Below, in pieces: positions 1 to 64,000 of a DNA stretch of 64,000 nt; the stretch's first letter is position 1, and every line of letters starts with the position of its first letter. The notes beneath the pieces are model-generated. The model was not told the DNA's origin. It did no database searches and saw nothing but the letters and a program-made list of their open reading frames with translations. The stretch comes from Clostridia bacterium (GTDB taxonomy: Bacteria; Bacillota; Clostridia; Oscillospirales; Acutalibacteraceae): the NCBI GenBank assembly GCA_024404115.1, contig JAKSQM010000008.1:36027-100026 (forward strand), in the 5' to 3' direction. Made by a program: the position numbers and the translations under genes.

Positions 1-46
1 CAATGTTTACAGGTTCATTGACCTTTGAGCTTTTATCATTTGCCAT
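1..46 (-). CDS. 5' end of an unidentified gene (partial)
   Basis: An ATG at 46 on the minus strand opens a frame that runs off the left edge (first residues MANDKSSKVNEPVNI). A GGAGG ribosome binding site lies at 54-58, seven bases upstream, and a near-consensus promoter lies at 77-105. The 15 visible residues are polar and give no clue to function; no signal peptide is evident in them. It is read in the same direction as the ABC exporter genes but has its own promoter. Confidence 0.6.
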   Translation of the reverse strand, partial: MANDKSSKVNEPVNI

Positions 47-76
47 AAAAAAACCTCCAAGTTACTGATAGACTAC

Positions 77-105
77 ATTATAATGCAAAATGTACTTTTT
101 TGCAA
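77..105 (-). promoter_or_regulatory. Sigma-A-type promoter for the partial gene at the left edge
   Basis: Read on the minus strand, a TTGCAA -35 box (105-100) is followed by a 17-base spacer and a perfect TATAAT -10 box (82-77). The predicted start site leaves a short leader containing the GGAGG site before the ATG at 46. Confidence 0.7.
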
Positions 106-113
106 CAACTTTT

Positions 114-1862
114 TTATTTTGAAAACTGGCTGTTATAAAGCTCAGTGTAAAATCCGTTTTTGGCAAGAAGCTGCGAATGTGTGCCTGTTTCAATGATTTT
201 GCCGTCTTTCATAACAAGGATGATGTCAGCCTCTTTTATGGTCGAAAGTCGGTGGGCAACAATAAAGCTTGTTCTGCCCTCCATCATTTTAGAAAATGTT
301 TTCTGAATCCTCTGCTCTGTCTTTGTGTCGATTGAAGATGTGGCTTCATCAAGAATCAGCATTGGCGGCAGTGAAAGCATAACCCTCGTTATGCAAAGAA
401 GCTGTTTCTGACCCTGTGAAAGGTTGCCTTTTTCTTCACCGATAACAGTGTCATACCCATTGGGAAGCCTTTTAATAAAGCTGTGCGCATGGGTAAGCTT
501 TGCGGCGGCGATAATTTCTTCATCTGTTGCGTCAGGCTTGCCATAGGCGATGTTTTCTTTAACAGTGCCTGTTTTTAACCATGTTTCCTGTAATACCATG
601 CCGTAATTCTGACGCAAGGATTTTCTTGTAATATCTTTTATGTCGTTACCGCTTACTTTTATGCATCCGCTGTCAACATCATAAAAGCGCATAAGCAGAT
701 TTATAATGGTACTTTTGCCGCAGCCTGTGGGGCCGACAATTGCAACTCTTTTGCTTTTTTCAACATTGAGGTTAAGATTTTTAATAAGCTCTTTGTTTTT
801 ATCATAAGAAAAGTCAACATTCTGAATCTGAACTCTGCCGTCTGCATTTTCAAGGTCTGGCAGTGATGAATCAGAAACCTGCTCCTCAGTGTCAATCAAT
901 TCAAAAACTCTTGATGCACAGGCAAGCGCACTTTGAAGCTCGGTGATAACACCCGAAATCTCATTAAACGGCTTGGTGTATTGAGTGGCATAGGTGAGCA
1001 TACACACAAGCTGACCAACTGTGATGCCTGCACCGACAGCTGACCCGTTAATAACCGCAATTCCGCCAAAAATAGCAACACAGGCATAAACCATGCTGTT
1101 TACAAATCTTGTGGATGGATTAACAAGCGAAGAGAAAAATGTTGCTTTAAGGCTGTATTTGCCAAAGGATGAATTTATCTCTTTGAATCGGTTGACCGCC
1201 GTTTCTTCATAGCCGAAAGCTTTAACAGTTTTCTGATTGCCAGCCATCTCATTTACAAGTGAAGTCATTTCGCCCCTTGTTTGCGATTGACGCTTGAACA
1301 TGTCATATGTCTTTTTGGCAATGAAAGATGCCACAAAAAGGCTAAGTGGAGTAACGCAGACAACGGCAATTGTTACCTTTACATTTATGGTGAGCATAAA
1401 GCCGATTGTGCCGAGAATTGTAAGGATACTTGTAAAAAACTGAGTGAAGCCGATTAAAAGTCCGTCAGAAAACTGGTCTGTGTCGTTTACAATTCGGCTG
1501 ACTATATCGCCGTGAGCGTGAGAGTCAGCGTATGCCACATCAAGCCTTTGCAGTTTGTTGAATGCAGTTGTGCGCACATCCTTAACAACACGGTATGTTA
1601 CAAAGTTGTTGCACACATTCATAAGCCACTGGGTGAGGGCATACGCACCAATCATAACGCCGAAAAATATAAGGTGCTTTGTCATAGCGTCAAAATCAAC
1701 ATTGCCCTTGCCGATTATGGCATCAACGGCTTTGCCCATAATTTTTGGCGCATAGAGCATAAAGCCAACGCTTGCCGCCGCAAAAATCAGCGAAAGCGCA
1801 ACAGGCAGCCTATACCTTTTTATATATAATAAAACTCGTTTTAATGCAGATGAATTTTTCAT
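114..1862 (-). CDS. ABC exporter half-transporter, catalytically competent partner
   Basis: A 582-residue half-transporter: about six membrane segments in residues 15-300, then an ATP-binding domain. The NBD shows Walker A (GPTGCGKST), the signature LSQGQKQ, Walker B ending LILDEATSSID with the catalytic Glu, and the switch His in IVAHRLST. The start is the ATG preceded by AAGGAGG. It overlaps the stop of the upstream gene at 1859 by four bases (ATGA), so the two are translationally coupled. The partner has lost the catalytic Glu and His, so the pair fits the heterodimeric type known from LmrCD, BmrCD and TM287/288, which export drugs or lipophilic molecules. The substrate cannot be read from the sequence. 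Confidence 0.9.
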   Translation of the reverse strand: MKNSSALKRVLLYIKRYRLPVALSLIFAAASVGFMLYAPKIMGKAVDAIIGKGNVDFDAMTKHLIFFGVMIGAYALTQWLMNVCNNFVTYRVVKDVRTTAFNKLQRLDVAYADSHAHGDIVSRIVNDTDQFSDGLLIGFTQFFTSILTILGTIGFMLTINVKVTIAVVCVTPLSLFVASFIAKKTYDMFKRQSQTRGEMTSLVNEMAGNQKTVKAFGYEETAVNRFKEINSSFGKYSLKATFFSSLVNPSTRFVNSMVYACVAIFGGIAVINGSAVGAGITVGQLVCMLTYATQYTKPFNEISGVITELQSALACASRVFELIDTEEQVSDSSLPDLENADGRVQIQNVDFSYDKNKELIKNLNLNVEKSKRVAIVGPTGCGKSTIINLLMRFYDVDSGCIKVSGNDIKDITRKSLRQNYGMVLQETWLKTGTVKENIAYGKPDATDEEIIAAAKLTHAHSFIKRLPNGYDTVIGEEKGNLSQGQKQLLCITRVMLSLPPMLILDEATSSIDTKTEQRIQKTFSKMMEGRTSFIVAHRLSTIKEADIILVMKDGKIIETGTHSQLLAKNGFYTELYNSQFSK

Positions 1863-3589
1863 TTTGCCGCCTCCTTTTCAGAAAGCTGAGAAAGGCAGAT
1901 TTCTCTGTATTCCCCGCAATTTTCAAAAAGGTCATCGTGAGTTCCCGCCCCTGCAAGCCTGCCGTCATCCATAACAAGAATCAGATCGGCATTTTTTACG
2001 GTTGAAACTCTTTGAGAAACAATAAAAACGGTTGTGCCGTGAAGCGTTTCTTTAAGTGCAGAGCGAAGGCGGGCATCTGTTGCAAAGTCGAGAGCAGACA
2101 TACTGTCATCAAAAATGAGAATGGGCGAATTTTTAACCAATGCTCTTGCAATTGTCAGCCTTTGCTTCTGACCGCCCGAAAGATTTTTGCCGTCCTGTTC
2201 AATTATATAATCAATTCCACCGTCTTTAGAATTAACAAATTCTTCTGCCTGCGCTGTTGAAATTGCAGTGCAGATTTCTTCATCGCTTGCATTTCTGTTG
2301 CCGATAAGCAGATTTTCTTTTATGCTTCCGTTAAAAAGAACGCTCTTTTGCGGAACAACAGCGATTAAATTCTGAAGCTGATTTTTGCTATACATTTTAA
2401 TGTTGCTGCCAAAAAGAGAAACCTCGCCCTCACTGCAATCATAAAATCTTGGAATAAGATTTATAAGGGTGGATTTGCCCGAACCTGTTGCGCCGATAAT
2501 GCCGATTGTGGAGCCTTTTTTTGCGCTGAAAGAAACATTTTCAATTGCCGATTCTTTTGAACCGTTATAGAAAAAGCTGACATTTTTAAACTCAACAGCG
2601 TTTTCACTGTCATTTAAAACAGCCTCTTTTTCGGGGTATTCCATAGTCGGTGCCTTATCAAAAACAGCCTCAATCCTCTTTGAGCAGGCGGCGGCTTTAT
2701 TCATTGTTACAATAAGATTTGATAATTTTACAAGCTCAACCAGTATCTGCGACATATAATTTACCAGTGCCACAACAGCGCCCTGAGTGAGTCTGCCTGC
2801 ATAAACCTCCCCTGCGCCTTTATATAAAACGGCGATAATTGCAAGGTTTAAAATGACATAAGTTACAGGATTCAGCAGTGCAGAAATTCTTCCCACAAAC
2901 ATCTGAAGCTTCACAAGAGAAGCGGTTGATTTTTCAAAATCTTCTGCCTCCTTTTTCTGTCGGTTGAAGGCTCTGATTACTCTCACACCAGAGAGATTTT
3001 CTCGTGTCAAAAGAGTGATTTTATCAAGAGAATTCTGTATCTTTTTGAACACAGGAATACTCATAAACATTATGCCGAAAACCACTGCAAAAAGAAGCGG
3101 AATTACCACTGTAAAAACCATGGCAGATTTCACATCAATTGTGAATGCCATTATCATTGAACCGAAAACAATAAAGGGCGAACGGAGAAAAAGTCGGAGC
3201 ACCATGTTAACTCCTGTCTGCACCTGATTGATATCGTTAGTCAGCCTTGTTATAAGTGCAGATGTGCCGATTTCGTCAATATCGCTGAAAGAAAACCTGT
3301 TTATATGGGCAAAAAGTGCATTTCTCATACTTGTTCCGCAGCCAATGGCGGCTTTTGCGGCAAAATACTGGGCAGTTACCGAGCTTATAAGTCCAGTTGC
3401 GCCAAGCGCAAAAAGAACCGCTCCCATTTTATAAACATATGCTTTGTCAGAAAAACCAATGCCGTAATCAATAATTTTTGTAACAATCAGCGGCACAATC
3501 AGCTCAAGACAAGCCTCCGTCATTTTAAAAAAAGGAGCCAGCAAACTTTCAATTTTATAATGCTTTAAATGCTTTAAAATCTGTTTCAT
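1859..3589 (-). CDS. ABC exporter half-transporter, degenerate-site partner
   Basis: First gene of the exporter pair, about 576 residues with the usual membrane domain plus NBD. Walker A (GATGSGKST) and a canonical signature (LSGGQKQ) are intact. Walker B reads LIFDDSMSALD, with Asp at the catalytic Glu position, and the switch histidine is Gln (IVSQRVST). This is the pattern of the non-hydrolysing site in heterodimeric exporters. A start 18 bases further upstream (3607) is possible, but MKQILKHLKHYK at 3589 resembles the usual family N-terminus and has a GGTGA six bases before it. Only the pairing, not the cargo, is supported. Confidence 0.88.
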   Translation of the reverse strand: MKQILKHLKHYKIESLLAPFFKMTEACLELIVPLIVTKIIDYGIGFSDKAYVYKMGAVLFALGATGLISSVTAQYFAAKAAIGCGTSMRNALFAHINRFSFSDIDEIGTSALITRLTNDINQVQTGVNMVLRLFLRSPFIVFGSMIMAFTIDVKSAMVFTVVIPLLFAVVFGIMFMSIPVFKKIQNSLDKITLLTRENLSGVRVIRAFNRQKKEAEDFEKSTASLVKLQMFVGRISALLNPVTYVILNLAIIAVLYKGAGEVYAGRLTQGAVVALVNYMSQILVELVKLSNLIVTMNKAAACSKRIEAVFDKAPTMEYPEKEAVLNDSENAVEFKNVSFFYNGSKESAIENVSFSAKKGSTIGIIGATGSGKSTLINLIPRFYDCSEGEVSLFGSNIKMYSKNQLQNLIAVVPQKSVLFNGSIKENLLIGNRNASDEEICTAISTAQAEEFVNSKDGGIDYIIEQDGKNLSGGQKQRLTIARALVKNSPILIFDDSMSALDFATDARLRSALKETLHGTTVFIVSQRVSTVKNADLILVMDDGRLAGAGTHDDLFENCGEYREICLSQLSEKEAAK

Positions 3590-3684
3590 TTTCTTCACCG
3601 AAATCATTATAACTTTTTTGTTTTTTTATGTCAATAATCAAGCATAAACGGGCAATGTTTTTTGCTGTCAATGGATAAATTTTT

Positions 3685-3713
3685 TATATATTTTTTTGTA
3701 TAAAATTTTGCAA
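3685..3713 (-). promoter_or_regulatory. Promoter for the ABC exporter operon
   Basis: On the minus strand, TTGCAA (3713-3708), a 17-base spacer and TATATA (3690-3685) precede the ABC genes by about 70 bases. Both boxes are palindromic or nearly so, and the region is very AT-rich, so this is a candidate only. Confidence 0.45.
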
Positions 3714-3718
3714 TTCTA

Positions 3719-3748
3719 TTGACAATTAAGCTTGAATTATGGTAAAGT
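3719..3748 (+). promoter_or_regulatory. Candidate promoter for the fibre operon
   Basis: A perfect TTGACA (3719-3724) is followed after 18 bases by TAAAGT (3743-3748), the best candidate upstream of the EAL-like gene. It would leave a leader of about 125 bases. The divergent intergenic region 3590-3879 otherwise holds AT-rich sequence and the promoter on the other strand; I see no riboswitch in it. Confidence 0.5.
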
Positions 3749-3879
3749 AGGTTATAAGTCTAATAGTATCAGTAGGTGTATGCGTATATACATTATGTTA
3801 TACAAATATTTTGCACAGAGTGCGGCAATATACACAAACGGCTATAATTCAGTAAATCCACTAACAGAGAGGGTTGCTT

Positions 3880-4620
3880 ATGGAAAAGAAAAGACAGACA
3901 GGAGCGGGCAGGCTCAGACCAATCGAGCTTGAATATCAGCCGATTTTTGATATTCACCTCAACATGGCAATCGACTACGAAATATCAATGAAGATAAACG
4001 ATAAGGTAATGGGCGTTATGCTTCCCCAGTATTTCATCCCCGTTGCAGAGAAGTCAAATCAGATCTGCCAGCTTGGGCTGTGGGCAATTGAAGAGTGCTG
4101 CGAAGCTCTTAAACGCTGCGAAGCAAGAGAGGCTGACATAAACTCATTTATCGTCTGGGTTTCAGTTAAACACATTGCCAAAAAGAATTTTGTACCGTCT
4201 GTTATGAAAATTCTTAACAAATATTCCGTAAAGCCTGACAGATTCTGTTTCAATATTAACCAGAGCATTCTTGAGGCAAGCAAAGATCAGATCCTTGCAA
4301 ACATCAAAGAGCTTCGTGAGCTTGGTTTTAAAGTATCTATTGACGACCTTGGTCTTGAATATACATCATTAAGCAACTTGAGCCAGTATGATGTTGATTA
4401 CATCGGAATCCACGCTTCCCTTATAGAAGATATAATGGAAAGCGAAAGAACCCAGAATATGGTTCAGGGTCTTATAGATTTCTGCAAAAAGATTGAGGTT
4501 GAAACAAGAGTTGACGGAATTGACACTGCCGAAAAGGCTGAGCTTCTTAAAAAGCTTGGTGTTGACCAGCTTAAAGGTCCGTTCTACGGCAAGCCGATTT
4601 CAGAAAAAGCTATAGTTTAA
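3880..4620 (+). CDS. Degenerate EAL-domain protein, first gene of the fibre operon
   Basis: A 246-residue stand-alone EAL-family TIM barrel with no GGDEF domain, receiver or membrane segment. Landmarks are recognisable but eroded: the EAL motif reads YEI, the NxS strand is VSVKH, the ELTES position is NINQS, DDFG is kept as DDLG, the KID Lys is lost (IGIHAS), EGVET reads RVDGIDT, and the final QGYLFGKP reads LKGPFYGKP. Several metal-binding and catalytic positions are therefore missing, so c-di-GMP hydrolysis is unlikely. A c-di-GMP-sensing or protein-adaptor role is inferred. The start is the ATG at 3880, six bases after AGAGAGGG; the TTG at 3874 has no room for a ribosome site. Being the promoter-proximal gene suggests a regulatory or assembly role for the downstream surface proteins. 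Confidence 0.8.
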   Translation: MEKKRQTGAGRLRPIELEYQPIFDIHLNMAIDYEISMKINDKVMGVMLPQYFIPVAEKSNQICQLGLWAIEECCEALKRCEAREADINSFIVWVSVKHIAKKNFVPSVMKILNKYSVKPDRFCFNINQSILEASKDQILANIKELRELGFKVSIDDLGLEYTSLSNLSQYDVDYIGIHASLIEDIMESERTQNMVQGLIDFCKKIEVETRVDGIDTAEKAELLKKLGVDQLKGPFYGKPISEKAIV

Positions 4621-4638
4621 TGAAGGGGGCGTGTCCCA

Positions 4639-5430
4639 TTGGCAAAGAAAGATAAAAACACTAAAGGCGCAGTTGATCAGGCAGAGGAGCTTGACCCCAA
4701 CGAAGCAGCCGACCAGATGGAGAAATATGCTGTAAAGACTAACTCCAAAAAGGTCAACAAGCGTGAGGCACTTATCAGAATCCTCACCATTATACTTATT
4801 ATATTGTTACTTTTCCTTTTCGGATTATTTGCCTGTTCAACATACATCAAGAGCGGTAACTTCACAGTTACAGCAAGCTCTGAGGCGTTTAACGCAGGCA
4901 TCTCACTGAGTGAAACAAAAGATTTCAAAAATCCTCAGCGAATCCTTGAAGGCAGTAAATATGAGGAGATGAGAGAAGGCACATATCCTCTCATTCCCGA
5001 AGATGTCGACCAGTATGAAGGCTCCAAAAACTTCAACGAAAACGGCATGTACTACTTTACTTATTCTTTCTATGTAAAGAACACAGGCTCAGACGACGCA
5101 GGCTACGCTGCAAAGCTTAATATTGACAGCGTAACAGAGGGTGCAGACGAAGCACTCCGCGTTATGGTTATCAAGGACGGCGAAAGAATGACCTACGGTA
5201 AGCCGAGACTTGGTACAAACAATGTGCTTGAAATTTACGCAGATAAGAATTTTGTAAGCAATCGTCTTGTTGCAACAGTTACAGACGATGATTTCAAAGC
5301 AGGTGAAATGCAGAAAATCACTGTTGTCATCTGGTTTGAAGGCGAAGATCCCGAGTGTGTTAACGATATTCTTAAAGGGGAGGTCAAGCTCTCAATGGAT
5401 TTAAATGTCATTGAGCCACTTGATAAATAA
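4639..5430 (+). CDS. Membrane-anchored pilin-like (TasA/camelysin-like) protein
   Basis: About 263 residues: a charged cytoplasmic N-terminus (1-48), one membrane segment (about 49-67, ILTIILIILLLFLFGLFA), then an extracellular beta-rich domain. Its end (VVIWFEGEDPECVND) matches the C-termini of the two pilin-like subunits downstream (IWVEGNDIDC and IWAEGNDIDC). It therefore shares their fold but keeps an uncleaved anchor instead of the SipW-type A-W-F site. The start is TTG at 4639, nine bases after GAAGGGGG; no ATG fits. It lies 18 bases after the EAL gene. A base or anchor for the fibre is the natural inference; a regulator of polymerisation is the alternative. Confidence 0.7.
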   Translation: MAKKDKNTKGAVDQAEELDPNEAADQMEKYAVKTNSKKVNKREALIRILTIILIILLLFLFGLFACSTYIKSGNFTVTASSEAFNAGISLSETKDFKNPQRILEGSKYEEMREGTYPLIPEDVDQYEGSKNFNENGMYYFTYSFYVKNTGSDDAGYAAKLNIDSVTEGADEALRVMVIKDGERMTYGKPRLGTNNVLEIYADKNFVSNRLVATVTDDDFKAGEMQKITVVIWFEGEDPECVNDILKGEVKLSMDLNVIEPLDK

Positions 5431-5550
5431 GCGATGAGGAATCCGGGAGCGGTAAAAGGAGCAACCTTTATCAAACCCTGATATAAGTACTTTTCTTTAA
5501 GTCCGAATCCAATATTTTAACGCACAGGATATAAATTAAACGATGCGTTT

Positions 5551-5571
5551 GGCGACGCGTTAACGGTCGCC
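5551..5571 (+). repeat. Inverted repeat in the leader of the first pilin-like gene
   Basis: GGCGAC (5551-5556) pairs with GTCGCC (5566-5571) around a loop that itself contains the palindrome CGTTAACG (5558-5565). It sits about 30 bases before the start of the first SipW-type subunit gene. The 173-base gap also has AAAGG/CCTTT complementarity near 5455-5470. No T-run follows, so it is not a terminator; an mRNA-stability or regulator site is possible. Confidence 0.45.
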
Positions 5572-5603
5572 AAGGCATACGAAATCTTTATGGAGGTAAA
5601 GAT

Positions 5604-6542
5604 ATGAAAAAGACAATCAAAAAACGCGCTTTTGTATCAGCGATCGCTATGCTTATCGTTTCAGCTATCGTTCTTACAAGTTCAACGTTTGCATGGTTCT
5701 CAATGAGCAAAGAAGCTAAAGTTGAGCAGATGGATCTTACCGTTTCTTCACCCGAAGGTATTCAGATTTCTGCCAATGCTTCAGCTTGGACTGCAAGTCT
5801 TACAAACGACGACTTCTTCAATGAGAGCTCAACAAGCCGTTACAAGGCATATGACGGCAACGTAAACCTTATGCCCCTTAACCTTATCCCTGTTTCAAGT
5901 GCTTTTAAAATGTTTAACTCAACAACAGGTGCAGCTAACTTCTATAAGGCTGTTCTTAACGATAAGGGTAATGCAACAGTTACAGCTGTAAGCCAGACTG
6001 CAGGCAATGATGATAACGCAGGTCTTGTAGCATTTGACATCTTCTTCAAGGTTGCACAGAATACAAAAGTTTATTTCGGCACATCTGAATTCAAAGATGA
6101 GAGCCAGTCAGATATCCTTACAGCACTTAGAGTTGCTTTCCAGCCTTTAGGTCAGACTACATCAACTGAGGCTGCAACAGCTATTGCTCTTAAGTCAACA
6201 TCTGCAACAAACACAACTGTTTATGAGCCAGATGCAGTTAACCGTTCAGCAGATGCTATTGCATCAGGTAACAGCACTGGTGTTGTAACAACAAAGTATA
6301 TTAATAGTACTGGTGCTGCTGGTACTGTTAACAGCAACTTTGTTCTTACAAATGCTAACAACGAAGCTCTTACATGTAATGCAATTACAAGCCAGGCTTC
6401 AGCAACTGATAAGTCATTTGAAATTAAAGCAGGTGTAACAAAGATGAGAGTTTACATCTGGGTTGAAGGTAATGATATTGACTGCCGTAACTCAGTTGCA
6501 GGCGCAGCTCTTTCAGTTGCTCTTAAGTTCACAATTGACTAA
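5604..6542 (+). CDS. SipW-dependent TasA-like fibre subunit A
   Basis: 312 residues with a SipW-type signal peptide: basic KKTIKKR, a hydrophobic core of about 20 residues, then SSTFAWFS. That A-W-F site is typical of substrates of non-canonical (SipW) signal peptidases and of TasA/camelysin relatives. The mature part is Ser/Thr/Ala-rich with few charges and predicted beta structure. It ends with VYIWVEGNDIDC followed by a hydrophobic strand. Two cysteines remain in the mature protein (ALTC and NDIDC), so a disulfide is possible. GGAGG precedes the ATG by seven bases. It is a tandem paralogue of the next gene and probably a major structural subunit, secreted by Sec and cleaved by a SipW-like enzyme of this operon. 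Confidence 0.82.
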   Translation: MKKTIKKRAFVSAIAMLIVSAIVLTSSTFAWFSMSKEAKVEQMDLTVSSPEGIQISANASAWTASLTNDDFFNESSTSRYKAYDGNVNLMPLNLIPVSSAFKMFNSTTGAANFYKAVLNDKGNATVTAVSQTAGNDDNAGLVAFDIFFKVAQNTKVYFGTSEFKDESQSDILTALRVAFQPLGQTTSTEAATAIALKSTSATNTTVYEPDAVNRSADAIASGNSTGVVTTKYINSTGAAGTVNSNFVLTNANNEALTCNAITSQASATDKSFEIKAGVTKMRVYIWVEGNDIDCRNSVAGAALSVALKFTID

Positions 6543-6885
6543 TCCTTTTGGATTATAAATTACTTTTTAAAACAAAATCTATTTTTAAAGCTTAATTTTA
6601 TGTGTGTAGTTGCTCTGCACACATAAAGACCTCGTCGCTTAAGGGGCGACGAAATCGGATTCGTTGCCCCAGTTTTTCCCCTGATTGACTGTAAGGGTGA
6701 TTTAAGAGCATTCGGCGAGTGCTTTTAATTGACCTTTACAGTTAAACGCAAAGGTCAGCCCGAAAGGGTTCATAGGTTAAAAAAACCTGAACTTTCGCTT
6801 GAGTTTGAGATGCAAATCTTAAACATAAGTATAAATTGCGCTAAACCGCAGTAAACAAGCAAATTTTATCAATGGAGATGAAGAC
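6543..6885 (+). promoter_or_regulatory. Structured 343-base leader between the two fibre-subunit genes
   Basis: This non-coding gap can form a chain of hairpins: ATGTGTG/CACACAT (6600-6624), TCGTCGC/GCGACGA (6632-6652), AGCATTC/GAGTGCT near 6705-6723, GACCTTT/AAAGGTC near 6730-6755, CCC-GAAA-GGG just after it, and AGGTT/AACCT near 6773-6790. No stem is followed by a clear T-run. The layout does not match the c-di-GMP-I (GEMM) core that I know. It may set the ratio of the two subunits by RNA processing or stability. An internal promoter (TTGAGA, 19 bases, TATAAA near 6801-6835) is conceivable but weak. Confidence 0.5.
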
Positions 6886-7848
6886 ATGAACAAAAAGAAT
6901 AAGAAACGTGCCTTTATAACGTCTATTATTATGCTTCTTATCTCTGCAATCGTTCTTACAAGCTCAACATTTGCTTGGTTTGTAATGGGCGATAAGGCCG
7001 CAATCAACGAAATGGATATTAAACTCTATTCATCAGAGGGCATCCAGATTTCTGCAAATGCGACCGATCCAAGCTGGAGACAGATGCTTACACTGGATAA
7101 CCTCTTCGATACAGAAGAAGCAGACGATCCGGTTCTTGACGCTTATGCAGGCAACAGAAACATGCTCCCCGAGTACATCATTCCCGCATCAAGCAGCTTC
7201 AATTCATTTGGCGATTATGGTTACCCCAACTTCTACAGAGCAAGCGTAGAAGGTGACGGTTCAACATCAGTTGCAAAGGTTGTTGAAGCTTATGACGCAG
7301 CTGACGAAGCAGGCATCGTTGCTTTTGATATTTTCATCAAGACCAGCGTAGCTCAGACAATTGATTTCAGCACAACAGAAATCAAAGAAATTGTTGGCGA
7401 AAGCGGCGAATCACTTGATCCTCTTACTGCTATCAGATATGCTTTCGTTCCTATGGGCAACACAGCTATCGGCACAGCAGCAGCTACATGCCAGCAGCTT
7501 CAGAACGCAAGTGCTTCAAAGGTAACAATCGCTGAAGCAGATTCACTTGCACGTTCTAAGGATTCAGCAGCAGCTGGTAACGCAACAGGTCATCAGACAA
7601 CTGCTCCTCTTAACGGCGCATCAGCTACAACAGCTGATATGAAGAATGTAATTCTCAGCACAGATACTGCTGCTCCTCAGGGCAAGGTATACTGGAGTGA
7701 TGATGCAACAAAGACATTTGATCTTGATGCAGGCATCACAAAGATCAGAGTTTACATCTGGGCAGAAGGCAACGACATTGACTGCCGTGACAGTATCGCA
7801 AGTTCAGAGCTGTCTGTAGCATTCAAATTTGCAGTTGCAGGTGCATAA
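6886..7848 (+). CDS. SipW-dependent TasA-like fibre subunit B
   Basis: 320 residues, clearly paralogous to the preceding gene: the same KKRAF start, the same SSTFAWF site, a shared EGIQISANA segment near residue 50 and the same IWAEGNDIDC close. The mature domain is more acidic (Asp/Glu-rich around residues 75-90) than subunit A. Cysteines are again found at a TC pair and at NDIDC. The start has GGAG eight bases upstream. It is probably a second structural component, either co-assembled or an alternative subunit. A hairpin immediately downstream separates it from the signal peptidase gene. Confidence 0.82.
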   Translation: MNKKNKKRAFITSIIMLLISAIVLTSSTFAWFVMGDKAAINEMDIKLYSSEGIQISANATDPSWRQMLTLDNLFDTEEADDPVLDAYAGNRNMLPEYIIPASSSFNSFGDYGYPNFYRASVEGDGSTSVAKVVEAYDAADEAGIVAFDIFIKTSVAQTIDFSTTEIKEIVGESGESLDPLTAIRYAFVPMGNTAIGTAAATCQQLQNASASKVTIAEADSLARSKDSAAAGNATGHQTTAPLNGASATTADMKNVILSTDTAAPQGKVYWSDDATKTFDLDAGITKIRVYIWAEGNDIDCRDSIASSELSVAFKFAVAGA

Positions 7849-7880
7849 TGCAGGATAAAGCATTATAAAAAACATATCAA

Positions 7881-7911
7881 TCCGGCAGGGTAGAATCCCT
7901 GCTCTGCCGGA
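7881..7911 (+). terminator. Terminator-like hairpin after the subunit genes
   Basis: TCCGGCAG (7881-7888) pairs with CTGCCGGA (7904-7911), followed by AATTTTC. An alternative inner stem CAGGG/CCCTG (7886-7890 with 7897-7901) competes with it. The T-run is short, so partial termination or mRNA 3'-end protection is more likely than a full stop. Either would raise subunit levels over the catalytic genes downstream. Confidence 0.55.
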
Positions 7912-8004
7912 ATTTTCAAATTGCATGAGCGATTTAAAAGTATAAATGTACTTTTAAATGACTTATACAGTCAAAGTTTTACAAAGCAAAAGGTGGATAT
8001 TACT

Positions 8005-8751
8005 ATGGAACAGCAAAATGGAAAAAGCATACTCGGTGTTATATCGGATGTATTGCTGATAATTCTTATTATCGTTGCAATCGCCATTACCGTTATGACA
8101 TTTACATCAAAGAGTTCTGAAACAGGAGTCGGAAACATTCTCGGTTTTACACCGTTTTCAGTTCAGACTTCATCAATGGAGCCCACAATTGACCAGGGCG
8201 ACCTTATCATTTCAAAAGAAGTTAAGCAGGAAGAGGCAGTTGATGGCAAGAGTCTTAAGGTTGGCGATGTTATCACATTCTCAACTGTTATGTCAGATAA
8301 CGCAGGCAACACAATCAGAGGTTACAACACCCATAGAATTGTTGATGTAACTCTTAATGATGACGGCACAGTTTTCTCATATGCTACAAAGGGTGATGCA
8401 ATAGGTACAGAAGATAGCACACCTGTTACACCTTATGAGATTATTGCAAAGCAGATCGGTGCAAGTGCGGATATTGTAAACGGTCAGCCTGTTAACATCA
8501 AAAAAGGCGTTACAATTATGGGCTTAGGTAAAGCTCTTGATTTCCTCCAGACACAGCTTGGCTTTATGGTTTGCGTAATCATACCTCTCGCACTGTTCTT
8601 CATCTGGCAGGTTTATAAGCTTATCGCAATGTTTATGTCAGCAAAATCAGAGAATATTTCTGATGACATCAAGCGTAAGGCTATCGAAGAATACCTTGCT
8701 CAGCAGGAAGCTGCAAAGAAAGCAGCTGCTGACGCAGAAGAAAATAAATAA
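8005..8751 (+). CDS. SipW-like signal peptidase I (first of four)
   Basis: 248 residues in the ER/archaeal/SipW class of signal peptidases. There is an N-terminal membrane anchor (about 14-34), the nucleophile Ser in TSSMEPT, and the general-base position occupied by His (NTHRIV) rather than Lys, then a GDA motif (KGDAIG). A second membrane segment follows near residues 190-212 and a charged Ala/Lys/Glu tail at the end. The ATG at 8005 has AGGTGG eight bases upstream; the longer frame from TTG 7921 lacks a site. It is predicted to cleave the A-W-F signal peptides encoded in this operon, on the outer face of the membrane. Confidence 0.88.
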   Translation: MEQQNGKSILGVISDVLLIILIIVAIAITVMTFTSKSSETGVGNILGFTPFSVQTSSMEPTIDQGDLIISKEVKQEEAVDGKSLKVGDVITFSTVMSDNAGNTIRGYNTHRIVDVTLNDDGTVFSYATKGDAIGTEDSTPVTPYEIIAKQIGASADIVNGQPVNIKKGVTIMGLGKALDFLQTQLGFMVCVIIPLALFFIWQVYKLIAMFMSAKSENISDDIKRKAIEEYLAQQEAAKKAAADAEENK

Positions 8752-8794
8752 TATTCACCAAAAAGATATAATCAAAACCAGGAGGGTGAACTAA

Positions 8795-10345
8795 ATGACA
8801 GTTACAGCATTCATTTCAGAGTTTCTAAATCAGTTCTTTGTTCAGGGCTTATTCGGTATCTTCAAGGGTATCGGAATGGGTATCGTAAATATGTTCAATG
8901 TTCCAAGATACATTGAAATCTTTAAGGCAAACTCAGGCAACTTCACAGCAACAGACTGGATTATTGCAATCCTTACAGTTATTGCAACAATCGCAATTCT
9001 TGCAGTTATCGTTGTTCTTGTTGCAATCCTTGTTAAGAAATATTTAAGAGTTCGCAAAACTCTTGTTGACCAGGAAGAGCTTCTTAATGAAGTTGGCAAC
9101 CTTAACAGAGAAATCATCAAGCTTTCTTCAGAAAAAGAAAGAATCCTTGCTATGAAGGTTTCACAGCTTGGTCTTAAGCCCGGCGAAAGCCCATTCGTTG
9201 AGCAGGAAGAAAAGGATGAGGACGAAGAGGAAAAGTCAGACGATGTTGATATGACTGCTGATGACTACAGCCGTTTCTATAAGTGCACACAGGTTGACCT
9301 TGAAATTGCTGATTATGTTCCCCCCGAATTTGATAACGAAATCACACTTCCCGAAATCGTTGACAGATTCCGTAACTTCGCTTGCTCACAGCTTGGCCTT
9401 TTCTATGAGCCAAAGCTTATCAGACTTTTCCTTTCAGCATTTGCAACAACAAGACTTATCATCCTTCAGGGTATTTCAGGTACTGGTAAAACTTCACTTG
9501 CTTATGCTTGGGGTAAATTCCTTCGCAACCCTGCAATCATTGCTTCAGTTCAGCCCTCATGGAGAGACCGTACAGAAATCTTCGGCTACTTCAACGAGTT
9601 CACAAAGCGCTTCAACGAAACAGAAGTTCTTAAAAAGATGTATGAAGCAACATATAAAGAAGAAATTTATATTACCGTTCTCGACGAAATGAACATCGCT
9701 CGTGTTGAGTATTACTTCGCAGAGCTTCTTTCAATCCTCGAGATGCCTACAAGAGAAGAGTGGGTTGTATCCCTTGTTCCCAGCGTATGGCCCACAGACC
9801 CCAAACATCTCTTTGATGGTAAGCTCAGACTTCCTGAGAATATGTGGTACATCGGCACAATCAACAACGACGACTCTACATTCGCCGTATCAGATAAGGT
9901 TTATGACCGTGCTATCCCCATTGACATTAACTCAAAAGGTAAAGCATTTGACGCTCCCAAAACAGAATGGCTTCCTCTCAGCTATAAGCATCTTGAAGCT
10001 ATGTTCAAAGAGTGTCAGGAAAAATATAAGGTTTCAGATGAAAACCTCCGCAAGCTTGAAGAGCTTGATGACTATGTTATCGAACACTTCCGTCTTGCTT
10101 TCGGTAACCGTATTGTTAAGCAGCTTAAAGAGTTCGTTCCTGCTTATGTTGGTTGCGGCGGAACAGAAATTGACGGTATCGACTTCGTTCTTTGCCACAA
10201 GATTCTCCGTAAATTTGAAAGCTTGAACCTTTCATTCATCCGTGATGAAATCGACGGACTTATTACTTACCTTAATAAGCATTTCGGTAAGTCAAATATG
10301 ATGGAATCTAAAGAATATCTCTTAAGACTTCAGAAACTTATGTAA
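8795..10345 (+). CDS. Membrane-tethered McrB-like AAA+ ATPase
   Basis: 516 residues. A hydrophobic or amphipathic stretch (about 10-34) and a strong membrane helix (about 53-79) are followed by KKYLRVRK, placing the rest in the cytoplasm. A coiled-coil/acidic linker (95-160) leads to an AAA+ domain of the McrB type: Walker A GISGTGKTS (226-234), the hallmark PSWRDRTEIFGYFN, Walker B LDEMNIARVEYYF (Asp297-Glu298), and sensor-1 IGTINNDDSTF followed by VYDRA. The ATPase thus looks active. McrB normally partners McrC in restriction. Here there is no DNA-binding domain, the N-terminus is in the membrane, and the neighbours are secretion genes. A role in powering or gating surface assembly is inferred. 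It is 48 bases upstream of, and presumably partners, the DUF2357-like gene. Confidence 0.85.
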   Translation: MTVTAFISEFLNQFFVQGLFGIFKGIGMGIVNMFNVPRYIEIFKANSGNFTATDWIIAILTVIATIAILAVIVVLVAILVKKYLRVRKTLVDQEELLNEVGNLNREIIKLSSEKERILAMKVSQLGLKPGESPFVEQEEKDEDEEEKSDDVDMTADDYSRFYKCTQVDLEIADYVPPEFDNEITLPEIVDRFRNFACSQLGLFYEPKLIRLFLSAFATTRLIILQGISGTGKTSLAYAWGKFLRNPAIIASVQPSWRDRTEIFGYFNEFTKRFNETEVLKKMYEATYKEEIYITVLDEMNIARVEYYFAELLSILEMPTREEWVVSLVPSVWPTDPKHLFDGKLRLPENMWYIGTINNDDSTFAVSDKVYDRAIPIDINSKGKAFDAPKTEWLPLSYKHLEAMFKECQEKYKVSDENLRKLEELDDYVIEHFRLAFGNRIVKQLKEFVPAYVGCGGTEIDGIDFVLCHKILRKFESLNLSFIRDEIDGLITYLNKHFGKSNMMESKEYLLRLQKLM

Positions 10346-10393
10346 TCATAAAACTAATCCCGATAAATCTATGCAAAGGGGCATAAGGCGCAG

Positions 10394-12829
10394 ATGGATA
10401 AATCATATCTTGAATTATTTTTGGAATATAAAGACAGCATGAATGCTCTCACAACAGACAGTATGTTCTATGAGAATATGGCTGATATCGTTGAGAGAGG
10501 TAAGTCAAACTATTCATTATTCAACCGTTACTTTGAAAAGAAAATCGACTTAACATGGGTTGAAGAAATTGAAGCTTGTATAATTCCTCTTGATAATATT
10601 ATTCGAGTTCCCCGTAAATTCATTGTTCAGGAAGAGGAAATCGTTCCTATCGAAAGAGCAAAGAAAATTACGGCGGAATCAGTTCGTCATCTTGCTCAGC
10701 ATACAAATATGATTGCCAAGGTTGAGGGCGATACTGTTACTCCCAACGAAATCCTTAATGTTTTCAGAGAAGAAAGCTACGAGGTTTATGAAAATCGTTT
10801 TGTATATACCCTTATGCAGAACCTTATCAGATTTATTGATGTAAGATACAATGTTCTTTTCAATCTTTCAGATGATGAAAATATGGCTTCACTGAAGATG
10901 GAAAATGAAACATTCCGTGGTAATGAAAAGATTACCTATAAGCTTGAAATTTCAACTCAGTCTGGCGGTAATGAGCTTGACGGTGCCGCAGATATGGACA
11001 CTGAAAATGCAACCGCATTCCAGAGAATTGAAAGAATCAAGAAGATTATTAACGAATATGCTCATTCAGGCTTTATGAAAGAGCTTCAGGGTTGCGCACC
11101 TGTTCGTCCTCCTATTATGAGAACTAACGCAATCCAGAAAAACCCCAACTTCAGAGCCTGTCTTAAATTGTGGCAGTTTATTCAGTCATACCGTGATGTA
11201 GGTTATGAAATTATTTCTAAAGAATCAAATGAAATGGTTAGCGATGAATACAGAACAGAGCTTAACCGTTTGATTGCTACAAACTATATGCTCCTCAAAA
11301 ATAACACAATTTCTGAGGACTCACTTGGCAAGAAAGCTAAGATGAGAAAGATTAAGCCCAAAATGCTCAAGCGTCTTGCAGAAGAGCTTGTTCTCGACTA
11401 CGATATGGAAGAGGTTGAGATTAAGAGAGTTTTTGTTGACGAAGTTAAGCGTGTTGCAAAGCGTAAGCTTGAGGGCGAAACAAAAATCAAAGAAGCTATC
11501 GACAGAGCGCTTGCTTCAGAAAATGCAAGAAAGAAAGCTATTGAAGATAAAATCAAGGCTAAAATTGCTCATGAGAAAGAGATGGAGCGTCGCCGCATAG
11601 AGCGTGAAAGAGCAAGAATCGCAAAAGAGAAAGCTCTTGAAAAAGAACGCAAAGCAAAAGAGCGTGCAAGACTCAAGGCAAAGAAAGAGAAAGAGCTTGC
11701 GCTTGCCAAAGAAAAGGCTCGCAAAGAGAAAGAAAGAGCACGCCTTGCAAAAGAGAGAGAAGAAAGACTCGCTCTTATTGCAAAGCAGAAGGAAGAGGCA
11801 AGAATCGCCAAAGAAAAAGCCCGCAAAGAAAGAGAAGAGGCTGAAAGACTCGAAAAAGAGCGTATCGCCAAAGAAAAGGCTCGTCTGGCAAAAGAAAAAG
11901 CAATTCAGCTTGAAAAAGAGCGTATTGCTAAGGCTAAGGCAAAAGAGAAAGAAAGAATCGCAAGAGAAAAGGCTGCTCAGCTTGAAAAAGAACGCATTGC
12001 CAAAGAAAAGGCAAAAGAAAAAGAGCGTCTTGCAAAAGAGAAAGCGGCTCAGCTTGAGAAAGAAAGACTTGATAAAGCCAAGGCTAAAGAGAAAGAGCGT
12101 GTTGCAAGAGAAAAGGCAATTCAGCTTGAAAAAGATCGCATAGCTAAAGAAAAAGCTAAAGAGAAAGAACGCCTTGCCAAAGAGAAAGCAGCACTTCTTG
12201 AAAAAGAACGTGTAGCTAAGGAAAAGGCTAAAGAGAAAGAACGTCTTGCCAAAGAAAAGGCAGCACAGCTTGAAAAAGAGCGTGTAGCAAAAGAAAAGGC
12301 AAGAGAGAAAGAACGCCTTGCTAAAGAAAAAGCAGCTCAGCTCGAAAAAGAGCGTGTTGAAAAGGCCAAGGCAAAAGAAAAAGAACGCCTTGCTAAAGAA
12401 AAAGCAACACAGCTTGAAAAAGAGCGTGTAGCAAAAGAAAAGGCAAAAGAAAAAGAACGCCTCGCTAAAGAAAAGGCTGCTCAACTTGAAAAAGAAAGAG
12501 CTGAAAAAGCTAAAGAAAGAGAAAAGGCTGCCAAAGAAAAAGCCGCACTTCTTGAAAAAGAGCGTGTAGCAAAGGCTAAGGCAAAAGAGAAAGAAAGAAT
12601 TGCCGCTGAAAAAGCAAAGATGCTCGAAAGAGAGCGCATTGCTAAAGAAAAGGCAAAAGAAAAAGAGCGTTTAGCAAAAGAAAAAGCAAAGCTTAAAGAA
12701 AAAGAAGAAAAAGAAAAAGCTAAGCAGCGTGAAAAAGAGCGTATCGAAAAAGCTAAACAGCGTGAAAAAGAAAAAATAGCTAAGGAAAAGGCTGCAAAGG
12801 CAGCTAAAACCAAGGCAAAGGAGCAATAA
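10394..12829 (+). CDS. DUF2357/McrC-like protein with a long Lys/Glu/Arg/Ala helical rod
   Basis: 811 residues, no signal peptide. Residues 1-370 resemble the DUF2357 proteins that pair with McrB-like ATPases, including the ENRFVYTLMQNLIRF segment near residue 135. I see no PD-(D/E)xK nuclease motif. Residues about 375-811 are almost only Lys, Glu, Arg, Ala and Leu, built from a 24-residue repeat (LEKERIAKEKAKEKERLAKE as core). Regular i to i+4 Glu-Lys/Arg spacing is typical of single alpha-helices or long coiled coils; 435 residues would span about 65 nm if fully helical. The ATG at 10394 is preceded by AAGGCG. It may act as a cytoplasmic scaffold or lever for the McrB-like ATPase. Homology in the N-half is by eye and moderately sure. 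Confidence 0.72.
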   Translation: MDKSYLELFLEYKDSMNALTTDSMFYENMADIVERGKSNYSLFNRYFEKKIDLTWVEEIEACIIPLDNIIRVPRKFIVQEEEIVPIERAKKITAESVRHLAQHTNMIAKVEGDTVTPNEILNVFREESYEVYENRFVYTLMQNLIRFIDVRYNVLFNLSDDENMASLKMENETFRGNEKITYKLEISTQSGGNELDGAADMDTENATAFQRIERIKKIINEYAHSGFMKELQGCAPVRPPIMRTNAIQKNPNFRACLKLWQFIQSYRDVGYEIISKESNEMVSDEYRTELNRLIATNYMLLKNNTISEDSLGKKAKMRKIKPKMLKRLAEELVLDYDMEEVEIKRVFVDEVKRVAKRKLEGETKIKEAIDRALASENARKKAIEDKIKAKIAHEKEMERRRIERERARIAKEKALEKERKAKERARLKAKKEKELALAKEKARKEKERARLAKEREERLALIAKQKEEARIAKEKARKEREEAERLEKERIAKEKARLAKEKAIQLEKERIAKAKAKEKERIAREKAAQLEKERIAKEKAKEKERLAKEKAAQLEKERLDKAKAKEKERVAREKAIQLEKDRIAKEKAKEKERLAKEKAALLEKERVAKEKAKEKERLAKEKAAQLEKERVAKEKAREKERLAKEKAAQLEKERVEKAKAKEKERLAKEKATQLEKERVAKEKAKEKERLAKEKAAQLEKERAEKAKEREKAAKEKAALLEKERVAKAKAKEKERIAAEKAKMLERERIAKEKAKEKERLAKEKAKLKEKEEKEKAKQREKERIEKAKQREKEKIAKEKAAKAAKTKAKEQ
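11909..12694 (+). repeat. 72-base tandem repeat encoding the helical rod
   Basis: Units begin with the codons for LEKER at 11909, 11981, 12053, 12125, 12197, 12269, 12341, 12413 and 12485, exactly 72 bases apart, then at 12551 (one 66-base unit) and 12623. The units differ at many synonymous sites, so the protein period is kept by selection while the DNA has drifted; recent slippage is not evident. Confidence 0.92.
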
Positions 12830-12872
12830 CAAAGCTTCTGAATTGAGTTTGATACTCACTGATTCAGCTTTG
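12830..12872 (+). repeat. Hairpin between the rod gene and the giant GLUG gene
   Basis: CAAAG (12830-12834) and CTGAAT (12838-12843) pair with ATTCAG and CTTTG (12862-12872), with a three-base bulge and an inner GAGT/ACTC pairing. It lies immediately after the stop codon and has no T-run, so it may be a processing or stability element rather than a terminator. Confidence 0.45.
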
Positions 12873-12921
12873 TGCAGCAGCAAGGCTGAATCAATATAAA
12901 TTGACCATCGTGGAGGTTGTT

Positions 12922-15900
12922 ATGATGAAGAGAAGAATTATTGAAAGGGTACTGGTATTGATAGTATCAATGGCAGTATTATTATCATCAACGGGGGTTT
13001 ACTCTGTATTTGCACAGTCTTACAGAGAAATTGACTCATCCGTTTCTACAACTATACCTTCATCAACTTCTACTGCTGCATCTTCTGACGAAAACAAGCA
13101 GACTCCCACGAACCCTGCTATTGAAAAAACAACAGAACCCAACATCGTTGCCGAGGGTGGCTCGGTTACAAAGGATGTTATTGAGGGAACAGGTACTTCT
13201 GCTGATCCTTATAAGATTTCAAGTGTAGATGACCTTTTCAAAATGCAGTCCATCATCAATAACACCCGCTTAAAAGATAAGTTCTTTATTCTCACTGATG
13301 ATATTGACCTTTCTTCTGTAAGCTATGCTCAGCTCAGAGCAAACACTGTTCTCCCCGGAACAATCATTTCAGTTGATAAAGCTAAGAGCGATGCAGTTCC
13401 AAACGCAGTTAAATTCTACTTTAACGGTCGTAACCATAAGATTTCCGGTCTTAATATCAGCAACAGCGGCTCAGATGCAGTTGCATTGTTTGGCTACATC
13501 AGCGCAAAGTCTGTTGTTAAAAATATTGTATTTGAAAACATTAAGGTTAATGTTTCATCAAAGAATGCTGTTGCAACAGGCGCCCTTGTTCTTTGCAACA
13601 ACGGTGAATTCAGAAGCTGCACAGTAAACAACGTTTCTGTTAATGTTTCAAGCAGTGCAAACGGAAATATTTCGTCTAAACGAATTGCAAAAGCACTTTC
13701 AATCAACGAATCAACAGGTGTCATCGCAGTTAATAACGGTAAGGTAATTGATTTAGCTGTAAAAGATGCTTCTGTAAATGTTCAGTCAGCTAAGAATAAT
13801 ATTGGTCTTATCGGCATTAACAATGGCTCCGTTTCAAATGTTAAGCTCAGCGGTGCAACAATAAAAGCTGCAACGGGCAGTGATGCAATCGGTGCTGTTG
13901 CAGGTAGGAATACTGGCAAGATTGAAAACGCAACAGTTGAAAGCTTAAAAGCTAATGTAAACGGCAAGGCAGCATTTGGTGGCATCGCAGGTGTAAACTC
14001 TGGTTCAATCGTTTCCTGCGTAGCATCAGGCAGTGCTTACGGTTCAAACTGCACTGGCGGTATTGTTGGTAAAGCTGTTTCAGATAATAATGCTAAAACA
14101 TCAAATGTTAAAAATTGCGCTTCATTTGTAAGAGTTGACGCAGCGTTAGAGATAGGCGCAGTTGTTGCCAAGGGCGAAACAAGATATTCGGATAACATCT
14201 GGTCATCAGAAAATAGCGGCAGAGCTTGCGCTTATGCAAACGGCGAAACTGCTGGCGATATGGTTCGTGATTTAAGATATGTTGTTGTTAAAGCAGGCTC
14301 AACAAAGGTTATTAACAAGGCAGAATTTGGCGGCAAGTTCGGCAATGCAGCTTATGTTCTTGATTCAACAAAGGCTGTTTCTTGCGATGGCAGCGGAATT
14401 TCATTCAGCGAAACAGAAAACGCTGTTGCAATCACCGCACAGTCAGCAGATAAAGTTGGCAAAATCACATTCGCAGCAAGAATTGCTGTTGACGCAGGTT
14501 ACAATAACTCCTCAGTTGTTTCAAAGAATTTCACTGTAGCGGTTCTCACTGTTCCAGAAAATTCAAAGGGCGACGGTTTAACAGAGGCAACTCCTATCGA
14601 AATCGGCAGTGGTGCAGGCCTTAAAATGATTGCCGCAGCTCCATATGCTAACTTCATTCTCACAAAGAATGTTACATTACCCGAAAGCTGGGATTCTTCA
14701 CTTAGCTTCACAGGTTCACTTAACGGTAACGGCTATAAACTCAAAGCCTCAAAACCCCTGTTCAGCTCAGTTTATGGCAAGGTATCTAACCTGAATGTTG
14801 TTCTTTGCGGCAAAATCAACACAGCAATGTTTGGTAAAGCAGTTAATGCAGAGTTCAATAAAGTCAAACTTCTTAAAGGCACTGCTAAGGATGGCAATAG
14901 CTTCATCGGTCTTTCTGCTAACAAAAACTGCACAGGTGCATTCTTAAATAAAGTGATTGGCTCATCAAAACTTAATGAGTGCTTCACAAATGTTCCTGTC
15001 AGCGTTGCAAGTGGCAGCGTAAAAGGTGTTGCAGGGTTTATCGGTATGCTTGACAGCAGCAAAGCGGTCATCACCTCTTGCGGTGCTGTTACATCAATGA
15101 CAAGTGCAAATGGCGAAAAGCTTTCATCATGTGCCGCATTCATTGCAAATACAAGCGATAATTCAAATGGCAAGATTAAAGACTGCTATGCTACTCTTTA
15201 TTCAGATGTTACTGATTATGTATTTGTTGTTAGCGGAGATAAGCAGGTTAATATTGAGAATTCATATTTTGGTTCTTCAAATAAAAAAGCTGTTGCAGCT
15301 CCCAAGAGTTTTACAAACGTAAATGCAAATAAGTGGATGTTCAAATCAGGCGAACAGGGATTTGTAACAGGCTCAGGCAGTTCTGTTGCAATCACTCTTC
15401 CCTCAAATATAGTTGATGCTTCAAAAGTATCTGCAAAAGATTTCAGCGTTATGTATGATGCATCAGTTCTTAAAGTAAACGCAAAAGCAATCACTGTTAA
15501 GAATGGTGCAGTTTATGTTCCTGTTGAGGCAGTGAATAATAAATCAACTATCAAAAACAGCGCACTTGTAATTGTTCATAAGACTACAGGTCTCCGTGCT
15601 GAGATTGGCATTTCAAACGGACTTGAAAAAGACGGAAATGGCAATTACCTTATTAACAGCGGTGCAGATTTCGGATTTATCAACAGCAACTTTAACAAGT
15701 TTAAGGATAAGAACTTCATCCTCAAGAAAGACATTGATATGAGCGATGTTGATTTTGATGTTGTTGGCGGTGCAACAAAAGCATTCAGCGGCACATTCAA
15801 CGGCAAGAATCACACAATCAGCGGTCTTAAAGTCAGCTCAAAGGCTAAGGCAGGCCTCTTCGGTGCTCTTGACGGTGCAACTGTTAAGGACATTACATTC

Positions 15901-18900
15901 AAGAATGCGGTTGTTAAATCTGGCACAAGCTATGCAGGTGTTCTTGCTTCACAGATTACAAATAAATCAACAGTCAGCGGCATTACATTTAAAAATTGTA
16001 AGGTTGAGGGCAAAGAAAATTACGCAGGTATCCTTGCAGGCGAAGTTAAAGACAGCAAGGTTTCTGATATCGAAATAATCGACAGCAAGGTTTCAGCTCT
16101 TAATGATGCAGGTATCCTTGCAGGTTATGCAAAATCAGCAGAGATTAAAGATGTAAAGGCAGAAAAATCAACAGCTGCTGGCGATAATAATATCGGTCTT
16201 GTAGGTCTTGTTGAAAACTCAGCAGTTAAGTCAGTTTCTGTTGACGATGCAAAGCTCACCGCAAAGAGAAATGTCGGCGGTGTAGCAGGCAGCGCAGAAA
16301 AAGCTAAGATTTCAAAGGCTGATGTCAGCGATTCAGAAATCAAAGCAGCAGCAGATGCATTAGGTGCAGCTCCCGTAGCTGGTGGTATCTGCGGCGATTT
16401 CAGCGGTAAAATCAGTAACGCTGTTGTTAAGTCATCAAAAATTACAGCAGACGGTAACGCAGCTGTAGCAGGCGGTATCGTTGCAGCTGGCGAAAAATCA
16501 GAGGTTGTTTCCTCTGCTGCAAATGAGGGCGTAAAGGTTAACGCTTCTGTTGCAGGTGGTATCATTGGTGAAGCTAACGGCGAAACAACAATCAAAAATT
16601 CAAAATCATGTGCAGCGGTTACTGGCTCAGATTCAGCATCAAAAGTAATCGAGGGCACAGGCGGAATCATCGGCAGAGTAACAGCTGACGATTTCGGTGA
16701 TATAACAATAGAAAAGACAAATTCAGCAGGCACAGTTAAAGCCGCTGATTATGCAGGCGGACTTATCGGCTCTGTTCTTTCACAGAAAGCAACAGAAAAA
16801 TCAATCAAAGATTGCGTAAGTGCCGCAAAGGTTGTAAGCGGTGCATCAGATGAAAATACGACATCAGGTCATGTTATCGGTGCAACACCAGAACTTAACG
16901 GTAAAGACATCAAGAAAGCTGTCAGCGGAGTTGTTTATTCCTCATACGCTTCAGATGTTCCTGCTTATGGCGATGTTAAGGCAGATGGAACATACAGCGA
17001 CCTCGATAAGGCTGTTAAAGCATCACTTAAAGATGTTATTACAGATAAAGACGAAGTAAAAGTTAAGGTTGCCAACAGTGAAGCAGAAAAGCTCGGCTTC
17101 GTGTTCGATTCAGCAGAGGGCTGGCAGTCAGAATCTGAAAAGCGAATCGACGTTGTTGATTCTACAGAAAATCAGGTTACACTGAAAGCAGAAAAAACTG
17201 GTATCGTTGGTATCGTTGGCACATATACCCTTGATGGTGATGACAGTATCGACCTTGAGGTTGGTTTCACAGCTGAGTCAAAGATTGATGTTGTTCTCAA
17301 GGGCGAGGGCACTAAGGAATCTCCCTATATCATCTCAAACGCTTCTGAGCTTGAGGGAATCTCAGCATACGCTGATAAGAATGCTTACTTCACATTGACT
17401 CAGGATATTGCAGTTAAGGCTGAAGAGTTCGACTTTGGCGGTGAGTTCTATAACGAAGGCAAGGGCTTCACTCCAATCGGCACAAGCGAAGTTCCGTTCA
17501 ACGGCGTGTTCATGGGTAACGGTCATACCATCAGCGGAATCAAAATCAGTGATGTTGAAAACGGTGCACTCTTTGGTTACACAGACGGTGCAACAATCAC
17601 AGATATAAATGTAAAAGATATGGCTGTATCAGCTGAAAAGGTTGCAGCAGTTGTTGTTGCAAACGCAGTTAATACAGAAATTAAAAATGTAAATGTTTCA
17701 GACTCATCTGCTGTTGCAGAGTCAGAGCAGGGCAACGCAGCCGCTGTTGTGGCTTACGCGAATGGTTCAAACATCAGCGATGTAACAGTTAAGAGCACAG
17801 AAATCACATCATGCACAAAAGAAAACGGCTACAATGTAGCTTGTGCCGGTGCAGTTAGTGCAAGAGCAATTGACACAACAATCTCTAACGCAGATGTTGA
17901 TGAAAGCGTAAAAGTAACATCAGACGGTTCTGCAGCAGGACTTGTTGGTTACGGTGATAACGCTGTGATTAACAGTTCCAAGACATTTGCAGATGTAACA
18001 GGTTGCTTTGCTTCTGCAGTTGTTGCAAATGTTAAGGGTGTGCTTAAAGCAGACGGCATTGTTGCAGGCGGCAAAGTAAGCGGTAAAGAGTTTACTGCTG
18101 GTATTACGGCAAAGGCTTACGACGTTGTTAAGGTTGCAAATGCAGTTATTTCAGCAGAAATCAATGGTGAAGATAAGATTGCAACTCTTGTGGCATACGC
18201 TGATGAAGATGTATTCACAGATTCAGAGGATTGCGAAGTTGATTTCAGCAACATCACATATTCAAGCTATCAGAATGATGCTAAACCCTTTGCAAGCGCA
18301 AAAATTAACGCATATCAGAATGCACTTTACCTTGATAAGCTCGTTGATGTAAACAGCTTAACTGCCAAGGACGGTCAGTTTGTGTTCGTTGGCAAGGACG
18401 AAGTTAAGGTTGCAGATCAGGTTAAGTCAGATTATGACATCAGCTCACTTAATCTTGTTGATGTTTACAGTGAACCCGAAAATCTTGTTAAATATAACAG
18501 CGAAAACGGCACTGTAACAGCAATTGGCACAGCAATAGAAGATGCTAAGCTTGTAATGAAGTTCGATAACGGACTTGAAGCAGCAGTTGCACTCATCGCT
18601 ATTAAAGATGCTGAAGGCAAAGGCACAACAGCTTCACCTTATATTATAAACAGCGAAGATACACTTAAACTTCTTAACCTTTATCCAAACGCTGTGTTCA
18701 GCATGAAGAGTGATGTTTCTCTTTCAGAGGAATGGACTCCTGTTGAAAACTTCACAGGCGTTCTTGACGGTAACGGATTTGAAATCTCAGGTCTTAAAGT
18801 TAAGGCAGATAACGCAGGCTTGTTTGCCGCAATGAGTGGCAGTGCAACAGTAAGAAATGTTGTGTTCAGCAATGCTGAGGTTGAGGGCAAAACATCTGCT

Positions 18901-20991
18901 GGTGTTGTTACAGCATCAATGACAGATAAAGCTCGAATCAGCGGTGTAAGCATTGTTTCATCTGATGTTAAGGCTGATGAATATGCAGCAGCAATTGCAG
19001 GCACAGTTCAGGCAAGCGGCGCAAAGATTTCTTCAAGCAGCGTTACAGGTTCAACAATCTCTGCTAAAGATGCAGCAGGTATTGCGGCTCTTGTTTCAGG
19101 CAAGGCAGATATAACATCTTCAACAGTTGACGCTACAGAAATTAAGGGTACAGACGCAGCTGGCGGAGTCGTTGCAGTTGCTTCAGCAGATGCTCTTAAT
19201 ATCAATGGCTGTGATGTAACAGCAGATGTAAGTGCAGATAATGCAGGCGCAATTGTTGGTGTAACAGATAAGGCAGTGAACGTAGCTTCCTGCGTTGCAA
19301 ATGGCACAGTTAACGGCAAAACAACAGAGGGCGGAATAATCGGTCTTGCAGACGGTATCGTTAAGATAACAGGCAGTAAGGCATTCGCAAAGCTTTCTGG
19401 CGAAGCCAAGAATGTTGCCGCACTCGTTGCAAAGTTTGTAAATCGTCCTGCTGATGATGAAAACTTCGCAAAAGATTTCTCAAATAACACAATTGATGGC
19501 GAGTATGATGAATTCGAGCCCGCAATAATGAAATATCAGAACTTTGACCCTGCTCAGAAAGAAGAAGAGAAAGACACTCTTGAGGGCAGCGGCACAAAAG
19601 AAGATCCTTACATTATCGCTTCTGCGGCAGACCTTGCTAAGATTCCCGATTCATCAACAGCTTACTACTCATTGTTATCAGATATAACAATCACAGAAAA
19701 AGATTACGGCATCTCAATTGATAAGAACGGCGAAACTGTTTATGGCGTATTCAGCGAGGGTTATAAACCTATCAAGAATTTCGCAGGCGTGTTCAACGGT
19801 AACGGTCATGTAATCAAAGGTCTTTACATTGACTCTGTTTCTGATTATGTTGGCTTGTTTGCAAATGTAACAGGCAATGGCGCTGTAAGAAATCTCCATG
19901 TTGAGCTTCTTGACGGAAAAGATTTCTCAGGCATCAAGGGTGCTGATTATGTTGGCGGTATCGCAGGCTACTGTGATTCAACTAACGGCATTGAAAACTG
20001 CTCAGTTGTTGGTGCTTCTGTAAGCGGCGACCATGCAGTGGGCGGTGTAGTCGGCGGACTTGCATCATCACAGCTTATTAATTCCTTTGCAATGTGCAAG
20101 GTTAACGCTCAGAATAAGGCTGGCGGTCTTGCAGGCGTTACAAGCGGCAAAGCTCTTATTAAGAATTGCTTCACAACCTGCGATGTTAACGCAGCTGGCG
20201 GTGTAATTGTTGGCACAAACAACGGCGCACTTACACTTACAGATGTAATGGCAAACGGCAGCTCACACGGCACAGATGCTCTTGCAGTTGCAGTTAACAA
20301 CGGCACAATCAAGGCTGAAAAAGTTCTTGTTGCAGGCTCAAATGACGATAATAAGACAGCTGTTTTTAACGCTGACGAAGCTGAGTATGCTTATGCAGAT
20401 AAAACTGCTATCGGAATTGCAGACAGCAACATGACAGGACTTACAACATCTGAGCTCACCGCTTCAAAGCCTGAAGGACTTGAAGGCTGGGCACAGAGTC
20501 AGGGTAAATATCCCGTTCCTGTAATGGCAGATGCTTATTCAAATGCCAAAGCTCTTGAAGCTGCAACAGCTTCTACAGAGGAAGCAATCGAAGAAACAAT
20601 CGGCAATCTTAAAGTCAACTACAAGCTTGTGAATAATTCAGGCGATAAGGCTATGGATTCCGCGCTTGTTGGTGTTCTCATTAAGTCAAAGGCTAATGGC
20701 ACAACAATCACTTCAGACTTCTTCACAAAGAGCGGCGATAAGGCAAAATCACTTAACAAGCTTCTTGTTACAACTGGCGGCTTCTACATTGATTCAAGCC
20801 TTCCCGCAGGTTACAAGTTCGTTGTTACTGCTAAGGATTCAAACGGCAAAGCAATTGATGTTTCAGATGCAGGCAGCCTCGGCGCATATGTTCAGTGTGG
20901 CAACGCAAGTGAAATTAGTCTTACTATCTCAATTGTTAAAGTTGACATCCCATGGGGACTTACCTCCCTGTGGGAGAGTCTTAAAAGATAA
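12922..20991 (+). CDS. Giant secreted GLUG-repeat protein (~2,690 residues)
   Basis: The ATG at 12922 follows TGGAGG by five bases. A signal peptide (VLVLIVSMAVLLSSTG, cut near VFA-QS) is followed by a Ser/Thr-rich stretch. At least six modules then each open with a G-[ST]-x-x-x-P-[YI]-x-I motif (near residues 86, 550, 903, 1459, 1898 and 2219) and continue into GLUG-type repeats (NGHTISGLKI, GLFG, ITNVNV-like strands), which predict a long right-handed beta-helix or beta-solenoid. Ig-like linkers separate some modules. I see no LPxTG, S-layer-homology, dockerin or C-terminal membrane anchor; the chain ends in a small separate domain. It is probably an adhesin, a fibre tip or a matrix component exported by Sec. 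Its signal lacks the A-W-F site, so an ordinary signal peptidase should process it. Confidence 0.85.
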   Translation: MMKRRIIERVLVLIVSMAVLLSSTGVYSVFAQSYREIDSSVSTTIPSSTSTAASSDENKQTPTNPAIEKTTEPNIVAEGGSVTKDVIEGTGTSADPYKISSVDDLFKMQSIINNTRLKDKFFILTDDIDLSSVSYAQLRANTVLPGTIISVDKAKSDAVPNAVKFYFNGRNHKISGLNISNSGSDAVALFGYISAKSVVKNIVFENIKVNVSSKNAVATGALVLCNNGEFRSCTVNNVSVNVSSSANGNISSKRIAKALSINESTGVIAVNNGKVIDLAVKDASVNVQSAKNNIGLIGINNGSVSNVKLSGATIKAATGSDAIGAVAGRNTGKIENATVESLKANVNGKAAFGGIAGVNSGSIVSCVASGSAYGSNCTGGIVGKAVSDNNAKTSNVKNCASFVRVDAALEIGAVVAKGETRYSDNIWSSENSGRACAYANGETAGDMVRDLRYVVVKAGSTKVINKAEFGGKFGNAAYVLDSTKAVSCDGSGISFSETENAVAITAQSADKVGKITFAARIAVDAGYNNSSVVSKNFTVAVLTVPENSKGDGLTEATPIEIGSGAGLKMIAAAPYANFILTKNVTLPESWDSSLSFTGSLNGNGYKLKASKPLFSSVYGKVSNLNVVLCGKINTAMFGKAVNAEFNKVKLLKGTAKDGNSFIGLSANKNCTGAFLNKVIGSSKLNECFTNVPVSVASGSVKGVAGFIGMLDSSKAVITSCGAVTSMTSANGEKLSSCAAFIANTSDNSNGKIKDCYATLYSDVTDYVFVVSGDKQVNIENSYFGSSNKKAVAAPKSFTNVNANKWMFKSGEQGFVTGSGSSVAITLPSNIVDASKVSAKDFSVMYDASVLKVNAKAITVKNGAVYVPVEAVNNKSTIKNSALVIVHKTTGLRAEIGISNGLEKDGNGNYLINSGADFGFINSNFNKFKDKNFILKKDIDMSDVDFDVVGGATKAFSGTFNGKNHTISGLKVSSKAKAGLFGALDGATVKDITFKNAVVKSGTSYAGVLASQITNKSTVSGITFKNCKVEGKENYAGILAGEVKDSKVSDIEIIDSKVSALNDAGILAGYAKSAEIKDVKAEKSTAAGDNNIGLVGLVENSAVKSVSVDDAKLTAKRNVGGVAGSAEKAKISKADVSDSEIKAAADALGAAPVAGGICGDFSGKISNAVVKSSKITADGNAAVAGGIVAAGEKSEVVSSAANEGVKVNASVAGGIIGEANGETTIKNSKSCAAVTGSDSASKVIEGTGGIIGRVTADDFGDITIEKTNSAGTVKAADYAGGLIGSVLSQKATEKSIKDCVSAAKVVSGASDENTTSGHVIGATPELNGKDIKKAVSGVVYSSYASDVPAYGDVKADGTYSDLDKAVKASLKDVITDKDEVKVKVANSEAEKLGFVFDSAEGWQSESEKRIDVVDSTENQVTLKAEKTGIVGIVGTYTLDGDDSIDLEVGFTAESKIDVVLKGEGTKESPYIISNASELEGISAYADKNAYFTLTQDIAVKAEEFDFGGEFYNEGKGFTPIGTSEVPFNGVFMGNGHTISGIKISDVENGALFGYTDGATITDINVKDMAVSAEKVAAVVVANAVNTEIKNVNVSDSSAVAESEQGNAAAVVAYANGSNISDVTVKSTEITSCTKENGYNVACAGAVSARAIDTTISNADVDESVKVTSDGSAAGLVGYGDNAVINSSKTFADVTGCFASAVVANVKGVLKADGIVAGGKVSGKEFTAGITAKAYDVVKVANAVISAEINGEDKIATLVAYADEDVFTDSEDCEVDFSNITYSSYQNDAKPFASAKINAYQNALYLDKLVDVNSLTAKDGQFVFVGKDEVKVADQVKSDYDISSLNLVDVYSEPENLVKYNSENGTVTAIGTAIEDAKLVMKFDNGLEAAVALIAIKDAEGKGTTASPYIINSEDTLKLLNLYPNAVFSMKSDVSLSEEWTPVENFTGVLDGNGFEISGLKVKADNAGLFAAMSGSATVRNVVFSNAEVEGKTSAGVVTASMTDKARISGVSIVSSDVKADEYAAAIAGTVQASGAKISSSSVTGSTISAKDAAGIAALVSGKADITSSTVDATEIKGTDAAGGVVAVASADALNINGCDVTADVSADNAGAIVGVTDKAVNVASCVANGTVNGKTTEGGIIGLADGIVKITGSKAFAKLSGEAKNVAALVAKFVNRPADDENFAKDFSNNTIDGEYDEFEPAIMKYQNFDPAQKEEEKDTLEGSGTKEDPYIIASAADLAKIPDSSTAYYSLLSDITITEKDYGISIDKNGETVYGVFSEGYKPIKNFAGVFNGNGHVIKGLYIDSVSDYVGLFANVTGNGAVRNLHVELLDGKDFSGIKGADYVGGIAGYCDSTNGIENCSVVGASVSGDHAVGGVVGGLASSQLINSFAMCKVNAQNKAGGLAGVTSGKALIKNCFTTCDVNAAGGVIVGTNNGALTLTDVMANGSSHGTDALAVAVNNGTIKAEKVLVAGSNDDNKTAVFNADEAEYAYADKTAIGIADSNMTGLTTSELTASKPEGLEGWAQSQGKYPVPVMADAYSNAKALEAATASTEEAIEETIGNLKVNYKLVNNSGDKAMDSALVGVLIKSKANGTTITSDFFTKSGDKAKSLNKLLVTTGGFYIDSSLPAGYKFVVTAKDSNGKAIDVSDAGSLGAYVQCGNASEISLTISIVKVDIPWGLTSLWESLKR

Positions 20992-21018
20992 TTAACCAAA
21001 GGATATGAGGGTTGAAAA

Positions 21019-21603
21019 ATGAAAAAAGATTTCAGAACAATCAAAAACATAATACTGCTCATAGCTTCGGCCCTTACTTTGGTGGCTGTTACTTTTGCAT
21101 GGTATTCATTGAGCAAAAAGGTTGGTAACTTCGTTATCAATTCAAACGTTTCAGGCTCAACGCTGGCAGTTAGTTATTATGAATCTGCTGATAACGGTAA
21201 TACTTATAAAATGCTTGATGACGATATGTCAATGTCCAATATGGTAGAGGGCAAAACCGCTTACTATAGAATGGATGTTAAAACATTCAATGACAAAATG
21301 ATTAAAATCATTATGAGCTTTGATGGACTTTCCAGTAGCAACACTGCGGCAAACTTTGTTTATTTTGATTACAAGGTTGTCTGCAAAGATACTGGTGAAG
21401 TACTTAACAGCAGCACAGGCTTGAAAATGTCTGATTATATATCAGACAACGTTTTCTCAGTTGATGTATCACAGTATCAGAAAAATAAACATTACACATT
21501 TGAAGTATATTATAATGTTTATGTTGTTTCAAACGGAGCAACAGTTCCGTCTGGCACTGCAAGTCTTGGCGAAGTTAAACTTTTAGGTCAGCAAGTGAAC
21601 TAA
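21019..21603 (+). CDS. SipW-dependent pilin-like minor subunit C
   Basis: 194 residues with a SipW-type signal (hydrophobic IILLIASALTLVAV, then TFAWYS). The mature beta-rich domain of about 165 residues contains Tyr/Asn/Ser-rich strands and one Cys (VVCKD). It lacks the IWxEGxDxxC C-terminus of subunits A and B. A GAGGG site lies eight bases before the ATG. It starts 27 bases after the giant gene and is followed by a signal peptidase after one base, so the enzyme and substrate are coupled. A minor or adaptor subunit is inferred. Confidence 0.75.
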   Translation: MKKDFRTIKNIILLIASALTLVAVTFAWYSLSKKVGNFVINSNVSGSTLAVSYYESADNGNTYKMLDDDMSMSNMVEGKTAYYRMDVKTFNDKMIKIIMSFDGLSSSNTAANFVYFDYKVVCKDTGEVLNSSTGLKMSDYISDNVFSVDVSQYQKNKHYTFEVYYNVYVVSNGATVPSGTASLGEVKLLGQQVN

Positions 21604-21604
21604 T

Positions 21605-22255
21605 ATGAGAAAGAAAAAGGAAAAAAAGGTAAACCCAAAATTAGAAAAAGCAAAGACAGTCTTTAAAAGAGTAATGTCTGTTATAACTGCTTTGTCATTT
21701 CTTTTAGGTTTTGCTATATTTGTTTCAGTTTTAAGAGCCAATAAGGGCGAGGTTCCGTCTGTTCTCGGCTATAGTGTTATGCGTGTAAGAACAGGAAGTA
21801 TGGAGCCGACTCTTGGCACTGGCTGTATTATAATTGCAAAAAAGACTGCTCCAGAGCAGCTTAAAGTTGGCGACATCATCAGCTTTTATTCCACCGATCC
21901 TGACCCGCAGATTAACGGACAGGTTGAAACCCATCGAATAGTTGAGAAACATTCACTGATTACAGGTGAAAAAGAGTTTATCACAAAGGGTGATGCCAAC
22001 ACTGCAGATGATGCTGCACCAGTTTTGCAGATGAATATAATCGGCAGGGTTATATTTAATCTCGGTGTGGCTTCGGGTTCAGTTTTGCAGATTTTGCAGA
22101 ACCCGAAAGTTATATTTTTCCTGATTATTTTACCGCTGATTTTTATAACTTTTTCAGAGGCAGTAAATCTTGTTAACCTTATTGTTAACAGAGATGAATC
22201 GGAGGAGCAACTGGCTGATGAAACAGAAAATGTCAAAGATAAAGATGCTGATTAG
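21605..22255 (+). CDS. SipW-like signal peptidase I (second of four)
   Basis: 216 residues: N-terminal anchor (about 21-42), catalytic Ser in RTGSMEPT, His in ETHRIVE, the TKGDANTADD motif, and a C-terminal membrane segment (about 158-185). The Ser/His arrangement places it in the SipW/archaeal class. It starts one base after the subunit C stop, and its 3' end overlaps the next signal peptidase gene by 38 bases. It presumably processes one or more A-W-F substrates next to it. Confidence 0.87.
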   Translation: MRKKKEKKVNPKLEKAKTVFKRVMSVITALSFLLGFAIFVSVLRANKGEVPSVLGYSVMRVRTGSMEPTLGTGCIIIAKKTAPEQLKVGDIISFYSTDPDPQINGQVETHRIVEKHSLITGEKEFITKGDANTADDAAPVLQMNIIGRVIFNLGVASGSVLQILQNPKVIFFLIILPLIFITFSEAVNLVNLIVNRDESEEQLADETENVKDKDAD

Positions 22256-22724
22256 TTCAGTTGCCATATGCGCACTTGTCTTTTTACTGATGGTGATTTA
22301 CATACCCAAAATTATGGGATATAAATCATTTTATATTGAAACAGGCAGCATGAGCCCCACAATTCCGCAGGGCAGCATGGTGCTTGAAAAAATGGTTGAT
22401 TTTGAAGATATTACTGAAGGTGATGTTCTCACTTTCAAAAATACCGAAGGAACAGAATATTTTACTCATCGTGTTGTAGGGATTGACACAGCAAATCAGA
22501 TGTTTACAACAAAAGGTGATGCCAACGAAGAGAATGACCCTTCTCTTACAAGCTATTATTTTTTTGTTGGCAGGGTTGATTTTGCAGTGCCTTTTGTAGG
22601 ATACATTTTAAAATTCCTTTCATCGTCGGTGGGCAAAATTGTTTTAGCTTGTGTATATATCGCTTGGATAGCGATTGAAATAGAAATTTTCGTGATGAAG
22701 CGAAAGGCGCCTCAGGAGGATTAG
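22218..22724 (+). CDS. SipW-like signal peptidase I (third of four)
   Basis: 168 residues: anchor (about 9-28), Ser in TGSMSPTI, His in FTHRVVG, the KGDANEENDP motif, and a second membrane helix near the C-terminus. The ATG at 22218 follows GGAGGAG by ten bases and lies inside the previous signal peptidase gene in another frame, so the two enzymes are translationally linked. It shares GDAN with the preceding gene but is clearly divergent, suggesting different substrate sets or a paired complex. Confidence 0.86.
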   Translation: MKQKMSKIKMLISSVAICALVFLLMVIYIPKIMGYKSFYIETGSMSPTIPQGSMVLEKMVDFEDITEGDVLTFKNTEGTEYFTHRVVGIDTANQMFTTKGDANEENDPSLTSYYFFVGRVDFAVPFVGYILKFLSSSVGKIVLACVYIAWIAIEIEIFVMKRKAPQED

Positions 22725-22725
22725 T

Positions 22726-23391
22726 ATGAAAAAACGAATTGCAGCTTTAATAGCTTCTCTTGCCGTTGTCGCAGGTCTTATAACAAGTCAAGGCTCTGGC
22801 GCATGGTTTGTTACAGCGGTTAAAAGGGCGCAGAATATCAACATTGCAGTTATCAATTATGATAGCGAAGCAGAAATTCTTGGAACAATGGAAGCAGATT
22901 ACTACGGTAAACCCTGCATTTATCCTGGTCAGAATCTTGTTATCCTTAACGGTAAGGATGCAACTCTCACTATGAATAATAATTCATCAATTGATACACA
23001 GGTAAGAGTAAGAATCGAATACACCAGCTACGCAAACGGTTCAGCAAAAACTGTGAATTATTCAGGCAGTGAAAGCGACGACCTTCAGGTTGAGTTTGTG
23101 AATCCATCACAGTGGCTTCCTTATGATAATGGAACAGATGGCACCTGCTACTATTATGTAGGTCCCAACTACGGTTCATCTACTCTTAAAAATGTTGATG
23201 ATGTTTATTCAATTTCACCTGCAATCCCCAATATTGATATAATCAAGAGCGTTTGCTATAATAAAGATGTAAACACAGAGGAATATTCAGGCAACGAAGT
23301 TACAGTTAATATTATTTTTGAAGCCAAGCAGGCAGATTATGTTGGCTGGAGCTCGCTTGCAGAGTATCAGGTCAACTCAGGCGTTAATTAA
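22726..23391 (+). CDS. SipW-dependent pilin-like minor subunit D
   Basis: 221 residues. A short signal peptide (AALIASLAVVAGLITS) ends in a GSGAWFVT site, the SipW-type variant. The mature domain has a beta-sandwich look with strands such as TQVRVRIEY and EVTVNIIFEA, two cysteines near the middle (CIYPG and TCYYY) and another in SVCYN. GGAGG for its start lies in the end of the upstream signal peptidase gene. It is flanked by signal peptidases on both sides with one- and two-base gaps. Confidence 0.74.
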   Translation: MKKRIAALIASLAVVAGLITSQGSGAWFVTAVKRAQNINIAVINYDSEAEILGTMEADYYGKPCIYPGQNLVILNGKDATLTMNNNSSIDTQVRVRIEYTSYANGSAKTVNYSGSESDDLQVEFVNPSQWLPYDNGTDGTCYYYVGPNYGSSTLKNVDDVYSISPAIPNIDIIKSVCYNKDVNTEEYSGNEVTVNIIFEAKQADYVGWSSLAEYQVNSGVN

Positions 23392-23393
23392 GT

Positions 23394-23915
23394 ATGAAAA
23401 TAAAACCTATAAATGTATTGTTTAATATTCTTGCAATCATAACAGTTGTGGCTGTTGGATTTGTTTCATTTAACTTTTTCAGCGGAGCGAAAGGCTACGC
23501 CGTTGTAACAGACAGTATGGTGCCTGTTTTCAGCAGGGGCGACGCAGTTTTTGTTAAAGAAACAGATTTTGAAACGCTCAGCGAGGGAGATATTGTAACT
23601 GTCAGCTTTCAGGATGGAAGCGGTTATTTCACCCACCGAATTGTTTCAATTGACTACGAAGCAGGAATATTTAGAACAAAAGGCGACGCAAGCGACAGTG
23701 AAGACCCGCAGTCCTCAATGGTAGAGCAGATTATGGGCAAGGTTTGGTATAGCGTTCCCCTTTTAGGTTATATTTCCATATTTATTTCATCATTAAATCT
23801 GATAAAAATCAGCGTGATTCTTGCAATAGTTGTGATTATTCTTATTACGCTGACAACACTTATACAAAAATCTAAAAAATCTGGATCGAGAGGTGGCAGC
23901 AATGAGCAGATTTAA
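23394..23915 (+). CDS. SipW-like signal peptidase I (fourth of four)
   Basis: 173 residues: anchor (about 8-27), Ser in VTDSMVPV, His in FTHRIVS, the TKGDASDSEDP motif, and a C-terminal membrane helix (about 125-155) with a Lys/Ser/Arg tail. The Pro after Met-Val replaces the usual MEPT. It starts two bases after subunit D and overlaps subunit E by 14 bases. No strong ribosome site is visible, so coupling to the upstream gene is likely. Confidence 0.85.
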   Translation: MKIKPINVLFNILAIITVVAVGFVSFNFFSGAKGYAVVTDSMVPVFSRGDAVFVKETDFETLSEGDIVTVSFQDGSGYFTHRIVSIDYEAGIFRTKGDASDSEDPQSSMVEQIMGKVWYSVPLLGYISIFISSLNLIKISVILAIVVIILITLTTLIQKSKKSGSRGGSNEQI

Positions 23916-24549
23916 AAAAATATCTGCAATAATAATGATATTTGCTCTTGTTATGTGCACAGGATATTTTTCAATGATGGCACCGACTACAGCATGGTTT
24001 TATCAGGCACAGTCGATAAATGGAACAAACAACAAATTCGTATTCGCCGATTTTGATATTGACGGTGATTACTCAATTGAAAAGGTTCTTGTTTTTGACG
24101 GTGCTACAGCATATGAAGACAAAAATGAAACTATGTTTGATTCAGTTGTCAAGGTTATTGATGTTGATGTTGAAAATGACGGCGGACTTCCCGCAAGAAT
24201 TTATGCAACTGTTAAGAATGAATCAAGTGCAAAGGGTCTGAAGTATTTTTATTATACCGACGATATGCTCGTTAACGGTAGTGTTAAAGAAACAATTTAT
24301 TCTGCACTTAAAAACAATGTTAACGATAAGGCACTTAACAACTATAATGTTGGTGAGGATGGCAACGGCGGACACTTTGTAAAAATTAACCCTGGTGAGA
24401 AAAAGACTGTTAAGGTTGCACTTTGGGTTGAGTATGACGAGTGCGAATCAGAGCTTGCATTTGCAGATTCACCATGGGAATCCATTAACTACAATATAAA
24501 TGTTACAATGACTGCAACACAGGATGTTGACGGTGCAATGACAAGATAA
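23902..24549 (+). CDS. SipW-dependent pilin-like minor subunit E
   Basis: 215 residues. The signal peptide (hydrophobic AIIMIFALVMCTGYFSMM) leads into PTTAWFYQ, a SipW-type site. The mature domain is acidic and beta-rich, with VKVALWVEYDECESEL near the end: an altered form of the IWxEGxDxxC motif of subunits A and B that retains the Cys. The ATG at 23902 has AGAGGTGG five bases upstream; a GTG at 23893 is the alternative. It overlaps the fourth signal peptidase gene. Confidence 0.75.
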   Translation: MSRFKKISAIIMIFALVMCTGYFSMMAPTTAWFYQAQSINGTNNKFVFADFDIDGDYSIEKVLVFDGATAYEDKNETMFDSVVKVIDVDVENDGGLPARIYATVKNESSAKGLKYFYYTDDMLVNGSVKETIYSALKNNVNDKALNNYNVGEDGNGGHFVKINPGEKKTVKVALWVEYDECESELAFADSPWESINYNINVTMTATQDVDGAMTR

Positions 24550-24571
24550 TTTAAGGGCAGGGTTGATTGAT

Positions 24572-25174
24572 ATGAAAAACAGCAGAAAAAGAATAGCTGC
24601 AATTATCGTGAGTGTCGTTGCGGTCATAGCAATCGTTTCGGGCTCTTTAGCTTGGTACACAAGCACCAATTCATTGCAGCAGAGTGGTAAGCTTTATGGA
24701 TTTAAGAGCAGTGCCCGTGTTTATTTTAAGCAGAGCGATGGAAGCGATTTAACCGCCACACCTGATGAAGACGGTTTATATAAGCTCAGCCTTAATTCAA
24801 ATGCAAAGAATTATGTGGGTAACCTTAGAATAAATGTTGTTCAGAAAGGCTATTCAAAAAATTACACAAGAGTAAAGCTGAATGTTGAATGGGTTATGCC
24901 CGACGGAACAGTGGCGCAGAATATTACTCTCCCCTACAAATTTGCCAGCAAATGGTTTGATAACCGCAGTGAAGATTATTGCGTTTATTATACTGAAAAT
25001 AGCGGACTTAGCAACGATTATGATAAATCTATCATCACAGGTTTTGATGAAGAGAGTTTTATCAAAAACAGCCTTGTTCAGAATGCTACACCGAGAATCT
25101 CTGTTTCAGTTGAATCTGTTCAGGTCAACCGTTATCAGCAGTTCTGGGGTATAGATAAGCTTCCTTGGGAATAA
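24572..25174 (+). CDS. SipW-dependent pilin-like minor subunit F
   Basis: About 200 residues. The signal peptide (AAIIVSVVAVIAIVSG) ends in SLAWYTS, the SipW-type site. The mature part is beta-rich with many Tyr/Asn/Lys and ends IDKLPWE. One Cys is present (DYCVYY). AGGG lies nine bases before the ATG at 24572; a TTG at 24563 with AAGGG five bases upstream is an alternative start. It is the last of the six A-W-[FY] substrates in the operon. Confidence 0.73.
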   Translation: MKNSRKRIAAIIVSVVAVIAIVSGSLAWYTSTNSLQQSGKLYGFKSSARVYFKQSDGSDLTATPDEDGLYKLSLNSNAKNYVGNLRINVVQKGYSKNYTRVKLNVEWVMPDGTVAQNITLPYKFASKWFDNRSEDYCVYYTENSGLSNDYDKSIITGFDEESFIKNSLVQNATPRISVSVESVQVNRYQQFWGIDKLPWE

Positions 25175-25195
25175 TTCATCAAAAGGATGATACAT

Positions 25196-26077
25196 ATGGC
25201 AAACAAAAAGAATAAAAAAGCCAAAAAGCCTGCGGTGGGAAAACCTGCCGCAGGCAGTAATAATAAAGGAGCAAAAAAAGCTCCGCCAAAGGGCAAAAAG
25301 CCTCAAAATAAATCAAAAAAGCCTCAGCAGAAGCCTGCGAAGAATCAGACAAAGCCTGTTGCAAAGAATAGTGAAAAGGCAAGGTCTGCACCCGAAATGA
25401 AAGAGAAAAATAAAAAGCAAGCTTCCACCAAAAAACAAGCTCCTAAAAAGCCTGCTTTTGATTTTGATAAGCTGAGCCAGAAGCTTTCTGCACTTTCAAA
25501 AAAAGTTAAAGCTTTTGCAGATAAATGCAAGAAAAACTATGACATGAAAAAGGTGTTTATTGCGTTAGGCTTTATCGCCGCAGTTATTGCAGTTACAGCA
25601 ATTGTGATTGTTTTGATTGCAAACAATAATTATTCAGTGCCCGATTATGTTAAGAATGCCGATTATAAGGGCAGAGTTGAATCTGAAGCCATTGCTTTTG
25701 ATATGGATATTTCAGAAAATCAGCAGAAAGCTCTTTCAAAGGCAACAAAATCTAAGGGCGACAAGAGAAAGTTTGACTTTTTTGTAAACGATACAATTGT
25801 CATGAATGAATATGACGACCCTGCACTTATTGAATTTGGCAGTGCAGATACTAACGATTGCGTGCTTGTTTTTTATATTATTGATGAAAACGGGCAGGAG
25901 CTTTATCGTTCACTTGGCATTGAGCCTGGCAGGCAGGTTCGCTCAATTTCATTCTTTGACGAAATTCCTTACGGTACGCAGAATGTTACTCTGGCTGTTT
26001 TAGGCTATGATGCCAAAACTTTCAAAATGGTTGGTATGCAGACTGCGCAGATTAAGCTTGAAATCGGTGTTGATTGA
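25196..26077 (+). CDS. Membrane-anchored accessory protein with Lys/Pro/Ala-rich cytoplasmic tail
   Basis: 293 residues. Residues 1-115 are very rich in Lys, Pro, Ala, Asn and Gln with no hydrophobic stretch. One membrane helix (about 121-145) follows, then an extracellular beta domain with the pattern LYRSLGIEPGRQV and IPYGTQNV. The basic tail could bind nucleic acid, the membrane or the acidic cytoplasmic parts of the operon's ATPase. The external domain resembles that of the next gene, so the two are probably paralogues. The ATG at 25196 has AAGGA eight bases upstream; an ATG at 25187 overlaps that site. Function unknown; an anchoring or assembly role is inferred from position. Confidence 0.65.
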   Translation: MANKKNKKAKKPAVGKPAAGSNNKGAKKAPPKGKKPQNKSKKPQQKPAKNQTKPVAKNSEKARSAPEMKEKNKKQASTKKQAPKKPAFDFDKLSQKLSALSKKVKAFADKCKKNYDMKKVFIALGFIAAVIAVTAIVIVLIANNNYSVPDYVKNADYKGRVESEAIAFDMDISENQQKALSKATKSKGDKRKFDFFVNDTIVMNEYDDPALIEFGSADTNDCVLVFYIIDENGQELYRSLGIEPGRQVRSISFFDEIPYGTQNVTLAVLGYDAKTFKMVGMQTAQIKLEIGVD

Positions 26078-26078
26078 T

Positions 26079-26585
26079 TTGAAAAATACAGGTCAAAAAA
26101 AGAAAATCGCTTTTGTTTCTGCCATAGCGTCGCTTTTGATTGTGGCGGTGGTGTTGGTTCAGCTGTTGACACCGGGATTTATGTGGCTTTTCACTCCAAA
26201 AGCCAAGGCGCAGGATGGCGTGATAGAATCCGTTAAGGATATTGAACATATAACCGATGTCCCGAAAGGCGAAATCAGATACCTTGTGAACAACAGCGTA
26301 ACGGCAAAGGGCAAAAATTTAAAGGGCGATTTTATGTTTGAAAATCCTGCCGCCTGCGAATATTCCCTTCAGTTCACCGTTTATGAAATTGTTGGCGATG
26401 ACGGCGAGGAGAATGTTTTATATACTTCGCCTGTGATAGAGCCTGGGCAGTTTGTTGTTAACGATAAGCTCAGCAAAAAAGTTCCCACTGGTTATTACAA
26501 CTGCCTTTATATTGCAAGGGCATATAAAAATGGCGAATACGCTGGGGAACGCAGTGGCGAATTGGCCTTAACTGTTTTAAACTAA
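26079..26585 (+). CDS. Membrane-anchored accessory protein, paralogue of the preceding one
   Basis: About 168 residues if the TTG at 26079 is used, one base after the previous stop; GTG at 26067 is another option, and no strong ribosome site is visible, so coupling is likely. A short basic N-terminus and one membrane helix (about 11-31) precede an extracellular domain with LYTSPVIEPGQFV and VPTGYYNC, matching the neighbour's LYRS...IEPG and IPYG pattern. It closes the operon. No terminator with a T-run was seen after it; a 50-codon frame on the other strand overlaps its stop. Confidence 0.62.
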   Translation: MKNTGQKKKIAFVSAIASLLIVAVVLVQLLTPGFMWLFTPKAKAQDGVIESVKDIEHITDVPKGEIRYLVNNSVTAKGKNLKGDFMFENPAACEYSLQFTVYEIVGDDGEENVLYTSPVIEPGQFVVNDKLSKKVPTGYYNCLYIARAYKNGEYAGERSGELALTVLN

Positions 26586-26729
26586 GCCATTTTTTAGTCT
26601 TTCAAGGTCGCTTCGGTAATTAAGAAGTGCCGTCTGTTGAATTTCTTTAATGTTCATTGGCAGATTATTGTTTTTAACAGATTTTTCAAGGTCTTTGATT
26701 CGTGATTCAATATATTCCATTTCATTCAT
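26577..26729 (-). CDS. Small hypothetical protein, convergent with the fibre operon
   Basis: A 50-codon frame with ATG at 26729, preceded on the minus strand by AGTGGTGA about six bases upstream, and stop TAA at 26577. The product is polar and helical (Glu/Lys/Asn/Leu-rich: EYIESRIKDLEKS and LNYRSDLERLK). The composition is protein-like, but length and position make it tentative. It overlaps the last nine bases of the plus-strand gene tail-to-tail. A CACCA/TGGTG inverted repeat lies just upstream near 26737-26752. Confidence 0.45.
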   Translation of the reverse strand: MNEMEYIESRIKDLEKSVKNNNLPMNIKEIQQTALLNYRSDLERLKNGLV

Positions 26730-26802
26730 TTATATCACCACTTTTATGGTGAGCAAATTGATTTGATTTATTTCAGGTATTTTTGGCATATGAGGTGTAA
26801 TT

Positions 26803-27477
26803 TTGGATATACAGGATAAAATTTCAAAAATGCTTTATGAAAACGGCGTTTCGGATGTTGGCTTTTCAAAGCTCCCCGATGGTCCTTTTGGCGAAAATTC
26901 ATATGCTTTAACAGTGGTTGTGAATCTTTCAAATGCCGTTGTTGATGAAATTGACGGCGAGCCCACTCACACCTATTTTCACCATTACAGAACGGTGAAT
27001 GCCTATATCGACAATATCTGCCTGCGTGCAGGGCTGATGCTTCAGGCTAACGGATACAGATACATCCCCGTTGGTGCTTCGCAAAGCATAAATAAAGACG
27101 GATGGAATTATAAGGGCAGATATTCGCATAAAAAAGCCGCAACATTGGCTGGCTTAGGCGGAATCGGTAAAAACTCCCTGTTTCTCCATAAAAAATTCGG
27201 TGCAAATGTCCGCCTTGGCACGGTTATAACAGATTGCCCTTTTGAAATTGATGAAAAAGAGTATAGCTCACCTTGTGTTGAGTGTGATGCCTGCGTCAAA
27301 GCCTGCCCGTCGGGTGCAATCACTGGCAAATTGTGGCAGCCTGGAATGGAAAGAGAAGAAGTTTTCAACCCGCAGAAATGCAGTGAATATATGAAAAAAG
27401 AGTTTAAACATATTGGCAGGGGCGCAGTTTGCGGCGTTTGCATGAGCGTTTGCCCTGTGTGTAAAGGTAAGGTGTAA
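26803..27477 (+). CDS. QueG-like 4Fe-4S protein
   Basis: 224 residues. The C-terminal half carries two 4Fe-4S binding patterns, CVECDACVKACP and a second set ending CGVCMSVCP with an earlier Cys at KCSEY. The N-terminal part, with AGLGGIGKNSLFLHKKFG, resembles the epoxyqueuosine reductase family. It is shorter than QueG (about 300-380 residues) and lacks its HEAT-like C-terminus, so it is a QueG-related reductase of unknown substrate rather than a sure tRNA-modification enzyme. The start is TTG at 26803 with GAGGTG about six bases upstream. Confidence 0.75.
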   Translation: MDIQDKISKMLYENGVSDVGFSKLPDGPFGENSYALTVVVNLSNAVVDEIDGEPTHTYFHHYRTVNAYIDNICLRAGLMLQANGYRYIPVGASQSINKDGWNYKGRYSHKKAATLAGLGGIGKNSLFLHKKFGANVRLGTVITDCPFEIDEKEYSSPCVECDACVKACPSGAITGKLWQPGMEREEVFNPQKCSEYMKKEFKHIGRGAVCGVCMSVCPVCKGKV

Positions 27478-27479
27478 TT

Positions 27480-27701
27480 ATGGAACAGTCAAAAATCGAC
27501 AGAATCAATCAGCTTGCAAGAAAATCAAAGGCTGAGGGACTTACAGAGGAAGAAAAAGAGGAGCAGGCAAAGCTTCGAGCAGAGTACATTGCAGCATACA
27601 AAGCAAGCCTTGTTTCTGCACTTGAAAGCACTTATATTGTTGACGATAAGGGCAACAAGAAAAAGGTTACCAAAAAATCTACCCCTAAAAATCTTCACTA
27701 A
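27480..27701 (+). CDS. DUF896 (YnzC/UPF0291) family protein
   Basis: 73 residues. The segment INQLARKSKAEGLTEEEKEE followed by KLRAEYIAAYKA is the hallmark of the small cytoplasmic DUF896 family, which forms a helical hairpin. Its role is not established beyond SOS-operon association in some Bacillus members. It starts two bases after the Fe-S gene stop, so the two are co-transcribed, and a strong terminator follows. Confidence 0.85.
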   Translation: MEQSKIDRINQLARKSKAEGLTEEEKEEQAKLRAEYIAAYKASLVSALESTYIVDDKGNKKKVTKKSTPKNLH

Positions 27702-27720
27702 TCAGAAACATAATAGTAAC

Positions 27721-27753
27721 AGAGCTGGACTTATAAAGTCTGGCTCTTTTTTC
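27721..27753 (+). terminator. Rho-independent terminator
   Basis: AGAGCTGGACTT (27721-27732) pairs along all 12 positions (two G-T pairs) with AAGTCTGGCTCT (27736-27747), followed by TTTTTC. It ends the Fe-S/DUF896 transcript. Confidence 0.9.
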
Positions 27754-27832
27754 TTGTCAAGAAAAATAGTATAATATGCCGCAAAATAAATAAAAAAATG
27801 ACATAAAACTGTATAATTTTTATAAAATTATA

Positions 27833-27861
27833 TTGAAAAGCAAAAAAGTCTATGATAGAAT
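27833..27861 (+). promoter_or_regulatory. Promoter for the lysoplasmalogenase-family gene
   Basis: TTGAAA (27833-27838), a 17-base spacer and TAGAAT (27856-27861), 20 bases before the ATG and just upstream of a GAGGGGGTGA ribosome site. Confidence 0.65.
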
Positions 27862-27881
27862 GATAACGAGGGGGTGATTGT

Positions 27882-28577
27882 ATGATTTGTTGGATCTGTC
27901 TTGTTCTCGGTATTATCTGCACGGTTGTGTTCATTTACAAGAGAGAGGCGAATTCAAGTCATTTTGCTCTCCTGCTCAAAACTTCATCAAGTATGATGTT
28001 TATTATGACAGCGATTGTTGCTGTTTATTATAACAAAGGTGATATGCGCTATGGACTTCTCATTGCACTGGGTCTTGTTTTCAGTATGCTGGGCGACATA
28101 TGGCTTGACCTTAAATGGATTTATCCAAGAGATATAAAATACTATCTTTATGGCGGATTCGTTTTCTTTATGCTGGGTCATGTGTGCTACACCTCGGCAA
28201 TGGGGCTTTCAAACGGCATAAACTTAAAGGAGCTTCTTATTTGCTTCATTGCGCCTGCAATTGTCTGCGGTGGTATGCAGTTTGCCGCAAAGCCATTGAA
28301 GCTTGATTTCACAGGCTATAAATTCATAACCGCACTTTACACATTCTTCCTTACTCTCACATTGAGTATGTCGATTTTGACAGCTATTAAAACAGGCGGT
28401 GCAAGGTCGCAGGTGATGATGTCAACAGGCGCAACACTGTTCTTTTTATCAGACCTTGTTCTTAGCAACACATATTTTGGCACAAACAAAGACACAAGAC
28501 CTTACATAGTGTCTAACCACGCACTTTATTATGTCGGTCAGTTTATGATAGCAATGTCAGTTTTCTTCTTTAAATAA
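27882..28577 (+). CDS. YhhN/TMEM86 (lysoplasmalogenase) family membrane protein
   Basis: 231 residues with about eight membrane helices. The segment LVFSMLGDIWLDL and the following FFMLGHVCY match the conserved core of the YhhN/TMEM86 family. Characterised members hydrolyse the vinyl-ether bond of lysoplasmalogens. Plasmalogens are common in anaerobic Clostridia, so a role in ether-lipid turnover is plausible. GAGGGGGTGA precedes the ATG by about five bases. It forms its own transcription unit, with promoter and terminator. Confidence 0.75.
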   Translation: MICWICLVLGIICTVVFIYKREANSSHFALLLKTSSSMMFIMTAIVAVYYNKGDMRYGLLIALGLVFSMLGDIWLDLKWIYPRDIKYYLYGGFVFFMLGHVCYTSAMGLSNGINLKELLICFIAPAIVCGGMQFAAKPLKLDFTGYKFITALYTFFLTLTLSMSILTAIKTGGARSQVMMSTGATLFFLSDLVLSNTYFGTNKDTRPYIVSNHALYYVGQFMIAMSVFFFK

Positions 28578-28587
28578 GAGAAATAAC

Positions 28588-28617
28588 AGGCGGTCCTACG
28601 GGATTCGCCTTTATTTT
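28588..28617 (+). terminator. Rho-independent terminator
   Basis: AGGCG-GTCC pairs with GGAT-T-CGCCT around a TACG loop (28588-28610), followed by TTATTTTT. Confidence 0.8.
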
Positions 28618-28619
28618 TG

Positions 28620-28648
28620 TTGATTTTTCTTTATAATTTTGCTATAAT
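28620..28648 (+). promoter_or_regulatory. Promoter for the dockerin gene
   Basis: TTGATT (28620-28625), a 17-base spacer and a perfect TATAAT (28643-28648), directly behind the preceding terminator and 40 bases before the start codon. Confidence 0.7.
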
Positions 28649-28688
28649 TAAATAGTAAACAGACGGCAAAAAACATGGAGGTGTTATC

Positions 28689-29012
28689 ATGAAGAAAATT
28701 ATCAGTTTTGCCATGTGCGTTGTGCTTGCCCTTACATTTTCATTAAGTGCCTTTGCAAAATTCACTTGTTACGGCGATGTTACCTGCGATAAAAAAGTGA
28801 ATTCTTCTGATGCGCTGTGCGTGCTTATGGCAAGTGTTGGTCTTCAGAATCTTGATTCAGACGGAAAGCGTGCCGCAGATGTTGACGGCAACGGCAAGGT
28901 GAATTCAACAGATGCGTTGCTGATTCTCAATTTCAGCATTGGCAAAATCAAAGAATTTCCTGTTGACTCTGCACAACCAGACCCCGATATGGGTCATCAG
29001 ATATTTGGCTAA
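28689..29012 (+). CDS. Secreted stand-alone type I dockerin protein
   Basis: 107 residues: a signal peptide (about 1-23, cut near AFA-KF), then two dockerin calcium-binding repeats, GDVTCDKKVNSSDALCVL and ADVDGNGKVNSTDALLIL, and a short tail. No catalytic or binding module is attached, so the dockerin is essentially the whole mature protein. The first repeat has Cys-Asp where Asn-Asp/Gly is usual. It could cap or titrate cohesins or act as an assembly adaptor. A cohesin-like surface protein is encoded at 52.1-53.0 kb. GGAGG lies about five bases before the ATG. Confidence 0.82.
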   Translation: MKKIISFAMCVVLALTFSLSAFAKFTCYGDVTCDKKVNSSDALCVLMASVGLQNLDSDGKRAADVDGNGKVNSTDALLILNFSIGKIKEFPVDSAQPDPDMGHQIFG

Positions 29013-29019
29013 ATAGCAG

Positions 29020-29054
29020 AAGCGGAGCTGTAATTTATCAGCTTCGCTTTTTGT
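29020..29054 (+). terminator. Rho-independent terminator
   Basis: AAGCGGAGCTG (29020-29030) pairs with CAGCTTCGCTT (29039-29049) with one G-T pair, followed by a T-rich run, right after the dockerin gene. Confidence 0.75.
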
Positions 29055-29066
29055 TGCTTTTGTCAA

Positions 29067-29095
29067 TTGAATGAAAGCCCAAAATGTTGTATTAT
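29067..29095 (+). promoter_or_regulatory. Promoter for the alkaline phosphatase gene
   Basis: TTGAAT (29067-29072), a 17-base spacer and TATTAT (29090-29095), 27 bases before the start codon. No convincing Pho-box repeat was recognised upstream. Confidence 0.5.
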
Positions 29096-29122
29096 AAACA
29101 AAACAGCTTTGGAGGTAAATTT

Positions 29123-30265
29123 ATGCTGAAAATAATTATTTCACTTTTCACAACAGTAATTATGCTTTTTGGCAACCTTTTTGGTCTTACAGGCTATAAG
29201 GGTACAAGCCATGATGATTACAGAAACTACAAAAATGTTATCCTTATGATTGCGGACGGCGATGGTGCAAACACAATTGCCGCCACCAAAAAGCTCAAAA
29301 ACACCACCCTTGCAATGGATAATATGCCAGTTAAGTGCGAATCTGAAACAAGAAGCCTTACAAATGAGGTAACAGACAGTGCGGCAGGCGGCACAGCACT
29401 TGCAACGGGTATCAGAACATACAACGGCGCAATTGGTGTTTATCTTTTTGCTCCTCTTGGCAATTTCTATAATGTTCCCAAAAATCTTTGCGAGCTTGCA
29501 ATTGAAAACGGCAAATCCGCAGGCGTTGTTACAACAGATAAAACAAGCGGAGCTACACCTGCCACATTCTCTGCCCATTCAGTTGAAAGAGGATATGAAA
29601 AAGACATCTCAAAAGATCAGATGCGCTCAAAGTTAGACCTTATCTGGGGTGCAGAAAGTGAATCTGTAACAGCTGAGTATTGCGAAAAGCAGGGCTTTAA
29701 ATATATCACTACACAGGATGAAATGGAAACACTTGAAGCAGGCACACGCTCATTCGGTCAGTTCAGCTTCAGCGATTTTGCAAATGTGGATAATTCAAAG
29801 GGCACACCTTATATTGCGGATATGACAGAGAAAGCAATCGAGCTTCTCAGCACAGACGAAGACGGCTTCTTCCTTATGGTTGAGGGCGCACAGGTTGATA
29901 AATTCTCACATTCCAACAATATGGAGGGTGCGGCAAACCAGCTTGTTGAATTCAGCAAGGCTGTTCAGGCGGCTCTTGATTTTGCAAAAGAGGATGGCGA
30001 CACACTTGTTGTTGTTACCGCTGACCACGAAACAGGCGGAATTACATATAACGCAGAAACAGACGAATATTACTACACCAAAACAGGTCATACAGGCGTG
30101 AATGTTCCCTGCTATGTATCAGCAGAGGATGCAGGCTTTGTTTCAGGTGAAGCATATAAAAACTGCGAAATCAGCGTTCAGATTGCAAAGGTTATGGGAT
30201 TTGACGGCTGGAATTTCCCTGCAATGAGATTAAAAAATGACTTTTGGTTTATAAATATTGGATGA
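29123..30265 (+). CDS. Alkaline phosphatase (PhoA family), secreted or membrane-anchored
   Basis: 380 residues. An N-terminal hydrophobic segment (IIISLFTTVIMLFGNLFG) serves as signal or anchor. Family landmarks are in order: first metal-site Asp in IADGDG, the nucleophile Ser in TDSAAGGTALATG, Thr/Ala-rich VTTDKTSGATPATF, MVEGAQVDKFSH with the Glu/Asp/His metal ligands, TADHETGG, and a late His in TGHTG. The enzyme should therefore be active on phosphomonoesters outside the membrane. GGAGG lies seven bases before the ATG at 29123; an upstream in-frame start at 29084 has no ribosome site. Confidence 0.88.
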   Translation: MLKIIISLFTTVIMLFGNLFGLTGYKGTSHDDYRNYKNVILMIADGDGANTIAATKKLKNTTLAMDNMPVKCESETRSLTNEVTDSAAGGTALATGIRTYNGAIGVYLFAPLGNFYNVPKNLCELAIENGKSAGVVTTDKTSGATPATFSAHSVERGYEKDISKDQMRSKLDLIWGAESESVTAEYCEKQGFKYITTQDEMETLEAGTRSFGQFSFSDFANVDNSKGTPYIADMTEKAIELLSTDEDGFFLMVEGAQVDKFSHSNNMEGAANQLVEFSKAVQAALDFAKEDGDTLVVVTADHETGGITYNAETDEYYYTKTGHTGVNVPCYVSAEDAGFVSGEAYKNCEISVQIAKVMGFDGWNFPAMRLKNDFWFINIG

Positions 30266-30323
30266 TTATATAATTTGTTGCTAAAATTATTTCATAAAAC
30301 ATATAATTTTGGTGGATTTTTAG

Positions 30324-30352
30324 TTGACATTTTTACGATATAACGATATAAT
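30324..30352 (+). promoter_or_regulatory. Consensus promoter for the asnS-asnA T-box operon
   Basis: Perfect TTGACA (30324-30329), a 17-base spacer and perfect TATAAT (30347-30352). This is the best sigma-A promoter in the window and directly precedes the T-box leader. Confidence 0.9.
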
Positions 30353-30358
30353 AAACCA

Positions 30359-30622
30359 TCAGGCGAAGATAAAGAAAAGTAGTGTAAACACGCACTTACA
30401 GAGAGTGGGGAATGGTGCGAGCCCTGCAGCAGCATTTACATGAAGAACACTTTGGAGCCGCAAGCTGAAAGCGAAAGCAATTAAGCAAGCCGGGGGTTGA
30501 CCGTTATATCAACAGGCTTTCTATGAAGCCAAAAGAGAGGCCCGAAAAGGGCAATATAGGTGGTACCGCGGGTTACAGTTGCTCGTCCTATGAAACGGAA
30601 GTTCAGTAGGACAGGCAACTGT
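30359..30622 (+). promoter_or_regulatory. T-box riboswitch, asparagine-specific
   Basis: The leader has the T-box features in order: AGAGAGTGG near the base of stem I (about 30400-30409), a specifier loop with AAC (30446-30448) followed by A and the TTGGAGC closing strand, and the T-box sequence AGGTGGTACCGCG (30558-30570). AAC is an Asn codon, which agrees with the asnS and asnA genes that follow. Uncharged tRNA-Asn pairing through its CCA end at the T-box should favour the antiterminator. Confidence 0.93.
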
Positions 30623-30635
30623 ATTTTAATTTATA
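30575..30635 (+). terminator. T-box-controlled intrinsic terminator
   Basis: ACAGTTGC and GTCCTA pair with TAGGAC and GCAACTGT (30575-30622) with a small internal mismatch, followed by ATTTTAATTT. Its 5' side lies next to the T-box sequence, as needed for mutually exclusive antitermination. Confidence 0.88.
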
Positions 30636-30649
30636 TGGAGGAAAAAGAT

Positions 30650-32026
30650 ATGAAACACACTGACATCATCGAAATCTTTTCAAACAAAGAGCTTATCGGC
30701 GGCGAAGTTACAGTTTGCGGCTGGGTTCGCACAGCACGAAATTCAAAGAATGTTGCATTCCTTGCACTTAATGACGGTACAACATTAAATCATCTTCAGA
30801 TAGTTATTGATAAAGCTGCTGGCTTTGAGCTTCCCGAGCAGGCTGGCAAGCTTGGCGCAGCTATTAAGGTTATCGGCACAGTTGTTGCTAACGAAAACAA
30901 CGGCGGTGTTGAAATCAACGCAAAAGAGATTACAGTTTTAGGCGAATGCCCTGCTGATTATCCTCTTCAGAAAAAATTCCAGAAGCTTGAAACTCTCCGT
31001 GAAATTCCTCACATCAGAGTCAGAACAAACACATTCAACGCTGTTTTCAGAGTTCGTTCAGTTATGGCAGCTGCTATTCACCGCTATTTTCAGGATAGAG
31101 GCTTCGTTTATGTAAACACTCCCCTTATCACAGGCAGCGACTGTGAGGGCGCAGGCGAAATGTTCAAGGTAACAACAATCGGCTATTCAGAGGATTACAA
31201 GAGCGCAGAGGAATATTATGCAGACGATTTCTTTGGCAAAAAGGCAGGTCTCAGCGTTTCAGGTCAGCTTGAGGGCGAGGTTGCCGCAATGGCACTTGGC
31301 AAGATTTATACATTCGGCCCCAGCTTCAGAGCAGAGAACAGCAACACTGTTCGCCACGTTGCAGAGTTCTGGCACATTGAACCCGAAATCGCATTCTGCG
31401 AGCTTCCCGACCTTATTGAGCTTGCAGAGGATATGATTAAATATATCATCAAGGACTTTATGGAAAAATGCCCCGCAGAGCTTAAATTCTTTGAGGATCG
31501 TTTTGAAAAGGGACTTACAGAGAAGCTTCTTAACGTTGTAAACAACGAGTTTGCTGTTGTTGATTACACAGATGCTATTGAGCTTCTTAAAAAGGCTGAT
31601 GTTGAGTTCCAGTATCCCGTTGAGTGGGGCTGCGATCTCCAGAGCGAGCATGAAAGATATATCACAGAGAAAATTTATAAAAAGCCCGTATTCCTTATTA
31701 ACTATCCCAAGGGCATCAAGTCATTCTATATGAAGCAGAATCCCGACGGAAAGACAGTTGCCGCAACAGACCTTCTTGTTCCCGGTGTTGGCGAAATCAT
31801 CGGCGGCAGCGAAAGAGAAGCAGATTATGACAAGCTCATTAAGGCAATGGACGAAAAGGGCATGAAGAAAGACGATTACAGCGATTATCTTGATCTTAGA
31901 AAATACGGTTCAGTTCCTCACAGCGGATTTGGTCTTGGCTTTGAAAGAATTATTATGTACTGCACAGGCATGAGCAACATCAGAGACGTAATTTTCTATC
32001 CCCGTACAGTTGGCAACATCAGATAA
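30650..32026 (+). CDS. asnS: Asparagine-tRNA ligase
   Basis: 458 residues, class IIb synthetase. It has an N-terminal OB-fold anticodon-binding domain (about 15-110; VCGWVRTARNSKN) and a catalytic domain with CEGAGEMF, motif 2 FRAENSNTVRH followed by FWHIEPE, and motif 3 GFGLGFERII. The AsnRS rather than AspRS identity is supported by the overall length, the absence of the GAD insertion and the Asn T-box. The ATG at 30650 has GGAGG eight bases upstream; longer in-frame starts lie inside the T-box terminator. It charges tRNA-Asn with asparagine, and its expression responds to uncharged tRNA-Asn. Confidence 0.95.
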   Translation: MKHTDIIEIFSNKELIGGEVTVCGWVRTARNSKNVAFLALNDGTTLNHLQIVIDKAAGFELPEQAGKLGAAIKVIGTVVANENNGGVEINAKEITVLGECPADYPLQKKFQKLETLREIPHIRVRTNTFNAVFRVRSVMAAAIHRYFQDRGFVYVNTPLITGSDCEGAGEMFKVTTIGYSEDYKSAEEYYADDFFGKKAGLSVSGQLEGEVAAMALGKIYTFGPSFRAENSNTVRHVAEFWHIEPEIAFCELPDLIELAEDMIKYIIKDFMEKCPAELKFFEDRFEKGLTEKLLNVVNNEFAVVDYTDAIELLKKADVEFQYPVEWGCDLQSEHERYITEKIYKKPVFLINYPKGIKSFYMKQNPDGKTVAATDLLVPGVGEIIGGSEREADYDKLIKAMDEKGMKKDDYSDYLDLRKYGSVPHSGFGLGFERIIMYCTGMSNIRDVIFYPRTVGNIR

Positions 32027-32039
32027 AAGGAGAAAAAAT

Positions 32040-33047
32040 ATGAGAAGTTTAGTATTCCCCGCAGGGTATGAGTCCCCTCTCTCATTAAGAGATACACAGA
32101 AAGCTATCAAGCTTACAAAAGATACATTTCAGGCAGAGTTAAGCAAGGCAGTTAACCTTGAAAGAGTTACAGCTCCCCTTATTGTTACAAAGGCATCTGG
32201 TATCAACGATGACCTTAACGGCGTTGAAAGAAAGGTTCACTTCACAATGAGCGAAATCGAGGGCACAGCAGAGGTTGTTCAGTCCCTTGCAAAGTGGAAG
32301 AGAATGGCTCTTTATAACTACGGCTTTGAGGCTGGCGAAGGACTTTACACAGATATGCTTGCTATCCGCCGTGATGATAACTGCGATAACCTCCACTCAA
32401 TCTTTGTTGATCAGTGGGATTGGGAGAAAGTAATCACCAAAGAAACAAGAAATGTTGAATATTTAAAGGAAACAGTAAAGGGTATTGTTGGCGCTCTTAA
32501 ACGCACAAATGAAGCACTTAAAGCACAGTACCCTGCACTTAAAACAGAAATCAGCGAGGACGTTTTCTTTATCACAACTCAGGAGCTTGAGGATATGTAC
32601 CCCGACCTCACTGCTAAAGAGAGAGAAAACAAGATTGTTGAAGAGAAAAAGTCAGTTTTCCTTATGCAGATTGGCGCACCTCTCAAGAGCGGCAAGCCTC
32701 ACGACGGCAGAGCACCCGACTATGACGATTGGTCCCTTAACGGCGACATTCTTATCTGGAACGATGTTTTGAAGTGCGCATTTGAAATCTCTTCAATGGG
32801 TATCAGAGTTAACGCTGAATCACTCCATTCTCAGCTTGAGGGTCTTGACCTCCTTGAAAGAGAGCAGTTCCCCTATCATAAAGGCATCCTTGAGGGCAAG
32901 CTTCCCCTTACAATCGGCGGCGGTATCGGTCAGTCAAGAATTTGTATGCTTCTTCTTGGCAAGGCTCATATTGGTGAGGTTCAGGTTTCAATCTGGCCCG
33001 ATGATATGCGTGCACAGTGCGCTGAAAACAACATAAACCTTCTTTAA
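32040..33047 (+). CDS. asnA: Aspartate-ammonia ligase (asparagine synthetase A)
   Basis: 335 residues, the ammonia-dependent synthetase AsnA, a class II aaRS-like fold. Typical segments are seen: SEIEGTAEVVQSLAKWKR, FVDQWDWEKVI, DISSMGIRV-like FEISSMGIRV, and the C-terminal TIGGGIGQSR. It makes asparagine from aspartate, ammonia and ATP. It starts 13 bases after asnS with AAAGGAGA upstream, so one Asn T-box controls both synthesis and charging of asparagine. An in-frame start at 32010 overlaps asnS and lacks a ribosome site. Confidence 0.95.
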   Translation: MRSLVFPAGYESPLSLRDTQKAIKLTKDTFQAELSKAVNLERVTAPLIVTKASGINDDLNGVERKVHFTMSEIEGTAEVVQSLAKWKRMALYNYGFEAGEGLYTDMLAIRRDDNCDNLHSIFVDQWDWEKVITKETRNVEYLKETVKGIVGALKRTNEALKAQYPALKTEISEDVFFITTQELEDMYPDLTAKERENKIVEEKKSVFLMQIGAPLKSGKPHDGRAPDYDDWSLNGDILIWNDVLKCAFEISSMGIRVNAESLHSQLEGLDLLEREQFPYHKGILEGKLPLTIGGGIGQSRICMLLLGKAHIGEVQVSIWPDDMRAQCAENNINLL

Positions 33048-33058
33048 AAGATTAAAAA

Positions 33059-33095
33059 TCCTCACAAATCTCAAATTTGTGGGGAATTTTTTATT
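33059..33095 (+). terminator. Rho-independent terminator after asnA
   Basis: CCTCACAAAT pairs with ATTTGTGGGG (one G-T pair) around CTCA, followed by AATTTTTTATT. Confidence 0.88.
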
Positions 33096-33122
33096 GTTAT
33101 TGAATTTTAATTGTGATATAAT
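33094..33122 (+). promoter_or_regulatory. Promoter for the TIM-barrel-like gene
   Basis: TTGTTA (33094-33099), a 17-base spacer and a perfect TATAAT (33117-33122), about 30 bases before the start codon. The -35 box touches the T-run of the preceding terminator. Confidence 0.6.
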
Positions 33123-33152
33123 AAGCCATACTTTTTTATGGGGGGACGAATT

Positions 33153-34682
33153 ATGAGCAACAAACCACTACTTATTGGATACCACACAAACGCCAACGCT
33201 TATTATAAAAAGAAGCAGGAGTTTTATGGCCCAGCCAAAGGCGGAGGGGGCGTTGACTTCATTCTTTGTCATCATGACCCCGATGAGAATCACACTGTAA
33301 CGCAAGACAGCGAAAGCGTAAAAGAGGTTATCTCTGCCATAAAAGACCTTGGTGCAGATTGCATTATCAACCACGAAAAGCAGAATTTTGTTGATGTTAC
33401 TGTTTCGGCAGATGGTTTTGACTGGGCAAATAAGGCGGACGGAACTCACCTTGTTGCTTTGCCCGAAGAATATCAAAAGGCAATGGCTTCTGAGGATAAT
33501 TTTATTGGCTTTATGTATGACGAATTTGAGCACGTTATTATTAACCGCAATGTTTCGCTGGCTCTTGCTTCAAAATTCAAAACAGATAAGCCTGCATTCC
33601 CAGTGATTAAAGAAAAGGATGCGATTAAGCAGTTTGACACTCTTTCAGCTCAGCTTAAAGAATATGCAGAAAAAATTAAATCCAACGGTGTAAAAATGCT
33701 TTGCGGAGAGCATGTTTTCCCTGTTCTTTTTCATGTATTTGCAAGAAATGGCATCATACCCAACTTTAAATCGCAAAAAGAATCCTGCTCAAATGTTCAG
33801 TTTGCTGTTGCGGCAGGTGCGGCTCTTCAATATGAAACTCCGCTTTTCAACTGTGTTGATTTGTGGTACAGGCTCACTTTCCCAGGTCATAGCGTTGAAG
33901 AAATGAAGTCAAATCTTGAATTTGCTTATCTCTGCGGTATCAACAGAGTGTATGTTGAGGCGGCAAGTGCTTTCTATGATAAAGACGATAATCAGAATGA
34001 ATACGGCAAAGCCTTTGATGAATTCACAAAAGAATACCGTGGCAAAGAGCGTGATTATGACATTCAGGATTATAAGCCCGAAATCGGCATAATTCGATAT
34101 GACGATTCATTCTGGGGTCAGGGCAGAATTCGCTTTTTGTGGCGTAATATGCTTATGGGTAACCCAAAAATCAAGGCAGACAAGCTTTCAAAAGAGTGGA
34201 TAAAGGTATTTAACATCATCACCCACGGCGAAACAGGCAACGGCGGAATCTGCAAAAGCAGAATTGAGCTTCGCTCTCTTACTCCTCACCGCTCCTTTGC
34301 ATCAATGAACGGTGCGGCTGTTTTTGATGATCAGGTCAAAAAAGAGAAGCTCCAGAGTCTGAAACTTTGCTTCCTTTGCGGAAGATATATTAGCGACAGT
34401 ACCCTTGAAGCGGTTAAAGAGCTTGTTAAAGAGAACGGTCTGACAGTTGTTACAACAAATAAATATGCTCCCGACGGATGCAAAAATAAAAAGCTCTTTG
34501 GCTTTACAGAAATAAGCAACGGCAAGGGCAAATGGATTGTTACAGATAATTTGAAATCCCGTGCTCTTAAAACCCGACTTAAAGAATTTCTTGGCAAAAA
34601 AGGTGAAATGACCTATCGTTTTGGCGATAAAACATTTAATTTAAAAATCTCTTCCAATGGCGAAACCTTTAAAGCTATCTGA
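33153..34682 (+). CDS. Unknown protein, possible TIM-barrel glycoside-hydrolase-like fold
   Basis: 509 residues, no signal peptide or membrane segment. Alternating beta-alpha patterning through about residue 310 and segments such as FIGFMYDEFEH and LCGEHVFPVLFH, each with a Glu at a strand end, suggest a TIM-barrel glycosidase-like domain. The C-terminal third (LCFLCGRYISDSTLEAVKEL, VVTTNKYAP) resembles a Rossmann-like or beta-galactosidase-trimerisation-like domain. I do not recognise the family with confidence. The ATG at 33153 follows a GGGGGG stretch by about seven bases. It lies 14 bases upstream of a PnuC-like gene and may share its transcript. Confidence 0.45.
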   Translation: MSNKPLLIGYHTNANAYYKKKQEFYGPAKGGGGVDFILCHHDPDENHTVTQDSESVKEVISAIKDLGADCIINHEKQNFVDVTVSADGFDWANKADGTHLVALPEEYQKAMASEDNFIGFMYDEFEHVIINRNVSLALASKFKTDKPAFPVIKEKDAIKQFDTLSAQLKEYAEKIKSNGVKMLCGEHVFPVLFHVFARNGIIPNFKSQKESCSNVQFAVAAGAALQYETPLFNCVDLWYRLTFPGHSVEEMKSNLEFAYLCGINRVYVEAASAFYDKDDNQNEYGKAFDEFTKEYRGKERDYDIQDYKPEIGIIRYDDSFWGQGRIRFLWRNMLMGNPKIKADKLSKEWIKVFNIITHGETGNGGICKSRIELRSLTPHRSFASMNGAAVFDDQVKKEKLQSLKLCFLCGRYISDSTLEAVKELVKENGLTVVTTNKYAPDGCKNKKLFGFTEISNGKGKWIVTDNLKSRALKTRLKEFLGKKGEMTYRFGDKTFNLKISSNGETFKAI

Positions 34683-34696
34683 ACGAAAGGCACAAT

Positions 34697-35443
34697 ATGA
34701 AATCTAAAATAAAAAAAATACTCAATTATTTCACAACATACGAAAAAATTTGGTTTTGCAGTATAATCATTCTTGCGTTTGTATTTGCATTCCTCTTCCC
34801 TGAGGAGGATATAGGCGGCGTAAACGGCAAAGTGATTATGGGACTTTACCTTCTTAATATTTTCACAAACATCCTTTGCGAGCTTCTTATTTCAAAGCAG
34901 AGCAAGTGGAATTTCCTTGTTTCGCTTGCGGTTGAAGCCACAGAAATTGCAATTTGCATTGTGTGCGCATACAGATTTGCCACAATGGCGTCAACTATCT
35001 TTTTCTGGATTCCCTGCGACATTGCAAGCTTTATCAACTGGCACAGACATCCCGATAAGACCGAAAAAGAGCTGACACAGGTAAGAACGCTCCGTGGATG
35101 GCAGGAAATTATGATTCTTCTTGCAATTGGCGTCTGGACTGTTGGTATCGGCTACCTTCTTACAAAGTTCAGCCCCGAATACGGCATTCTTGCAGATAAC
35201 CCAGTTATGGAAAATGTTGTTTGCTATCTTGACGCTTGCTGTAGTGCTGTCGGCATTGCAAACGGCTTGTTCATTCTGTTCCGTTACCGTGAGCAGTGGT
35301 TCGCATGGTATCTCAGCGCAATCCTTGAAACTGCAATCAATATCATTTCAGGTCAGTGGGTTCTGCTGGTTCTTAAAGCAGGTTACTTCACCAACACAAC
35401 CTACGGCTATATTAAATGGACAAAATACATTAAAGAACACTAA
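34697..35443 (+). CDS. PnuC-family nicotinamide riboside/vitamin transporter
   Basis: 248 residues with about seven membrane helices. The FINWHRHPDKTEKELTQVR loop, the EQWFAWYLSAI segment and the closing VLKAGYFTNTTYGYIKW are typical of PnuC proteins, which move nicotinamide riboside by facilitated diffusion coupled to phosphorylation inside the cell. Related subfamilies (PnuT, PnuX) carry thiamine or riboflavin, and I cannot separate them here. No TPP, FMN or NadR-like control site was seen. The start has AAAGG upstream. Confidence 0.8.
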   Translation: MKSKIKKILNYFTTYEKIWFCSIIILAFVFAFLFPEEDIGGVNGKVIMGLYLLNIFTNILCELLISKQSKWNFLVSLAVEATEIAICIVCAYRFATMASTIFFWIPCDIASFINWHRHPDKTEKELTQVRTLRGWQEIMILLAIGVWTVGIGYLLTKFSPEYGILADNPVMENVVCYLDACCSAVGIANGLFILFRYREQWFAWYLSAILETAINIISGQWVLLVLKAGYFTNTTYGYIKWTKYIKEH

Positions 35444-35448
35444 TTCAA

Positions 35449-35480
35449 AAGGAGCTGGCTTTGCTGGCTCCTTGATTTTT
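35449..35480. terminator. Bidirectional terminator between converging genes
   Basis: AAGGAGC (35449-35455) pairs with GCTCCTT (35467-35473). GATTTTT follows on the plus strand, and TTTTG follows on the minus strand. It serves the PnuC-like gene and the permease gene ending at 35479. Confidence 0.8.
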
Positions 35481-36762
35481 ATATAAGACTTTTATATGTC
35501 AGCCACACAAGCACATACCCTGTGAAAACCGCCGTGAGAGTGAATGGCACGCTGATTTTCATAAATTCAGAGGATTTCACCTCATATCCTGCTCTTTTTA
35601 AAATTCCTGTTGCGGTTATGTTTGCGCTTGCACCAATGGGGGTCAGATTACCGCCGAGGGTTGCACCTGTCAGCAACCCAAAATAAAGAATCGTAGGGTT
35701 AATTCCCATTGCGGTGCCGATTGCCTGCGTTACTGGCAGCATTGTGGCAACATAAGGTATGTTATCAATAAATGCAGAGAAAAGAACAGATGCCCACACA
35801 AGAATCGTGTAAATCAAAAACACATTGTTTCCGCTGAATTTAACAAACAGATTGCCAATATCCTGCACCACGCCTGCGTGGGTAAGTCCGCCAATCACAA
35901 TAAAAAGCCCAGAGAGCAACAGGAGCGTGTCATAGTCAATATCTTTGATTATTTTCACAGCACCCCGTATGCTTTTATTTTTCACCGAATCATAAATAAT
36001 CCCCACAATCATCATCACCACGCAGATAGCGCCGCTTGTTACAGACGGCTTTTTGCTGGCAGGGATGAATGACGCAAAAATTAAAAGAAGAATTGTAAAT
36101 GAGAGAATGCAGGTGGGAATGTAATCGTCAACAATTGTCAGCCCCATGTGGCTGATTTTTTGCGTGTCTTTTCTGAAAGCAAAAATTAAAACAACAGTTG
36201 CCGCCAACGCACCTAACTGAACTATCCAGAAAAGTCCCATTTTGCCCTTGAAAATAAAGAAATCAAGAAAATCCATGTTGGCATATCCGCCAAGCATAAT
36301 TGATGTTGTGTCGCCCACAAGCGTTGCAACACCTTGCAGATTTGAAGCAACCGCAATGGCGATTATGCTTTTAACAGGCGAAATTTTAAGCTTCTTTGCA
36401 ATATTTATGGCAATTGGCGCAACCATCAGCACCGTTGCCACATTATCCACAAAAGCAGATATAACCCCTGCAAAAAGTGAAAGTGTGATTATCGCCCATT
36501 TAACGCTTTTTGTTTTTCTTATAAGAATATCTGCAAGCAGTGCAGGCATACCCGATTTAATAAAAAGCGAAACAATGCCCATTGTGCCTGTTATCATCAT
36601 CAGCACATTAAAATCAATTGTGCTGAGCATTTCTTTAAGCGGAATAATGCCTGCTATCACTGTTGCGGCTGCGGCGGCGAGTGCCACATATTTTCGCTTT
36701 TTTTGAAATGTGAGCAAGCCTATGTAAGTGGTGATAAAAATTATCAAAGCCGATATTTTCAT
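35479..36762 (-). CDS. ArsB/CitM (ion transporter superfamily) permease
   Basis: 427 residues with about 11-12 membrane helices in two inverted halves. Each half has the family hairpin region: VASNLQGVATLVGDTTS in the first and GATLGGNLTPIGASANI in the second. These resemble ArsB, SLC13/CitMHS and NhaD-type carriers, which move arsenite, di- or tricarboxylates, sulfate or Na+/H+. No arsenic regulator or TrkA-C domain is adjacent, so the substrate stays open. It is a single gene with AAAGGCAG upstream of the ATG. Confidence 0.78.
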   Translation of the reverse strand: MKISALIIFITTYIGLLTFQKKRKYVALAAAAATVIAGIIPLKEMLSTIDFNVLMMITGTMGIVSLFIKSGMPALLADILIRKTKSVKWAIITLSLFAGVISAFVDNVATVLMVAPIAINIAKKLKISPVKSIIAIAVASNLQGVATLVGDTTSIMLGGYANMDFLDFFIFKGKMGLFWIVQLGALAATVVLIFAFRKDTQKISHMGLTIVDDYIPTCILSFTILLLIFASFIPASKKPSVTSGAICVVMMIVGIIYDSVKNKSIRGAVKIIKDIDYDTLLLLSGLFIVIGGLTHAGVVQDIGNLFVKFSGNNVFLIYTILVWASVLFSAFIDNIPYVATMLPVTQAIGTAMGINPTILYFGLLTGATLGGNLTPIGASANITATGILKRAGYEVKSSEFMKISVPFTLTAVFTGYVLVWLTYKSLI

Positions 36763-36886
36763 TTATTTTCTGCCTTTCATAATAGTTAATTAAGTGTAAC
36801 ACAACCGACGGGTCGAAAATTGAAGCATCCTGCATGAGGGATAATTTTTATTCGGCAAGATTTAGCATACTTTTCTCTGTTGCGTG

Positions 36887-36915
36887 TTGTATAATTATGT
36901 AGTCCGTGATATAAT
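36887..36915 (+). promoter_or_regulatory. Promoter for the GH3 lipoprotein operon
   Basis: TTGTAT (36887-36892), a 17-base spacer and a perfect TATAAT (36910-36915), 22 bases before the first start codon. Confidence 0.6.
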
Positions 36916-36937
36916 TATATAAATTTGAGGTGGTAAT

Positions 36938-37201
36938 ATGATGAAAATAATAAAATACGCAGGTCAGCCATTTTGTATTTTACTTTATATAGTGGCAATT
37001 TATTGCGCTGTGGTGAAAACACCAATTCCGCTGATTGCCCTTTTTGTTATGCACCTTAGCGAATATTTTATAATCGGCAAAAAGACAGGCAAAGAAAAAG
37101 AGCTTCCGCAGTGGAAGGCTCTTGTAAACTGCCTTTTATTTGGTTTCACATGGTGGCTGCCTTTAAGAAAATCAACTGAGGGGTCAGAACTGCAAAAATG
37201 A
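36938..37201 (+). CDS. Small membrane protein of unknown function
   Basis: 87 residues, GAGGTGG upstream. Two to three hydrophobic segments (about 8-26, 27-46 and 62-75) are split by a charged loop, GKKTGKEKELPQW. I do not recognise the family. Its stop overlaps the start of the GH3 lipoprotein gene by four bases (ATGA), so it is translationally coupled to it and may help its export or turnover. Confidence 0.65.
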   Translation: MMKIIKYAGQPFCILLYIVAIYCAVVKTPIPLIALFVMHLSEYFIIGKKTGKEKELPQWKALVNCLLFGFTWWLPLRKSTEGSELQK

Positions 37202-38493
37202 AAATTATTAAGCGAATATTCCTTTTGATGTTGATTTTGTCGCTCCTGTGCTCATGCAAGGCACCAAAAAAAGAAAAAAAACCAGTAAACGGCAAAACAA
37301 CAACCGTAACAACTACAATAACTACTCCAACAACTGAAAATACAACCACCACAACAACTACTACAACGACCACAACCACCACAACAACGACTACCACAAC
37401 CGTTGACCCTGTAAAAAGCAGAACGCAGCAGCTGATAAGCTCAATGACCCTTGAAGAAAAGGTGGGCCAGCTGTTTATGGTTTTCCCCGAAACGCTTTCG
37501 GGCATTGACACTTATGTTGGACTTAATGACGGCATCGGCAAAAACGCTGTTGTTTCCGCTTCGGGCGATATTAAAGCCGCCATTCAGAAATATCACCTTG
37601 GCGGTGTAATAATGTTTGCGCAGAATATCGTGTCCCCTCAGCAGATAACAGTTTTTAACAGAGAGCTTCAAAGTGCGTCAAAAATCCCCATGTTTATTGC
37701 TGTTGACGAAGAGGGCGGATTTGTTGCCCGACTTGCAGGCAATAAAAATTTCAATCTGCCAAAATATTCAAGTGCGGCGGCGGTTGGCTCATCAGGCAAA
37801 GAGGCTGACGCATTTAAAATGGGCGAGAGCATCGGCGCTTACCTTAAACAATACGGATTTAACATCGACTTTGCACCTGTTGCAGATGTAAATTCAAACC
37901 CCGACAATCCCATAATTGGCAGACGCTCATTCTCTGCTAACCCTTTGATGGCTTCAAAGCTCTCTGGTGCGGCGGCAAAGGGTCTTGCCTCAAAGGGAAT
38001 TATGCCAACATTCAAGCATTTCCCAGGGCATGGCGACACTGCGGAGGATAGCCATGTGAGCCTTGCGGTGAATTATCACAACCTTGACAGGCTTATGAAA
38101 GATGATTGGCAGCCGTATATCAATAATGACCTTAGCCACAGTGCTGTTATGGTGGGGCATATTGCCCTTCCAAATGTTACAGGCAGCCGAAAAAGTGCCG
38201 CCCTTGACAAGGATGTTGTTACCGGCTACCTTAGAGAAAAATTAGGTTTTGACGGACTTGTAATCACCGATTCGCTTAAAATGCAGGGTGTTACAAATTA
38301 TTATGAAACAGGCGAAGCGGCTGTGATGGCAATAAACGCAGGGTGCGATATTATCCTTATGCCGCAGAATTTTGTAAAAGCATATAATGCGGTGCTTGAA
38401 GCTGTTAAAAACGGCAAAATCACGCAGGAAAGGCTTAATGAGAGCCTTGAAAGAATTCTTTCAGAAAAAGTTTATTACGGAATAGCTAAATAA
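37198..38493 (+). CDS. GH3 beta-N-acetylhexosaminidase (NagZ-like), surface lipoprotein with poly-Thr linker
   Basis: 431 residues. A lipoprotein signal (LMLILSLLCSC, with Cys20 the likely lipidated residue) is followed by a linker dominated by Thr (about residues 35-68, including an unbroken run of 20). The GH3 domain follows: AVDEEGGFVARL, KHFPGHGDTAEDSH with the His/Asp acid-base pair typical of NagZ, and the nucleophile Asp in LVITDSLKMQG. It probably trims GlcNAc from peptidoglycan fragments or host glycans at the outer membrane face. The Thr run may be glycosylated in the manner of other surface linkers. Confidence 0.9.
   Translation: MKIIKRIFLLMLILSLLCSCKAPKKEKKPVNGKTTTVTTTITTPTTENTTTTTTTTTTTTTTTTTTTTVDPVKSRTQQLISSMTLEEKVGQLFMVFPETLSGIDTYVGLNDGIGKNAVVSASGDIKAAIQKYHLGGVIMFAQNIVSPQQITVFNRELQSASKIPMFIAVDEEGGFVARLAGNKNFNLPKYSSAAAVGSSGKEADAFKMGESIGAYLKQYGFNIDFAPVADVNSNPDNPIIGRRSFSANPLMASKLSGAAAKGLASKGIMPTFKHFPGHGDTAEDSHVSLAVNYHNLDRLMKDDWQPYINNDLSHSAVMVGHIALPNVTGSRKSAALDKDVVTGYLREKLGFDGLVITDSLKMQGVTNYYETGEAAVMAINAGCDIILMPQNFVKAYNAVLEAVKNGKITQERLNESLERILSEKVYYGIAK
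37304..37407 (+). repeat. Low-complexity Thr-codon tract
   Basis: A run of ACA/ACC/ACT/ACG codons encodes a Thr-rich linker of about 34 residues. Codon use is mixed rather than a pure triplet repeat, which argues for selection on the protein and reduces slippage. Confidence 0.85.
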
Positions 38494-38494
38494 A

Positions 38495-38527
38495 AAATGG
38501 CAGGAAGATTCGCTCTTTCTGCCATTT
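38495..38527. terminator. Bidirectional terminator between converging genes
   Basis: AAATGGCAG (38495-38503) pairs with CTGCCATTT (38519-38527), with an inner GAAGA/TCTTTC pairing. On the minus strand the stem is followed by a T-run, and on the plus strand by a weaker AAGTTTAATT. Confidence 0.75.
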
Positions 38528-38531
38528 AAGT

Positions 38532-39794
38532 TTAATTGTTAAGGGATTGTTCCCATTTTCTTTTAAGCTCCGCTTTTTCTTCTTCTGTGTAAATGTGAGC
38601 AGGGTATGATGACACGGGTAGCGTCTTATCACCTGCAACTTTTTTATCTGTGCAGGCAATGTCATTTCTATAAAGATCTCTGTCCTCTTTTTTTCTGAAA
38701 TCGGGCATTTTCATAGGTACACTGCCGTTGAGAATACTTCTGTGCGCCAAAAGACCGCACATTCCCATATCGACAGCCTGATAAACATCAATCGCCCACT
38801 TGCCGTCCTCTTTGCCAAGTATTTTTTGAATAAAGAAGTGCGTTGCATAAAAATCGCTTCCGCCGTGGGATTCCATACCAGAACTTCTGCGAAGCTCAAC
38901 AGAAACAAACGGTTCTGGGGTGTAAATCTCTTTTGTTCCTCTGTCCCCTGCGGTTTCAAGTGTGCCATCCTCAAAATAGCACAAAACATCGTCATTTTCA
39001 AGGTTGCCAAGGTATCCAAGGCTTCCGTAAAGGCTGTAATAATTGTTTTTCGGGCGTTTAAGTCCGCCGTGAATGCTTTCAACAATTGCACCGTTTTCAA
39101 GGCGAATCATTTCAATTCCGTTGGTATGACCTGTGGCACTGCCAACCTGTCTGAATGGCTCCATGGGTAGCGTTTCGTATCCTGTAACCTCAACAGGGCG
39201 GGAGTTTGCCATCATCAGCACAGGACCGAGGGAATGGGTGCAATAAAATGTTGGCGGCATTTGGTTTCGCCAATGTTCAGTGTCGCCATATGTCAGGTCA
39301 AGCCAGTCAGCAGAGCAATCGTGAATATAATCGCACTGAGCAAAGTGAAGCTCGCCAATATCGCCTTTCTGAAATCTGCGCCACATTTCAAAAGTGTCGC
39401 TCATATAGCAATAATTTTCTGCATAGGTGTAAACCATGCCGGTTTCTTCAACGGCTTCAATCAGTGCAACAGCCTCCGCAGGGTTCTGGCAGGGCAAAAC
39501 CTCGCTCATAACATGCTTGCCCGCTTTCATAGCCTTAACAGCAAAGGGTGCGTGCTCATTTGCAAAATTTGCCAAAACAACAGCGTCAATATCTGTCTTT
39601 ATAAATTCATCAAAATCGGTGTATATTGCAATGTCTTTGCCAAATTCCTTGCAGAATTTATGTGCCCGCTCCAGCGCAGGCTCAAAGTTATCGCAAATTG
39701 CCGTCAGCTCAGCATCGGGATGCGTTGCCAAAACTCTCATCATGGTTTCGCCTCGTCTTGCACCCATAACACCTATTCTGAGTTTTCTTTCCAT
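38532..39794 (-). CDS. Gfo/Idh/MocA-family NAD(P)-dependent oxidoreductase
   Basis: 420 residues. The N-terminal Rossmann domain (IGVMGARRGETMM, then ELTAICD and AVVLANF) is followed by the family C-terminal beta-sheet domain. The usual EKP motif reads SEVLPCQNP, so the conserved Lys is replaced; substrate or chemistry may differ. A TIM-barrel sugar isomerase and a hydroxyacid dehydrogenase lie divergently, suggesting oxidation or epimerisation of a sugar or inositol. The ATG at 39794 follows GGAGTGAT; a 20-residue longer frame lacks a ribosome site and would overlap the promoter. Confidence 0.82.
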   Translation of the reverse strand: MERKLRIGVMGARRGETMMRVLATHPDAELTAICDNFEPALERAHKFCKEFGKDIAIYTDFDEFIKTDIDAVVLANFANEHAPFAVKAMKAGKHVMSEVLPCQNPAEAVALIEAVEETGMVYTYAENYCYMSDTFEMWRRFQKGDIGELHFAQCDYIHDCSADWLDLTYGDTEHWRNQMPPTFYCTHSLGPVLMMANSRPVEVTGYETLPMEPFRQVGSATGHTNGIEMIRLENGAIVESIHGGLKRPKNNYYSLYGSLGYLGNLENDDVLCYFEDGTLETAGDRGTKEIYTPEPFVSVELRRSSGMESHGGSDFYATHFFIQKILGKEDGKWAIDVYQAVDMGMCGLLAHRSILNGSVPMKMPDFRKKEDRDLYRNDIACTDKKVAGDKTLPVSSYPAHIYTEEEKAELKRKWEQSLNN

Positions 39795-39825
39795 ATTATC
39801 ACTCCAATTGGTTTGTTGTGATTTA

Positions 39826-39854
39826 ATAATACAATTTTGCTGGTAAAAAATCAA
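39826..39854 (-). promoter_or_regulatory. Promoter for the Gfo/Idh gene
   Basis: On the minus strand TTGATT (39854-39849), a 17-base spacer and TATTAT (39831-39826), 32 bases before the start codon. Confidence 0.6.
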
Positions 39855-39862
39855 CAGGGTTA

Positions 39863-39891
39863 TTGAATTTGTTGACCGTTTAATTTAAAAT
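39863..39891 (+). promoter_or_regulatory. Promoter for the hydroxyacid dehydrogenase operon
   Basis: TTGAAT (39863-39868), a 17-base spacer and TAAAAT (39886-39891). It lies eight bases from the opposing promoter, so one regulator between them could control both directions. Confidence 0.55.
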
Positions 39892-39916
39892 AGAGTAAGA
39901 ACAGGAGGGGAATATT

Positions 39917-40933
39917 ATGTATAAACCAACAGGTGCATTTTTTAGCAATAAAAAGGCTATCGACAATGCTTTTTCGCCAGAAATTCAAAAATTGCTTTCA
40001 ACAGAGCTTAATATGCTGGATGATTATTATTCCGATCATTTTTTTAAGTCAGGCAACAGCAGATTTTTGCCCCTTAATAATGTGGAATACATATTTTCAA
40101 CATGGGGAATGCCTGCCCTTTCAGAATCAGAGATAGAAAGATACCTGCCAAGATTAAAGGCGGTGTTTTATGCGGCAGGCACAGTTCAGCCTTTTGCAAG
40201 ACCTTTTATGAAAAGAGGGGTAAAGATTTTCTCTGCGTGGGGAGCAAATGCTGTTCCAGTGGCAGAAACAGTTGTATCTGAAATCATCCTTGCAAATAAA
40301 GGCTTTTTTCAGACCCTCCACCGTGGCGGAGAAGCTTTTTGGCAGGAGCGTTATGTTGGCACTCCGCATGTGGGCAATTACAACACATCCGTTGGCATTA
40401 TTGGCGCAGGAATGATTGGCACAATGGTCATTGAAAGATTGAAGCAATATAAGCTGAATGTGAAAGTGTTTGATGTTTTTATGTCAGAGGAAAGGGCAAA
40501 AGAACTTGGGGTTGAAAAGGTAAATTCGCTTCCACAGCTTTTTAAGGAGTGCCACGTGGTATCAAATCACCTTGCAAACAACCCTCAAACAGTGAATATG
40601 ATAGATAAAACCTGTTTTGATTTGATGGAGCCAAACGGCATTTTTCTCAACACAGGCAGAGGTCAGCAGGTGGTTGAAAGTGATCTGATACAGGCTTTAA
40701 AGGATTGCCCCAGCCGTTGTGCCGTCCTTGATGTAACCTACCCCGAACCGCCCGAAAACGGCAGTGAGCTTTATACTCTCAAGAATGTTTATCTCACGCC
40801 ACATATGGCAGGCTCAATCGGCAATGAGGTTCAGCGAATGGGCGAATATATGTATAGCGAATTTTTAGCTTTTAAAAATAACAGACCTGTAAAGTACGAG
40901 GTCAGCGAAAAAATGCTTGAAACAATGGCTTGA
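39917..40933 (+). CDS. D-isomer-specific 2-hydroxyacid dehydrogenase
   Basis: 338 residues. NAD-binding GIIGAGMIGTMV (about 160) is followed by the catalytic Arg in LNTGRGQQVVE, Glu in TYPEPPENGSELY, and His in YLTPHMAGS, the usual Arg-Glu-His set. The N-terminal substrate domain is divergent. Reaction: 2-hydroxyacid to 2-ketoacid with NAD. GGAGGGG precedes the ATG. It is followed after nine bases by a sugar isomerase-like gene and divergent from a Gfo/Idh gene, so a sugar-acid pathway is likely; the exact substrate is unknown. Confidence 0.87.
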   Translation: MYKPTGAFFSNKKAIDNAFSPEIQKLLSTELNMLDDYYSDHFFKSGNSRFLPLNNVEYIFSTWGMPALSESEIERYLPRLKAVFYAAGTVQPFARPFMKRGVKIFSAWGANAVPVAETVVSEIILANKGFFQTLHRGGEAFWQERYVGTPHVGNYNTSVGIIGAGMIGTMVIERLKQYKLNVKVFDVFMSEERAKELGVEKVNSLPQLFKECHVVSNHLANNPQTVNMIDKTCFDLMEPNGIFLNTGRGQQVVESDLIQALKDCPSRCAVLDVTYPEPPENGSELYTLKNVYLTPHMAGSIGNEVQRMGEYMYSEFLAFKNNRPVKYEVSEKMLETMA

Positions 40934-40942
40934 GGTGATTTT

Positions 40943-41701
40943 ATGATAAAATACGGACTTGTTTCTGTCAGCTTCCGTCCGCTTTCTTGTGAAGAAATAA
41001 TCTCTCTTGCGAAGCAAAGCGAGCTTGATGCAATTGAGTGGGGCGGCGATATTCATGTGCCTCACGGCGATTTTGAAAAGGCAAAGCATGTGGCATCACT
41101 TATGAAAACTGCAAATCTCGAAACATCCGCCTATGGCTCATATTATAAAGTGGGAACTTACGGCAAGGATTATAAAGAAGAATTTCAAAAAGTGCTTCAC
41201 ACAGCGGTGCTTTTAGGTGCGCCAGTTATCAGAATTTGGGCAGGCACCGAGGGCAGCGACACAATCAGCAGTGAGAAGCGAGCGGAAATTACCGACGAAT
41301 GTGTGAAAATAGCCGATATGGCAAAAAAAGAGGGCGTATCCGTTGCCTTTGAATGCCACAGATACACCTTGACGGATGATTATAATTCATCATTGAAGCT
41401 GATGAAAGAAACTGACAGGGATAACCTTAAAATGTTCTGGCAGCCAAATGAGGGCAAGAGCTTTGAATATAACCTCACCGCTCTCAAAGCTTTGCTGCCG
41501 TATATTATAAATGTTCACGTTTTCAACTGGCCAAAGCCAAATGTGCGCCTGCCGCTTAAAGATGGCGAAAAGGAATGGAAAGAATATTTTAAAATTCTTC
41601 ATTCTGATACTAAAGAGCATTTTTGCTCCCTTGAATTTATGCCCGACGATTCACCAAAATCACTTATAACAGAAGCGCAGGCAATGAAAAACTTTATATA
41701 A
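40943..41701 (+). CDS. Sugar phosphate isomerase/epimerase-like TIM barrel
   Basis: 252 residues of the xylose-isomerase-like (AP endonuclease 2) family. Metal-ligand positions can be proposed in LDAIEWGGD, VAFECHRYT, FWQPNEGK, INVHVFNW and the closing SLEFMPDD. Members isomerise or epimerise sugars, inosose or hydroxypyruvate. GAGGTGA for the start overlaps the end of the upstream gene, so the two genes form an operon, ended by a bidirectional terminator. Confidence 0.82.
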   Translation: MIKYGLVSVSFRPLSCEEIISLAKQSELDAIEWGGDIHVPHGDFEKAKHVASLMKTANLETSAYGSYYKVGTYGKDYKEEFQKVLHTAVLLGAPVIRIWAGTEGSDTISSEKRAEITDECVKIADMAKKEGVSVAFECHRYTLTDDYNSSLKLMKETDRDNLKMFWQPNEGKSFEYNLTALKALLPYIINVHVFNWPKPNVRLPLKDGEKEWKEYFKILHSDTKEHFCSLEFMPDDSPKSLITEAQAMKNFI

Positions 41702-41704
41702 AAT

Positions 41705-41737
41705 AAGGACGGAAGCTGTGTAGTCTCCGTCCTTTAA
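41705..41737. terminator. Bidirectional terminator between converging genes
   Basis: AAGGACGGA (41705-41713) pairs with TCCGTCCTT (41726-41734). It sits between the stop codons of the isomerase-like gene and the GPH transporter gene; the T-runs are short on both strands. Confidence 0.75.
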
Positions 41738-41745
41738 CATTTTAA

Positions 41746-43245
41746 TTATTCTTCTTCGCCGTGGCGAGCTTTAAGCTCTGTGAGAATTTCATCATATTTC
41801 TTTTCGTCAATGATGTATTTTCTCATGGTGATGAAATAGCCGATGCCCATAAATATAACGGGAAGAACTGCCATGACAATTCTCAGAGCCAGTGTCATGC
41901 CGCTTGAAGCCCCTGAAAGAACCTCGGCAATATAATTTGCCTTGTATTTAACAGTCCATAAATCGGGGTTCTGAAGCGCAAGATTTTCTGCATTAGAGAT
42001 TTTGTTTGTAATCTCTGTAAGACCGATTGCAAGGTAAACCACCATAATGATAACCTGCTGAAGCGAGCTTGAAAGCTTTGCCATAAAGGGACGAACAGAG
42101 AAAATAAGAGCTTCATTTCTTTCGCCTGTCATATATTCGTTATACTCAATTGTGTTTGAGAGGAAGATAGCGGCGATAAGATAGAACAGTGAATATCCAA
42201 GACCGATAAACAAAGACTCAGCGCAAAGAAGATAGAATGAAAGGTTAACATTCTTAATAAATGTTCCTGAAAGCAGGAAGCAGATGTAGCCGATAATTGT
42301 TGCGGCAAAAGACATCTTGATAATTTGATTTCTTGTAAGCTTCTTTGTGAGCATTGGGTAAATAACGAAGCTCAAGCCAGATGCGGCACCGTAGAAAACA
42401 ACAAATATTGTTGTGAACGAGCCTTCATAGCCGTATGAAAGGTAAATATAGTTTGTGCCGAATGCTGTAAGAAGCGCACCGCTGAGGTTAACAAAGAGAA
42501 GAATAAGAGAGGTCCATAAAACCTGCTTGTTGTTAAAAACAATCTGAACCATCTTTTTGAAGCCAATTTTTTCTTCTGCCATTGCGGCTTCAACATTCTT
42601 TTCTTTAACGCCGATGCAAACAGATGACTGACAGCCGATGAAAACAAGACCGATAACAATTGCAACAACCTTGTAGCCTGTTACAGCGGAGTTGCCGATT
42701 GCGTGTGAGCCAACTGTAAGAATGGGGATAAGTCCGTTTGCAAGGATAGTGCCAAGACCTGCGAAAAGGTTTGACATTGATGTGATAACATCACGCTCTC
42801 TGGGCTCGCTTGTAAGTGAGGGGAGCATACCCCAGTAACCAATATCGTTCATGGTGTATGTAATATCCCAGATAAGATAAAGGAAAGTGAAAGCGATAAC
42901 AAAAGCTGTTCCTTTAAGGGGAAGTGTGTAAATAAGAACAAGCACAACAGCGTTTGTAACTGCGCCAATAAAAATCCACGGCTTGAATTTGCCGAATTTT
43001 GTGCGGGTGTTTTCAATGATACCGCCCATAATCGGGTCATTGATACCGTCCCAGATACGGCAGATAACCATAATAATGCTTATGGTTGCAAACTGCGCCG
43101 AGGTTACGCCCTTTGTGTAAAGGATGAATGTGAGCAGGAAATAGGTATAAAGTGAATAGGCAAGGTCTCTGCCTACACCGCCAAGTGAATATACCCATTT
43201 GTTGCGGTTGAAATATGATTTCTGAACCGGATTGAGGTTTTTCAT
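41746..43245 (-). CDS. GPH-family sugar:cation symporter
   Basis: 499 residues with about 12 membrane helices. Early segments LGGVGRDLAYSLYTYFL and RIWDGINDPIMGGIIENTRTK are hallmarks of the glycoside-pentoside-hexuronide family (MelB, XynB-like), with the Asp pair of helix II used for cation binding. It probably imports an oligosaccharide or glycoside with Na+ or H+. The start is the ATG at 43245, seven bases after AAAGGAG; a start nine codons upstream lacks a ribosome site. The sugar enzyme genes converge on it. Confidence 0.87.
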   Translation of the reverse strand: MKNLNPVQKSYFNRNKWVYSLGGVGRDLAYSLYTYFLLTFILYTKGVTSAQFATISIIMVICRIWDGINDPIMGGIIENTRTKFGKFKPWIFIGAVTNAVVLVLIYTLPLKGTAFVIAFTFLYLIWDITYTMNDIGYWGMLPSLTSEPRERDVITSMSNLFAGLGTILANGLIPILTVGSHAIGNSAVTGYKVVAIVIGLVFIGCQSSVCIGVKEKNVEAAMAEEKIGFKKMVQIVFNNKQVLWTSLILLFVNLSGALLTAFGTNYIYLSYGYEGSFTTIFVVFYGAASGLSFVIYPMLTKKLTRNQIIKMSFAATIIGYICFLLSGTFIKNVNLSFYLLCAESLFIGLGYSLFYLIAAIFLSNTIEYNEYMTGERNEALIFSVRPFMAKLSSSLQQVIIMVVYLAIGLTEITNKISNAENLALQNPDLWTVKYKANYIAEVLSGASSGMTLALRIVMAVLPVIFMGIGYFITMRKYIIDEKKYDEILTELKARHGEEE

Positions 43246-43274
43246 AGCATAGCTCCTTTTTGTTTTATACATAT

Positions 43275-43303
43275 AATATAATCCAAAATCAAAAGTTTAG
43301 CAA
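43275..43303 (-). promoter_or_regulatory. Promoter for the GPH symporter gene
   Basis: On the minus strand TTGCTA (43303-43298), a 17-base spacer and TATATT (43280-43275), 30 bases before the start codon. Confidence 0.55.
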
Positions 43304-43362
43304 GATGTTTTTGAGCTTTTGCGACAAAAAAATTAAATTTTTACCATAATTATATATTGAAA

Positions 43363-44016
43363 TTAGTCAATTTCCCATACAAATGTAACATCATCGCTTA
43401 TTTCAATGCTGTCGGGGTTGATGCTCATGCCTGCGTTGTCATTTGCCATCATGCACTTTCTTTCCATACCGTATGTTGTTTTGGAGTAGAAATTCACATC
43501 GCCCCAGTTATAATTAACAGAAACCAGCTTGCCAAGCTTCACCTTTGATGCGGCGGCAAGAATCTCTGCCTTGTGCCTTGCGTTGGCGGCGGCATTTTTA
43601 AGAATTTCGTCAGTTGCAGAGTCTTTATCTTTAACTGTGAACTGGATGTTTAATTCGGGCTCGGCAATGCAGTTTGAAATAGCAGTGAGCGTCTGCGAAA
43701 GCTTGTCTGTATCAAAGCCGAATTCTAATTTAAGCATATGCACACAGCTGTAGCCTTTGAAAACACGCTGATACATCCCGTTTTCATCCTGAACGCTGTC
43801 ATATTCACTGAAAACATTGAAGTTGGTGGTTTTCAGTGCTTTTTCGTCAAAGCCAATGGCAACAAGAGCTGATTTAAGGCTTTCAAGAATCTCTGCTGAC
43901 TGGCTCATGGATTTTTCATAAATTTTGTCCAGCGTTTTCAGCGTCATTGTAACCTCTGTTGTGTCGGGGCTGAGGCTGATTTTGCCTGTGCCTTTAACTG
44001 TAATCAATTTGTGCAT
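43363..44016 (-). CDS. SIMPL-domain (DUF541) protein
   Basis: 217 residues with the start ITVKGTGKISLSPDTTEVTM, typical of the SIMPL/DUF541 family, and the central NFNVFSEYD and late NARHKAEILAAASKVKLGKL segments. No signal peptide, so it is cytoplasmic here. The family is oligomeric and has been linked to stress tolerance; its biochemical role is unclear. Several starts are close together; the ATG at 44016 is best spaced from AAAGGATG. It lies behind the terminator of the SCP2/transketolase operon. Confidence 0.82.
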   Translation of the reverse strand: MHKLITVKGTGKISLSPDTTEVTMTLKTLDKIYEKSMSQSAEILESLKSALVAIGFDEKALKTTNFNVFSEYDSVQDENGMYQRVFKGYSCVHMLKLEFGFDTDKLSQTLTAISNCIAEPELNIQFTVKDKDSATDEILKNAAANARHKAEILAAASKVKLGKLVSVNYNWGDVNFYSKTTYGMERKCMMANDNAGMSINPDSIEISDDVTFVWEID

Positions 44017-44046
44017 TGTCATACATCCTTTCATAAAATCTGTTTA

Positions 44047-44081
44047 GAAAAAAGACCTCAAAGGATTTCTCCTCTGAGGTC
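44047..44081 (-). terminator. Rho-independent terminator of the SCP2/transketolase operon
   Basis: On the minus strand GACCTCA (44081-44075) pairs with TGAGGTC (44060-44054), followed by TTTTTTCT. It marks the end of the five-gene unit. Confidence 0.9.
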
Positions 44082-44095
44082 AAAGTTAAAACTTA

Positions 44096-44902
44096 TTAGC
44101 CCTGAGCATATTCGCCAACGAGCATCATATATTCACCGATCTGTGCACCAAATTCAGGAGCACCGTCCATGATAAGCTTGCCCTGTCTTGTGGATTCAAG
44201 CATATCATCTGTTGACATAAGGATGCCGAGTGCGCTGTCAAGTGAATCAAAACGCATGGTGAAGAAAGGCATTGCTCTCTTATAAACGCCTCTGCCTGCG
44301 CGTGATTTACCTGCTTTAATTCTCAGATAAGCTGAAATATCTTCGTATCCGTCAACAGCCCATGCATAAACACGGTCGGGGCTCTTGAGAGTCCAATCGT
44401 GAACAGCGGGATGACCCTGCTTGTTAAGCTGGCTGATACCAGATGAAAGAAGATAGAAATAGCACTTAACCATAAGTTTCTTGTCTTCCTCAGCTGCGGG
44501 AGCTTCTTTAGCTGTTAAAACGCTTGACATCTTGAGGAGTGTTGCCATAAGAGCAGCAAATACCTTAGGATATTTAAGAGCGCCTTTCATTTTGGGAAGA
44601 GTTGAAGGAGCTATTTTGCCTTTAAGGAAAGAGTTCATTGCGTCAATGCTCTTGAACTCAAGGTCAACAAAAGCATTTGTTGCAACTTTATCTGCACAAA
44701 CAACCCATTCACCGTTGTTAACTGTGAAGTGAGTGCCAACCTTTCCGCCGGGGCTGTCGGGGTCGATAGCGCTGAGCTGGAAAACAGCGTGCATATGCTC
44801 AAACTTTTTAGAAAGTGAGGGCACATCGTTTGCAATAACCTTTATAAGAGGCAAAGCAGCACAAAGAAATATTTTATTGGTCAATATTGCTTCGTTTGCC
44901 AT
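44096..44902 (-). CDS. Tandem SCP2-like (sterol-carrier-type) protein B
   Basis: 268 residues, cytoplasmic. The first half contains VDLEFKSIDAMNSFLKGKI followed by a MKGALKYPK strand-helix, the pattern of SCP2/UbiJ-like lipid-binding domains. The second half repeats it as FDSLDSALGIL, QGKLIMDGAPEF and IGEYMML. The whole chain resembles the protein encoded first in this operon. SCP2 folds bind lipids or other hydrophobic ligands, so carrying or presenting a lipid-like intermediate to the operon enzymes is a reasonable inference. AAAGGAATGA precedes the ATG. It is the last gene before the terminator. Confidence 0.6.
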   Translation of the reverse strand: MANEAILTNKIFLCAALPLIKVIANDVPSLSKKFEHMHAVFQLSAIDPDSPGGKVGTHFTVNNGEWVVCADKVATNAFVDLEFKSIDAMNSFLKGKIAPSTLPKMKGALKYPKVFAALMATLLKMSSVLTAKEAPAAEEDKKLMVKCYFYLLSSGISQLNKQGHPAVHDWTLKSPDRVYAWAVDGYEDISAYLRIKAGKSRAGRGVYKRAMPFFTMRFDSLDSALGILMSTDDMLESTRQGKLIMDGAPEFGAQIGEYMMLVGEYAQG

Positions 44903-44938
44903 ATTAAATCATTCCTTTCTGTGGATTCTGAAATTAAA

Positions 44939-45958
44939 TTAAACTTCGTCGTCCCAGTTGTCGTCCTCTTCGAAGTCTTTGTTCATTGCTTCACGAACAG
45001 CAGCGATGATACCGTTGCAGTCGATGCCGAGCATTGACATGATATCCTCATGAAGACCGATAGGAGCAAACTTATCCTGAAGACCAAGGCGTGTGAATGC
45101 ACAGCCCTTACCAGCCTCAGCCATAACTTCTGCAACAGCTGAACCAAGACCGCCGAGAACAGTGTGATCCTCAACAGTGATGATACGGCGAGTTTCCATA
45201 ACAGCCTTAAGGATAGCTTCTTTATCGATAGGCTTAATTGTGTGCATATCAAGAACACGAACTTTAAGTCCGTCAGCATTCTCAAGGAATTTAGCTGCCT
45301 GATAAGCCTGGAATACGCATGAACCGCAAGCGATAACAGTGATGTCTGTACCGGGGTTAACTTCAAATGCTTTGCCTACTTCAAACTTATACTCAAGAGG
45401 AAAGTCCTTATTGTAAAGAACACGGTCAAAACCACGATTAATTCTGATGTAGTAAGGACCAAAATTCTCATAAGCTGCCTTAACTGCTTCAGCTGTTTCA
45501 ACACCGTCAGCGGGGCAGATGAGAGTCATGTTGGGCATTGCACGCATTGTAGCCATATCGCAGATAGCGTGGTGAGTTGAACCAGCCTGACCGAAAGATG
45601 TGCCTGAATGTGTAGCAATTGTTTTAACATTGATGTTCTGATAGCAGATGTCAGTATGAATCTGGTCTGCAGAACGAAGAGATGCGAATGTTGAGAAGGT
45701 TGAAACAAAGGGAACAAGGCCTGCCTTTGCCATACCTGCTGCGATACCGAACATATTCTGCTCAGCGATACCTACGTTGAAGAAACGATCGGGGAATTCT
45801 TTACCGAATACGCCGATTTTTGTTGAACCTGCAAGGTCAGCAGAAAGTCCGACAATTTCCTTATGTTCACGGCCAAGGTCAACGAGGGTCTGACCGTAGA
45901 TTTCAGCAGTAGAGAGTTCAGTTGACTCAAGAGCTGTATAAACAAGTCCGCCTGCCAT
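44939..45958 (-). CDS. Transketolase, C-terminal subunit
   Basis: 339 residues carrying the pyrimidine-binding and C-terminal domains of a split transketolase. FFNVGIAEQNMFGIAAGMA includes the catalytic Glu that activates ThDP; STFSTFASLRSADQI and a late LGGLGSAVAEV also fit. An acidic tail (DFEEDDNWDDEV) is unusual. It pairs with the N-terminal subunit ending two bases upstream. Split transketolases transfer two-carbon ketol units between sugar phosphates; the operon context suggests a dedicated rather than pentose-phosphate role. Confidence 0.9.
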   Translation of the reverse strand: MAGGLVYTALESTELSTAEIYGQTLVDLGREHKEIVGLSADLAGSTKIGVFGKEFPDRFFNVGIAEQNMFGIAAGMAKAGLVPFVSTFSTFASLRSADQIHTDICYQNINVKTIATHSGTSFGQAGSTHHAICDMATMRAMPNMTLICPADGVETAEAVKAAYENFGPYYIRINRGFDRVLYNKDFPLEYKFEVGKAFEVNPGTDITVIACGSCVFQAYQAAKFLENADGLKVRVLDMHTIKPIDKEAILKAVMETRRIITVEDHTVLGGLGSAVAEVMAEAGKGCAFTRLGLQDKFAPIGLHEDIMSMLGIDCNGIIAAVREAMNKDFEEDDNWDDEV

Positions 45959-45960
45959 AA

Positions 45961-46830
45961 TTATTTGCCCTCCTTTTCTGCACGAGCAACGCGCTTCTCA
46001 TAATATTTCTGAAGGCTTTCTTTAGCCTGATTGTATTTTGCTTCGTCGATAGCACCGTAATGCCAGTGATAATCGTCTTCCATGAAGTCAATACCAGCAC
46101 CCTTGATGGTGTTAGCAATGATCATAACAGGAGCATCAGGCTCGCCAAGAGCGTAGTCGATAGCTTCTGAAAGAGCGTTGAGGTCATGACCGTCAACCTC
46201 AATTACGTGGAAGCCGAATGCACGCCATTTATCTGCGAAAGGCTCAAGAGGCATAACATCCTCTGTACGGCCGTCGATCATGCACTTGTTACGGTCAACG
46301 AAAGAAATAACGTTTGTTGCTTTGAAAGCTGCGATTGACATAGCTGCTTCCCAGTTTGAACCCTCGTCGCACTCACCGTCGCCAAGGATACAATATGTTT
46401 TGTAATCTTTACCAAGAACTTTTGCTGCAAGACCTGTGCCAAGAGCGATTGAAAGTCCATGACCAAGAGAACCAGTTGAAGCGTCAACACCTACAACCTT
46501 GTTTGAGTCAAGATGGATGCCCATCTTTGAGTTTGTAAGGTTGAAAGTTTTGAGCTGCTCGGGGTCATTGTAACCGAAGTCGCAAAGAACAGGAGCATAA
46601 GCAATTCCTGAATGACCTTTACTGAGGATGAAACGGTCTCTGTCTTCCCAGTTGGGGTCGTCTTTCTTTATGTTAAGGTATTTGTGATAAAGAATGGTAA
46701 GCATATCCATAACGCTCATGCCGCCGCCGATATGACCTGAACCTGCCCAGAATGTGGTGTCAAGGCAAAGGTTACGGAGTTCATGTGCTTTCTTTTCAAG
46801 AGCTACCCATTCAGCTTTTGATAATGCCAT
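45961..46830 (-). CDS. Transketolase, N-terminal (ThDP-binding) subunit
   Basis: 289 residues: GSGHIGGGMSVMDMLTILY near the start, SKGHSG, GSLGHGLSIALG, and the ThDP/Mg motif GDGECDEGSNWEAAM ending with VDRN. These are the hallmarks of transketolase N-terminal halves. The enzyme needs the partner gene two bases downstream to complete the active site. GGGAGG lies about nine bases before the ATG. It follows the aminotransferase gene by 101 bases, a gap in which I see no promoter or terminator. Confidence 0.92.
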   Translation of the reverse strand: MALSKAEWVALEKKAHELRNLCLDTTFWAGSGHIGGGMSVMDMLTILYHKYLNIKKDDPNWEDRDRFILSKGHSGIAYAPVLCDFGYNDPEQLKTFNLTNSKMGIHLDSNKVVGVDASTGSLGHGLSIALGTGLAAKVLGKDYKTYCILGDGECDEGSNWEAAMSIAAFKATNVISFVDRNKCMIDGRTEDVMPLEPFADKWRAFGFHVIEVDGHDLNALSEAIDYALGEPDAPVMIIANTIKGAGIDFMEDDYHWHYGAIDEAKYNQAKESLQKYYEKRVARAEKEGK

Positions 46831-46931
46831 GTGAAATTCCTCCCTAAAAATTTTTTGAGGTTAATCTTTTATATTCCAAAATGCAGGCAATGCTTTCACA
46901 CTGCCGTGCATTTTTAAAATATCTGTTTTAA

Positions 46932-48194
46932 TCAGAATGCTTCGGGATGCATCTTCTTAACAACTTTGAATGCCTCGTCAGCAACTTCGCATGTAAGCTT
47001 GATGTCATCGTCAGAAAGAGAAGCGTTGATGAAGTGGTTATGATGGCTTGCAAGGAAGATGCCACGCTTAACCATTTCAGCAATCCAGTCCTGATGGATA
47101 ATCATTGAATCATCGTTAGCGATTCTGAGGTAGAAGAGTGAGGGCTCACCAGAGCAAACAAGGTCAACACCGTTGTTTGTTGCAGCGCTCTTAAGGCCGT
47201 CAAGAAGCTTAACGCCTTTTTCTTTAAGAAGAGCGGGGCAGTCGATAGCTTTCATCTTGTTGATGTTAGCAATAGCAGCTGCGAAAGGAACTGCGCTCAT
47301 CCAGTAAGAACCTGTGTATGAAAGTCCGCTTACTGCGTCCTTGAGCCAATCTTTACCGCAAAGAGCTGAAATGTTCCAGCCGTTAGCAATAGCTTTGCAG
47401 AAGCAGATAAGGTCAGCTTCGATACCGTAGTAATGGTCAGAACCAGCGAGGTCAAGACGGAAGCCTGCACGAACGTCGTCGATGATAAGAACGATGCCTT
47501 CTCTTGTGCAGATCTCACGAACCTTCTTCCAATAACCTTCTGCGGGAAGAATGTTATCAAAATAGTTACCGTGGAGGTAAGGAGTTGAAATGAATGCAGC
47601 GATTTCGTCCTTGTTCTCAGCAATAGCCTTTTCAAGAGCATCGATATCGTTCCAGTCAATGTAAATGCTGTTTGCAACGTCCTCAGGAAGAATTCCGGGA
47701 TAGTCTTTCTTCTGAGTCCAAGCTGAAACACCGTGATAGAAACCGTTGATGAAGATAATCTTCTTACGCTTTGTTGCGTTACGAGCTGTAAGGATAGCAC
47801 ATGATGTTACGTCGTTACCGTTCTTTGCAAAGAATGCCCAGTCAGCTGTGTTAACTGTGTCAACCATAAGCTCTGCAAGCTCAACCATCTTGTAAGAGGG
47901 AGAAGTTGTGCAGTTGCCGATTTTTGCCTGTGCCATAGCAGCAGCGTCAACATCGGGGTCATTGTAACCAAGGATGTTAGGACCGTATGCGCACATATAG
48001 TCGATGAATTTGTTGCCGTCAACATCCCAGAAGTAAGAACCCTGAGCCTTTTCTGAATAGAAAGGCCAAGCACTTACGGGGATCCAGTTACCTTCTGCGG
48101 GGCCGAGATGACCATAGATACCTGAGGGAATAACTTTTGTTGCACGGGCAAAAAGCTCGTGGCTCTTAGTATAATCGTTAATTTTGAAACTCAT
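46932..48194 (-). CDS. Class-III PLP aminotransferase (glutamate-1-semialdehyde aminomutase-like)
   Basis: 420 residues, fold type I. Residues fitting PLP binding are GFYHGVSAW (stacking Tyr/His), the Asp-Asp-Val set in LIIDDVRAGFRLD, and the Schiff-base Lys in LICFCKAIANGW. The usual E(D/E)V reads DDV. It resembles HemL and related sugar or lipid aminotransferases, but no haem genes are nearby, so a role other than tetrapyrrole synthesis is likely. It may aminate a keto product of the adjacent transketolase. AGGAGG precedes the ATG by nine bases. Confidence 0.87.
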   Translation of the reverse strand: MSFKINDYTKSHELFARATKVIPSGIYGHLGPAEGNWIPVSAWPFYSEKAQGSYFWDVDGNKFIDYMCAYGPNILGYNDPDVDAAAMAQAKIGNCTTSPSYKMVELAELMVDTVNTADWAFFAKNGNDVTSCAILTARNATKRKKIIFINGFYHGVSAWTQKKDYPGILPEDVANSIYIDWNDIDALEKAIAENKDEIAAFISTPYLHGNYFDNILPAEGYWKKVREICTREGIVLIIDDVRAGFRLDLAGSDHYYGIEADLICFCKAIANGWNISALCGKDWLKDAVSGLSYTGSYWMSAVPFAAAIANINKMKAIDCPALLKEKGVKLLDGLKSAATNNGVDLVCSGEPSLFYLRIANDDSMIIHQDWIAEMVKRGIFLASHHNHFINASLSDDDIKLTCEVADEAFKVVKKMHPEAF

Positions 48195-48208
48195 TATGTA
48201 TGTCCTCC

Positions 48209-48982
48209 TTATGCAAGATAAAGTCCGACTCTGTCAAGAATACGGTTCATATTATCGAGCATATTGATCATGCCCTTCATGATGATTTCGCCTTCACCGA
48301 TCTTTGCAACAGCGTTTACTTTGCCGTCAAAGAGGTCGTGAGCGAGCTTCATGTTGCCGAATTCCATAATTGCACGGAACTTTTCAGGCTCTTTCTTGAT
48401 TGTAACCATACGGTGATCCTTAACCTCGATACCAGCTGAAGGACCGCCAGCGATAGACATCTTGATTGTGCCATCGGGGATGTAGTGTGCGCTGAATGAG
48501 CCGATTTCGTCGTTGTTACCAATCTGAGCAATAGCAACAGCGATTGTGTAGAAAAGAAGCTGTGTGCTGAGATTGAAGAATTCCTCATCTTTAAGATCTT
48601 CTTCAGTAGGACGCATGTACTTAGTGAGAAGGTCTGTGAGAGGAGTGAACTGCTTGAGAAGGAAGCTGATCTTTGAGAAACCCTTTGAGGGGATAGGTGT
48701 TACTGTTCCGTCAATAAGTCCGTTGAATTTTTCACATGAGCTGAAAGGAAGCTTAACATCACATTTGTCGCAACCCTGCTCCATACGGCATCTGCCGTTC
48801 TTGAATGTAAGAGTAGCCTTGGGGCCATCCTTTACGTCGAAACCGATTGAAATGGGCTTCTTGGTGTCAACAAGAGCTCTTGCCTCTGCGCTTAATTCAC
48901 AAAGGTTTTCGAGTGTTCCGAGTATGGCATACATATTAATGTAAGCCAGCGTTTTTGAATCTTTCAAATTTGCATCTGTCAA
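48209..48982 (-). CDS. Tandem SCP2-like protein A, first gene of the operon
   Basis: 257 residues from a TTG at 48982, eight bases after AAGGAGG. This start agrees with the promoter at 49021-49049; a longer frame to 49030 would begin upstream of the predicted transcript start. DVKLPFSSCEKFNGLIDGTV and GFSKISFLLKQF match the SCP2-like pattern of the first half. MEFGNMKLAHDLFDGKVNAV with GEGEIIMKGMINML repeats it in the second. CRMEQGCDKCDV gives three closely spaced cysteines, which could bind a metal. It is paralogous to the last gene of the operon. Hydrophobic-ligand binding is inferred from the fold family. Confidence 0.6.
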   Translation of the reverse strand: MTDANLKDSKTLAYINMYAILGTLENLCELSAEARALVDTKKPISIGFDVKDGPKATLTFKNGRCRMEQGCDKCDVKLPFSSCEKFNGLIDGTVTPIPSKGFSKISFLLKQFTPLTDLLTKYMRPTEEDLKDEEFFNLSTQLLFYTIAVAIAQIGNNDEIGSFSAHYIPDGTIKMSIAGGPSAGIEVKDHRMVTIKKEPEKFRAIMEFGNMKLAHDLFDGKVNAVAKIGEGEIIMKGMINMLDNMNRILDRVGLYLA

Positions 48983-49020
48983 AACGTATTCCTCCTTAGA
49001 ATAAACATATTTGCCATTAC

Positions 49021-49049
49021 ATTTTACCAAAATAACATAAAAATGTCAA
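49021..49049 (-). promoter_or_regulatory. Strong promoter of the SCP2/aminotransferase/transketolase operon
   Basis: On the minus strand a perfect TTGACA (49049-49044), a 17-base spacer and TAAAAT (49026-49021), 38 bases before the TTG start codon. Confidence 0.8.
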
Positions 49050-49149
49050 ACCTAAAACTGCATAAATAATTTTGAATTTTTATGTGTATTATTACTTTAA
49101 TGTGCTTTTCACTTGCTTGAGCGGAATTGTTTGCTGATAAATAGAATAA

Positions 49150-49178
49150 TTGACATTTATTATCCGTTATGATAGTAT
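49150..49178 (+). promoter_or_regulatory. Promoter for the glycosyltransferase gene
   Basis: Perfect TTGACA (49150-49155), a 17-base spacer and TAGTAT (49173-49178), 20 bases before the ATG. Confidence 0.6.
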
Positions 49179-49198
49179 TACATTTAAGGAGTGATACT

Positions 49199-50218
49199 AT
49201 GGATTGCAAAGTGTCAGTAATAATACCAACATATAATTATGAGAAATATATTGATAAATGCGTAAGCTCTGTTGTTGAACAGACTCTTCGTGATATTGAA
49301 ATAATTTTGGTCGATGACGGTTCCACCGACGATACTCCGAAAATCTGTGATAAATGGACTGAAAAAGATTCAAGAATAAAAGTTATTCATAAGAAGAACG
49401 GAGGTGCCGCTTCTGCAAGAAATGCAGGAATTGCAGTGGCATCCGGTAAATATGTTTGCTTTTTTGATAGCGACGATACAATATCTGATAATATGCTTGA
49501 ATCTTTATGGAAAAAATTAAACGAAACAGGCGCCGATATCTGCACTTGTCTTTCTTCTCTGAATGGCGAAACATTAGGTTCTTATAAAGAAGAGACAAAG
49601 GAGTTCAATGTTATTAATTTAGGTGCGGCTATACCCGAACTGATGAATGAAAATCTTGTTCCATATTCACCGTGCAATTCAATGTATAGGCTTGATATAA
49701 TTAAAAAATATAATATTTTGTTTGCTGATTATAGTAAGGTCTTTTCAGAGGATGCTTTGTTTAATCTGATGTATTTTTGTGTTACCCAAAAACGTGCCTA
49801 TATAAATGAACCAATGTATCATATCTTCCGCCATGAAAATTCACTTATGACAAGCTCAATTCCCGGTGATTATATTGTTCGTCATACAAATCTTATGATT
49901 GAACTGGAAGAATTTATTAAGAAAAATAATCTGAAAATTAAAACAGGAACAGAAACTGCGTGTATGTATTGGGACTGGGTGAGAATTGCCTGCGCCCGCT
50001 CAAAAGGAAATACAGAAATTGTGGAAGCAGATTTTAAAAATGCAAGCACAAAAAAATATTTTAAAAGAAAGATTTTTTCATTTGCATTTGGCTTTGCAGC
50101 TTTTAAATATCGCAAATATTATCCAATGAGCATAGGGGGCTTTGTGAATTTAAAAAGAACAGCAATTCATCTTTATTTTAAAAAGTTTAATCAGGCAATA
50201 AAAGAATATTTCTTATAA
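49199..50218 (+). CDS. Family 2 glycosyltransferase
   Basis: 339 residues. SVIIPTYNYEKYIDKCVSS, ILVDDGSTDDTPKICD, NGGAASARNAGI and the metal-binding FFDSDDT are the standard GT2 GT-A motifs. The C-terminal third is basic and may contact the membrane surface. It would transfer a sugar from a nucleotide donor to a cell-surface glycan or lipid carrier. It is a single gene rather than part of a polysaccharide cluster. AAGGAG lies about seven bases before the ATG at 49199. This gene is more AT-rich than its neighbours, which may mean recent transfer. Confidence 0.88.
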   Translation: MDCKVSVIIPTYNYEKYIDKCVSSVVEQTLRDIEIILVDDGSTDDTPKICDKWTEKDSRIKVIHKKNGGAASARNAGIAVASGKYVCFFDSDDTISDNMLESLWKKLNETGADICTCLSSLNGETLGSYKEETKEFNVINLGAAIPELMNENLVPYSPCNSMYRLDIIKKYNILFADYSKVFSEDALFNLMYFCVTQKRAYINEPMYHIFRHENSLMTSSIPGDYIVRHTNLMIELEEFIKKNNLKIKTGTETACMYWDWVRIACARSKGNTEIVEADFKNASTKKYFKRKIFSFAFGFAAFKYRKYYPMSIGGFVNLKRTAIHLYFKKFNQAIKEYFL

Positions 50219-50227
50219 TTAAAAAAA

Positions 50228-50270
50228 CTGTGCATCACTTGTTTTCGGGTGATGCACAGCTTTTATTTTT
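50228..50270. terminator. Strong bidirectional terminator
   Basis: CTGTGCATCAC (50228-50238) pairs with GTGATGCACAG (50249-50259). CTTTTATTTTT follows on the plus strand and a run of seven T follows on the minus strand. Confidence 0.93.
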
Positions 50271-51249
50271 AGCACTTAAATTCTATTTTGCACATTTTGC
50301 GTATTTTTTCCATAACGATGTTTACATTTTGAGTTATGCGGTTAAAGTATTCATATTCTTCGCTTTCAGCGCCGCATTCAATATATTTAAGAAAGTTTGC
50401 CGCTTCATAAGACATAAGAACAGGCTTTTCAAGGTCGGGCGAAAGAGCCTCCTCTGTGCCGTCTTTATTTATGAATTTCATTTCGGTGAGCTTTGAAACA
50501 GATGGCAGAATAATTGTACCCTCATCACCGCAGATCATGGAGCCGCATCTGTCCTGCCCAACCTTTGAATATGTGAGTGTAACCTGCTTATCGCTGTAGT
50601 CAAAAATCGCAGTGCCGAATCCGTCTGCACCTGTTGAAAGAAAGCCTGATGATGCAATTATATTTTGGGGCTCTCCAAAAATTTCAAGTGCAGGGTAAAT
50701 GCAATAAATTCCTAAATCCATAAGGCAGCCTGTTGCAAACTCGGGATTAAAAATATTTGGCAGTTCCCCTCTTTTAAGTGCGGCATATTTTGAAGAAAGC
50801 TGAGAAAAATCAAAGTGCGCAGTGGTGATTTTCCCTGCCTTTTTAAGAGCGTCAAGAAGCACCTTTCTTGCAGGCAGATGAAGATACATAATCGCTTCCA
50901 TATAAACAAGTTTTTTGCTCTTTGCAAGGGTCAGAAGCTCAGTAAATTCATTGGGTGTAACTGTTATGGGCTTTTCACAAAGAACGTGCTTGCCGTTTTC
51001 AAGCATCAGCTTGCTTTGAGAGTAATGAAGCGAGTTAGGGCTTGCAATATACACAGCGTCAATGTTGCTGTGTGCAAAATCATCTATGTTGTCAAAAATT
51101 TCTGCTCCGCCAAATGGGGACGCAAATTTTTCACCTTTTTCTTTGCTTCTTGAATAAACGGCTGAAAATTCAAGACCATCAATAAGCTGTGTGCCTTTAA
51201 CAAATTCTTCGGCAATCCAGCCTGTTCCTATAACACCAAATTTTATCAT
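50269..51249 (-). CDS. Gfo/Idh/MocA-family oxidoreductase
   Basis: 326 residues: GVIGTGWIAEEFV Rossmann start, AVYIASPNSLHY, the canonical LCEKPIT with the conserved Lys, and CLMDLGIYCIYP in the C-terminal domain, which holds the usual His/Tyr position as Tyr. It is closer to dimeric dihydrodiol dehydrogenase or scyllo-inositol-type members than the Gfo/Idh protein at 38.5 kb, which lacks EKP. Substrate unknown. AAGGAG precedes the ATG. Confidence 0.87.
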   Translation of the reverse strand: MIKFGVIGTGWIAEEFVKGTQLIDGLEFSAVYSRSKEKGEKFASPFGGAEIFDNIDDFAHSNIDAVYIASPNSLHYSQSKLMLENGKHVLCEKPITVTPNEFTELLTLAKSKKLVYMEAIMYLHLPARKVLLDALKKAGKITTAHFDFSQLSSKYAALKRGELPNIFNPEFATGCLMDLGIYCIYPALEIFGEPQNIIASSGFLSTGADGFGTAIFDYSDKQVTLTYSKVGQDRCGSMICGDEGTIILPSVSKLTEMKFINKDGTEEALSPDLEKPVLMSYEAANFLKYIECGAESEEYEYFNRITQNVNIVMEKIRKMCKIEFKC

Positions 51250-51280
51250 AAAAAATCTCCTTACAAATTGTTATGAATTT

Positions 51281-51309
51281 ATAGTATCATTCAGAATTTT
51301 TGCTGTCAA
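51281..51309 (-). promoter_or_regulatory. Promoter for the Gfo/Idh gene
   Basis: On the minus strand perfect TTGACA (51309-51304), a 17-base spacer and TACTAT (51286-51281). Confidence 0.7.
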
Positions 51310-51323
51310 CATTATTTTTTTAT

Positions 51324-51352
51324 TTGCATAAAAAGACAGTATGTGATATGAT
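51324..51352 (+). promoter_or_regulatory. Promoter for the histidine phosphatase gene
   Basis: TTGCAT (51324-51329), a 17-base spacer and TATGAT (51347-51352), 28 bases before the ATG. Confidence 0.55.
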
Positions 51353-51379
51353 TATTAAAAATTTTTCGGAGGAATTATA

Positions 51380-52081
51380 ATGGCATCCCCAGTTAAAATA
51401 CTTGAATTATATCTTGTTCGCCACGGCGAATCTTTAGGGAATATCGGCAAAGCAGAAATGTTTGATGACGACAGAAAATTTGACGCACCTCTTTCAGAAA
51501 AAGGCGAAAGACAGGCTCAGCTTCTTGCAGAGTATTTTTCATCACTTCCCCTTGACGGGATTTTTTCAAGCGGACTTCGCCGTTCCGTTCACACCGCCAG
51601 CGAGGTTGCCGCCCGTCAGCCAGAGAATGGAGTAAAGCGGGTTGAGGTTCACAAGCTTTTCACTGAATGTAACACAGGCGAAGAAACAGTTGGCAGAACG
51701 ATTGATGAAATAAAAAAAGATTTTCCTCTTGCGGTTTCTGCACTTGGAACTGACGAAAAAGAAAAGGTGATTTTTCACGGAAAAGATGACACCGACAGCC
51801 AGCTCCTTGAAAGAGCAAAAGAGGGCATGAAGTATATCTTTGACCGCTACCATAGCGGCGAAAAAATTATGATTGCCGCCCACGGAGCAATAAACACATT
51901 TCTTTTGTATGCGGCTCTCGGTCTTTCACATGAGCAGAGCTTTGACCCGTCATTCTTTAACACAGGAATTACAAAAATAATCTTTTTTGAAAAAGGCACA
52001 GGCAGCTTTGCAGATACACACCTTGTTTATCACAACATTGTGCCGCACCTTTATGGTGAAATGCCTGAATTCAAATTTTAA
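51380..52081 (+). CDS. Histidine phosphatase superfamily protein
   Basis: 233 residues. LYLVRHGESLGNIGKA holds the catalytic His of the RHG motif, FSSGLRRSVHTASE the phosphate-binding Arg, a Glu-rich middle (FTECNTGEETVG) the proton donor region, and IAAHGAINTFLL the second His. It could act on phosphorylated sugars, nucleotides or phosphoglycerate-like substrates. Length and motif order fit the cofactor-dependent PGM/CobC branch. GGAGG lies seven bases before the ATG. Single-gene unit. Confidence 0.87.
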   Translation: MASPVKILELYLVRHGESLGNIGKAEMFDDDRKFDAPLSEKGERQAQLLAEYFSSLPLDGIFSSGLRRSVHTASEVAARQPENGVKRVEVHKLFTECNTGEETVGRTIDEIKKDFPLAVSALGTDEKEKVIFHGKDDTDSQLLERAKEGMKYIFDRYHSGEKIMIAAHGAINTFLLYAALGLSHEQSFDPSFFNTGITKIIFFEKGTGSFADTHLVYHNIVPHLYGEMPEFKF

Positions 52082-52088
52082 CTTCAAT

Positions 52089-52122
52089 AAAAAAGATGGC
52101 TGCAATTCGCAACCATCTTTTC
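52089..52122. terminator. Bidirectional terminator between converging genes
   Basis: AAAAGATGG pairs with CCATCTTTT around an inner GC/GC and AATTC loop; T-runs exist on both strands. Confidence 0.8.
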
Positions 52123-52136
52123 TGTTTATTATTCAA

Positions 52137-52973
52137 TCAATCTTCTGTTGATTTTTTATTTTTCATAAGTGATGAGATGAGGAAAACGAGGCAGGCAACA
52201 AAGATAATTGCAATAACAACAACTGCAACTGTTTTGCCTTTGCTTGAAATGCCCTCGTTAGCAACTGTAACCTCTGTTTCAGCTTCAGAAGCGTCTGCTT
52301 TTTTGGTGCTGCCTTTTGCAACAGGTGAATTGTCTGCTGTGGTGCTTTCTGTTTCTGATGCCACTTCACTCTGACCCTCTGCACCGGACACAGCCGATGT
52401 GCTCTGACCTGCGCTGGCTTCGGGGAGCTGACCGCCCTCAACTGTTGCATCTGATGATGAAGATGATGAACCTGATTCAAGATCATAATCAACAGATGTT
52501 TTTATATCCTGAAAGCCCTCGTTCTGACAATTCTCAAAAGAAAGAGAAATATCTGAATCTGAAAGGTTAACGCCTGCAATCTTTGAGAATTTCAATTTGA
52601 TAATTGCACCGTCTTTGTTAACAATTTTAAACGGAAGTGTTGTTGCAATTGAAATTTTAATAGGGTTGCTGTCGCTGTTGGCGTTGAAAATAGTCATTCC
52701 GCCCTGACCCTCAAGATAATTTTTAAATGCCGCAAAGCCTGAGGCAAACTGGCAATTTTCAAGTGTAAGCTTGAGGCTGTTATACTTAATGCTTGCATCA
52801 AGTGCGCAGAATCCTGTTCCGCCTGCAAAATCAAGTGTTACTGTAACGCTTTTTTCATCCTGTGAAACAACGCAAAGCTTGAAGTTTGCGCCGTCTGCCG
52901 CATTAACTGTTATCGGAATAAGTGATAGAACCATAATAGCGCAGATAAGAACTGCAAAAACCTTTTTTAACAT
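52137..52973 (-). CDS. Membrane-anchored cohesin-like domain protein
   Basis: 278 residues: a signal peptide (about 1-25, cut near VNA-AD), a beta-sandwich domain (about 26-165) with the cohesin/CBM-like pattern FCALDASIKYNSLKLTLENC, NPIKISIATTLPFK and KDGAIIKLKFSKIAG, a Ser/Ala/Glu/Thr-rich linker, and a C-terminal membrane helix (VAVVVIAIIFVACLVFLISS) with KNKK. It would be tethered to the cell surface by its C-terminus. The cohesin assignment is by pattern; other members of this fold bind carbohydrate. It is 12 bases downstream of a dockerin-containing GH25 gene, so both partners of a cohesin-dockerin pair may be made together. Confidence 0.68.
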   Translation of the reverse strand: MLKKVFAVLICAIMVLSLIPITVNAADGANFKLCVVSQDEKSVTVTLDFAGGTGFCALDASIKYNSLKLTLENCQFASGFAAFKNYLEGQGGMTIFNANSDSNPIKISIATTLPFKIVNKDGAIIKLKFSKIAGVNLSDSDISLSFENCQNEGFQDIKTSVDYDLESGSSSSSSDATVEGGQLPEASAGQSTSAVSGAEGQSEVASETESTTADNSPVAKGSTKKADASEAETEVTVANEGISSKGKTVAVVVIAIIFVACLVFLISSLMKNKKSTED

Positions 52974-52985
52974 ATGAATACTCCT

Positions 52986-54797
52986 TTATATAGGCATTTC
53001 GGCTTTACCAAATGCCACATCTTTAATTGTTTTAACATCGGTGGAGTCAACCTTTCCGTCAAAGTTGATGTCCGCCGCTTTTTTCTGAATTTCTGAATAT
53101 GACACCTTGCTGTCTGCACCCTTTGAAATGTTAAGCGCATCAGAAAGGTCGATGCCGTCGCAAAGTCCGTCTCCGTTGCAATCACCCGAAACGATAATTG
53201 TAAGTCTGTCTGCAACCTTGCCGCCCGATGTGATAGTGAGCAGACTGCCTGTGCCAACAAAAGAGCCTTCGTCAAGCTTCATTGTGTAGGTTGTGCCGCT
53301 TGAAAGTGAAACATATTTTTTCATGAAATCAGCTTCGGTCATACGCTCGTCGCCAATAATCACAATGCCCGTTTCAACTTTTCTTGGTGTTTTAATAAAT
53401 GAGTAAGCAGACTTGCCGCTGCCTGCGGCGAAAAGTACAATGTTTGTGCCGCCCATGGTGAATTCAGCCTCATCACCGTAAACAGGCGCACCGCCATTTG
53501 ATGTTGCCCAGCCCTCAAATTTCATTTCAGTTTGCGGGATATTCCATTTTGGAAGCTTTACAGTGCTACCTTTCTTGGCTTTAATCGGCTCAATGCTTCT
53601 GCCGTTTACACCTGTTACAAAGCAGATTGTGCCGTAAAAATCAGCATAGTCAAGTGAAATCCAGCATTTTGTGCCGTTGCCGTTAAACCAACCCCAGTTA
53701 TCCTGAATACCGTAAATAAAAATTGTGTCTGCATAATGGAGCTGTGTAACCGCACCGTATGATGTGGCAGGGCCTTCTCTTACATTCAATGAATCAACAT
53801 TTACAATGTAATAGCCGATACCGCTTTTTTGTGAAATATATTCAGATGTTTTGCTTGTGCCTGAGCTGAGCTTTATCCATCCCATTCCGTTGTCATAGGG
53901 AATAGCACCCCAGCCGTTATAGGCATAATTCACATAAATCTCACTGCCAGCAGGGAGTCTGCCTGAAAGGGGACTGGAATCTGATGCCCATGACCTTACA
54001 TCGGTAAGGGTCATGGTTTTATACATTCCGCTTTTGGAATAGTCATTGTCATTCTGAGAGGGGTTAAACGACCCCGAATAGCCGTTGTAGCTGTATTTTT
54101 TAATAAATTCGGGGTAGTTAAAATAACATTCACTTATGTCAACATTGCCGGATACGCCGTCAACCTTGCCTGTTTCTGTGTATTGCCACATGCCGTATTT
54201 GCCGCTGTATGTGCATTTCTCAGCATACTGAGCAACCCACAGGGGATAGCTTGTCAGTTCATAATCATAAAGCATTGATGTAAGCCAGTATGTGTTTGAA
54301 TAAATGCCCGCGTAATAGCCTCTGTCTTTCATAGCTTTGCAGAAAGCAAGGGCAATGTCAGTTCTCTGCCTTGTGTTAAGGGAGGTCTGCAAAACAGTAT
54401 CCTCCATATCAATATAAATGGGCATATCGGGCTTGCAATTATAAGCTTCAAGCTTGTCTATAACCCACTGAGCCTCTTCAACAGCCTCGTTTTCATTCAT
54501 TGCTAAGCTGTAAAAGTAAACGCCAAAAGGCAATGAATACTGCTTTGCACCGCTTAAATGGGAGCAGAACATATTATCTTCAACAAGGTTTCTAACAGTT
54601 GAACCACGGTAGCCTATTCTTGCAATAACACCGTCAACCGATTTTGATGTAGTGCTCCAGTCAATTGTTGTGTTCCACTTTGAAACATCTATAACCTTTA
54701 ACTTGGCAGCACTTGGCTCAGCAGCTGTTATATTAACAACCAAAGAAAGAAAAACAATCGCCACAACAGCCGCAGCAATTACCTTTTTAATAGACAT
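52986..54797 (-). CDS. Secreted GH25 lysozyme with SH3-like, repeat and dockerin domains
   Basis: 603 residues. A signal peptide (about 1-26) precedes a GH25 muramidase domain: VIDVSKWNTTIDW, PIYIDMEDT with the catalytic Asp/Glu, and the closing WQYTETGKVDGVSGNVDI. Two SH3b-like segments follow (about 275-335 and 340-400; VDSLNVREGPATSYGAV), then a repeat domain of the Listeria-Bacteroides type (FEGWATSNGGAPV). The C-terminus is a dockerin with two calcium repeats, GDCNGDGLCDGIDLSDAL and ADINFDGKVDSTDVKTI. It should cut peptidoglycan outside the cell and be held on a cohesin, plausibly the adjacent membrane-anchored one. AAGGAGG lies six bases before the ATG. Confidence 0.88.
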   Translation of the reverse strand: MSIKKVIAAAVVAIVFLSLVVNITAAEPSAAKLKVIDVSKWNTTIDWSTTSKSVDGVIARIGYRGSTVRNLVEDNMFCSHLSGAKQYSLPFGVYFYSLAMNENEAVEEAQWVIDKLEAYNCKPDMPIYIDMEDTVLQTSLNTRQRTDIALAFCKAMKDRGYYAGIYSNTYWLTSMLYDYELTSYPLWVAQYAEKCTYSGKYGMWQYTETGKVDGVSGNVDISECYFNYPEFIKKYSYNGYSGSFNPSQNDNDYSKSGMYKTMTLTDVRSWASDSSPLSGRLPAGSEIYVNYAYNGWGAIPYDNGMGWIKLSSGTSKTSEYISQKSGIGYYIVNVDSLNVREGPATSYGAVTQLHYADTIFIYGIQDNWGWFNGNGTKCWISLDYADFYGTICFVTGVNGRSIEPIKAKKGSTVKLPKWNIPQTEMKFEGWATSNGGAPVYGDEAEFTMGGTNIVLFAAGSGKSAYSFIKTPRKVETGIVIIGDERMTEADFMKKYVSLSSGTTYTMKLDEGSFVGTGSLLTITSGGKVADRLTIIVSGDCNGDGLCDGIDLSDALNISKGADSKVSYSEIQKKAADINFDGKVDSTDVKTIKDVAFGKAEMPI

Positions 54798-54833
54798 GAG
54801 CCGCCTCCTTTTTACATTTTATACACTTAACTA

Positions 54834-54862
54834 ATTGTAGCACAATAAAAATTTTTTGTCTA
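54834..54862 (-). promoter_or_regulatory. Promoter for the GH25/cohesin-like operon
   Basis: On the minus strand TAGACA (54862-54857), a 17-base spacer and TACAAT (54839-54834), each one base from consensus. Confidence 0.65.
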
Positions 54863-54879
54863 TAACTATCACGAATTTC

Positions 54880-54907
54880 TTGAAAGTTAAATTTTAGGTG
54901 TTATAAT
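54880..54907 (+). promoter_or_regulatory. Promoter for the DMT exporter gene
   Basis: TTGAAA (54880-54885), a 16-base spacer and perfect TATAAT (54902-54907), 30 bases before the ATG. Confidence 0.6.
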
Positions 54908-54937
54908 CATAATAGTTTATTTTAAAAGGAAATTGTT

Positions 54938-55849
54938 ATGGAAGAGAAAAACATTTTTAACAAAAACTTATCGTTCACACTCCTCGCCATTGCCGCAACA
55001 GCTTTGTGGGGCACCGCATTCCCCGGGATTAAGTTAGGCTATGAATGGTTTGGTATTGACAACACCGGCTCAAAGCTTTTATTTGCAGGCATCCGCTTTA
55101 TTATTGCAGGTCTTATGGTGCTTACGGTGTATGTTATCAGATACAAAAAGCTCCCTGTGCTTCAGAATAACGAAATCAAGCCTGTGCTTTTGCTGGCTCT
55201 TATTCAGGTGGCAGGCGATTATTTCTTTTATTATCTTGGTCTTTCGGTTACATCGGGCGGAGTTGCGGCTGTTGTTAATTCATTTGACACATTCTGCGCC
55301 GTTATTGTGGTATCGTTATTCTTTAAAAATGACAAGCTCACTGTGCAGAAAGTTATTGGCTGTATTATTGGACTTACAGGCATTGTGCTTATAAATATCC
55401 GTGGCGGTTCTGATATTTCATTTAAGCTAACAGGCGAGGGCTTTATTCTTATCTCCGCTCTTTTTTCAACATTCGGTGTTATCATCAACAAAAAAGCCGC
55501 CCTTGAGATTAACCCTGTTATGCTCACAGGCTATTATCTTCTCATAGGCGGTGTTATTCTGACGGCTATTGCCATTCCCTTAAAAGGGCATATTTCATTT
55601 TCAAATATCAAGGCTGACCTTTGCCTTGTTTACCTTTCAATGGTGTCTGCATTGGCATTCCTTATCTGGTCGGGGCTTCTTAAATATAATAATGTAAGCA
55701 AGACCAGCGTTTTTAAGCTGATGACACCAATTTTCGGCAATGTATTTTCTGCCATTGCGCTGAGTGAAAATATCTTCACCCCAGCTCATTTAATTTCAGT
55801 TTTGCTTGTAGCAACAGGCATCGGCATTGTTAATTATCAGAAAAAATAA
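54938..55849 (+). CDS. EamA-family (DMT superfamily) transporter
   Basis: 303 residues with ten predicted membrane helices as two EamA repeats. The first repeat begins ALWGTAFPGIKLGYEW and contains RFIIAGLMVL; the second begins near FILISALFSTFGVIIN. Members export amino acids, nucleosides or other metabolites. A weak AAGG site precedes the ATG. Its last 20 bases overlap the tail of the deacylase gene on the other strand. Confidence 0.85.
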   Translation: MEEKNIFNKNLSFTLLAIAATALWGTAFPGIKLGYEWFGIDNTGSKLLFAGIRFIIAGLMVLTVYVIRYKKLPVLQNNEIKPVLLLALIQVAGDYFFYYLGLSVTSGGVAAVVNSFDTFCAVIVVSLFFKNDKLTVQKVIGCIIGLTGIVLINIRGGSDISFKLTGEGFILISALFSTFGVIINKKAALEINPVMLTGYYLLIGGVILTAIAIPLKGHISFSNIKADLCLVYLSMVSALAFLIWSGLLKYNNVSKTSVFKLMTPIFGNVFSAIALSENIFTPAHLISVLLVATGIGIVNYQKK

Positions 55850-56318
55850 CGTCAGCCGTTCTTGCATTTGCAAGCTTTAAAATGAGGGCAGGTGCAATCT
55901 CAATCTGATGACCGATTTTGCCTGCACTGACAGTTACAGTTTCAAGTGAAGAAACATCCTGCTGAAAGAAAGTTTTAAACGGCTTTTTCATACCCAGTGG
56001 ACTGCATCCGCCATGGATATATCCTGTCAGCGGAAGCAGTTCTTTTTGTTTAATCATTTCAATATTTTTTTCACCTGCCGCCTTTGCACATTTTTTTAAA
56101 TCAAGCTGAGCCGCAACAGGAATAACAAAAACATAATTTCTTTTAGACGCGCCAACAGTTACAAGTGTTTTGTAAACAGTTGACGGGTCTTTTTTTATAA
56201 AGTTTGCAACGGTGATTCCGTCTGTTGGTATGTCATCACCAACAGGGTACTGATGAGAAATATATTTTATTTTTTTCTGGTCAAGAAAACGCATAACATT
56301 TGTTTTAAAATCTGCCAT
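55830..56318 (-). CDS. YbaK/EbsC-type Cys-tRNA(Pro) deacylase
   Basis: 162 residues. The YbaK fold is indicated by TVYKTLVTVGASKRNYVFVI with the key Lys, LDLKKCAKAAGEK, and the conserved GYIHGGCSPLGMKK. This domain removes cysteine mischarged onto tRNA-Pro. The ATG at 56318 follows AAGGAGC by six bases; a longer frame to 56375 has no ribosome site. The gene ends inside the converging transporter gene. Confidence 0.9.
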   Translation of the reverse strand: MADFKTNVMRFLDQKKIKYISHQYPVGDDIPTDGITVANFIKKDPSTVYKTLVTVGASKRNYVFVIPVAAQLDLKKCAKAAGEKNIEMIKQKELLPLTGYIHGGCSPLGMKKPFKTFFQQDVSSLETVTVSAGKIGHQIEIAPALILKLANARTADVIFSDN

Positions 56319-56377
56319 AGTCTGCTCCTTAAAAGATGATAAAGGAATTTTACAACCATTGGGGCAGATTGTCAACC

Positions 56378-56809
56378 TTATGAATCGCCATTAACCGCTT
56401 TTCGCATTGTTTCTGCCATTTCAAGGAATTGGTCTGCTTTGATTATGGCAAGTCCCTGCTCTTCATCACCAAGCACCACAAGCTTTGTGCCTGTTGTGAG
56501 GGTGAAAAGCTTCCTCGCTTCGGCAGGAATAACAATCTGCCCTTTATCCCCGACAGTTACAACACCAAAAAGATGCTTGCCCTTTGGCGGAGCAGAAAGC
56601 CCGTAATTTTCTTTTGCTTCATAATTCACAAGGTCGTCAAGGGTTACGCCAAAAATTTCTGCAAGGGATTTGCATTTTTCAATATCGGGCAGGGTTTCGC
56701 CAGCCTCCCACTTTGAAAGTGCCTGACGGGAAATGCCCACTTTTTCTGCCAGCTCTTCCTGCGATAATCCGTTTAATTTTCTGAGAGCTGCAAGATTTTC
56801 ATTAAACAT
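56378..56809 (-). CDS. XRE-HTH/AbrB-like fusion transcription regulator
   Basis: 143 residues. The N-terminal XRE helix-turn-helix (about 5-60; LSQEELAEKVGISRQALSKW) is fused to a C-terminal swapped-hairpin AbrB/SpoVT-like domain (about 80-125; VTVGDKGQIVIPAEARKLF). Both halves can bind DNA. The ATG at 56809 has AGAAGG about seven bases upstream, and the gene begins two bases after the acyltransferase stop, so it is co-transcribed with it. It probably autoregulates or controls the upstream gene. Confidence 0.87.
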   Translation of the reverse strand: MFNENLAALRKLNGLSQEELAEKVGISRQALSKWEAGETLPDIEKCKSLAEIFGVTLDDLVNYEAKENYGLSAPPKGKHLFGVVTVGDKGQIVIPAEARKLFTLTTGTKLVVLGDEEQGLAIIKADQFLEMAETMRKAVNGDS

Positions 56810-56811
56810 AA

Positions 56812-57888
56812 TCAAACCTTCTTTTTTCGTGAAATTCCAAGAACGCACCACCTGAAAAACGGTATGCGTGAAATAATTTCATAAAGCAAAATCGACACCG
56901 CAAACGCTGAAACAAGAGTGATAAAATAAATAAGAAACGGCGGTAATGCAGTCTGCTTTAAAAATAATCCGCACAGCGAAACGGGCAGATAATGAAACAC
57001 ATAAATGCCCCAGCTTTTTTTATTCATAAAGCGTGTGAATGTTGTTTCTTTATTGCCGTATTTTTTCATAAGTCCCAAAATTGCAAGGCACGCAAACCAA
57101 AGAAAAGCAACTGCCAGTGGAGAATTAACAACAGGCTCAGCGGCAAAGTTTTTGCCGTAATAAACTTTTGTATAAACTGCACCCAAAATCACCGCAACAG
57201 GTAAGGTGAAAAATCTGAATTTTACAAGGCAATCCGTTGCCTTTTCGTGAGTGAAAATATAGTAGCCAATAAGAAAAGAAAATCCGTAAATTCCAAAGCG
57301 GTAAACCACCACAACAGGGGTGTTGAGAATCTGCGAAAATCCCCACATTAAAACACCGAGAATGAGCATAAAAATCGGTGAGCCTGCCACTTTTTCGCAA
57401 AGATTATAAAGTCTGCCTTTTTCGATTTTTCTTATAAGTAAAAGTAAAACAGAGAAAAGCCAAAGCAGCTGAATATACCACAAAACTCCTGTGCCAGAAA
57501 CGGAGGTTATAAGATACAAAATCGGCTTCGGCACATTGCCCATTGTTTCAAATGCGTGTCCAAGCTTCATGCTGACAATTCCCTGAATCCACTGAAAAAC
57601 AAAAAGGCCGATTGTTGACGGCACAAGAAGCTTCACCGTTTTTGAGCGGAGAAATTCTTTTTCGCTGTGGCTGTCAAGGTAATACTTTGCGCACATTCCT
57701 GAAACAATAAAAAGCAAAACCATAAACCACGGGTAGAGTGCATATTGTATAGCGTCCTGCCACTGGTGAGGCTTAAAAGACCCAGCCACGCCCTCACTGG
57801 CAATGCCGTTAAACATATAAATCACATGATAAATCACAACCAGCAAAACCGTTCCCCAGCGGATGTTGTCTAAATAATATTTTCTCAT
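56812..57888 (-). CDS. Acyltransferase family 3 membrane protein
   Basis: 358 residues with about ten membrane helices. The start YYLDNIRWGTVLLVVIYHV includes the conserved Arg and His of the OafA/YrhL acyltransferase-3 family. MCAKYYLDSHSEKEFLRSKT is the usual basic loop. Such proteins O-acetylate or succinylate surface glycans or peptidoglycan. The ATG at 57888 follows AAGGTGGG; the frame extended to 57954 would run through a terminator hairpin. It is followed by an XRE-AbrB regulator. Confidence 0.83.
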   Translation of the reverse strand: MRKYYLDNIRWGTVLLVVIYHVIYMFNGIASEGVAGSFKPHQWQDAIQYALYPWFMVLLFIVSGMCAKYYLDSHSEKEFLRSKTVKLLVPSTIGLFVFQWIQGIVSMKLGHAFETMGNVPKPILYLITSVSGTGVLWYIQLLWLFSVLLLLIRKIEKGRLYNLCEKVAGSPIFMLILGVLMWGFSQILNTPVVVVYRFGIYGFSFLIGYYIFTHEKATDCLVKFRFFTLPVAVILGAVYTKVYYGKNFAAEPVVNSPLAVAFLWFACLAILGLMKKYGNKETTFTRFMNKKSWGIYVFHYLPVSLCGLFLKQTALPPFLIYFITLVSAFAVSILLYEIISRIPFFRWCVLGISRKKKV

Positions 57889-57927
57889 AAAATTCCCACC
57901 TTTGCAATAATTCTTAACAAAATAATA

Positions 57928-57982
57928 TAAAAAAACTGCCTTGCGGTCAACCAATCAAAGTTAACATACAAGACAGTTTTTT
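57928..57982 (-). terminator. Rho-independent terminator after the response regulator gene
   Basis: On the minus strand ACTGTCTTG pairs with CAAGGCAGT (one G-T pair) across a loop of about 26 bases, followed by TTTTTTT. The loop is long, so efficiency is uncertain. Confidence 0.65.
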
Positions 57983-58000
57983 GTTATGAAAAATTGCGAA

Positions 58001-58669
58001 TCAGTCTCTCAGCACATAGCCTTTGCCACGGATAGTGTGAATGAGCCTTAAAGCGTTTTTGGGGTCAACCTTTCTTCTCAGATAGCTGACATAAACATCA
58101 ATTACATTTGTGCCGCCCTCATAGCTGAAATTCCAGATATGGTTTTCGATTTTTTCACGGCTTAAAACGATGCCCTTATTCTGAATAAGATATTCAAGAA
58201 GCATATATTCTTTTGCAGTGAGGCAGATTGTTTCGCCGCCTCTTGTAACGGTGCGTGTATCGGTGTTTACCTCAAGGTCGGCAGCTTTAAGCACATTCGG
58301 GGACTGAGCAGACAGGTTGTTTACAACGCTTCTTACTTTTGTTATAAGCTGTTCAGAAGAGAAGGGCTTAACAAGATAATCAGCACCCTCACTCATAATT
58401 TCTTTCATATTTTCATCAATAGAATCCCCAGCCGCAATAAAAATTACGGGCGTTTCTCTGCCCTCAGAGCGAATTGATTCTACAACTTTTAACCCGTCAA
58501 CAAATGGCAGAACGATGTCGATAATTATGCCGTCATATTCTGCGTAGCTTAAAAGTTCCAGTGTTTCATTGCCGTCAAAGCAGCAATCTACCGAATATCC
58601 GCAGGCTTTCAGTTTCTGAGCAATAATACCATTTAAATCCTTTTCATTCTCAGCAACAAGTAACCTCAT
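58001..58669 (-). CDS. Orphan OmpR/PhoB-type response regulator with atypical receiver
   Basis: 222 residues: receiver domain (1-115) and winged-helix DNA-binding domain (about 125-222; YLRRKVDPKNALRLIHTIRG). The phospho-acceptor Asp (IIIDIVLPFVDG) and the switch Lys (LVKPF) are present. The acidic pocket reads VAENEK, with Asn for one Asp, and the conserved Thr/Ser after strand 4 is Ala (FIAAGDS). It may therefore act with weak or no phosphorylation. No histidine kinase is adjacent. The ATG at 58669 is six bases after GGAGGG; the ATG at 58675 abuts it. Confidence 0.85.
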   Translation of the reverse strand: MRLLVAENEKDLNGIIAQKLKACGYSVDCCFDGNETLELLSYAEYDGIIIDIVLPFVDGLKVVESIRSEGRETPVIFIAAGDSIDENMKEIMSEGADYLVKPFSSEQLITKVRSVVNNLSAQSPNVLKAADLEVNTDTRTVTRGGETICLTAKEYMLLEYLIQNKGIVLSREKIENHIWNFSYEGGTNVIDVYVSYLRRKVDPKNALRLIHTIRGKGYVLRD

Positions 58670-58680
58670 ATCCATCCCTC

Positions 58681-58726
58681 CATTTAAAGTGTTTATGCAA
58701 TTATTCTAAAAGCTCAACTTTAAATG
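58681..58726. promoter_or_regulatory. Ten-base inverted repeat upstream of the response regulator
   Basis: CATTTAAAGT (58681-58690) and ACTTTAAATG (58717-58726) are perfect inverted copies separated by 26 bases, just upstream of the ribosome site. They could be an autoregulatory operator or an mRNA stem in the leader. The AT-rich palindromic core TTTAAA makes chance occurrence more likely than for a mixed sequence. Confidence 0.4.
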
Positions 58727-58779
58727 TGGTTTAATTTTCAATATAATAAAATTAATTTTAATAAATAATCTTTTTAGAA

Positions 58780-60222
58780 TTATGTGTTTCTTAAAATATT
58801 TTTAAATTCACAATTTATTCCGTTTGAATCTGCACCTTTAAAAATTGATGGCTCCTTTTTGCTATTATAGCTGATATTCTCAAAATGGATATTATCCATC
58901 TTCACATCGTCCCTGTCGCTTAAAACAGAAACGAGAATCGGCGGGCAGGCGGAGCTGATTATATCAATATTTTCAAAATAAACACCGTCAATGTTTCCGC
59001 TGCCCTCTTCTGTTACAACCGCCAGCGCACCAATGCGTGCGTCATTCCATGTGGCATCACATCTTAAAATGCACATATCCTTAAACACAACATTTCTGAT
59101 GTCGCAGTTTGTTTCGCCTGTTATGCCTGCTCCACGGGCTTTGGTTGCCCACGCAACATTATTTTGAAAGACGATGTTTTCGCTAATGGAATCCGTTTCG
59201 CTGCCGAGAGTTTTTACATTATAGCAGTCATCGCCTGCCCTTACAAAGCAATTTTTAACAGTTACATCACTGCTGTTGCAGATGCCAATTCCGTCGCCAT
59301 TTTGCCTTGAGCCGAAAATGCTCACATTTTCTATCACTGCATTTTTTACATTGTAAAGATAGCAAGACCAGTTTGCACTGTTGAGAATCGTAATATCTTT
59401 TACAGTGAGATTCTCTCCGAAAAGGAACTCCATTCCGTTTCTTTCGTGCCAGCGAAGCGCCGATAAATTAAGCACACCTCTGCCGTCAATTATTATATTT
59501 TCAAAATTTTCTGCTTTAATTGCGCCGCCGATTTTTTCACTTTGCTTCACCTTTAAAAATGCGCCCGATTTAAGATAAAGAACTGTGTCAGATTTCAAAA
59601 AAATCTGCTCGATTTCGTGAGTACCTTTTTCAAAAACAATCACATTTTCTTTGCCGAAATTTTGCTGATAATTTTCAATATTTTTTTCATCATTACGGCT
59701 GTCAAAAATGCGAATTGTTAAAACTTTTTTATCAGAATTTTTATTAGAAAAAAATGTGTATGTTCCTGTTTCGCCGCTTTGAATTTTAAATGAAACAAAA
59801 TTCAATCCACGGTAAAAATCTTTTTCGGGGTATATCTGCGGATTTAAAAGAACGGATGTTTTTATCTTCACTTCAAATTCAGCAGAACTATCCTTTTCAA
59901 TATAGCAAAACGAATGTAAAGTGCCTTTATCCACTTTTCCACTATATAACGGAACGGTGTATGTTGGTATGTCTGCACCGCCTGCGGTAACAGTGAAAGT
60001 GCCGTCTTTGCAAACAAAATCTCCCTGTGTGCCGTCATTATCAATCAGCTTTTTATATTCATTCAGCGAATAGCCTGCATCCTTTATTGATTGAATTTCT
60101 TCAAAAGAAATGCCTTTAGTGTCGGGGCAGATTGCCTGCTTTGTGCCAATGTCAAAAAATGTTAAAACGGCAGAAATTGCCACAAGAAAAACGCTGATAA
60201 TTCTTTTAAACAGATGTTCCAT
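58780..60222 (-). CDS. Secreted beta-helix glycoside hydrolase (GH28/GH49-like)
   Basis: 480 residues. An N-terminal hydrophobic segment (IISVFLVAISAVLTFF) is a signal or anchor. A beta-rich N-domain (about 60-185) is followed by a right-handed parallel beta-helix. The catalytic region reads SRQNGDGIGICNSSDV and RAGDDCYNVK, matching the N-T/G-D and DD motifs of polygalacturonases and dextranase-type enzymes; the usual Thr is Gly. The two-domain layout favours a GH49-like architecture, but GH28 cannot be excluded. The substrate is probably a plant or microbial polysaccharide. The ATG at 60222 has GGAG about eight bases upstream. Confidence 0.78.
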   Translation of the reverse strand: MEHLFKRIISVFLVAISAVLTFFDIGTKQAICPDTKGISFEEIQSIKDAGYSLNEYKKLIDNDGTQGDFVCKDGTFTVTAGGADIPTYTVPLYSGKVDKGTLHSFCYIEKDSSAEFEVKIKTSVLLNPQIYPEKDFYRGLNFVSFKIQSGETGTYTFFSNKNSDKKVLTIRIFDSRNDEKNIENYQQNFGKENVIVFEKGTHEIEQIFLKSDTVLYLKSGAFLKVKQSEKIGGAIKAENFENIIIDGRGVLNLSALRWHERNGMEFLFGENLTVKDITILNSANWSCYLYNVKNAVIENVSIFGSRQNGDGIGICNSSDVTVKNCFVRAGDDCYNVKTLGSETDSISENIVFQNNVAWATKARGAGITGETNCDIRNVVFKDMCILRCDATWNDARIGALAVVTEEGSGNIDGVYFENIDIISSACPPILVSVLSDRDDVKMDNIHFENISYNSKKEPSIFKGADSNGINCEFKNILRNT

Positions 60223-60282
60223 ATTAAGCTCCAAAAAATTATTTTTATTGATTTTATCATGAGATTATTTTTTTGGCAAGAG

Positions 60283-60325
60283 CAATAAAAATAAAACTGA
60301 CCCCGATAAAAAATCGAAGTCAGTT
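60283..60325 (-). terminator. Rho-independent terminator after the metallophosphoesterase gene
   Basis: On the minus strand AACTGACTTCGAT pairs with ATCGGGGTCAGTT (two G-T pairs), followed by TTATTTTTATT. Confidence 0.88.
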
Positions 60326-60339
60326 CAAAAAATATTTAA

Positions 60340-63300
60340 TTATTTTATTAAGCCTGCGGGGCAGAAGTTTGTAAGTCTTGTAATAAACTGAAGCATGCTC
60401 TGAATAACTGATGCCATAAATCTGACGATATTCATAAGCATTGAGCCAAGTGCTGGAACAGCCTTGCCCTGCTTCTCTGCACCGAGATTTTTCTGAATTG
60501 CAAATGAATCAATATTTTCTGTTTCGCCTGTTTTAACATCAACTGTGTAAGCGTCAAAATAAAGTGTGTCGCCCACAATGTGAACACCAGAGAATACTGA
60601 ATCGTCAACATCATAAATTGCTTCTGCTCTTGGGAAATATTTATCTGTAAGGCTTGCGTCTTTCTGATTATATACCTTCACGCCTGAGCAGCCGCTGATA
60701 ACATAAACTGTGCCGATAGGGCTCTGCTTAACTTCATATTCTTTGCCGTTGAAGGTTGTCTTGGTTGTGTCAACCTTTTCAACCCAGTTGTTTACCATTG
60801 AGTCTGTTCTGAGGTAAACATGGTCATGTCCCTGGAACACCATATCAATGCCAAGCTGTGGCATAAGCTTGCAAAGCTCGTTTCTGATTTTGCGAACATC
60901 ACCGTCTTTATAATGAGAGCCGTTAGAATAAATTGCTTTGTGAAGTGCAACAAATTTCCAGTCTGCGGTGCTGTTGTTCATATCCTCTTTAAGCCAGTTA
61001 ATCTGTGTATCGCTGAGGCTATCGTCATCATCAAGGTCATTTGTGTTGAGAATTGCAAAATGAATATTATTATAATCAAATGAGCAATAAATGCCTGTTG
61101 ATACATCCTGTTCGGGAATATTTGAATAAACAAAATTCTTATCTATTGCATTTGTGCCCATATCCTCGTGGTTGCCGGATGCTGACATAAGAACAGTATT
61201 CATAAGTGTATCTGATGCTTCGTCAAGAAGCCACTGCCACTGTCTGAAATTATCGCCGTGGTCAACATTGTCGCCTGTGTCAATAATAAAATCAGAATCG
61301 TATATTTCGTATGCCTTTCTAATAAGTTCAGCAAATGTATCATACTGCTGGGCTGACTGGGACTGCGGGTCGCCAATATGAACGAATGATGTTTCGTCTC
61401 CGCCGTCTGCAATTGTGAATGAGCCTGTCTGACTCCACCAGTTTTTGGCGGCATCGCCTACACGGTAGATATATTTCTTACCTGCTTCAAGATTAGAAAC
61501 ATTTATAATATGTCTGCTCATGGTAAACTCATAATTCATAACGCCGATTATGCCTAAATCAACACCTGGGTACTGTCTTGTGGTTTTAACTGTCTGTGCG
61601 CTGACGGTTACACCTGCCGGCACAAGATTTTTGCCTGTAAATGTTCCGTTGGTTTCTTCGAGAATTTCAATATCTGTGCCTGTTACAGAGGGCTTGGTGT
61701 ACCAGCTGATGTTTCTTGATGATTGATTTTCACCGAATGTTACTGTAACTGCTGTGGGCAGACGGTAGTTTTCTCTTGTTGCCTCAACCTCAACAGGGCC
61801 AGTGTAAGTTAAGGTTGCGTCGCTGTCCTCTTTTATGCTGTCATCCTCTGCAAAGTCAAGCACAAGACCTGCAAGTGTCTGACCTATACCCTGAAGTTGT
61901 GAGTCAGTAAGGTACAAATCCATAAAGTATTCAAGAATTCCCCATACAGAGCCAAAATCAACAATGCTCAGATTGTATGCAGTGTTGAGAACAGTGTTTG
62001 CAAGATTTAAAAGGCTTGTATCGTTGTGGAAAATAATCTTTGCAAATGCGGCAAGAAGTGAAAGAAGCATATGTCCAAGTGTTCCGTTAGGATAAAGTGA
62101 TTCAAGGCGAAGCTCAATATCGCTGAGCACCTTGCTCTGAACAATATCGTCAACCAAAACCTTAACAAGAACATCAAAAAGCTCAAATGCAGTGTCGCCG
62201 TTTTTCAGCTGTTCAACAGCATCCATAACAAACGGATCGTCCTCTACATATACATCACCCTGATACATATAAACAAGTACACAGCAAAGGAGGTCTTCAA
62301 GGTCGCCTGCCTTTGTCTTACTGCCAAAGCCGTATGTATCAACAAATCTGTCGCAGGGGAGGTCAGAAACCTTAACCTTTAAAATCTCGTTGATTTCAGC
62401 TTCGAGGAAATCTGCTGTAGCTTCGGGGTCTGCAAGATAAGCCTCATAAATCTGATTTGAAAGATCGTCTGCAAAGTTAAGAATATTTTTAGCTGTGAAA
62501 ATATCTGCCTTGCCGAGTTTTATGCCATCACCAAGGAAACCTGTGAGAATTTCTTCAAGGTCAACGCCCATTCCTTTAAGAAGTCCAACAATGCCGTCTT
62601 TTTCGATTTTTGGACCGTAGTCTTTGAGAAGTGAAAGAATAAGCTCGCTTGCCTTGTTTGCAAAGCCGTCTTTACCAACAAAAGTAAGGCCAAAAGAATC
62701 ATAAATAAAAGGTGAGCTGTATTTATCGCCATTGACCTCAACTGGCTTTTCGCAGTCAACATCAAAGCTCTTTACATCAACGGTTATATCGCCGTTTGCG
62801 GCAGTTTTAACCGAAGCTTCACGGAAATAGTTGGGATATGAAGAAAGTGAGGGGCAGCAGATTTCTGTCAGAGTTTCGCCGCTGTCGCTTACAACCTGTG
62901 CAATGTCATTCTGATGAATATGACCTGAGAAGTTGTAGTGCATACCTGCGTCTGCAAGTGTTTCACCAAGCTCCTCAAAATTGTTGATTACAAAGCCACG
63001 GAGAACTCTGTATTCACCACGGAAATGATACATAAAGTTGTGATGGCTGACACCGATAACAGTTTCACCGTTAGCTTTTGCTTCGCTGATTTCATCAAGA
63101 ACCCAGCTGAGGAATTCGTCAGACATACCGCCAGCTGTTTCGCCGCCGTATTCACCGCTTTTGGTAACATCGGGGCTGTAAATGCCTGTGTCCATAACGA
63201 TAAATCTTGTTTTGCCGTCAACAACTGAATATGAAAGCATATTTGCTTCTTTTCCCTCAGGCGGAGTGTATTTATGATAAGCAATGTCATAGCCAAGGTC

Positions 63301-63819
63301 TTTATACAGCTCAAGGAACTCGTTAGCGTAGAGCTTTCTTGACTCTTTCTTTTCGCCTGATTCGTATGTTGTGGCATCGGGCTTTACAATATCGTGATTG
63401 CCGTTGATTGCAATAACCTGAATGCCTGTGTCTTTTTCAAATTTTACAAGACGCTTTGAAAGCTCAACATGCGCCTGATATTCACCGTTTGAGGTGAGGT
63501 CGCCTGCAATAATAAGATATTTAAGTCCGTTTTCTTTTGCGTGCTTTTCATATGCTGCAAGAGCAGAGTCAAGTATCGCCTGCGACTGATACATTTCTCT
63601 GCCGAGAGCCGCATTTGAATTGAACATAAATGTGTCGCAATAATCGCCTGTAAGCTCTTTTGGATAGAAATGCAGGTCGGACATTACGCCGAACTTCAAT
63701 TCATCCTTTGGAAATGCTCCGAGAAATTTTTCTGCTGCGGTCGAGTTCAACGGTACAACAGCAAGAATCATCACAAGAGCAAGAATAACAGAAAGAATTT
63801 TTGTGCTTATTTTTTTCAT
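60340..63819 (-). CDS. Large secreted protein with two metallophosphoesterase domains
   Basis: 1,159 residues. A signal peptide (about 1-28) is followed by a first calcineurin-like phosphoesterase (about 40-370): GVMSDLHFY, IAGDLTSNGE, INGNHDI, GVSHHNF and FSGHIHQND carry the five metal motifs. A helical middle part (about 380-680) has no clear family. Then comes a purple-acid-phosphatase-type unit with an Fn3-like domain (about 690-800; YPGVD, YIYRVGD) and a second phosphoesterase (about 805-1090): HIGDPQSQ, IDTGDNVDHG, ASGNHEDMG, ALHKAIYSNGSH and FQGHDHVY. Both active sites look complete. It ends in an amphipathic segment without LPxTG or dockerin. It likely scavenges phosphate or degrades extracellular phospho-compounds. 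Confidence 0.87.
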   Translation of the reverse strand: MKKISTKILSVILALVMILAVVPLNSTAAEKFLGAFPKDELKFGVMSDLHFYPKELTGDYCDTFMFNSNAALGREMYQSQAILDSALAAYEKHAKENGLKYLIIAGDLTSNGEYQAHVELSKRLVKFEKDTGIQVIAINGNHDIVKPDATTYESGEKKESRKLYANEFLELYKDLGYDIAYHKYTPPEGKEANMLSYSVVDGKTRFIVMDTGIYSPDVTKSGEYGGETAGGMSDEFLSWVLDEISEAKANGETVIGVSHHNFMYHFRGEYRVLRGFVINNFEELGETLADAGMHYNFSGHIHQNDIAQVVSDSGETLTEICCPSLSSYPNYFREASVKTAANGDITVDVKSFDVDCEKPVEVNGDKYSSPFIYDSFGLTFVGKDGFANKASELILSLLKDYGPKIEKDGIVGLLKGMGVDLEEILTGFLGDGIKLGKADIFTAKNILNFADDLSNQIYEAYLADPEATADFLEAEINEILKVKVSDLPCDRFVDTYGFGSKTKAGDLEDLLCCVLVYMYQGDVYVEDDPFVMDAVEQLKNGDTAFELFDVLVKVLVDDIVQSKVLSDIELRLESLYPNGTLGHMLLSLLAAFAKIIFHNDTSLLNLANTVLNTAYNLSIVDFGSVWGILEYFMDLYLTDSQLQGIGQTLAGLVLDFAEDDSIKEDSDATLTYTGPVEVEATRENYRLPTAVTVTFGENQSSRNISWYTKPSVTGTDIEILEETNGTFTGKNLVPAGVTVSAQTVKTTRQYPGVDLGIIGVMNYEFTMSRHIINVSNLEAGKKYIYRVGDAAKNWWSQTGSFTIADGGDETSFVHIGDPQSQSAQQYDTFAELIRKAYEIYDSDFIIDTGDNVDHGDNFRQWQWLLDEASDTLMNTVLMSASGNHEDMGTNAIDKNFVYSNIPEQDVSTGIYCSFDYNNIHFAILNTNDLDDDDSLSDTQINWLKEDMNNSTADWKFVALHKAIYSNGSHYKDGDVRKIRNELCKLMPQLGIDMVFQGHDHVYLRTDSMVNNWVEKVDTTKTTFNGKEYEVKQSPIGTVYVISGCSGVKVYNQKDASLTDKYFPRAEAIYDVDDSVFSGVHIVGDTLYFDAYTVDVKTGETENIDSFAIQKNLGAEKQGKAVPALGSMLMNIVRFMASVIQSMLQFITRLTNFCPAGLIK

Positions 63820-63856
63820 AATTTTCCCCTTTCACGAAAATAGAATGAACAAATGT

Positions 63857-63885
63857 ATTTTACACTTTTTTTGAGGATTTGTAAA
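63857..63885 (-). promoter_or_regulatory. Promoter for the double metallophosphoesterase gene
   Basis: On the minus strand TTTACA (63885-63880), a 17-base spacer and TAAAAT (63862-63857), 38 bases before the start codon. Confidence 0.6.
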
Positions 63886-63887
63886 TA

Positions 63888-63938
63888 TAAAAAAAGAAAA
63901 TCGAGTATTCACAGGTAAATTCCTTATGAATACTCGAT
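63888..63938 (-). terminator. Rho-independent terminator of the tRNA-Pro transcript
   Basis: On the minus strand ATCGAGTATTCA (63938-63927) pairs perfectly with TGAATACTCGAT (63911-63900), followed by TTTCTTTTTTT. Confidence 0.93.
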
Positions 63939-63939
63939 A

Positions 63940-64000
63940 TGGTCGGAGTGACAAGATTCGAACTTGCGACCTCTTGGTCCCGAACCAAGCGCACTACCAA
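63940..64000 (-). tRNA. tRNA-Pro (CGG anticodon), 5' end beyond the window
   Basis: Read on the minus strand: part of the D arm, anticodon stem CTTGG/CCAAG with loop TTCGGGA (anticodon CGG, G37 as in Pro tRNAs), variable loop, T arm with GTTCGAATC, the 3' acceptor strand and an encoded CCA (63942-63940). About 15 bases of the 5' end lie outside the window. Confidence 0.93.

Follow-up and report, generated by a model that had tools for sequence, protein, structure and literature searches.

Seventeen genes that form a tightly conserved run in uncultured gut bacteria probably export and build surface fibres. The reading we lean towards is that they represent a CoCoPALM-type locus devoted to exporting and assembling surface filaments, in which a ring of an McrB-like NTPase would use NTP hydrolysis. 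The run spans positions 3874-26585 of the window (the 64,000-nucleotide stretch of Clostridia bacterium contig JAKSQM010000008.1 that was analysed), with all 17 ORFs on the plus strand. A preliminary description had listed 15 genes here; its coordinates, strand, gene order and gap sizes hold, whilst its count does not, since the ORFs at 25187 and 26007 are also members. The features are as follows.

3719..3748, +: promoter-like site upstream of the run, TTGACA-18-TAAAGT with TG ahead of the second hexamer (consensus scan only)
3874..4620, +: degenerate EAL protein (Pfam EAL, E 7.4e-48; alignment columns; PDB EAL enzymes)
4639..5430, +: ANCH, an N-in single-TM protein (TM 48-66), related to substrates 1 and 2 but uncut
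5604..6542, +: substrate 1, signal ...SSTFAWF
6643..6670, +: terminator-like hairpin separating substrate 1 from substrate 2 (-20.3 kcal/mol), possible attenuator
6886..7848, +: substrate 2, a paralogue of substrate 1 with signal ...SSTFAWF
7921..8751, +: SipA, SipW-type signal peptidase (NF046067 9.7e-20, below its cut-off; TIGR02228 7.4e-17)
8795..10345, +: McrB-like AAA+ NTPase (TM 62-80; Walker A GISGTGKT, LDEMN, NNDD)
10394..12829, +: DUF2357 (McrC-type) protein, ~380 residues plus a 431-residue K/E/A/R tail
12901..20991, +: secreted repeat protein, 2,696 residues (Pfam Peptidase_M26_N, 6.1e-10)
21019..21603, +: substrate 3, signal ...AVTFAWY
21605..22255, +: SipB, SipW-type signal peptidase (TIGR02228 1.7e-25; NF046067 8.6e-23, below cut-off)
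22170..22724, +: SipC, SipW-type signal peptidase (Pfam Peptidase_S26 1.3e-8; likely start ATG 22230)
22726..23391, +: substrate 4, signal ...GSGAWF
23394..23915, +: SipD, SipW-type signal peptidase (Pfam Peptidase_S26 3.7e-5)
23893..24549, +: substrate 5, signal ...PTTAWF
24563..25174, +: substrate 6, signal ...SGSLAWY
25187..26077, +: tm1, basic N-terminus, one TM, external domain; conserved paralogue of tm2 (hhalign 92.6%)
26007..26585, +: tm2, one TM, external domain; conserved, likely start GTG 26067

The consensus scan found 30 promoter-like sites in the stretch compared to 19.6 in shuffles, and its 10 terminator-like hairpins are at the shuffled mean (8.4). Hairpins resembling that at 6643-6670 occur in two of seven relatives examined, and since this hairpin sits within the run, one unbroken transcript is not proven. 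A search of the window for c-di-GMP riboswitches gave none at the gathering score.

In six ORFs AW[FY] comes after an N-terminal hydrophobic segment, and four show the Ser and His motifs known from SipW-type enzymes, as expected from the six A-W-[FY] substrates and four SipW-like signal peptidases previously proposed. Among the best 80 of at least 539 McrB relatives, an AW[FYTLS] signal was present in 131 of 160 substrate-family proteins versus 35 of 794 other ORFs. The mature parts of the six substrates fall into at least four unrelated sequence groups. No solved structure matched them at E≤10 in the PDB search, and the TasA/camelysin and TapA families were rejected as there was no M73 match in the window substrates or the window's genome; both results were counted against the favoured reading. 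Across 41 substrate-family members TIGR04087 matched two (best 1.1e-4) and TIGR04088 three (best 0.0048), whilst a local TasA-like set of eight ORFs showed no TasA homology, a weak comparison because several of the eight resemble wrong frames. Matches to TIGR02228 and NF046067, together with the Ser and His alignment columns, place the peptidases with the ER-type Ser/His enzymes, their motifs intact in the window. Scored by alignment columns, SipB proteins had Ser and His in 50/50 cases and SipA proteins Ser in 65/75 and His in 64/75, with a stricter motif pattern fitting just 29/74 SipA and 22/49 SipB. SipA-like proteins of nine loci are missing the active Ser motif, which was likewise counted against the favoured reading.

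The EAL protein is degenerate, as first described: five of eight positions, taken as catalytic with the help of alignments to PDB EAL enzymes, are replaced (N, E, K, E, Q) whilst E, D and D are retained, such that the residue set of an active c-di-GMP phosphodiesterase is incomplete in the window protein. The neighbouring ANCH protein, with seven positive residues before its TM segment and one after, matched the substrates in hhalign at 99.3% (98.8% for the mature parts) and, by these profile alignments, is homologous to substrates 1 and 2, in keeping with the anchored substrate relative reported earlier; the AW[FYTLS] signal is missing from 54 of 56 ANCH proteins (best 80 of at least 539 relatives). 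The giant protein, formerly put at ~2,690 residues and assigned to GLUG, is indeed giant, with its Pfam match to Peptidase_M26_N and not Glug, and an ATG near 12925 may be a better start. Glug was matched by the large protein of one relative locus (L044, 1.6e-5), and tm2 was present in 10/10 near relatives searched.

The NTPase proved to be a membrane-tethered McrB-like AAA+ protein, as had been claimed, on the basis of its TM segment, a match to NCBIfam PRK11331 (McrB; E 8.3e-9, far below the model cut-off) and a search of the family profile against PDB in which three E. coli McrB sequences were the only matches at E≤0.01. The AAA+ domain is predicted to be cytoplasmic. The Walker and NxD motifs are complete, with NNDD in the window protein and in 17/17 aligned, and NxDD in 102/103 McrB sequences (the remaining one being a fragment), though the window NNDD is readable also as NxxD when set against E. 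coli McrB. FtsL-type models gave weak matches only (E 0.017-0.11). McrB is the most conserved part of the locus, at a mean identity of 61-66% versus 25-36% for its partners.

The assignment of the adjacent ORF as DUF2357-like held at the family level, Pfam PF09823 being found in 9/17 members (best 2.1e-14), whilst the window protein alone had no Pfam match at E≤1; the family also aligned with two plasmid DUF2357 proteins at hhalign 98.4%, compared to 0.1% for an ANCH control. The 431-residue tail showed no heptad period, opposite charges at i,i+3/i+4 were also near chance, and the tail is missing from 15/78 DUF2357 relatives (best 80 of at least 539 McrB relatives); the missing tail and the lack of a heptad period were counted against the favoured reading. 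Profiles of DUF2357, ANCH and tm1/tm2 gave weak PDB matches (2 up to E 1.3; 9 at E 1.5-9.2; 2 at E 0.03-0.04), taken for chance.

Conservation was assessed across the best 80 of at least 539 McrB relatives, at least three of which (L073, L077, L080) come from genomes that the order set also covers. Counts of 80 include contigs cut short and, because the family profiles were built from the window and order loci, closer relatives were found more easily. Within these best 80 of at least 539, all family members lie on a single strand in 80/80 loci, a SipW-type gene occurs in 78/80 (in the other two the contig begins 39 and 586 bases ahead of McrB), as does a DUF2357 gene in 78/80 (the other two contigs stop just past McrB). 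The order sipA-McrB-DUF2357 was found in 16/20 order loci, 15 of which also have sipB downstream, and the 3' half had an identical order in 4/4 extended relatives except for one missing SipC. A chance neighbourhood was excluded by this gene order kept across relatives. Of 197 genomes of the order, ANCH was present in 16/18 with full-length McrB and in 0/179 others. The co-occurrence check suggested in the preliminary description thus came out in favour of linkage, both locally and genome-wide, and because of the SipW counts and the ANCH co-occurrence the pair is not found mostly without SipW genes in this clade. Against this linkage, in a sister group of four order genomes (L053-L056) McrB is present in all and DUF2357 in 3/4 regions, with no SipW-type, ANCH, substrate or EAL match in the regions fetched; the McrB of this SipW-less group, which likewise has a hydrophobic N-terminal segment, was counted against the favoured reading. 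Two plasmid relatives (~35% identity) also have the McrB/DUF2357 pair with SipW absent, and carry NHDE where the window McrB has NNDD. In the phylum draw 1/398 genomes (the window's own) matched at E≤1e-40, pointing, within this draw, to a clade seldom found beyond its order.

In the filament system that we favour, the six pre-subunits would be inserted by Sec and then cleaved at A-W-[FY] by the dedicated SipW-type peptidases of the locus, whilst ANCH, uncut, would stay in the membrane as a base or nucleator, with the giant repeat protein and tm1/tm2 as putative surface partners. An McrB ring may sit at the export site, tethered through a single TM helix, its AAA+ domain facing the cytoplasm, with the DUF2357 protein as activator. 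NTP hydrolysis by this ring would drive or gate the release and assembly of subunits, and a signal may come in through the degenerate EAL protein. According to the text available on C. perfringens, recombinant BsaA forms polymers with no such NTPase present, so SipW-type polymers do not in general require a motor (PMC7395162). A bolder version, which we consider possible but put forward tentatively, is that a restriction-type NTPase became a Gram-positive filament engine, with an McrB membrane ring and DUF2357 activator supporting ordered, NTP-dependent, multi-subunit SipW-type assembly from an ANCH base, controlled by a pseudo-EAL protein that senses c-di-GMP; such filaments would form a class in parallel with type IV and sortase pili.

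The substrates might instead be separate surface adhesins or enzymes, with the McrB pair serving release or quality control. Their unrelated mature sequence groups, the lack of a TasA match and the giant LRR or repeat proteins in relatives' loci fit this, but a main substrate that is duplicated and has a membrane-bound, uncut relative resembles a subunit and its base, and known sipW-operon proteins polymerise according to the text available (PMC9674648, PMC7395162), so we regard it as unlikely. That McrB-DUF2357 is a mere regulator or sensor (of NTP level, of c-di-GMP via the EAL protein, or of envelope state) with no direct role in export or assembly also seems distinctly unlikely. In its favour, an EAL-family gene occurs in 30/60 loci having at least 4 kb upstream (among the best 80 of at least 539), GGDEF-EAL or HD proteins are carried by L041, L042 and L044 and McrB has a membrane anchor; against it, the NTPase is the most conserved component and its Walker and NxD motifs are complete.

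Both McrB and DUF2357 belong to restriction families, 17/17 McrB fit the PADLOC candidate model PDC-M26A and the plasmid relatives (~35%) adjoin DUF2357 and AAA genes of defence type, all of which would suit Type IV restriction or CoCoNuT-kind defence at the membrane, with the surface genes as bystanders or phage-receptor modifiers. However, Pfam matches at E≤1 of all 17 ORFs, the DUF2357 protein included, contained no nuclease family, and 15/78 DUF2357 proteins (best 80 of at least 539) are shorter than 390 residues, leaving little room for a nuclease. Mobile relatives were also few and partial (0/72,556 plasmid records covering 80% of McrB; 1/50,697 phage records, partial only; one partial relative in viral contigs) and McrB is co-inherited with secreted partners, on which grounds defence was set low as the main reading and appears very improbable.

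An obligatory McrB partner would be surprising, a restriction motor reused in cell-surface assembly, because SipW operons yield polymers in Bacillus and C. perfringens through donor-strand exchange or spontaneously, with no NTPase mentioned in the portions of text available (PMC9674648, PMC7395162). The fixed gene order and ANCH/McrB co-occurrence give direct bench predictions.

The locus resembles the SipW-TasA-TapA matrix fibres of Bacillus in uniting a SipW-type peptidase with dedicated secreted substrates (PMC9674648, PMC13082335) but, unlike that system as described in the text available, has four peptidases, six substrates, an NTPase pair and no detectable TasA homology. With sipW-bsaABCRSD of C. 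perfringens it shares several secreted proteins with SipW and a read-through terminator, putative here, after the main subunit; that operon, in the available description, has a two-component system in place of EAL, lacks the McrB pair and polymerises as recombinant protein (PMC7395162). As in CoCoNuT and classical McrBC Type IV restriction, an McrB AAA+ domain and DUF2357 partner stand in tandem, although here they sit among secretion genes, with no nuclease in the DUF2357 protein or a neighbouring gene by Pfam at E≤1 across the 17 ORFs (PMC11090510). The preliminary description knew of no described system, yet association of McrBC with signal peptidases has been named CoCoPALM in a single paragraph of an eLife 2024 paper, details being deferred to a later paper (PMC11090510). 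The passage available mentions neither substrates nor an anchored relative, an EAL protein or a giant protein, and cargo, anchored relative, EAL gene, locus boundaries and genome-wide linkage were not found in print in the literature searched. As there characterised, CoCoPALM McrB has an NxD motif, often then D or E, fused to an FtsB-like TM and coiled-coil part, with coiled coils on McrB and McrC usual but not strict (PMC11090510). The window locus shares the NxD-type McrB (NNDD) with a transmembrane N-terminal part, a DUF2357 McrC homologue (PF09823 and the plasmid alignment) and signal-peptidase-family neighbours (78/80 loci, best 80 of at least 539; 16/20 order loci). CoCoPALM is named but uncharacterised in the literature searched, and the present locus suggests what its McrB pair serves.

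The preliminary description had drawn 15 genes into one uninterrupted plus-strand run. The run is borne out at 3874-26585, with ORFs overlapping or separated by small gaps, and every listed gene is present, but the total is 17 ORFs, since the genes at 25187 and 26007 have to be added. These two encode anchored proteins (tm1 and tm2) that are paralogues of each other (hhalign 92.6%) and are kept in relatives together with the rest of the locus. The contig is number 43 of 44 in a genome of 84% completeness, and the features concerned are:

114-3634: two divergent ABC exporters
3634-3606, minus strand: perfect consensus promoter-like site
3874-26585, plus strand: the locus, encoding six AW[FY] substrates (predicted SipW-dependent secreted proteins), four SipW-type signal peptidases (SipA-SipD), a membrane-anchored relative of substrates 1 and 2 (ANCH), a degenerate EAL protein, an anchored McrB-like NTPase (McrB), its McrC-type DUF2357 partner and a giant repeat protein
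25187 and 26007, plus strand: tm1 and tm2
30357-30593: T-box leader (Rfam, 108.7 bits)
30560: gene 3' of this leader, resembling asparaginyl-tRNA synthetase

Across the 3' half, the order giant protein-substrate 3-SipB-SipC-substrate 4-SipD-substrate 5-substrate 6-tm1-tm2 was kept in all four near relatives whose regions were extended, L149 without SipC. Because identities to the window are low (22-56% for substrate 3, 28-58% for tm2), this gene order has outlasted much sequence divergence.

Matches to the window McrB were found in 22 of 197 genomes of the order at E ≤ 1e-15, its own genome counted, and 20 regions were compared, leaving out the window's own genome and G028 (short contigs). The order SipA-McrB-DUF2357 occurred in 16 of the 20, of which 15 carried SipB downstream, 13 ANCH, 12 a substrate-family gene upstream of McrB and nine an EAL match. 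In the other four (L053-L056) the McrB N-terminus is unalignable yet hydrophobic, DUF2357 is present in three, and no SipW-type, ANCH, substrate or EAL match was found at E ≤ 10; they form a sister McrB group lacking SipW-type genes in the regions compared. Large transglutaminase-domain proteins lie close by in L053 and L055, and in L053, L054 and L056 two McrB-type genes flank the DUF2357 gene.

Genome-wide, the ANCH profile matched 16 of the 197 genomes (E ≤ 1e-10), comprising 16 of the 18 whose McrB match spans the N-terminal part versus 0 of the 179 others (Fisher p 1.2e-21); the two full-length-McrB genomes without a match, G028 and G047, are in ~130 and ~90 contigs. By match coordinates ANCH lies ≤10 kb from McrB in 13 of the 16 and at 15-19 kb in two (G003, G019), and in G073 it is not on McrB's contig. 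ER-type peptidases (TIGR02228) occur in 94 of the 197 genomes, including all 18, and being so common their presence alone carries little information; the window's genome has five, four of them inside the locus. The distance matrix of McrB correlated with those of its partners at 0.63-0.92, with none of 1000 permutations as high, a result that common descent alone would also yield.

A scan of genome contigs gave at least 539 McrB relatives among at least 597 candidate stretches, and the best 80 were taken as a wider set. With few exceptions their titles read MAG, Clostridia, Ruminococcaceae, Christensenellaceae or Bacilli, and many come from the ruminant gut. Co-occurrence of McrB, DUF2357 and SipW-type genes, proposed earlier as a check, held in this set (SipW-type 78, DUF2357 78, ANCH 57, substrate 60, EAL 30) and failed in the SipW-free L053-L056. 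Family members share McrB's strand in all 80 loci. The two SipW-less contigs begin 39 and 586 bases before McrB, and the two DUF2357-less contigs stop 123 and 1 bases past it; among the 60 loci with at least 4 kb upstream, SipA was found in 58, ANCH in 49, substrates in 48 and EAL in 30. SipA lies between McrB and DUF2357 in five loci (L082, L089, L090, L093, L094). The substrate-SipA pair is tandemly duplicated upstream of McrB in L065, L068, L086 and L129, and at L069:8563-9818 SipA is split between ORFs of 195 and 234 aa that overlap, a frameshift or assembly error. Nine loci (L101, L107, L110, L112, L119, L120, L125, L127, L130), most titled Bacilli, Bacillales or Erysipelotrichaceae, encode near 5.4-6.1 kb a SipA-like protein without the active-Ser motif, possibly a pseudo-peptidase alongside an active SipB.

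Substrates 1, 2 and ANCH form one family (hhalign 99.3%; mature parts of substrates 1/2 versus ANCH 98.8%, E 1.2e-16), sharing W-x-E-G-x-D-x-x-C near the C-terminus with one invariant cysteine. In the best 80 of at least 539 relatives, AW[FYTLS] stands near the N-terminus of 131 of 160 substrate-family proteins versus 35 of 794 other ORFs, and is missing from 54 of 56 ANCH proteins. A-W-[FY] probably marks a SipW-type site, a reading that draws in part on matches of family members to TIGR04087/TIGR04088, none better than weak. By hhalign there is a weak relationship between substrates 4 and 6 (71.7%) and none linking substrate 3 or 5 to the others. Searches gave no PDB match for the substrates, and no M73 (TasA/camelysin) match in them or in the window's genome.

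The one TM helix of McrB spans residues 62-80 and is followed by positive residues, so the AAA+ domain is predicted to be cytoplasmic. Walker A GISGTGKT, LDEMN and NNDD are unvaried in 17 of 17 aligned McrB proteins, and NxDD occurs in 102 of 103 sequences, the remaining one being a fragment; NNDD can alternatively be aligned with NxxD of E. coli McrB. Two plasmid relatives (~35% identity), adjoined by annotated DUF2357 genes, carry NHDE there. PF09823 matched nine of 17 DUF2357 proteins, and the family aligned with the two plasmid DUF2357 proteins at hhalign 98.4% (ANCH control 0.1%). The 431-residue tail in the window (27% K, 24% E, 20% A, 11% R) has a 6-residue period and would measure ~65 nm if a single helix. 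The 'rod' of the preliminary description is plausible; a coiled coil is not supported, and no heptad period was found in the tail, which lies outside the conserved core since protein length varies from 362 to 994 aa in the best 80 of at least 539 relatives.

On the best reading, substrates would be exported by the SipW-type route and then assembled into filaments from a membrane base, with the McrB-DUF2357 NTPase either driving or gating assembly; a rival reading would make McrB-DUF2357 purely a sensor. Control of the locus by c-di-GMP is at best a fair guess. The EAL protein has strong Pfam and PDB matches, but five of eight catalytic positions (placed with the help of alignments with PDB enzymes) are replaced in the window protein, and no c-di-GMP riboswitch was found in the window. 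GGDEF-EAL proteins occur within L041 and L042, and an HD protein with a weak EAL match within L044. A terminator-like hairpin 3' of substrate 1, present in two of seven relatives examined, resembles the terminator with read-through that, in the bsaA passages of PMC7395162, follows bsaA, and by analogy could yield surplus substrate 1.

The preliminary description had named no described system of this composition. In the open-access library searched, with subscription journals mostly outside it, we found no account of CoCoPALM, a McrBC/signal-peptidase system, by name besides PMC11090510 and its preprint, and searches combining SipW or signal peptidase with McrB, McrBC or DUF2357, or covering fibre, matrix, pilus, TasA and FtsB, gave no other account of the pairing. 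The cargo, anchored relative and EAL gene (open-access literature and PMC11090510 main text) and the 17-gene boundaries, genome-wide linkage and SipW-free sister group (open-access literature) were not found in print. The McrBC/signal-peptidase pairing itself was already named CoCoPALM in the main text of PMC11090510, which deferred its study, and the NxD motif given there agrees with NNDD here and NHDE of the plasmid relatives.
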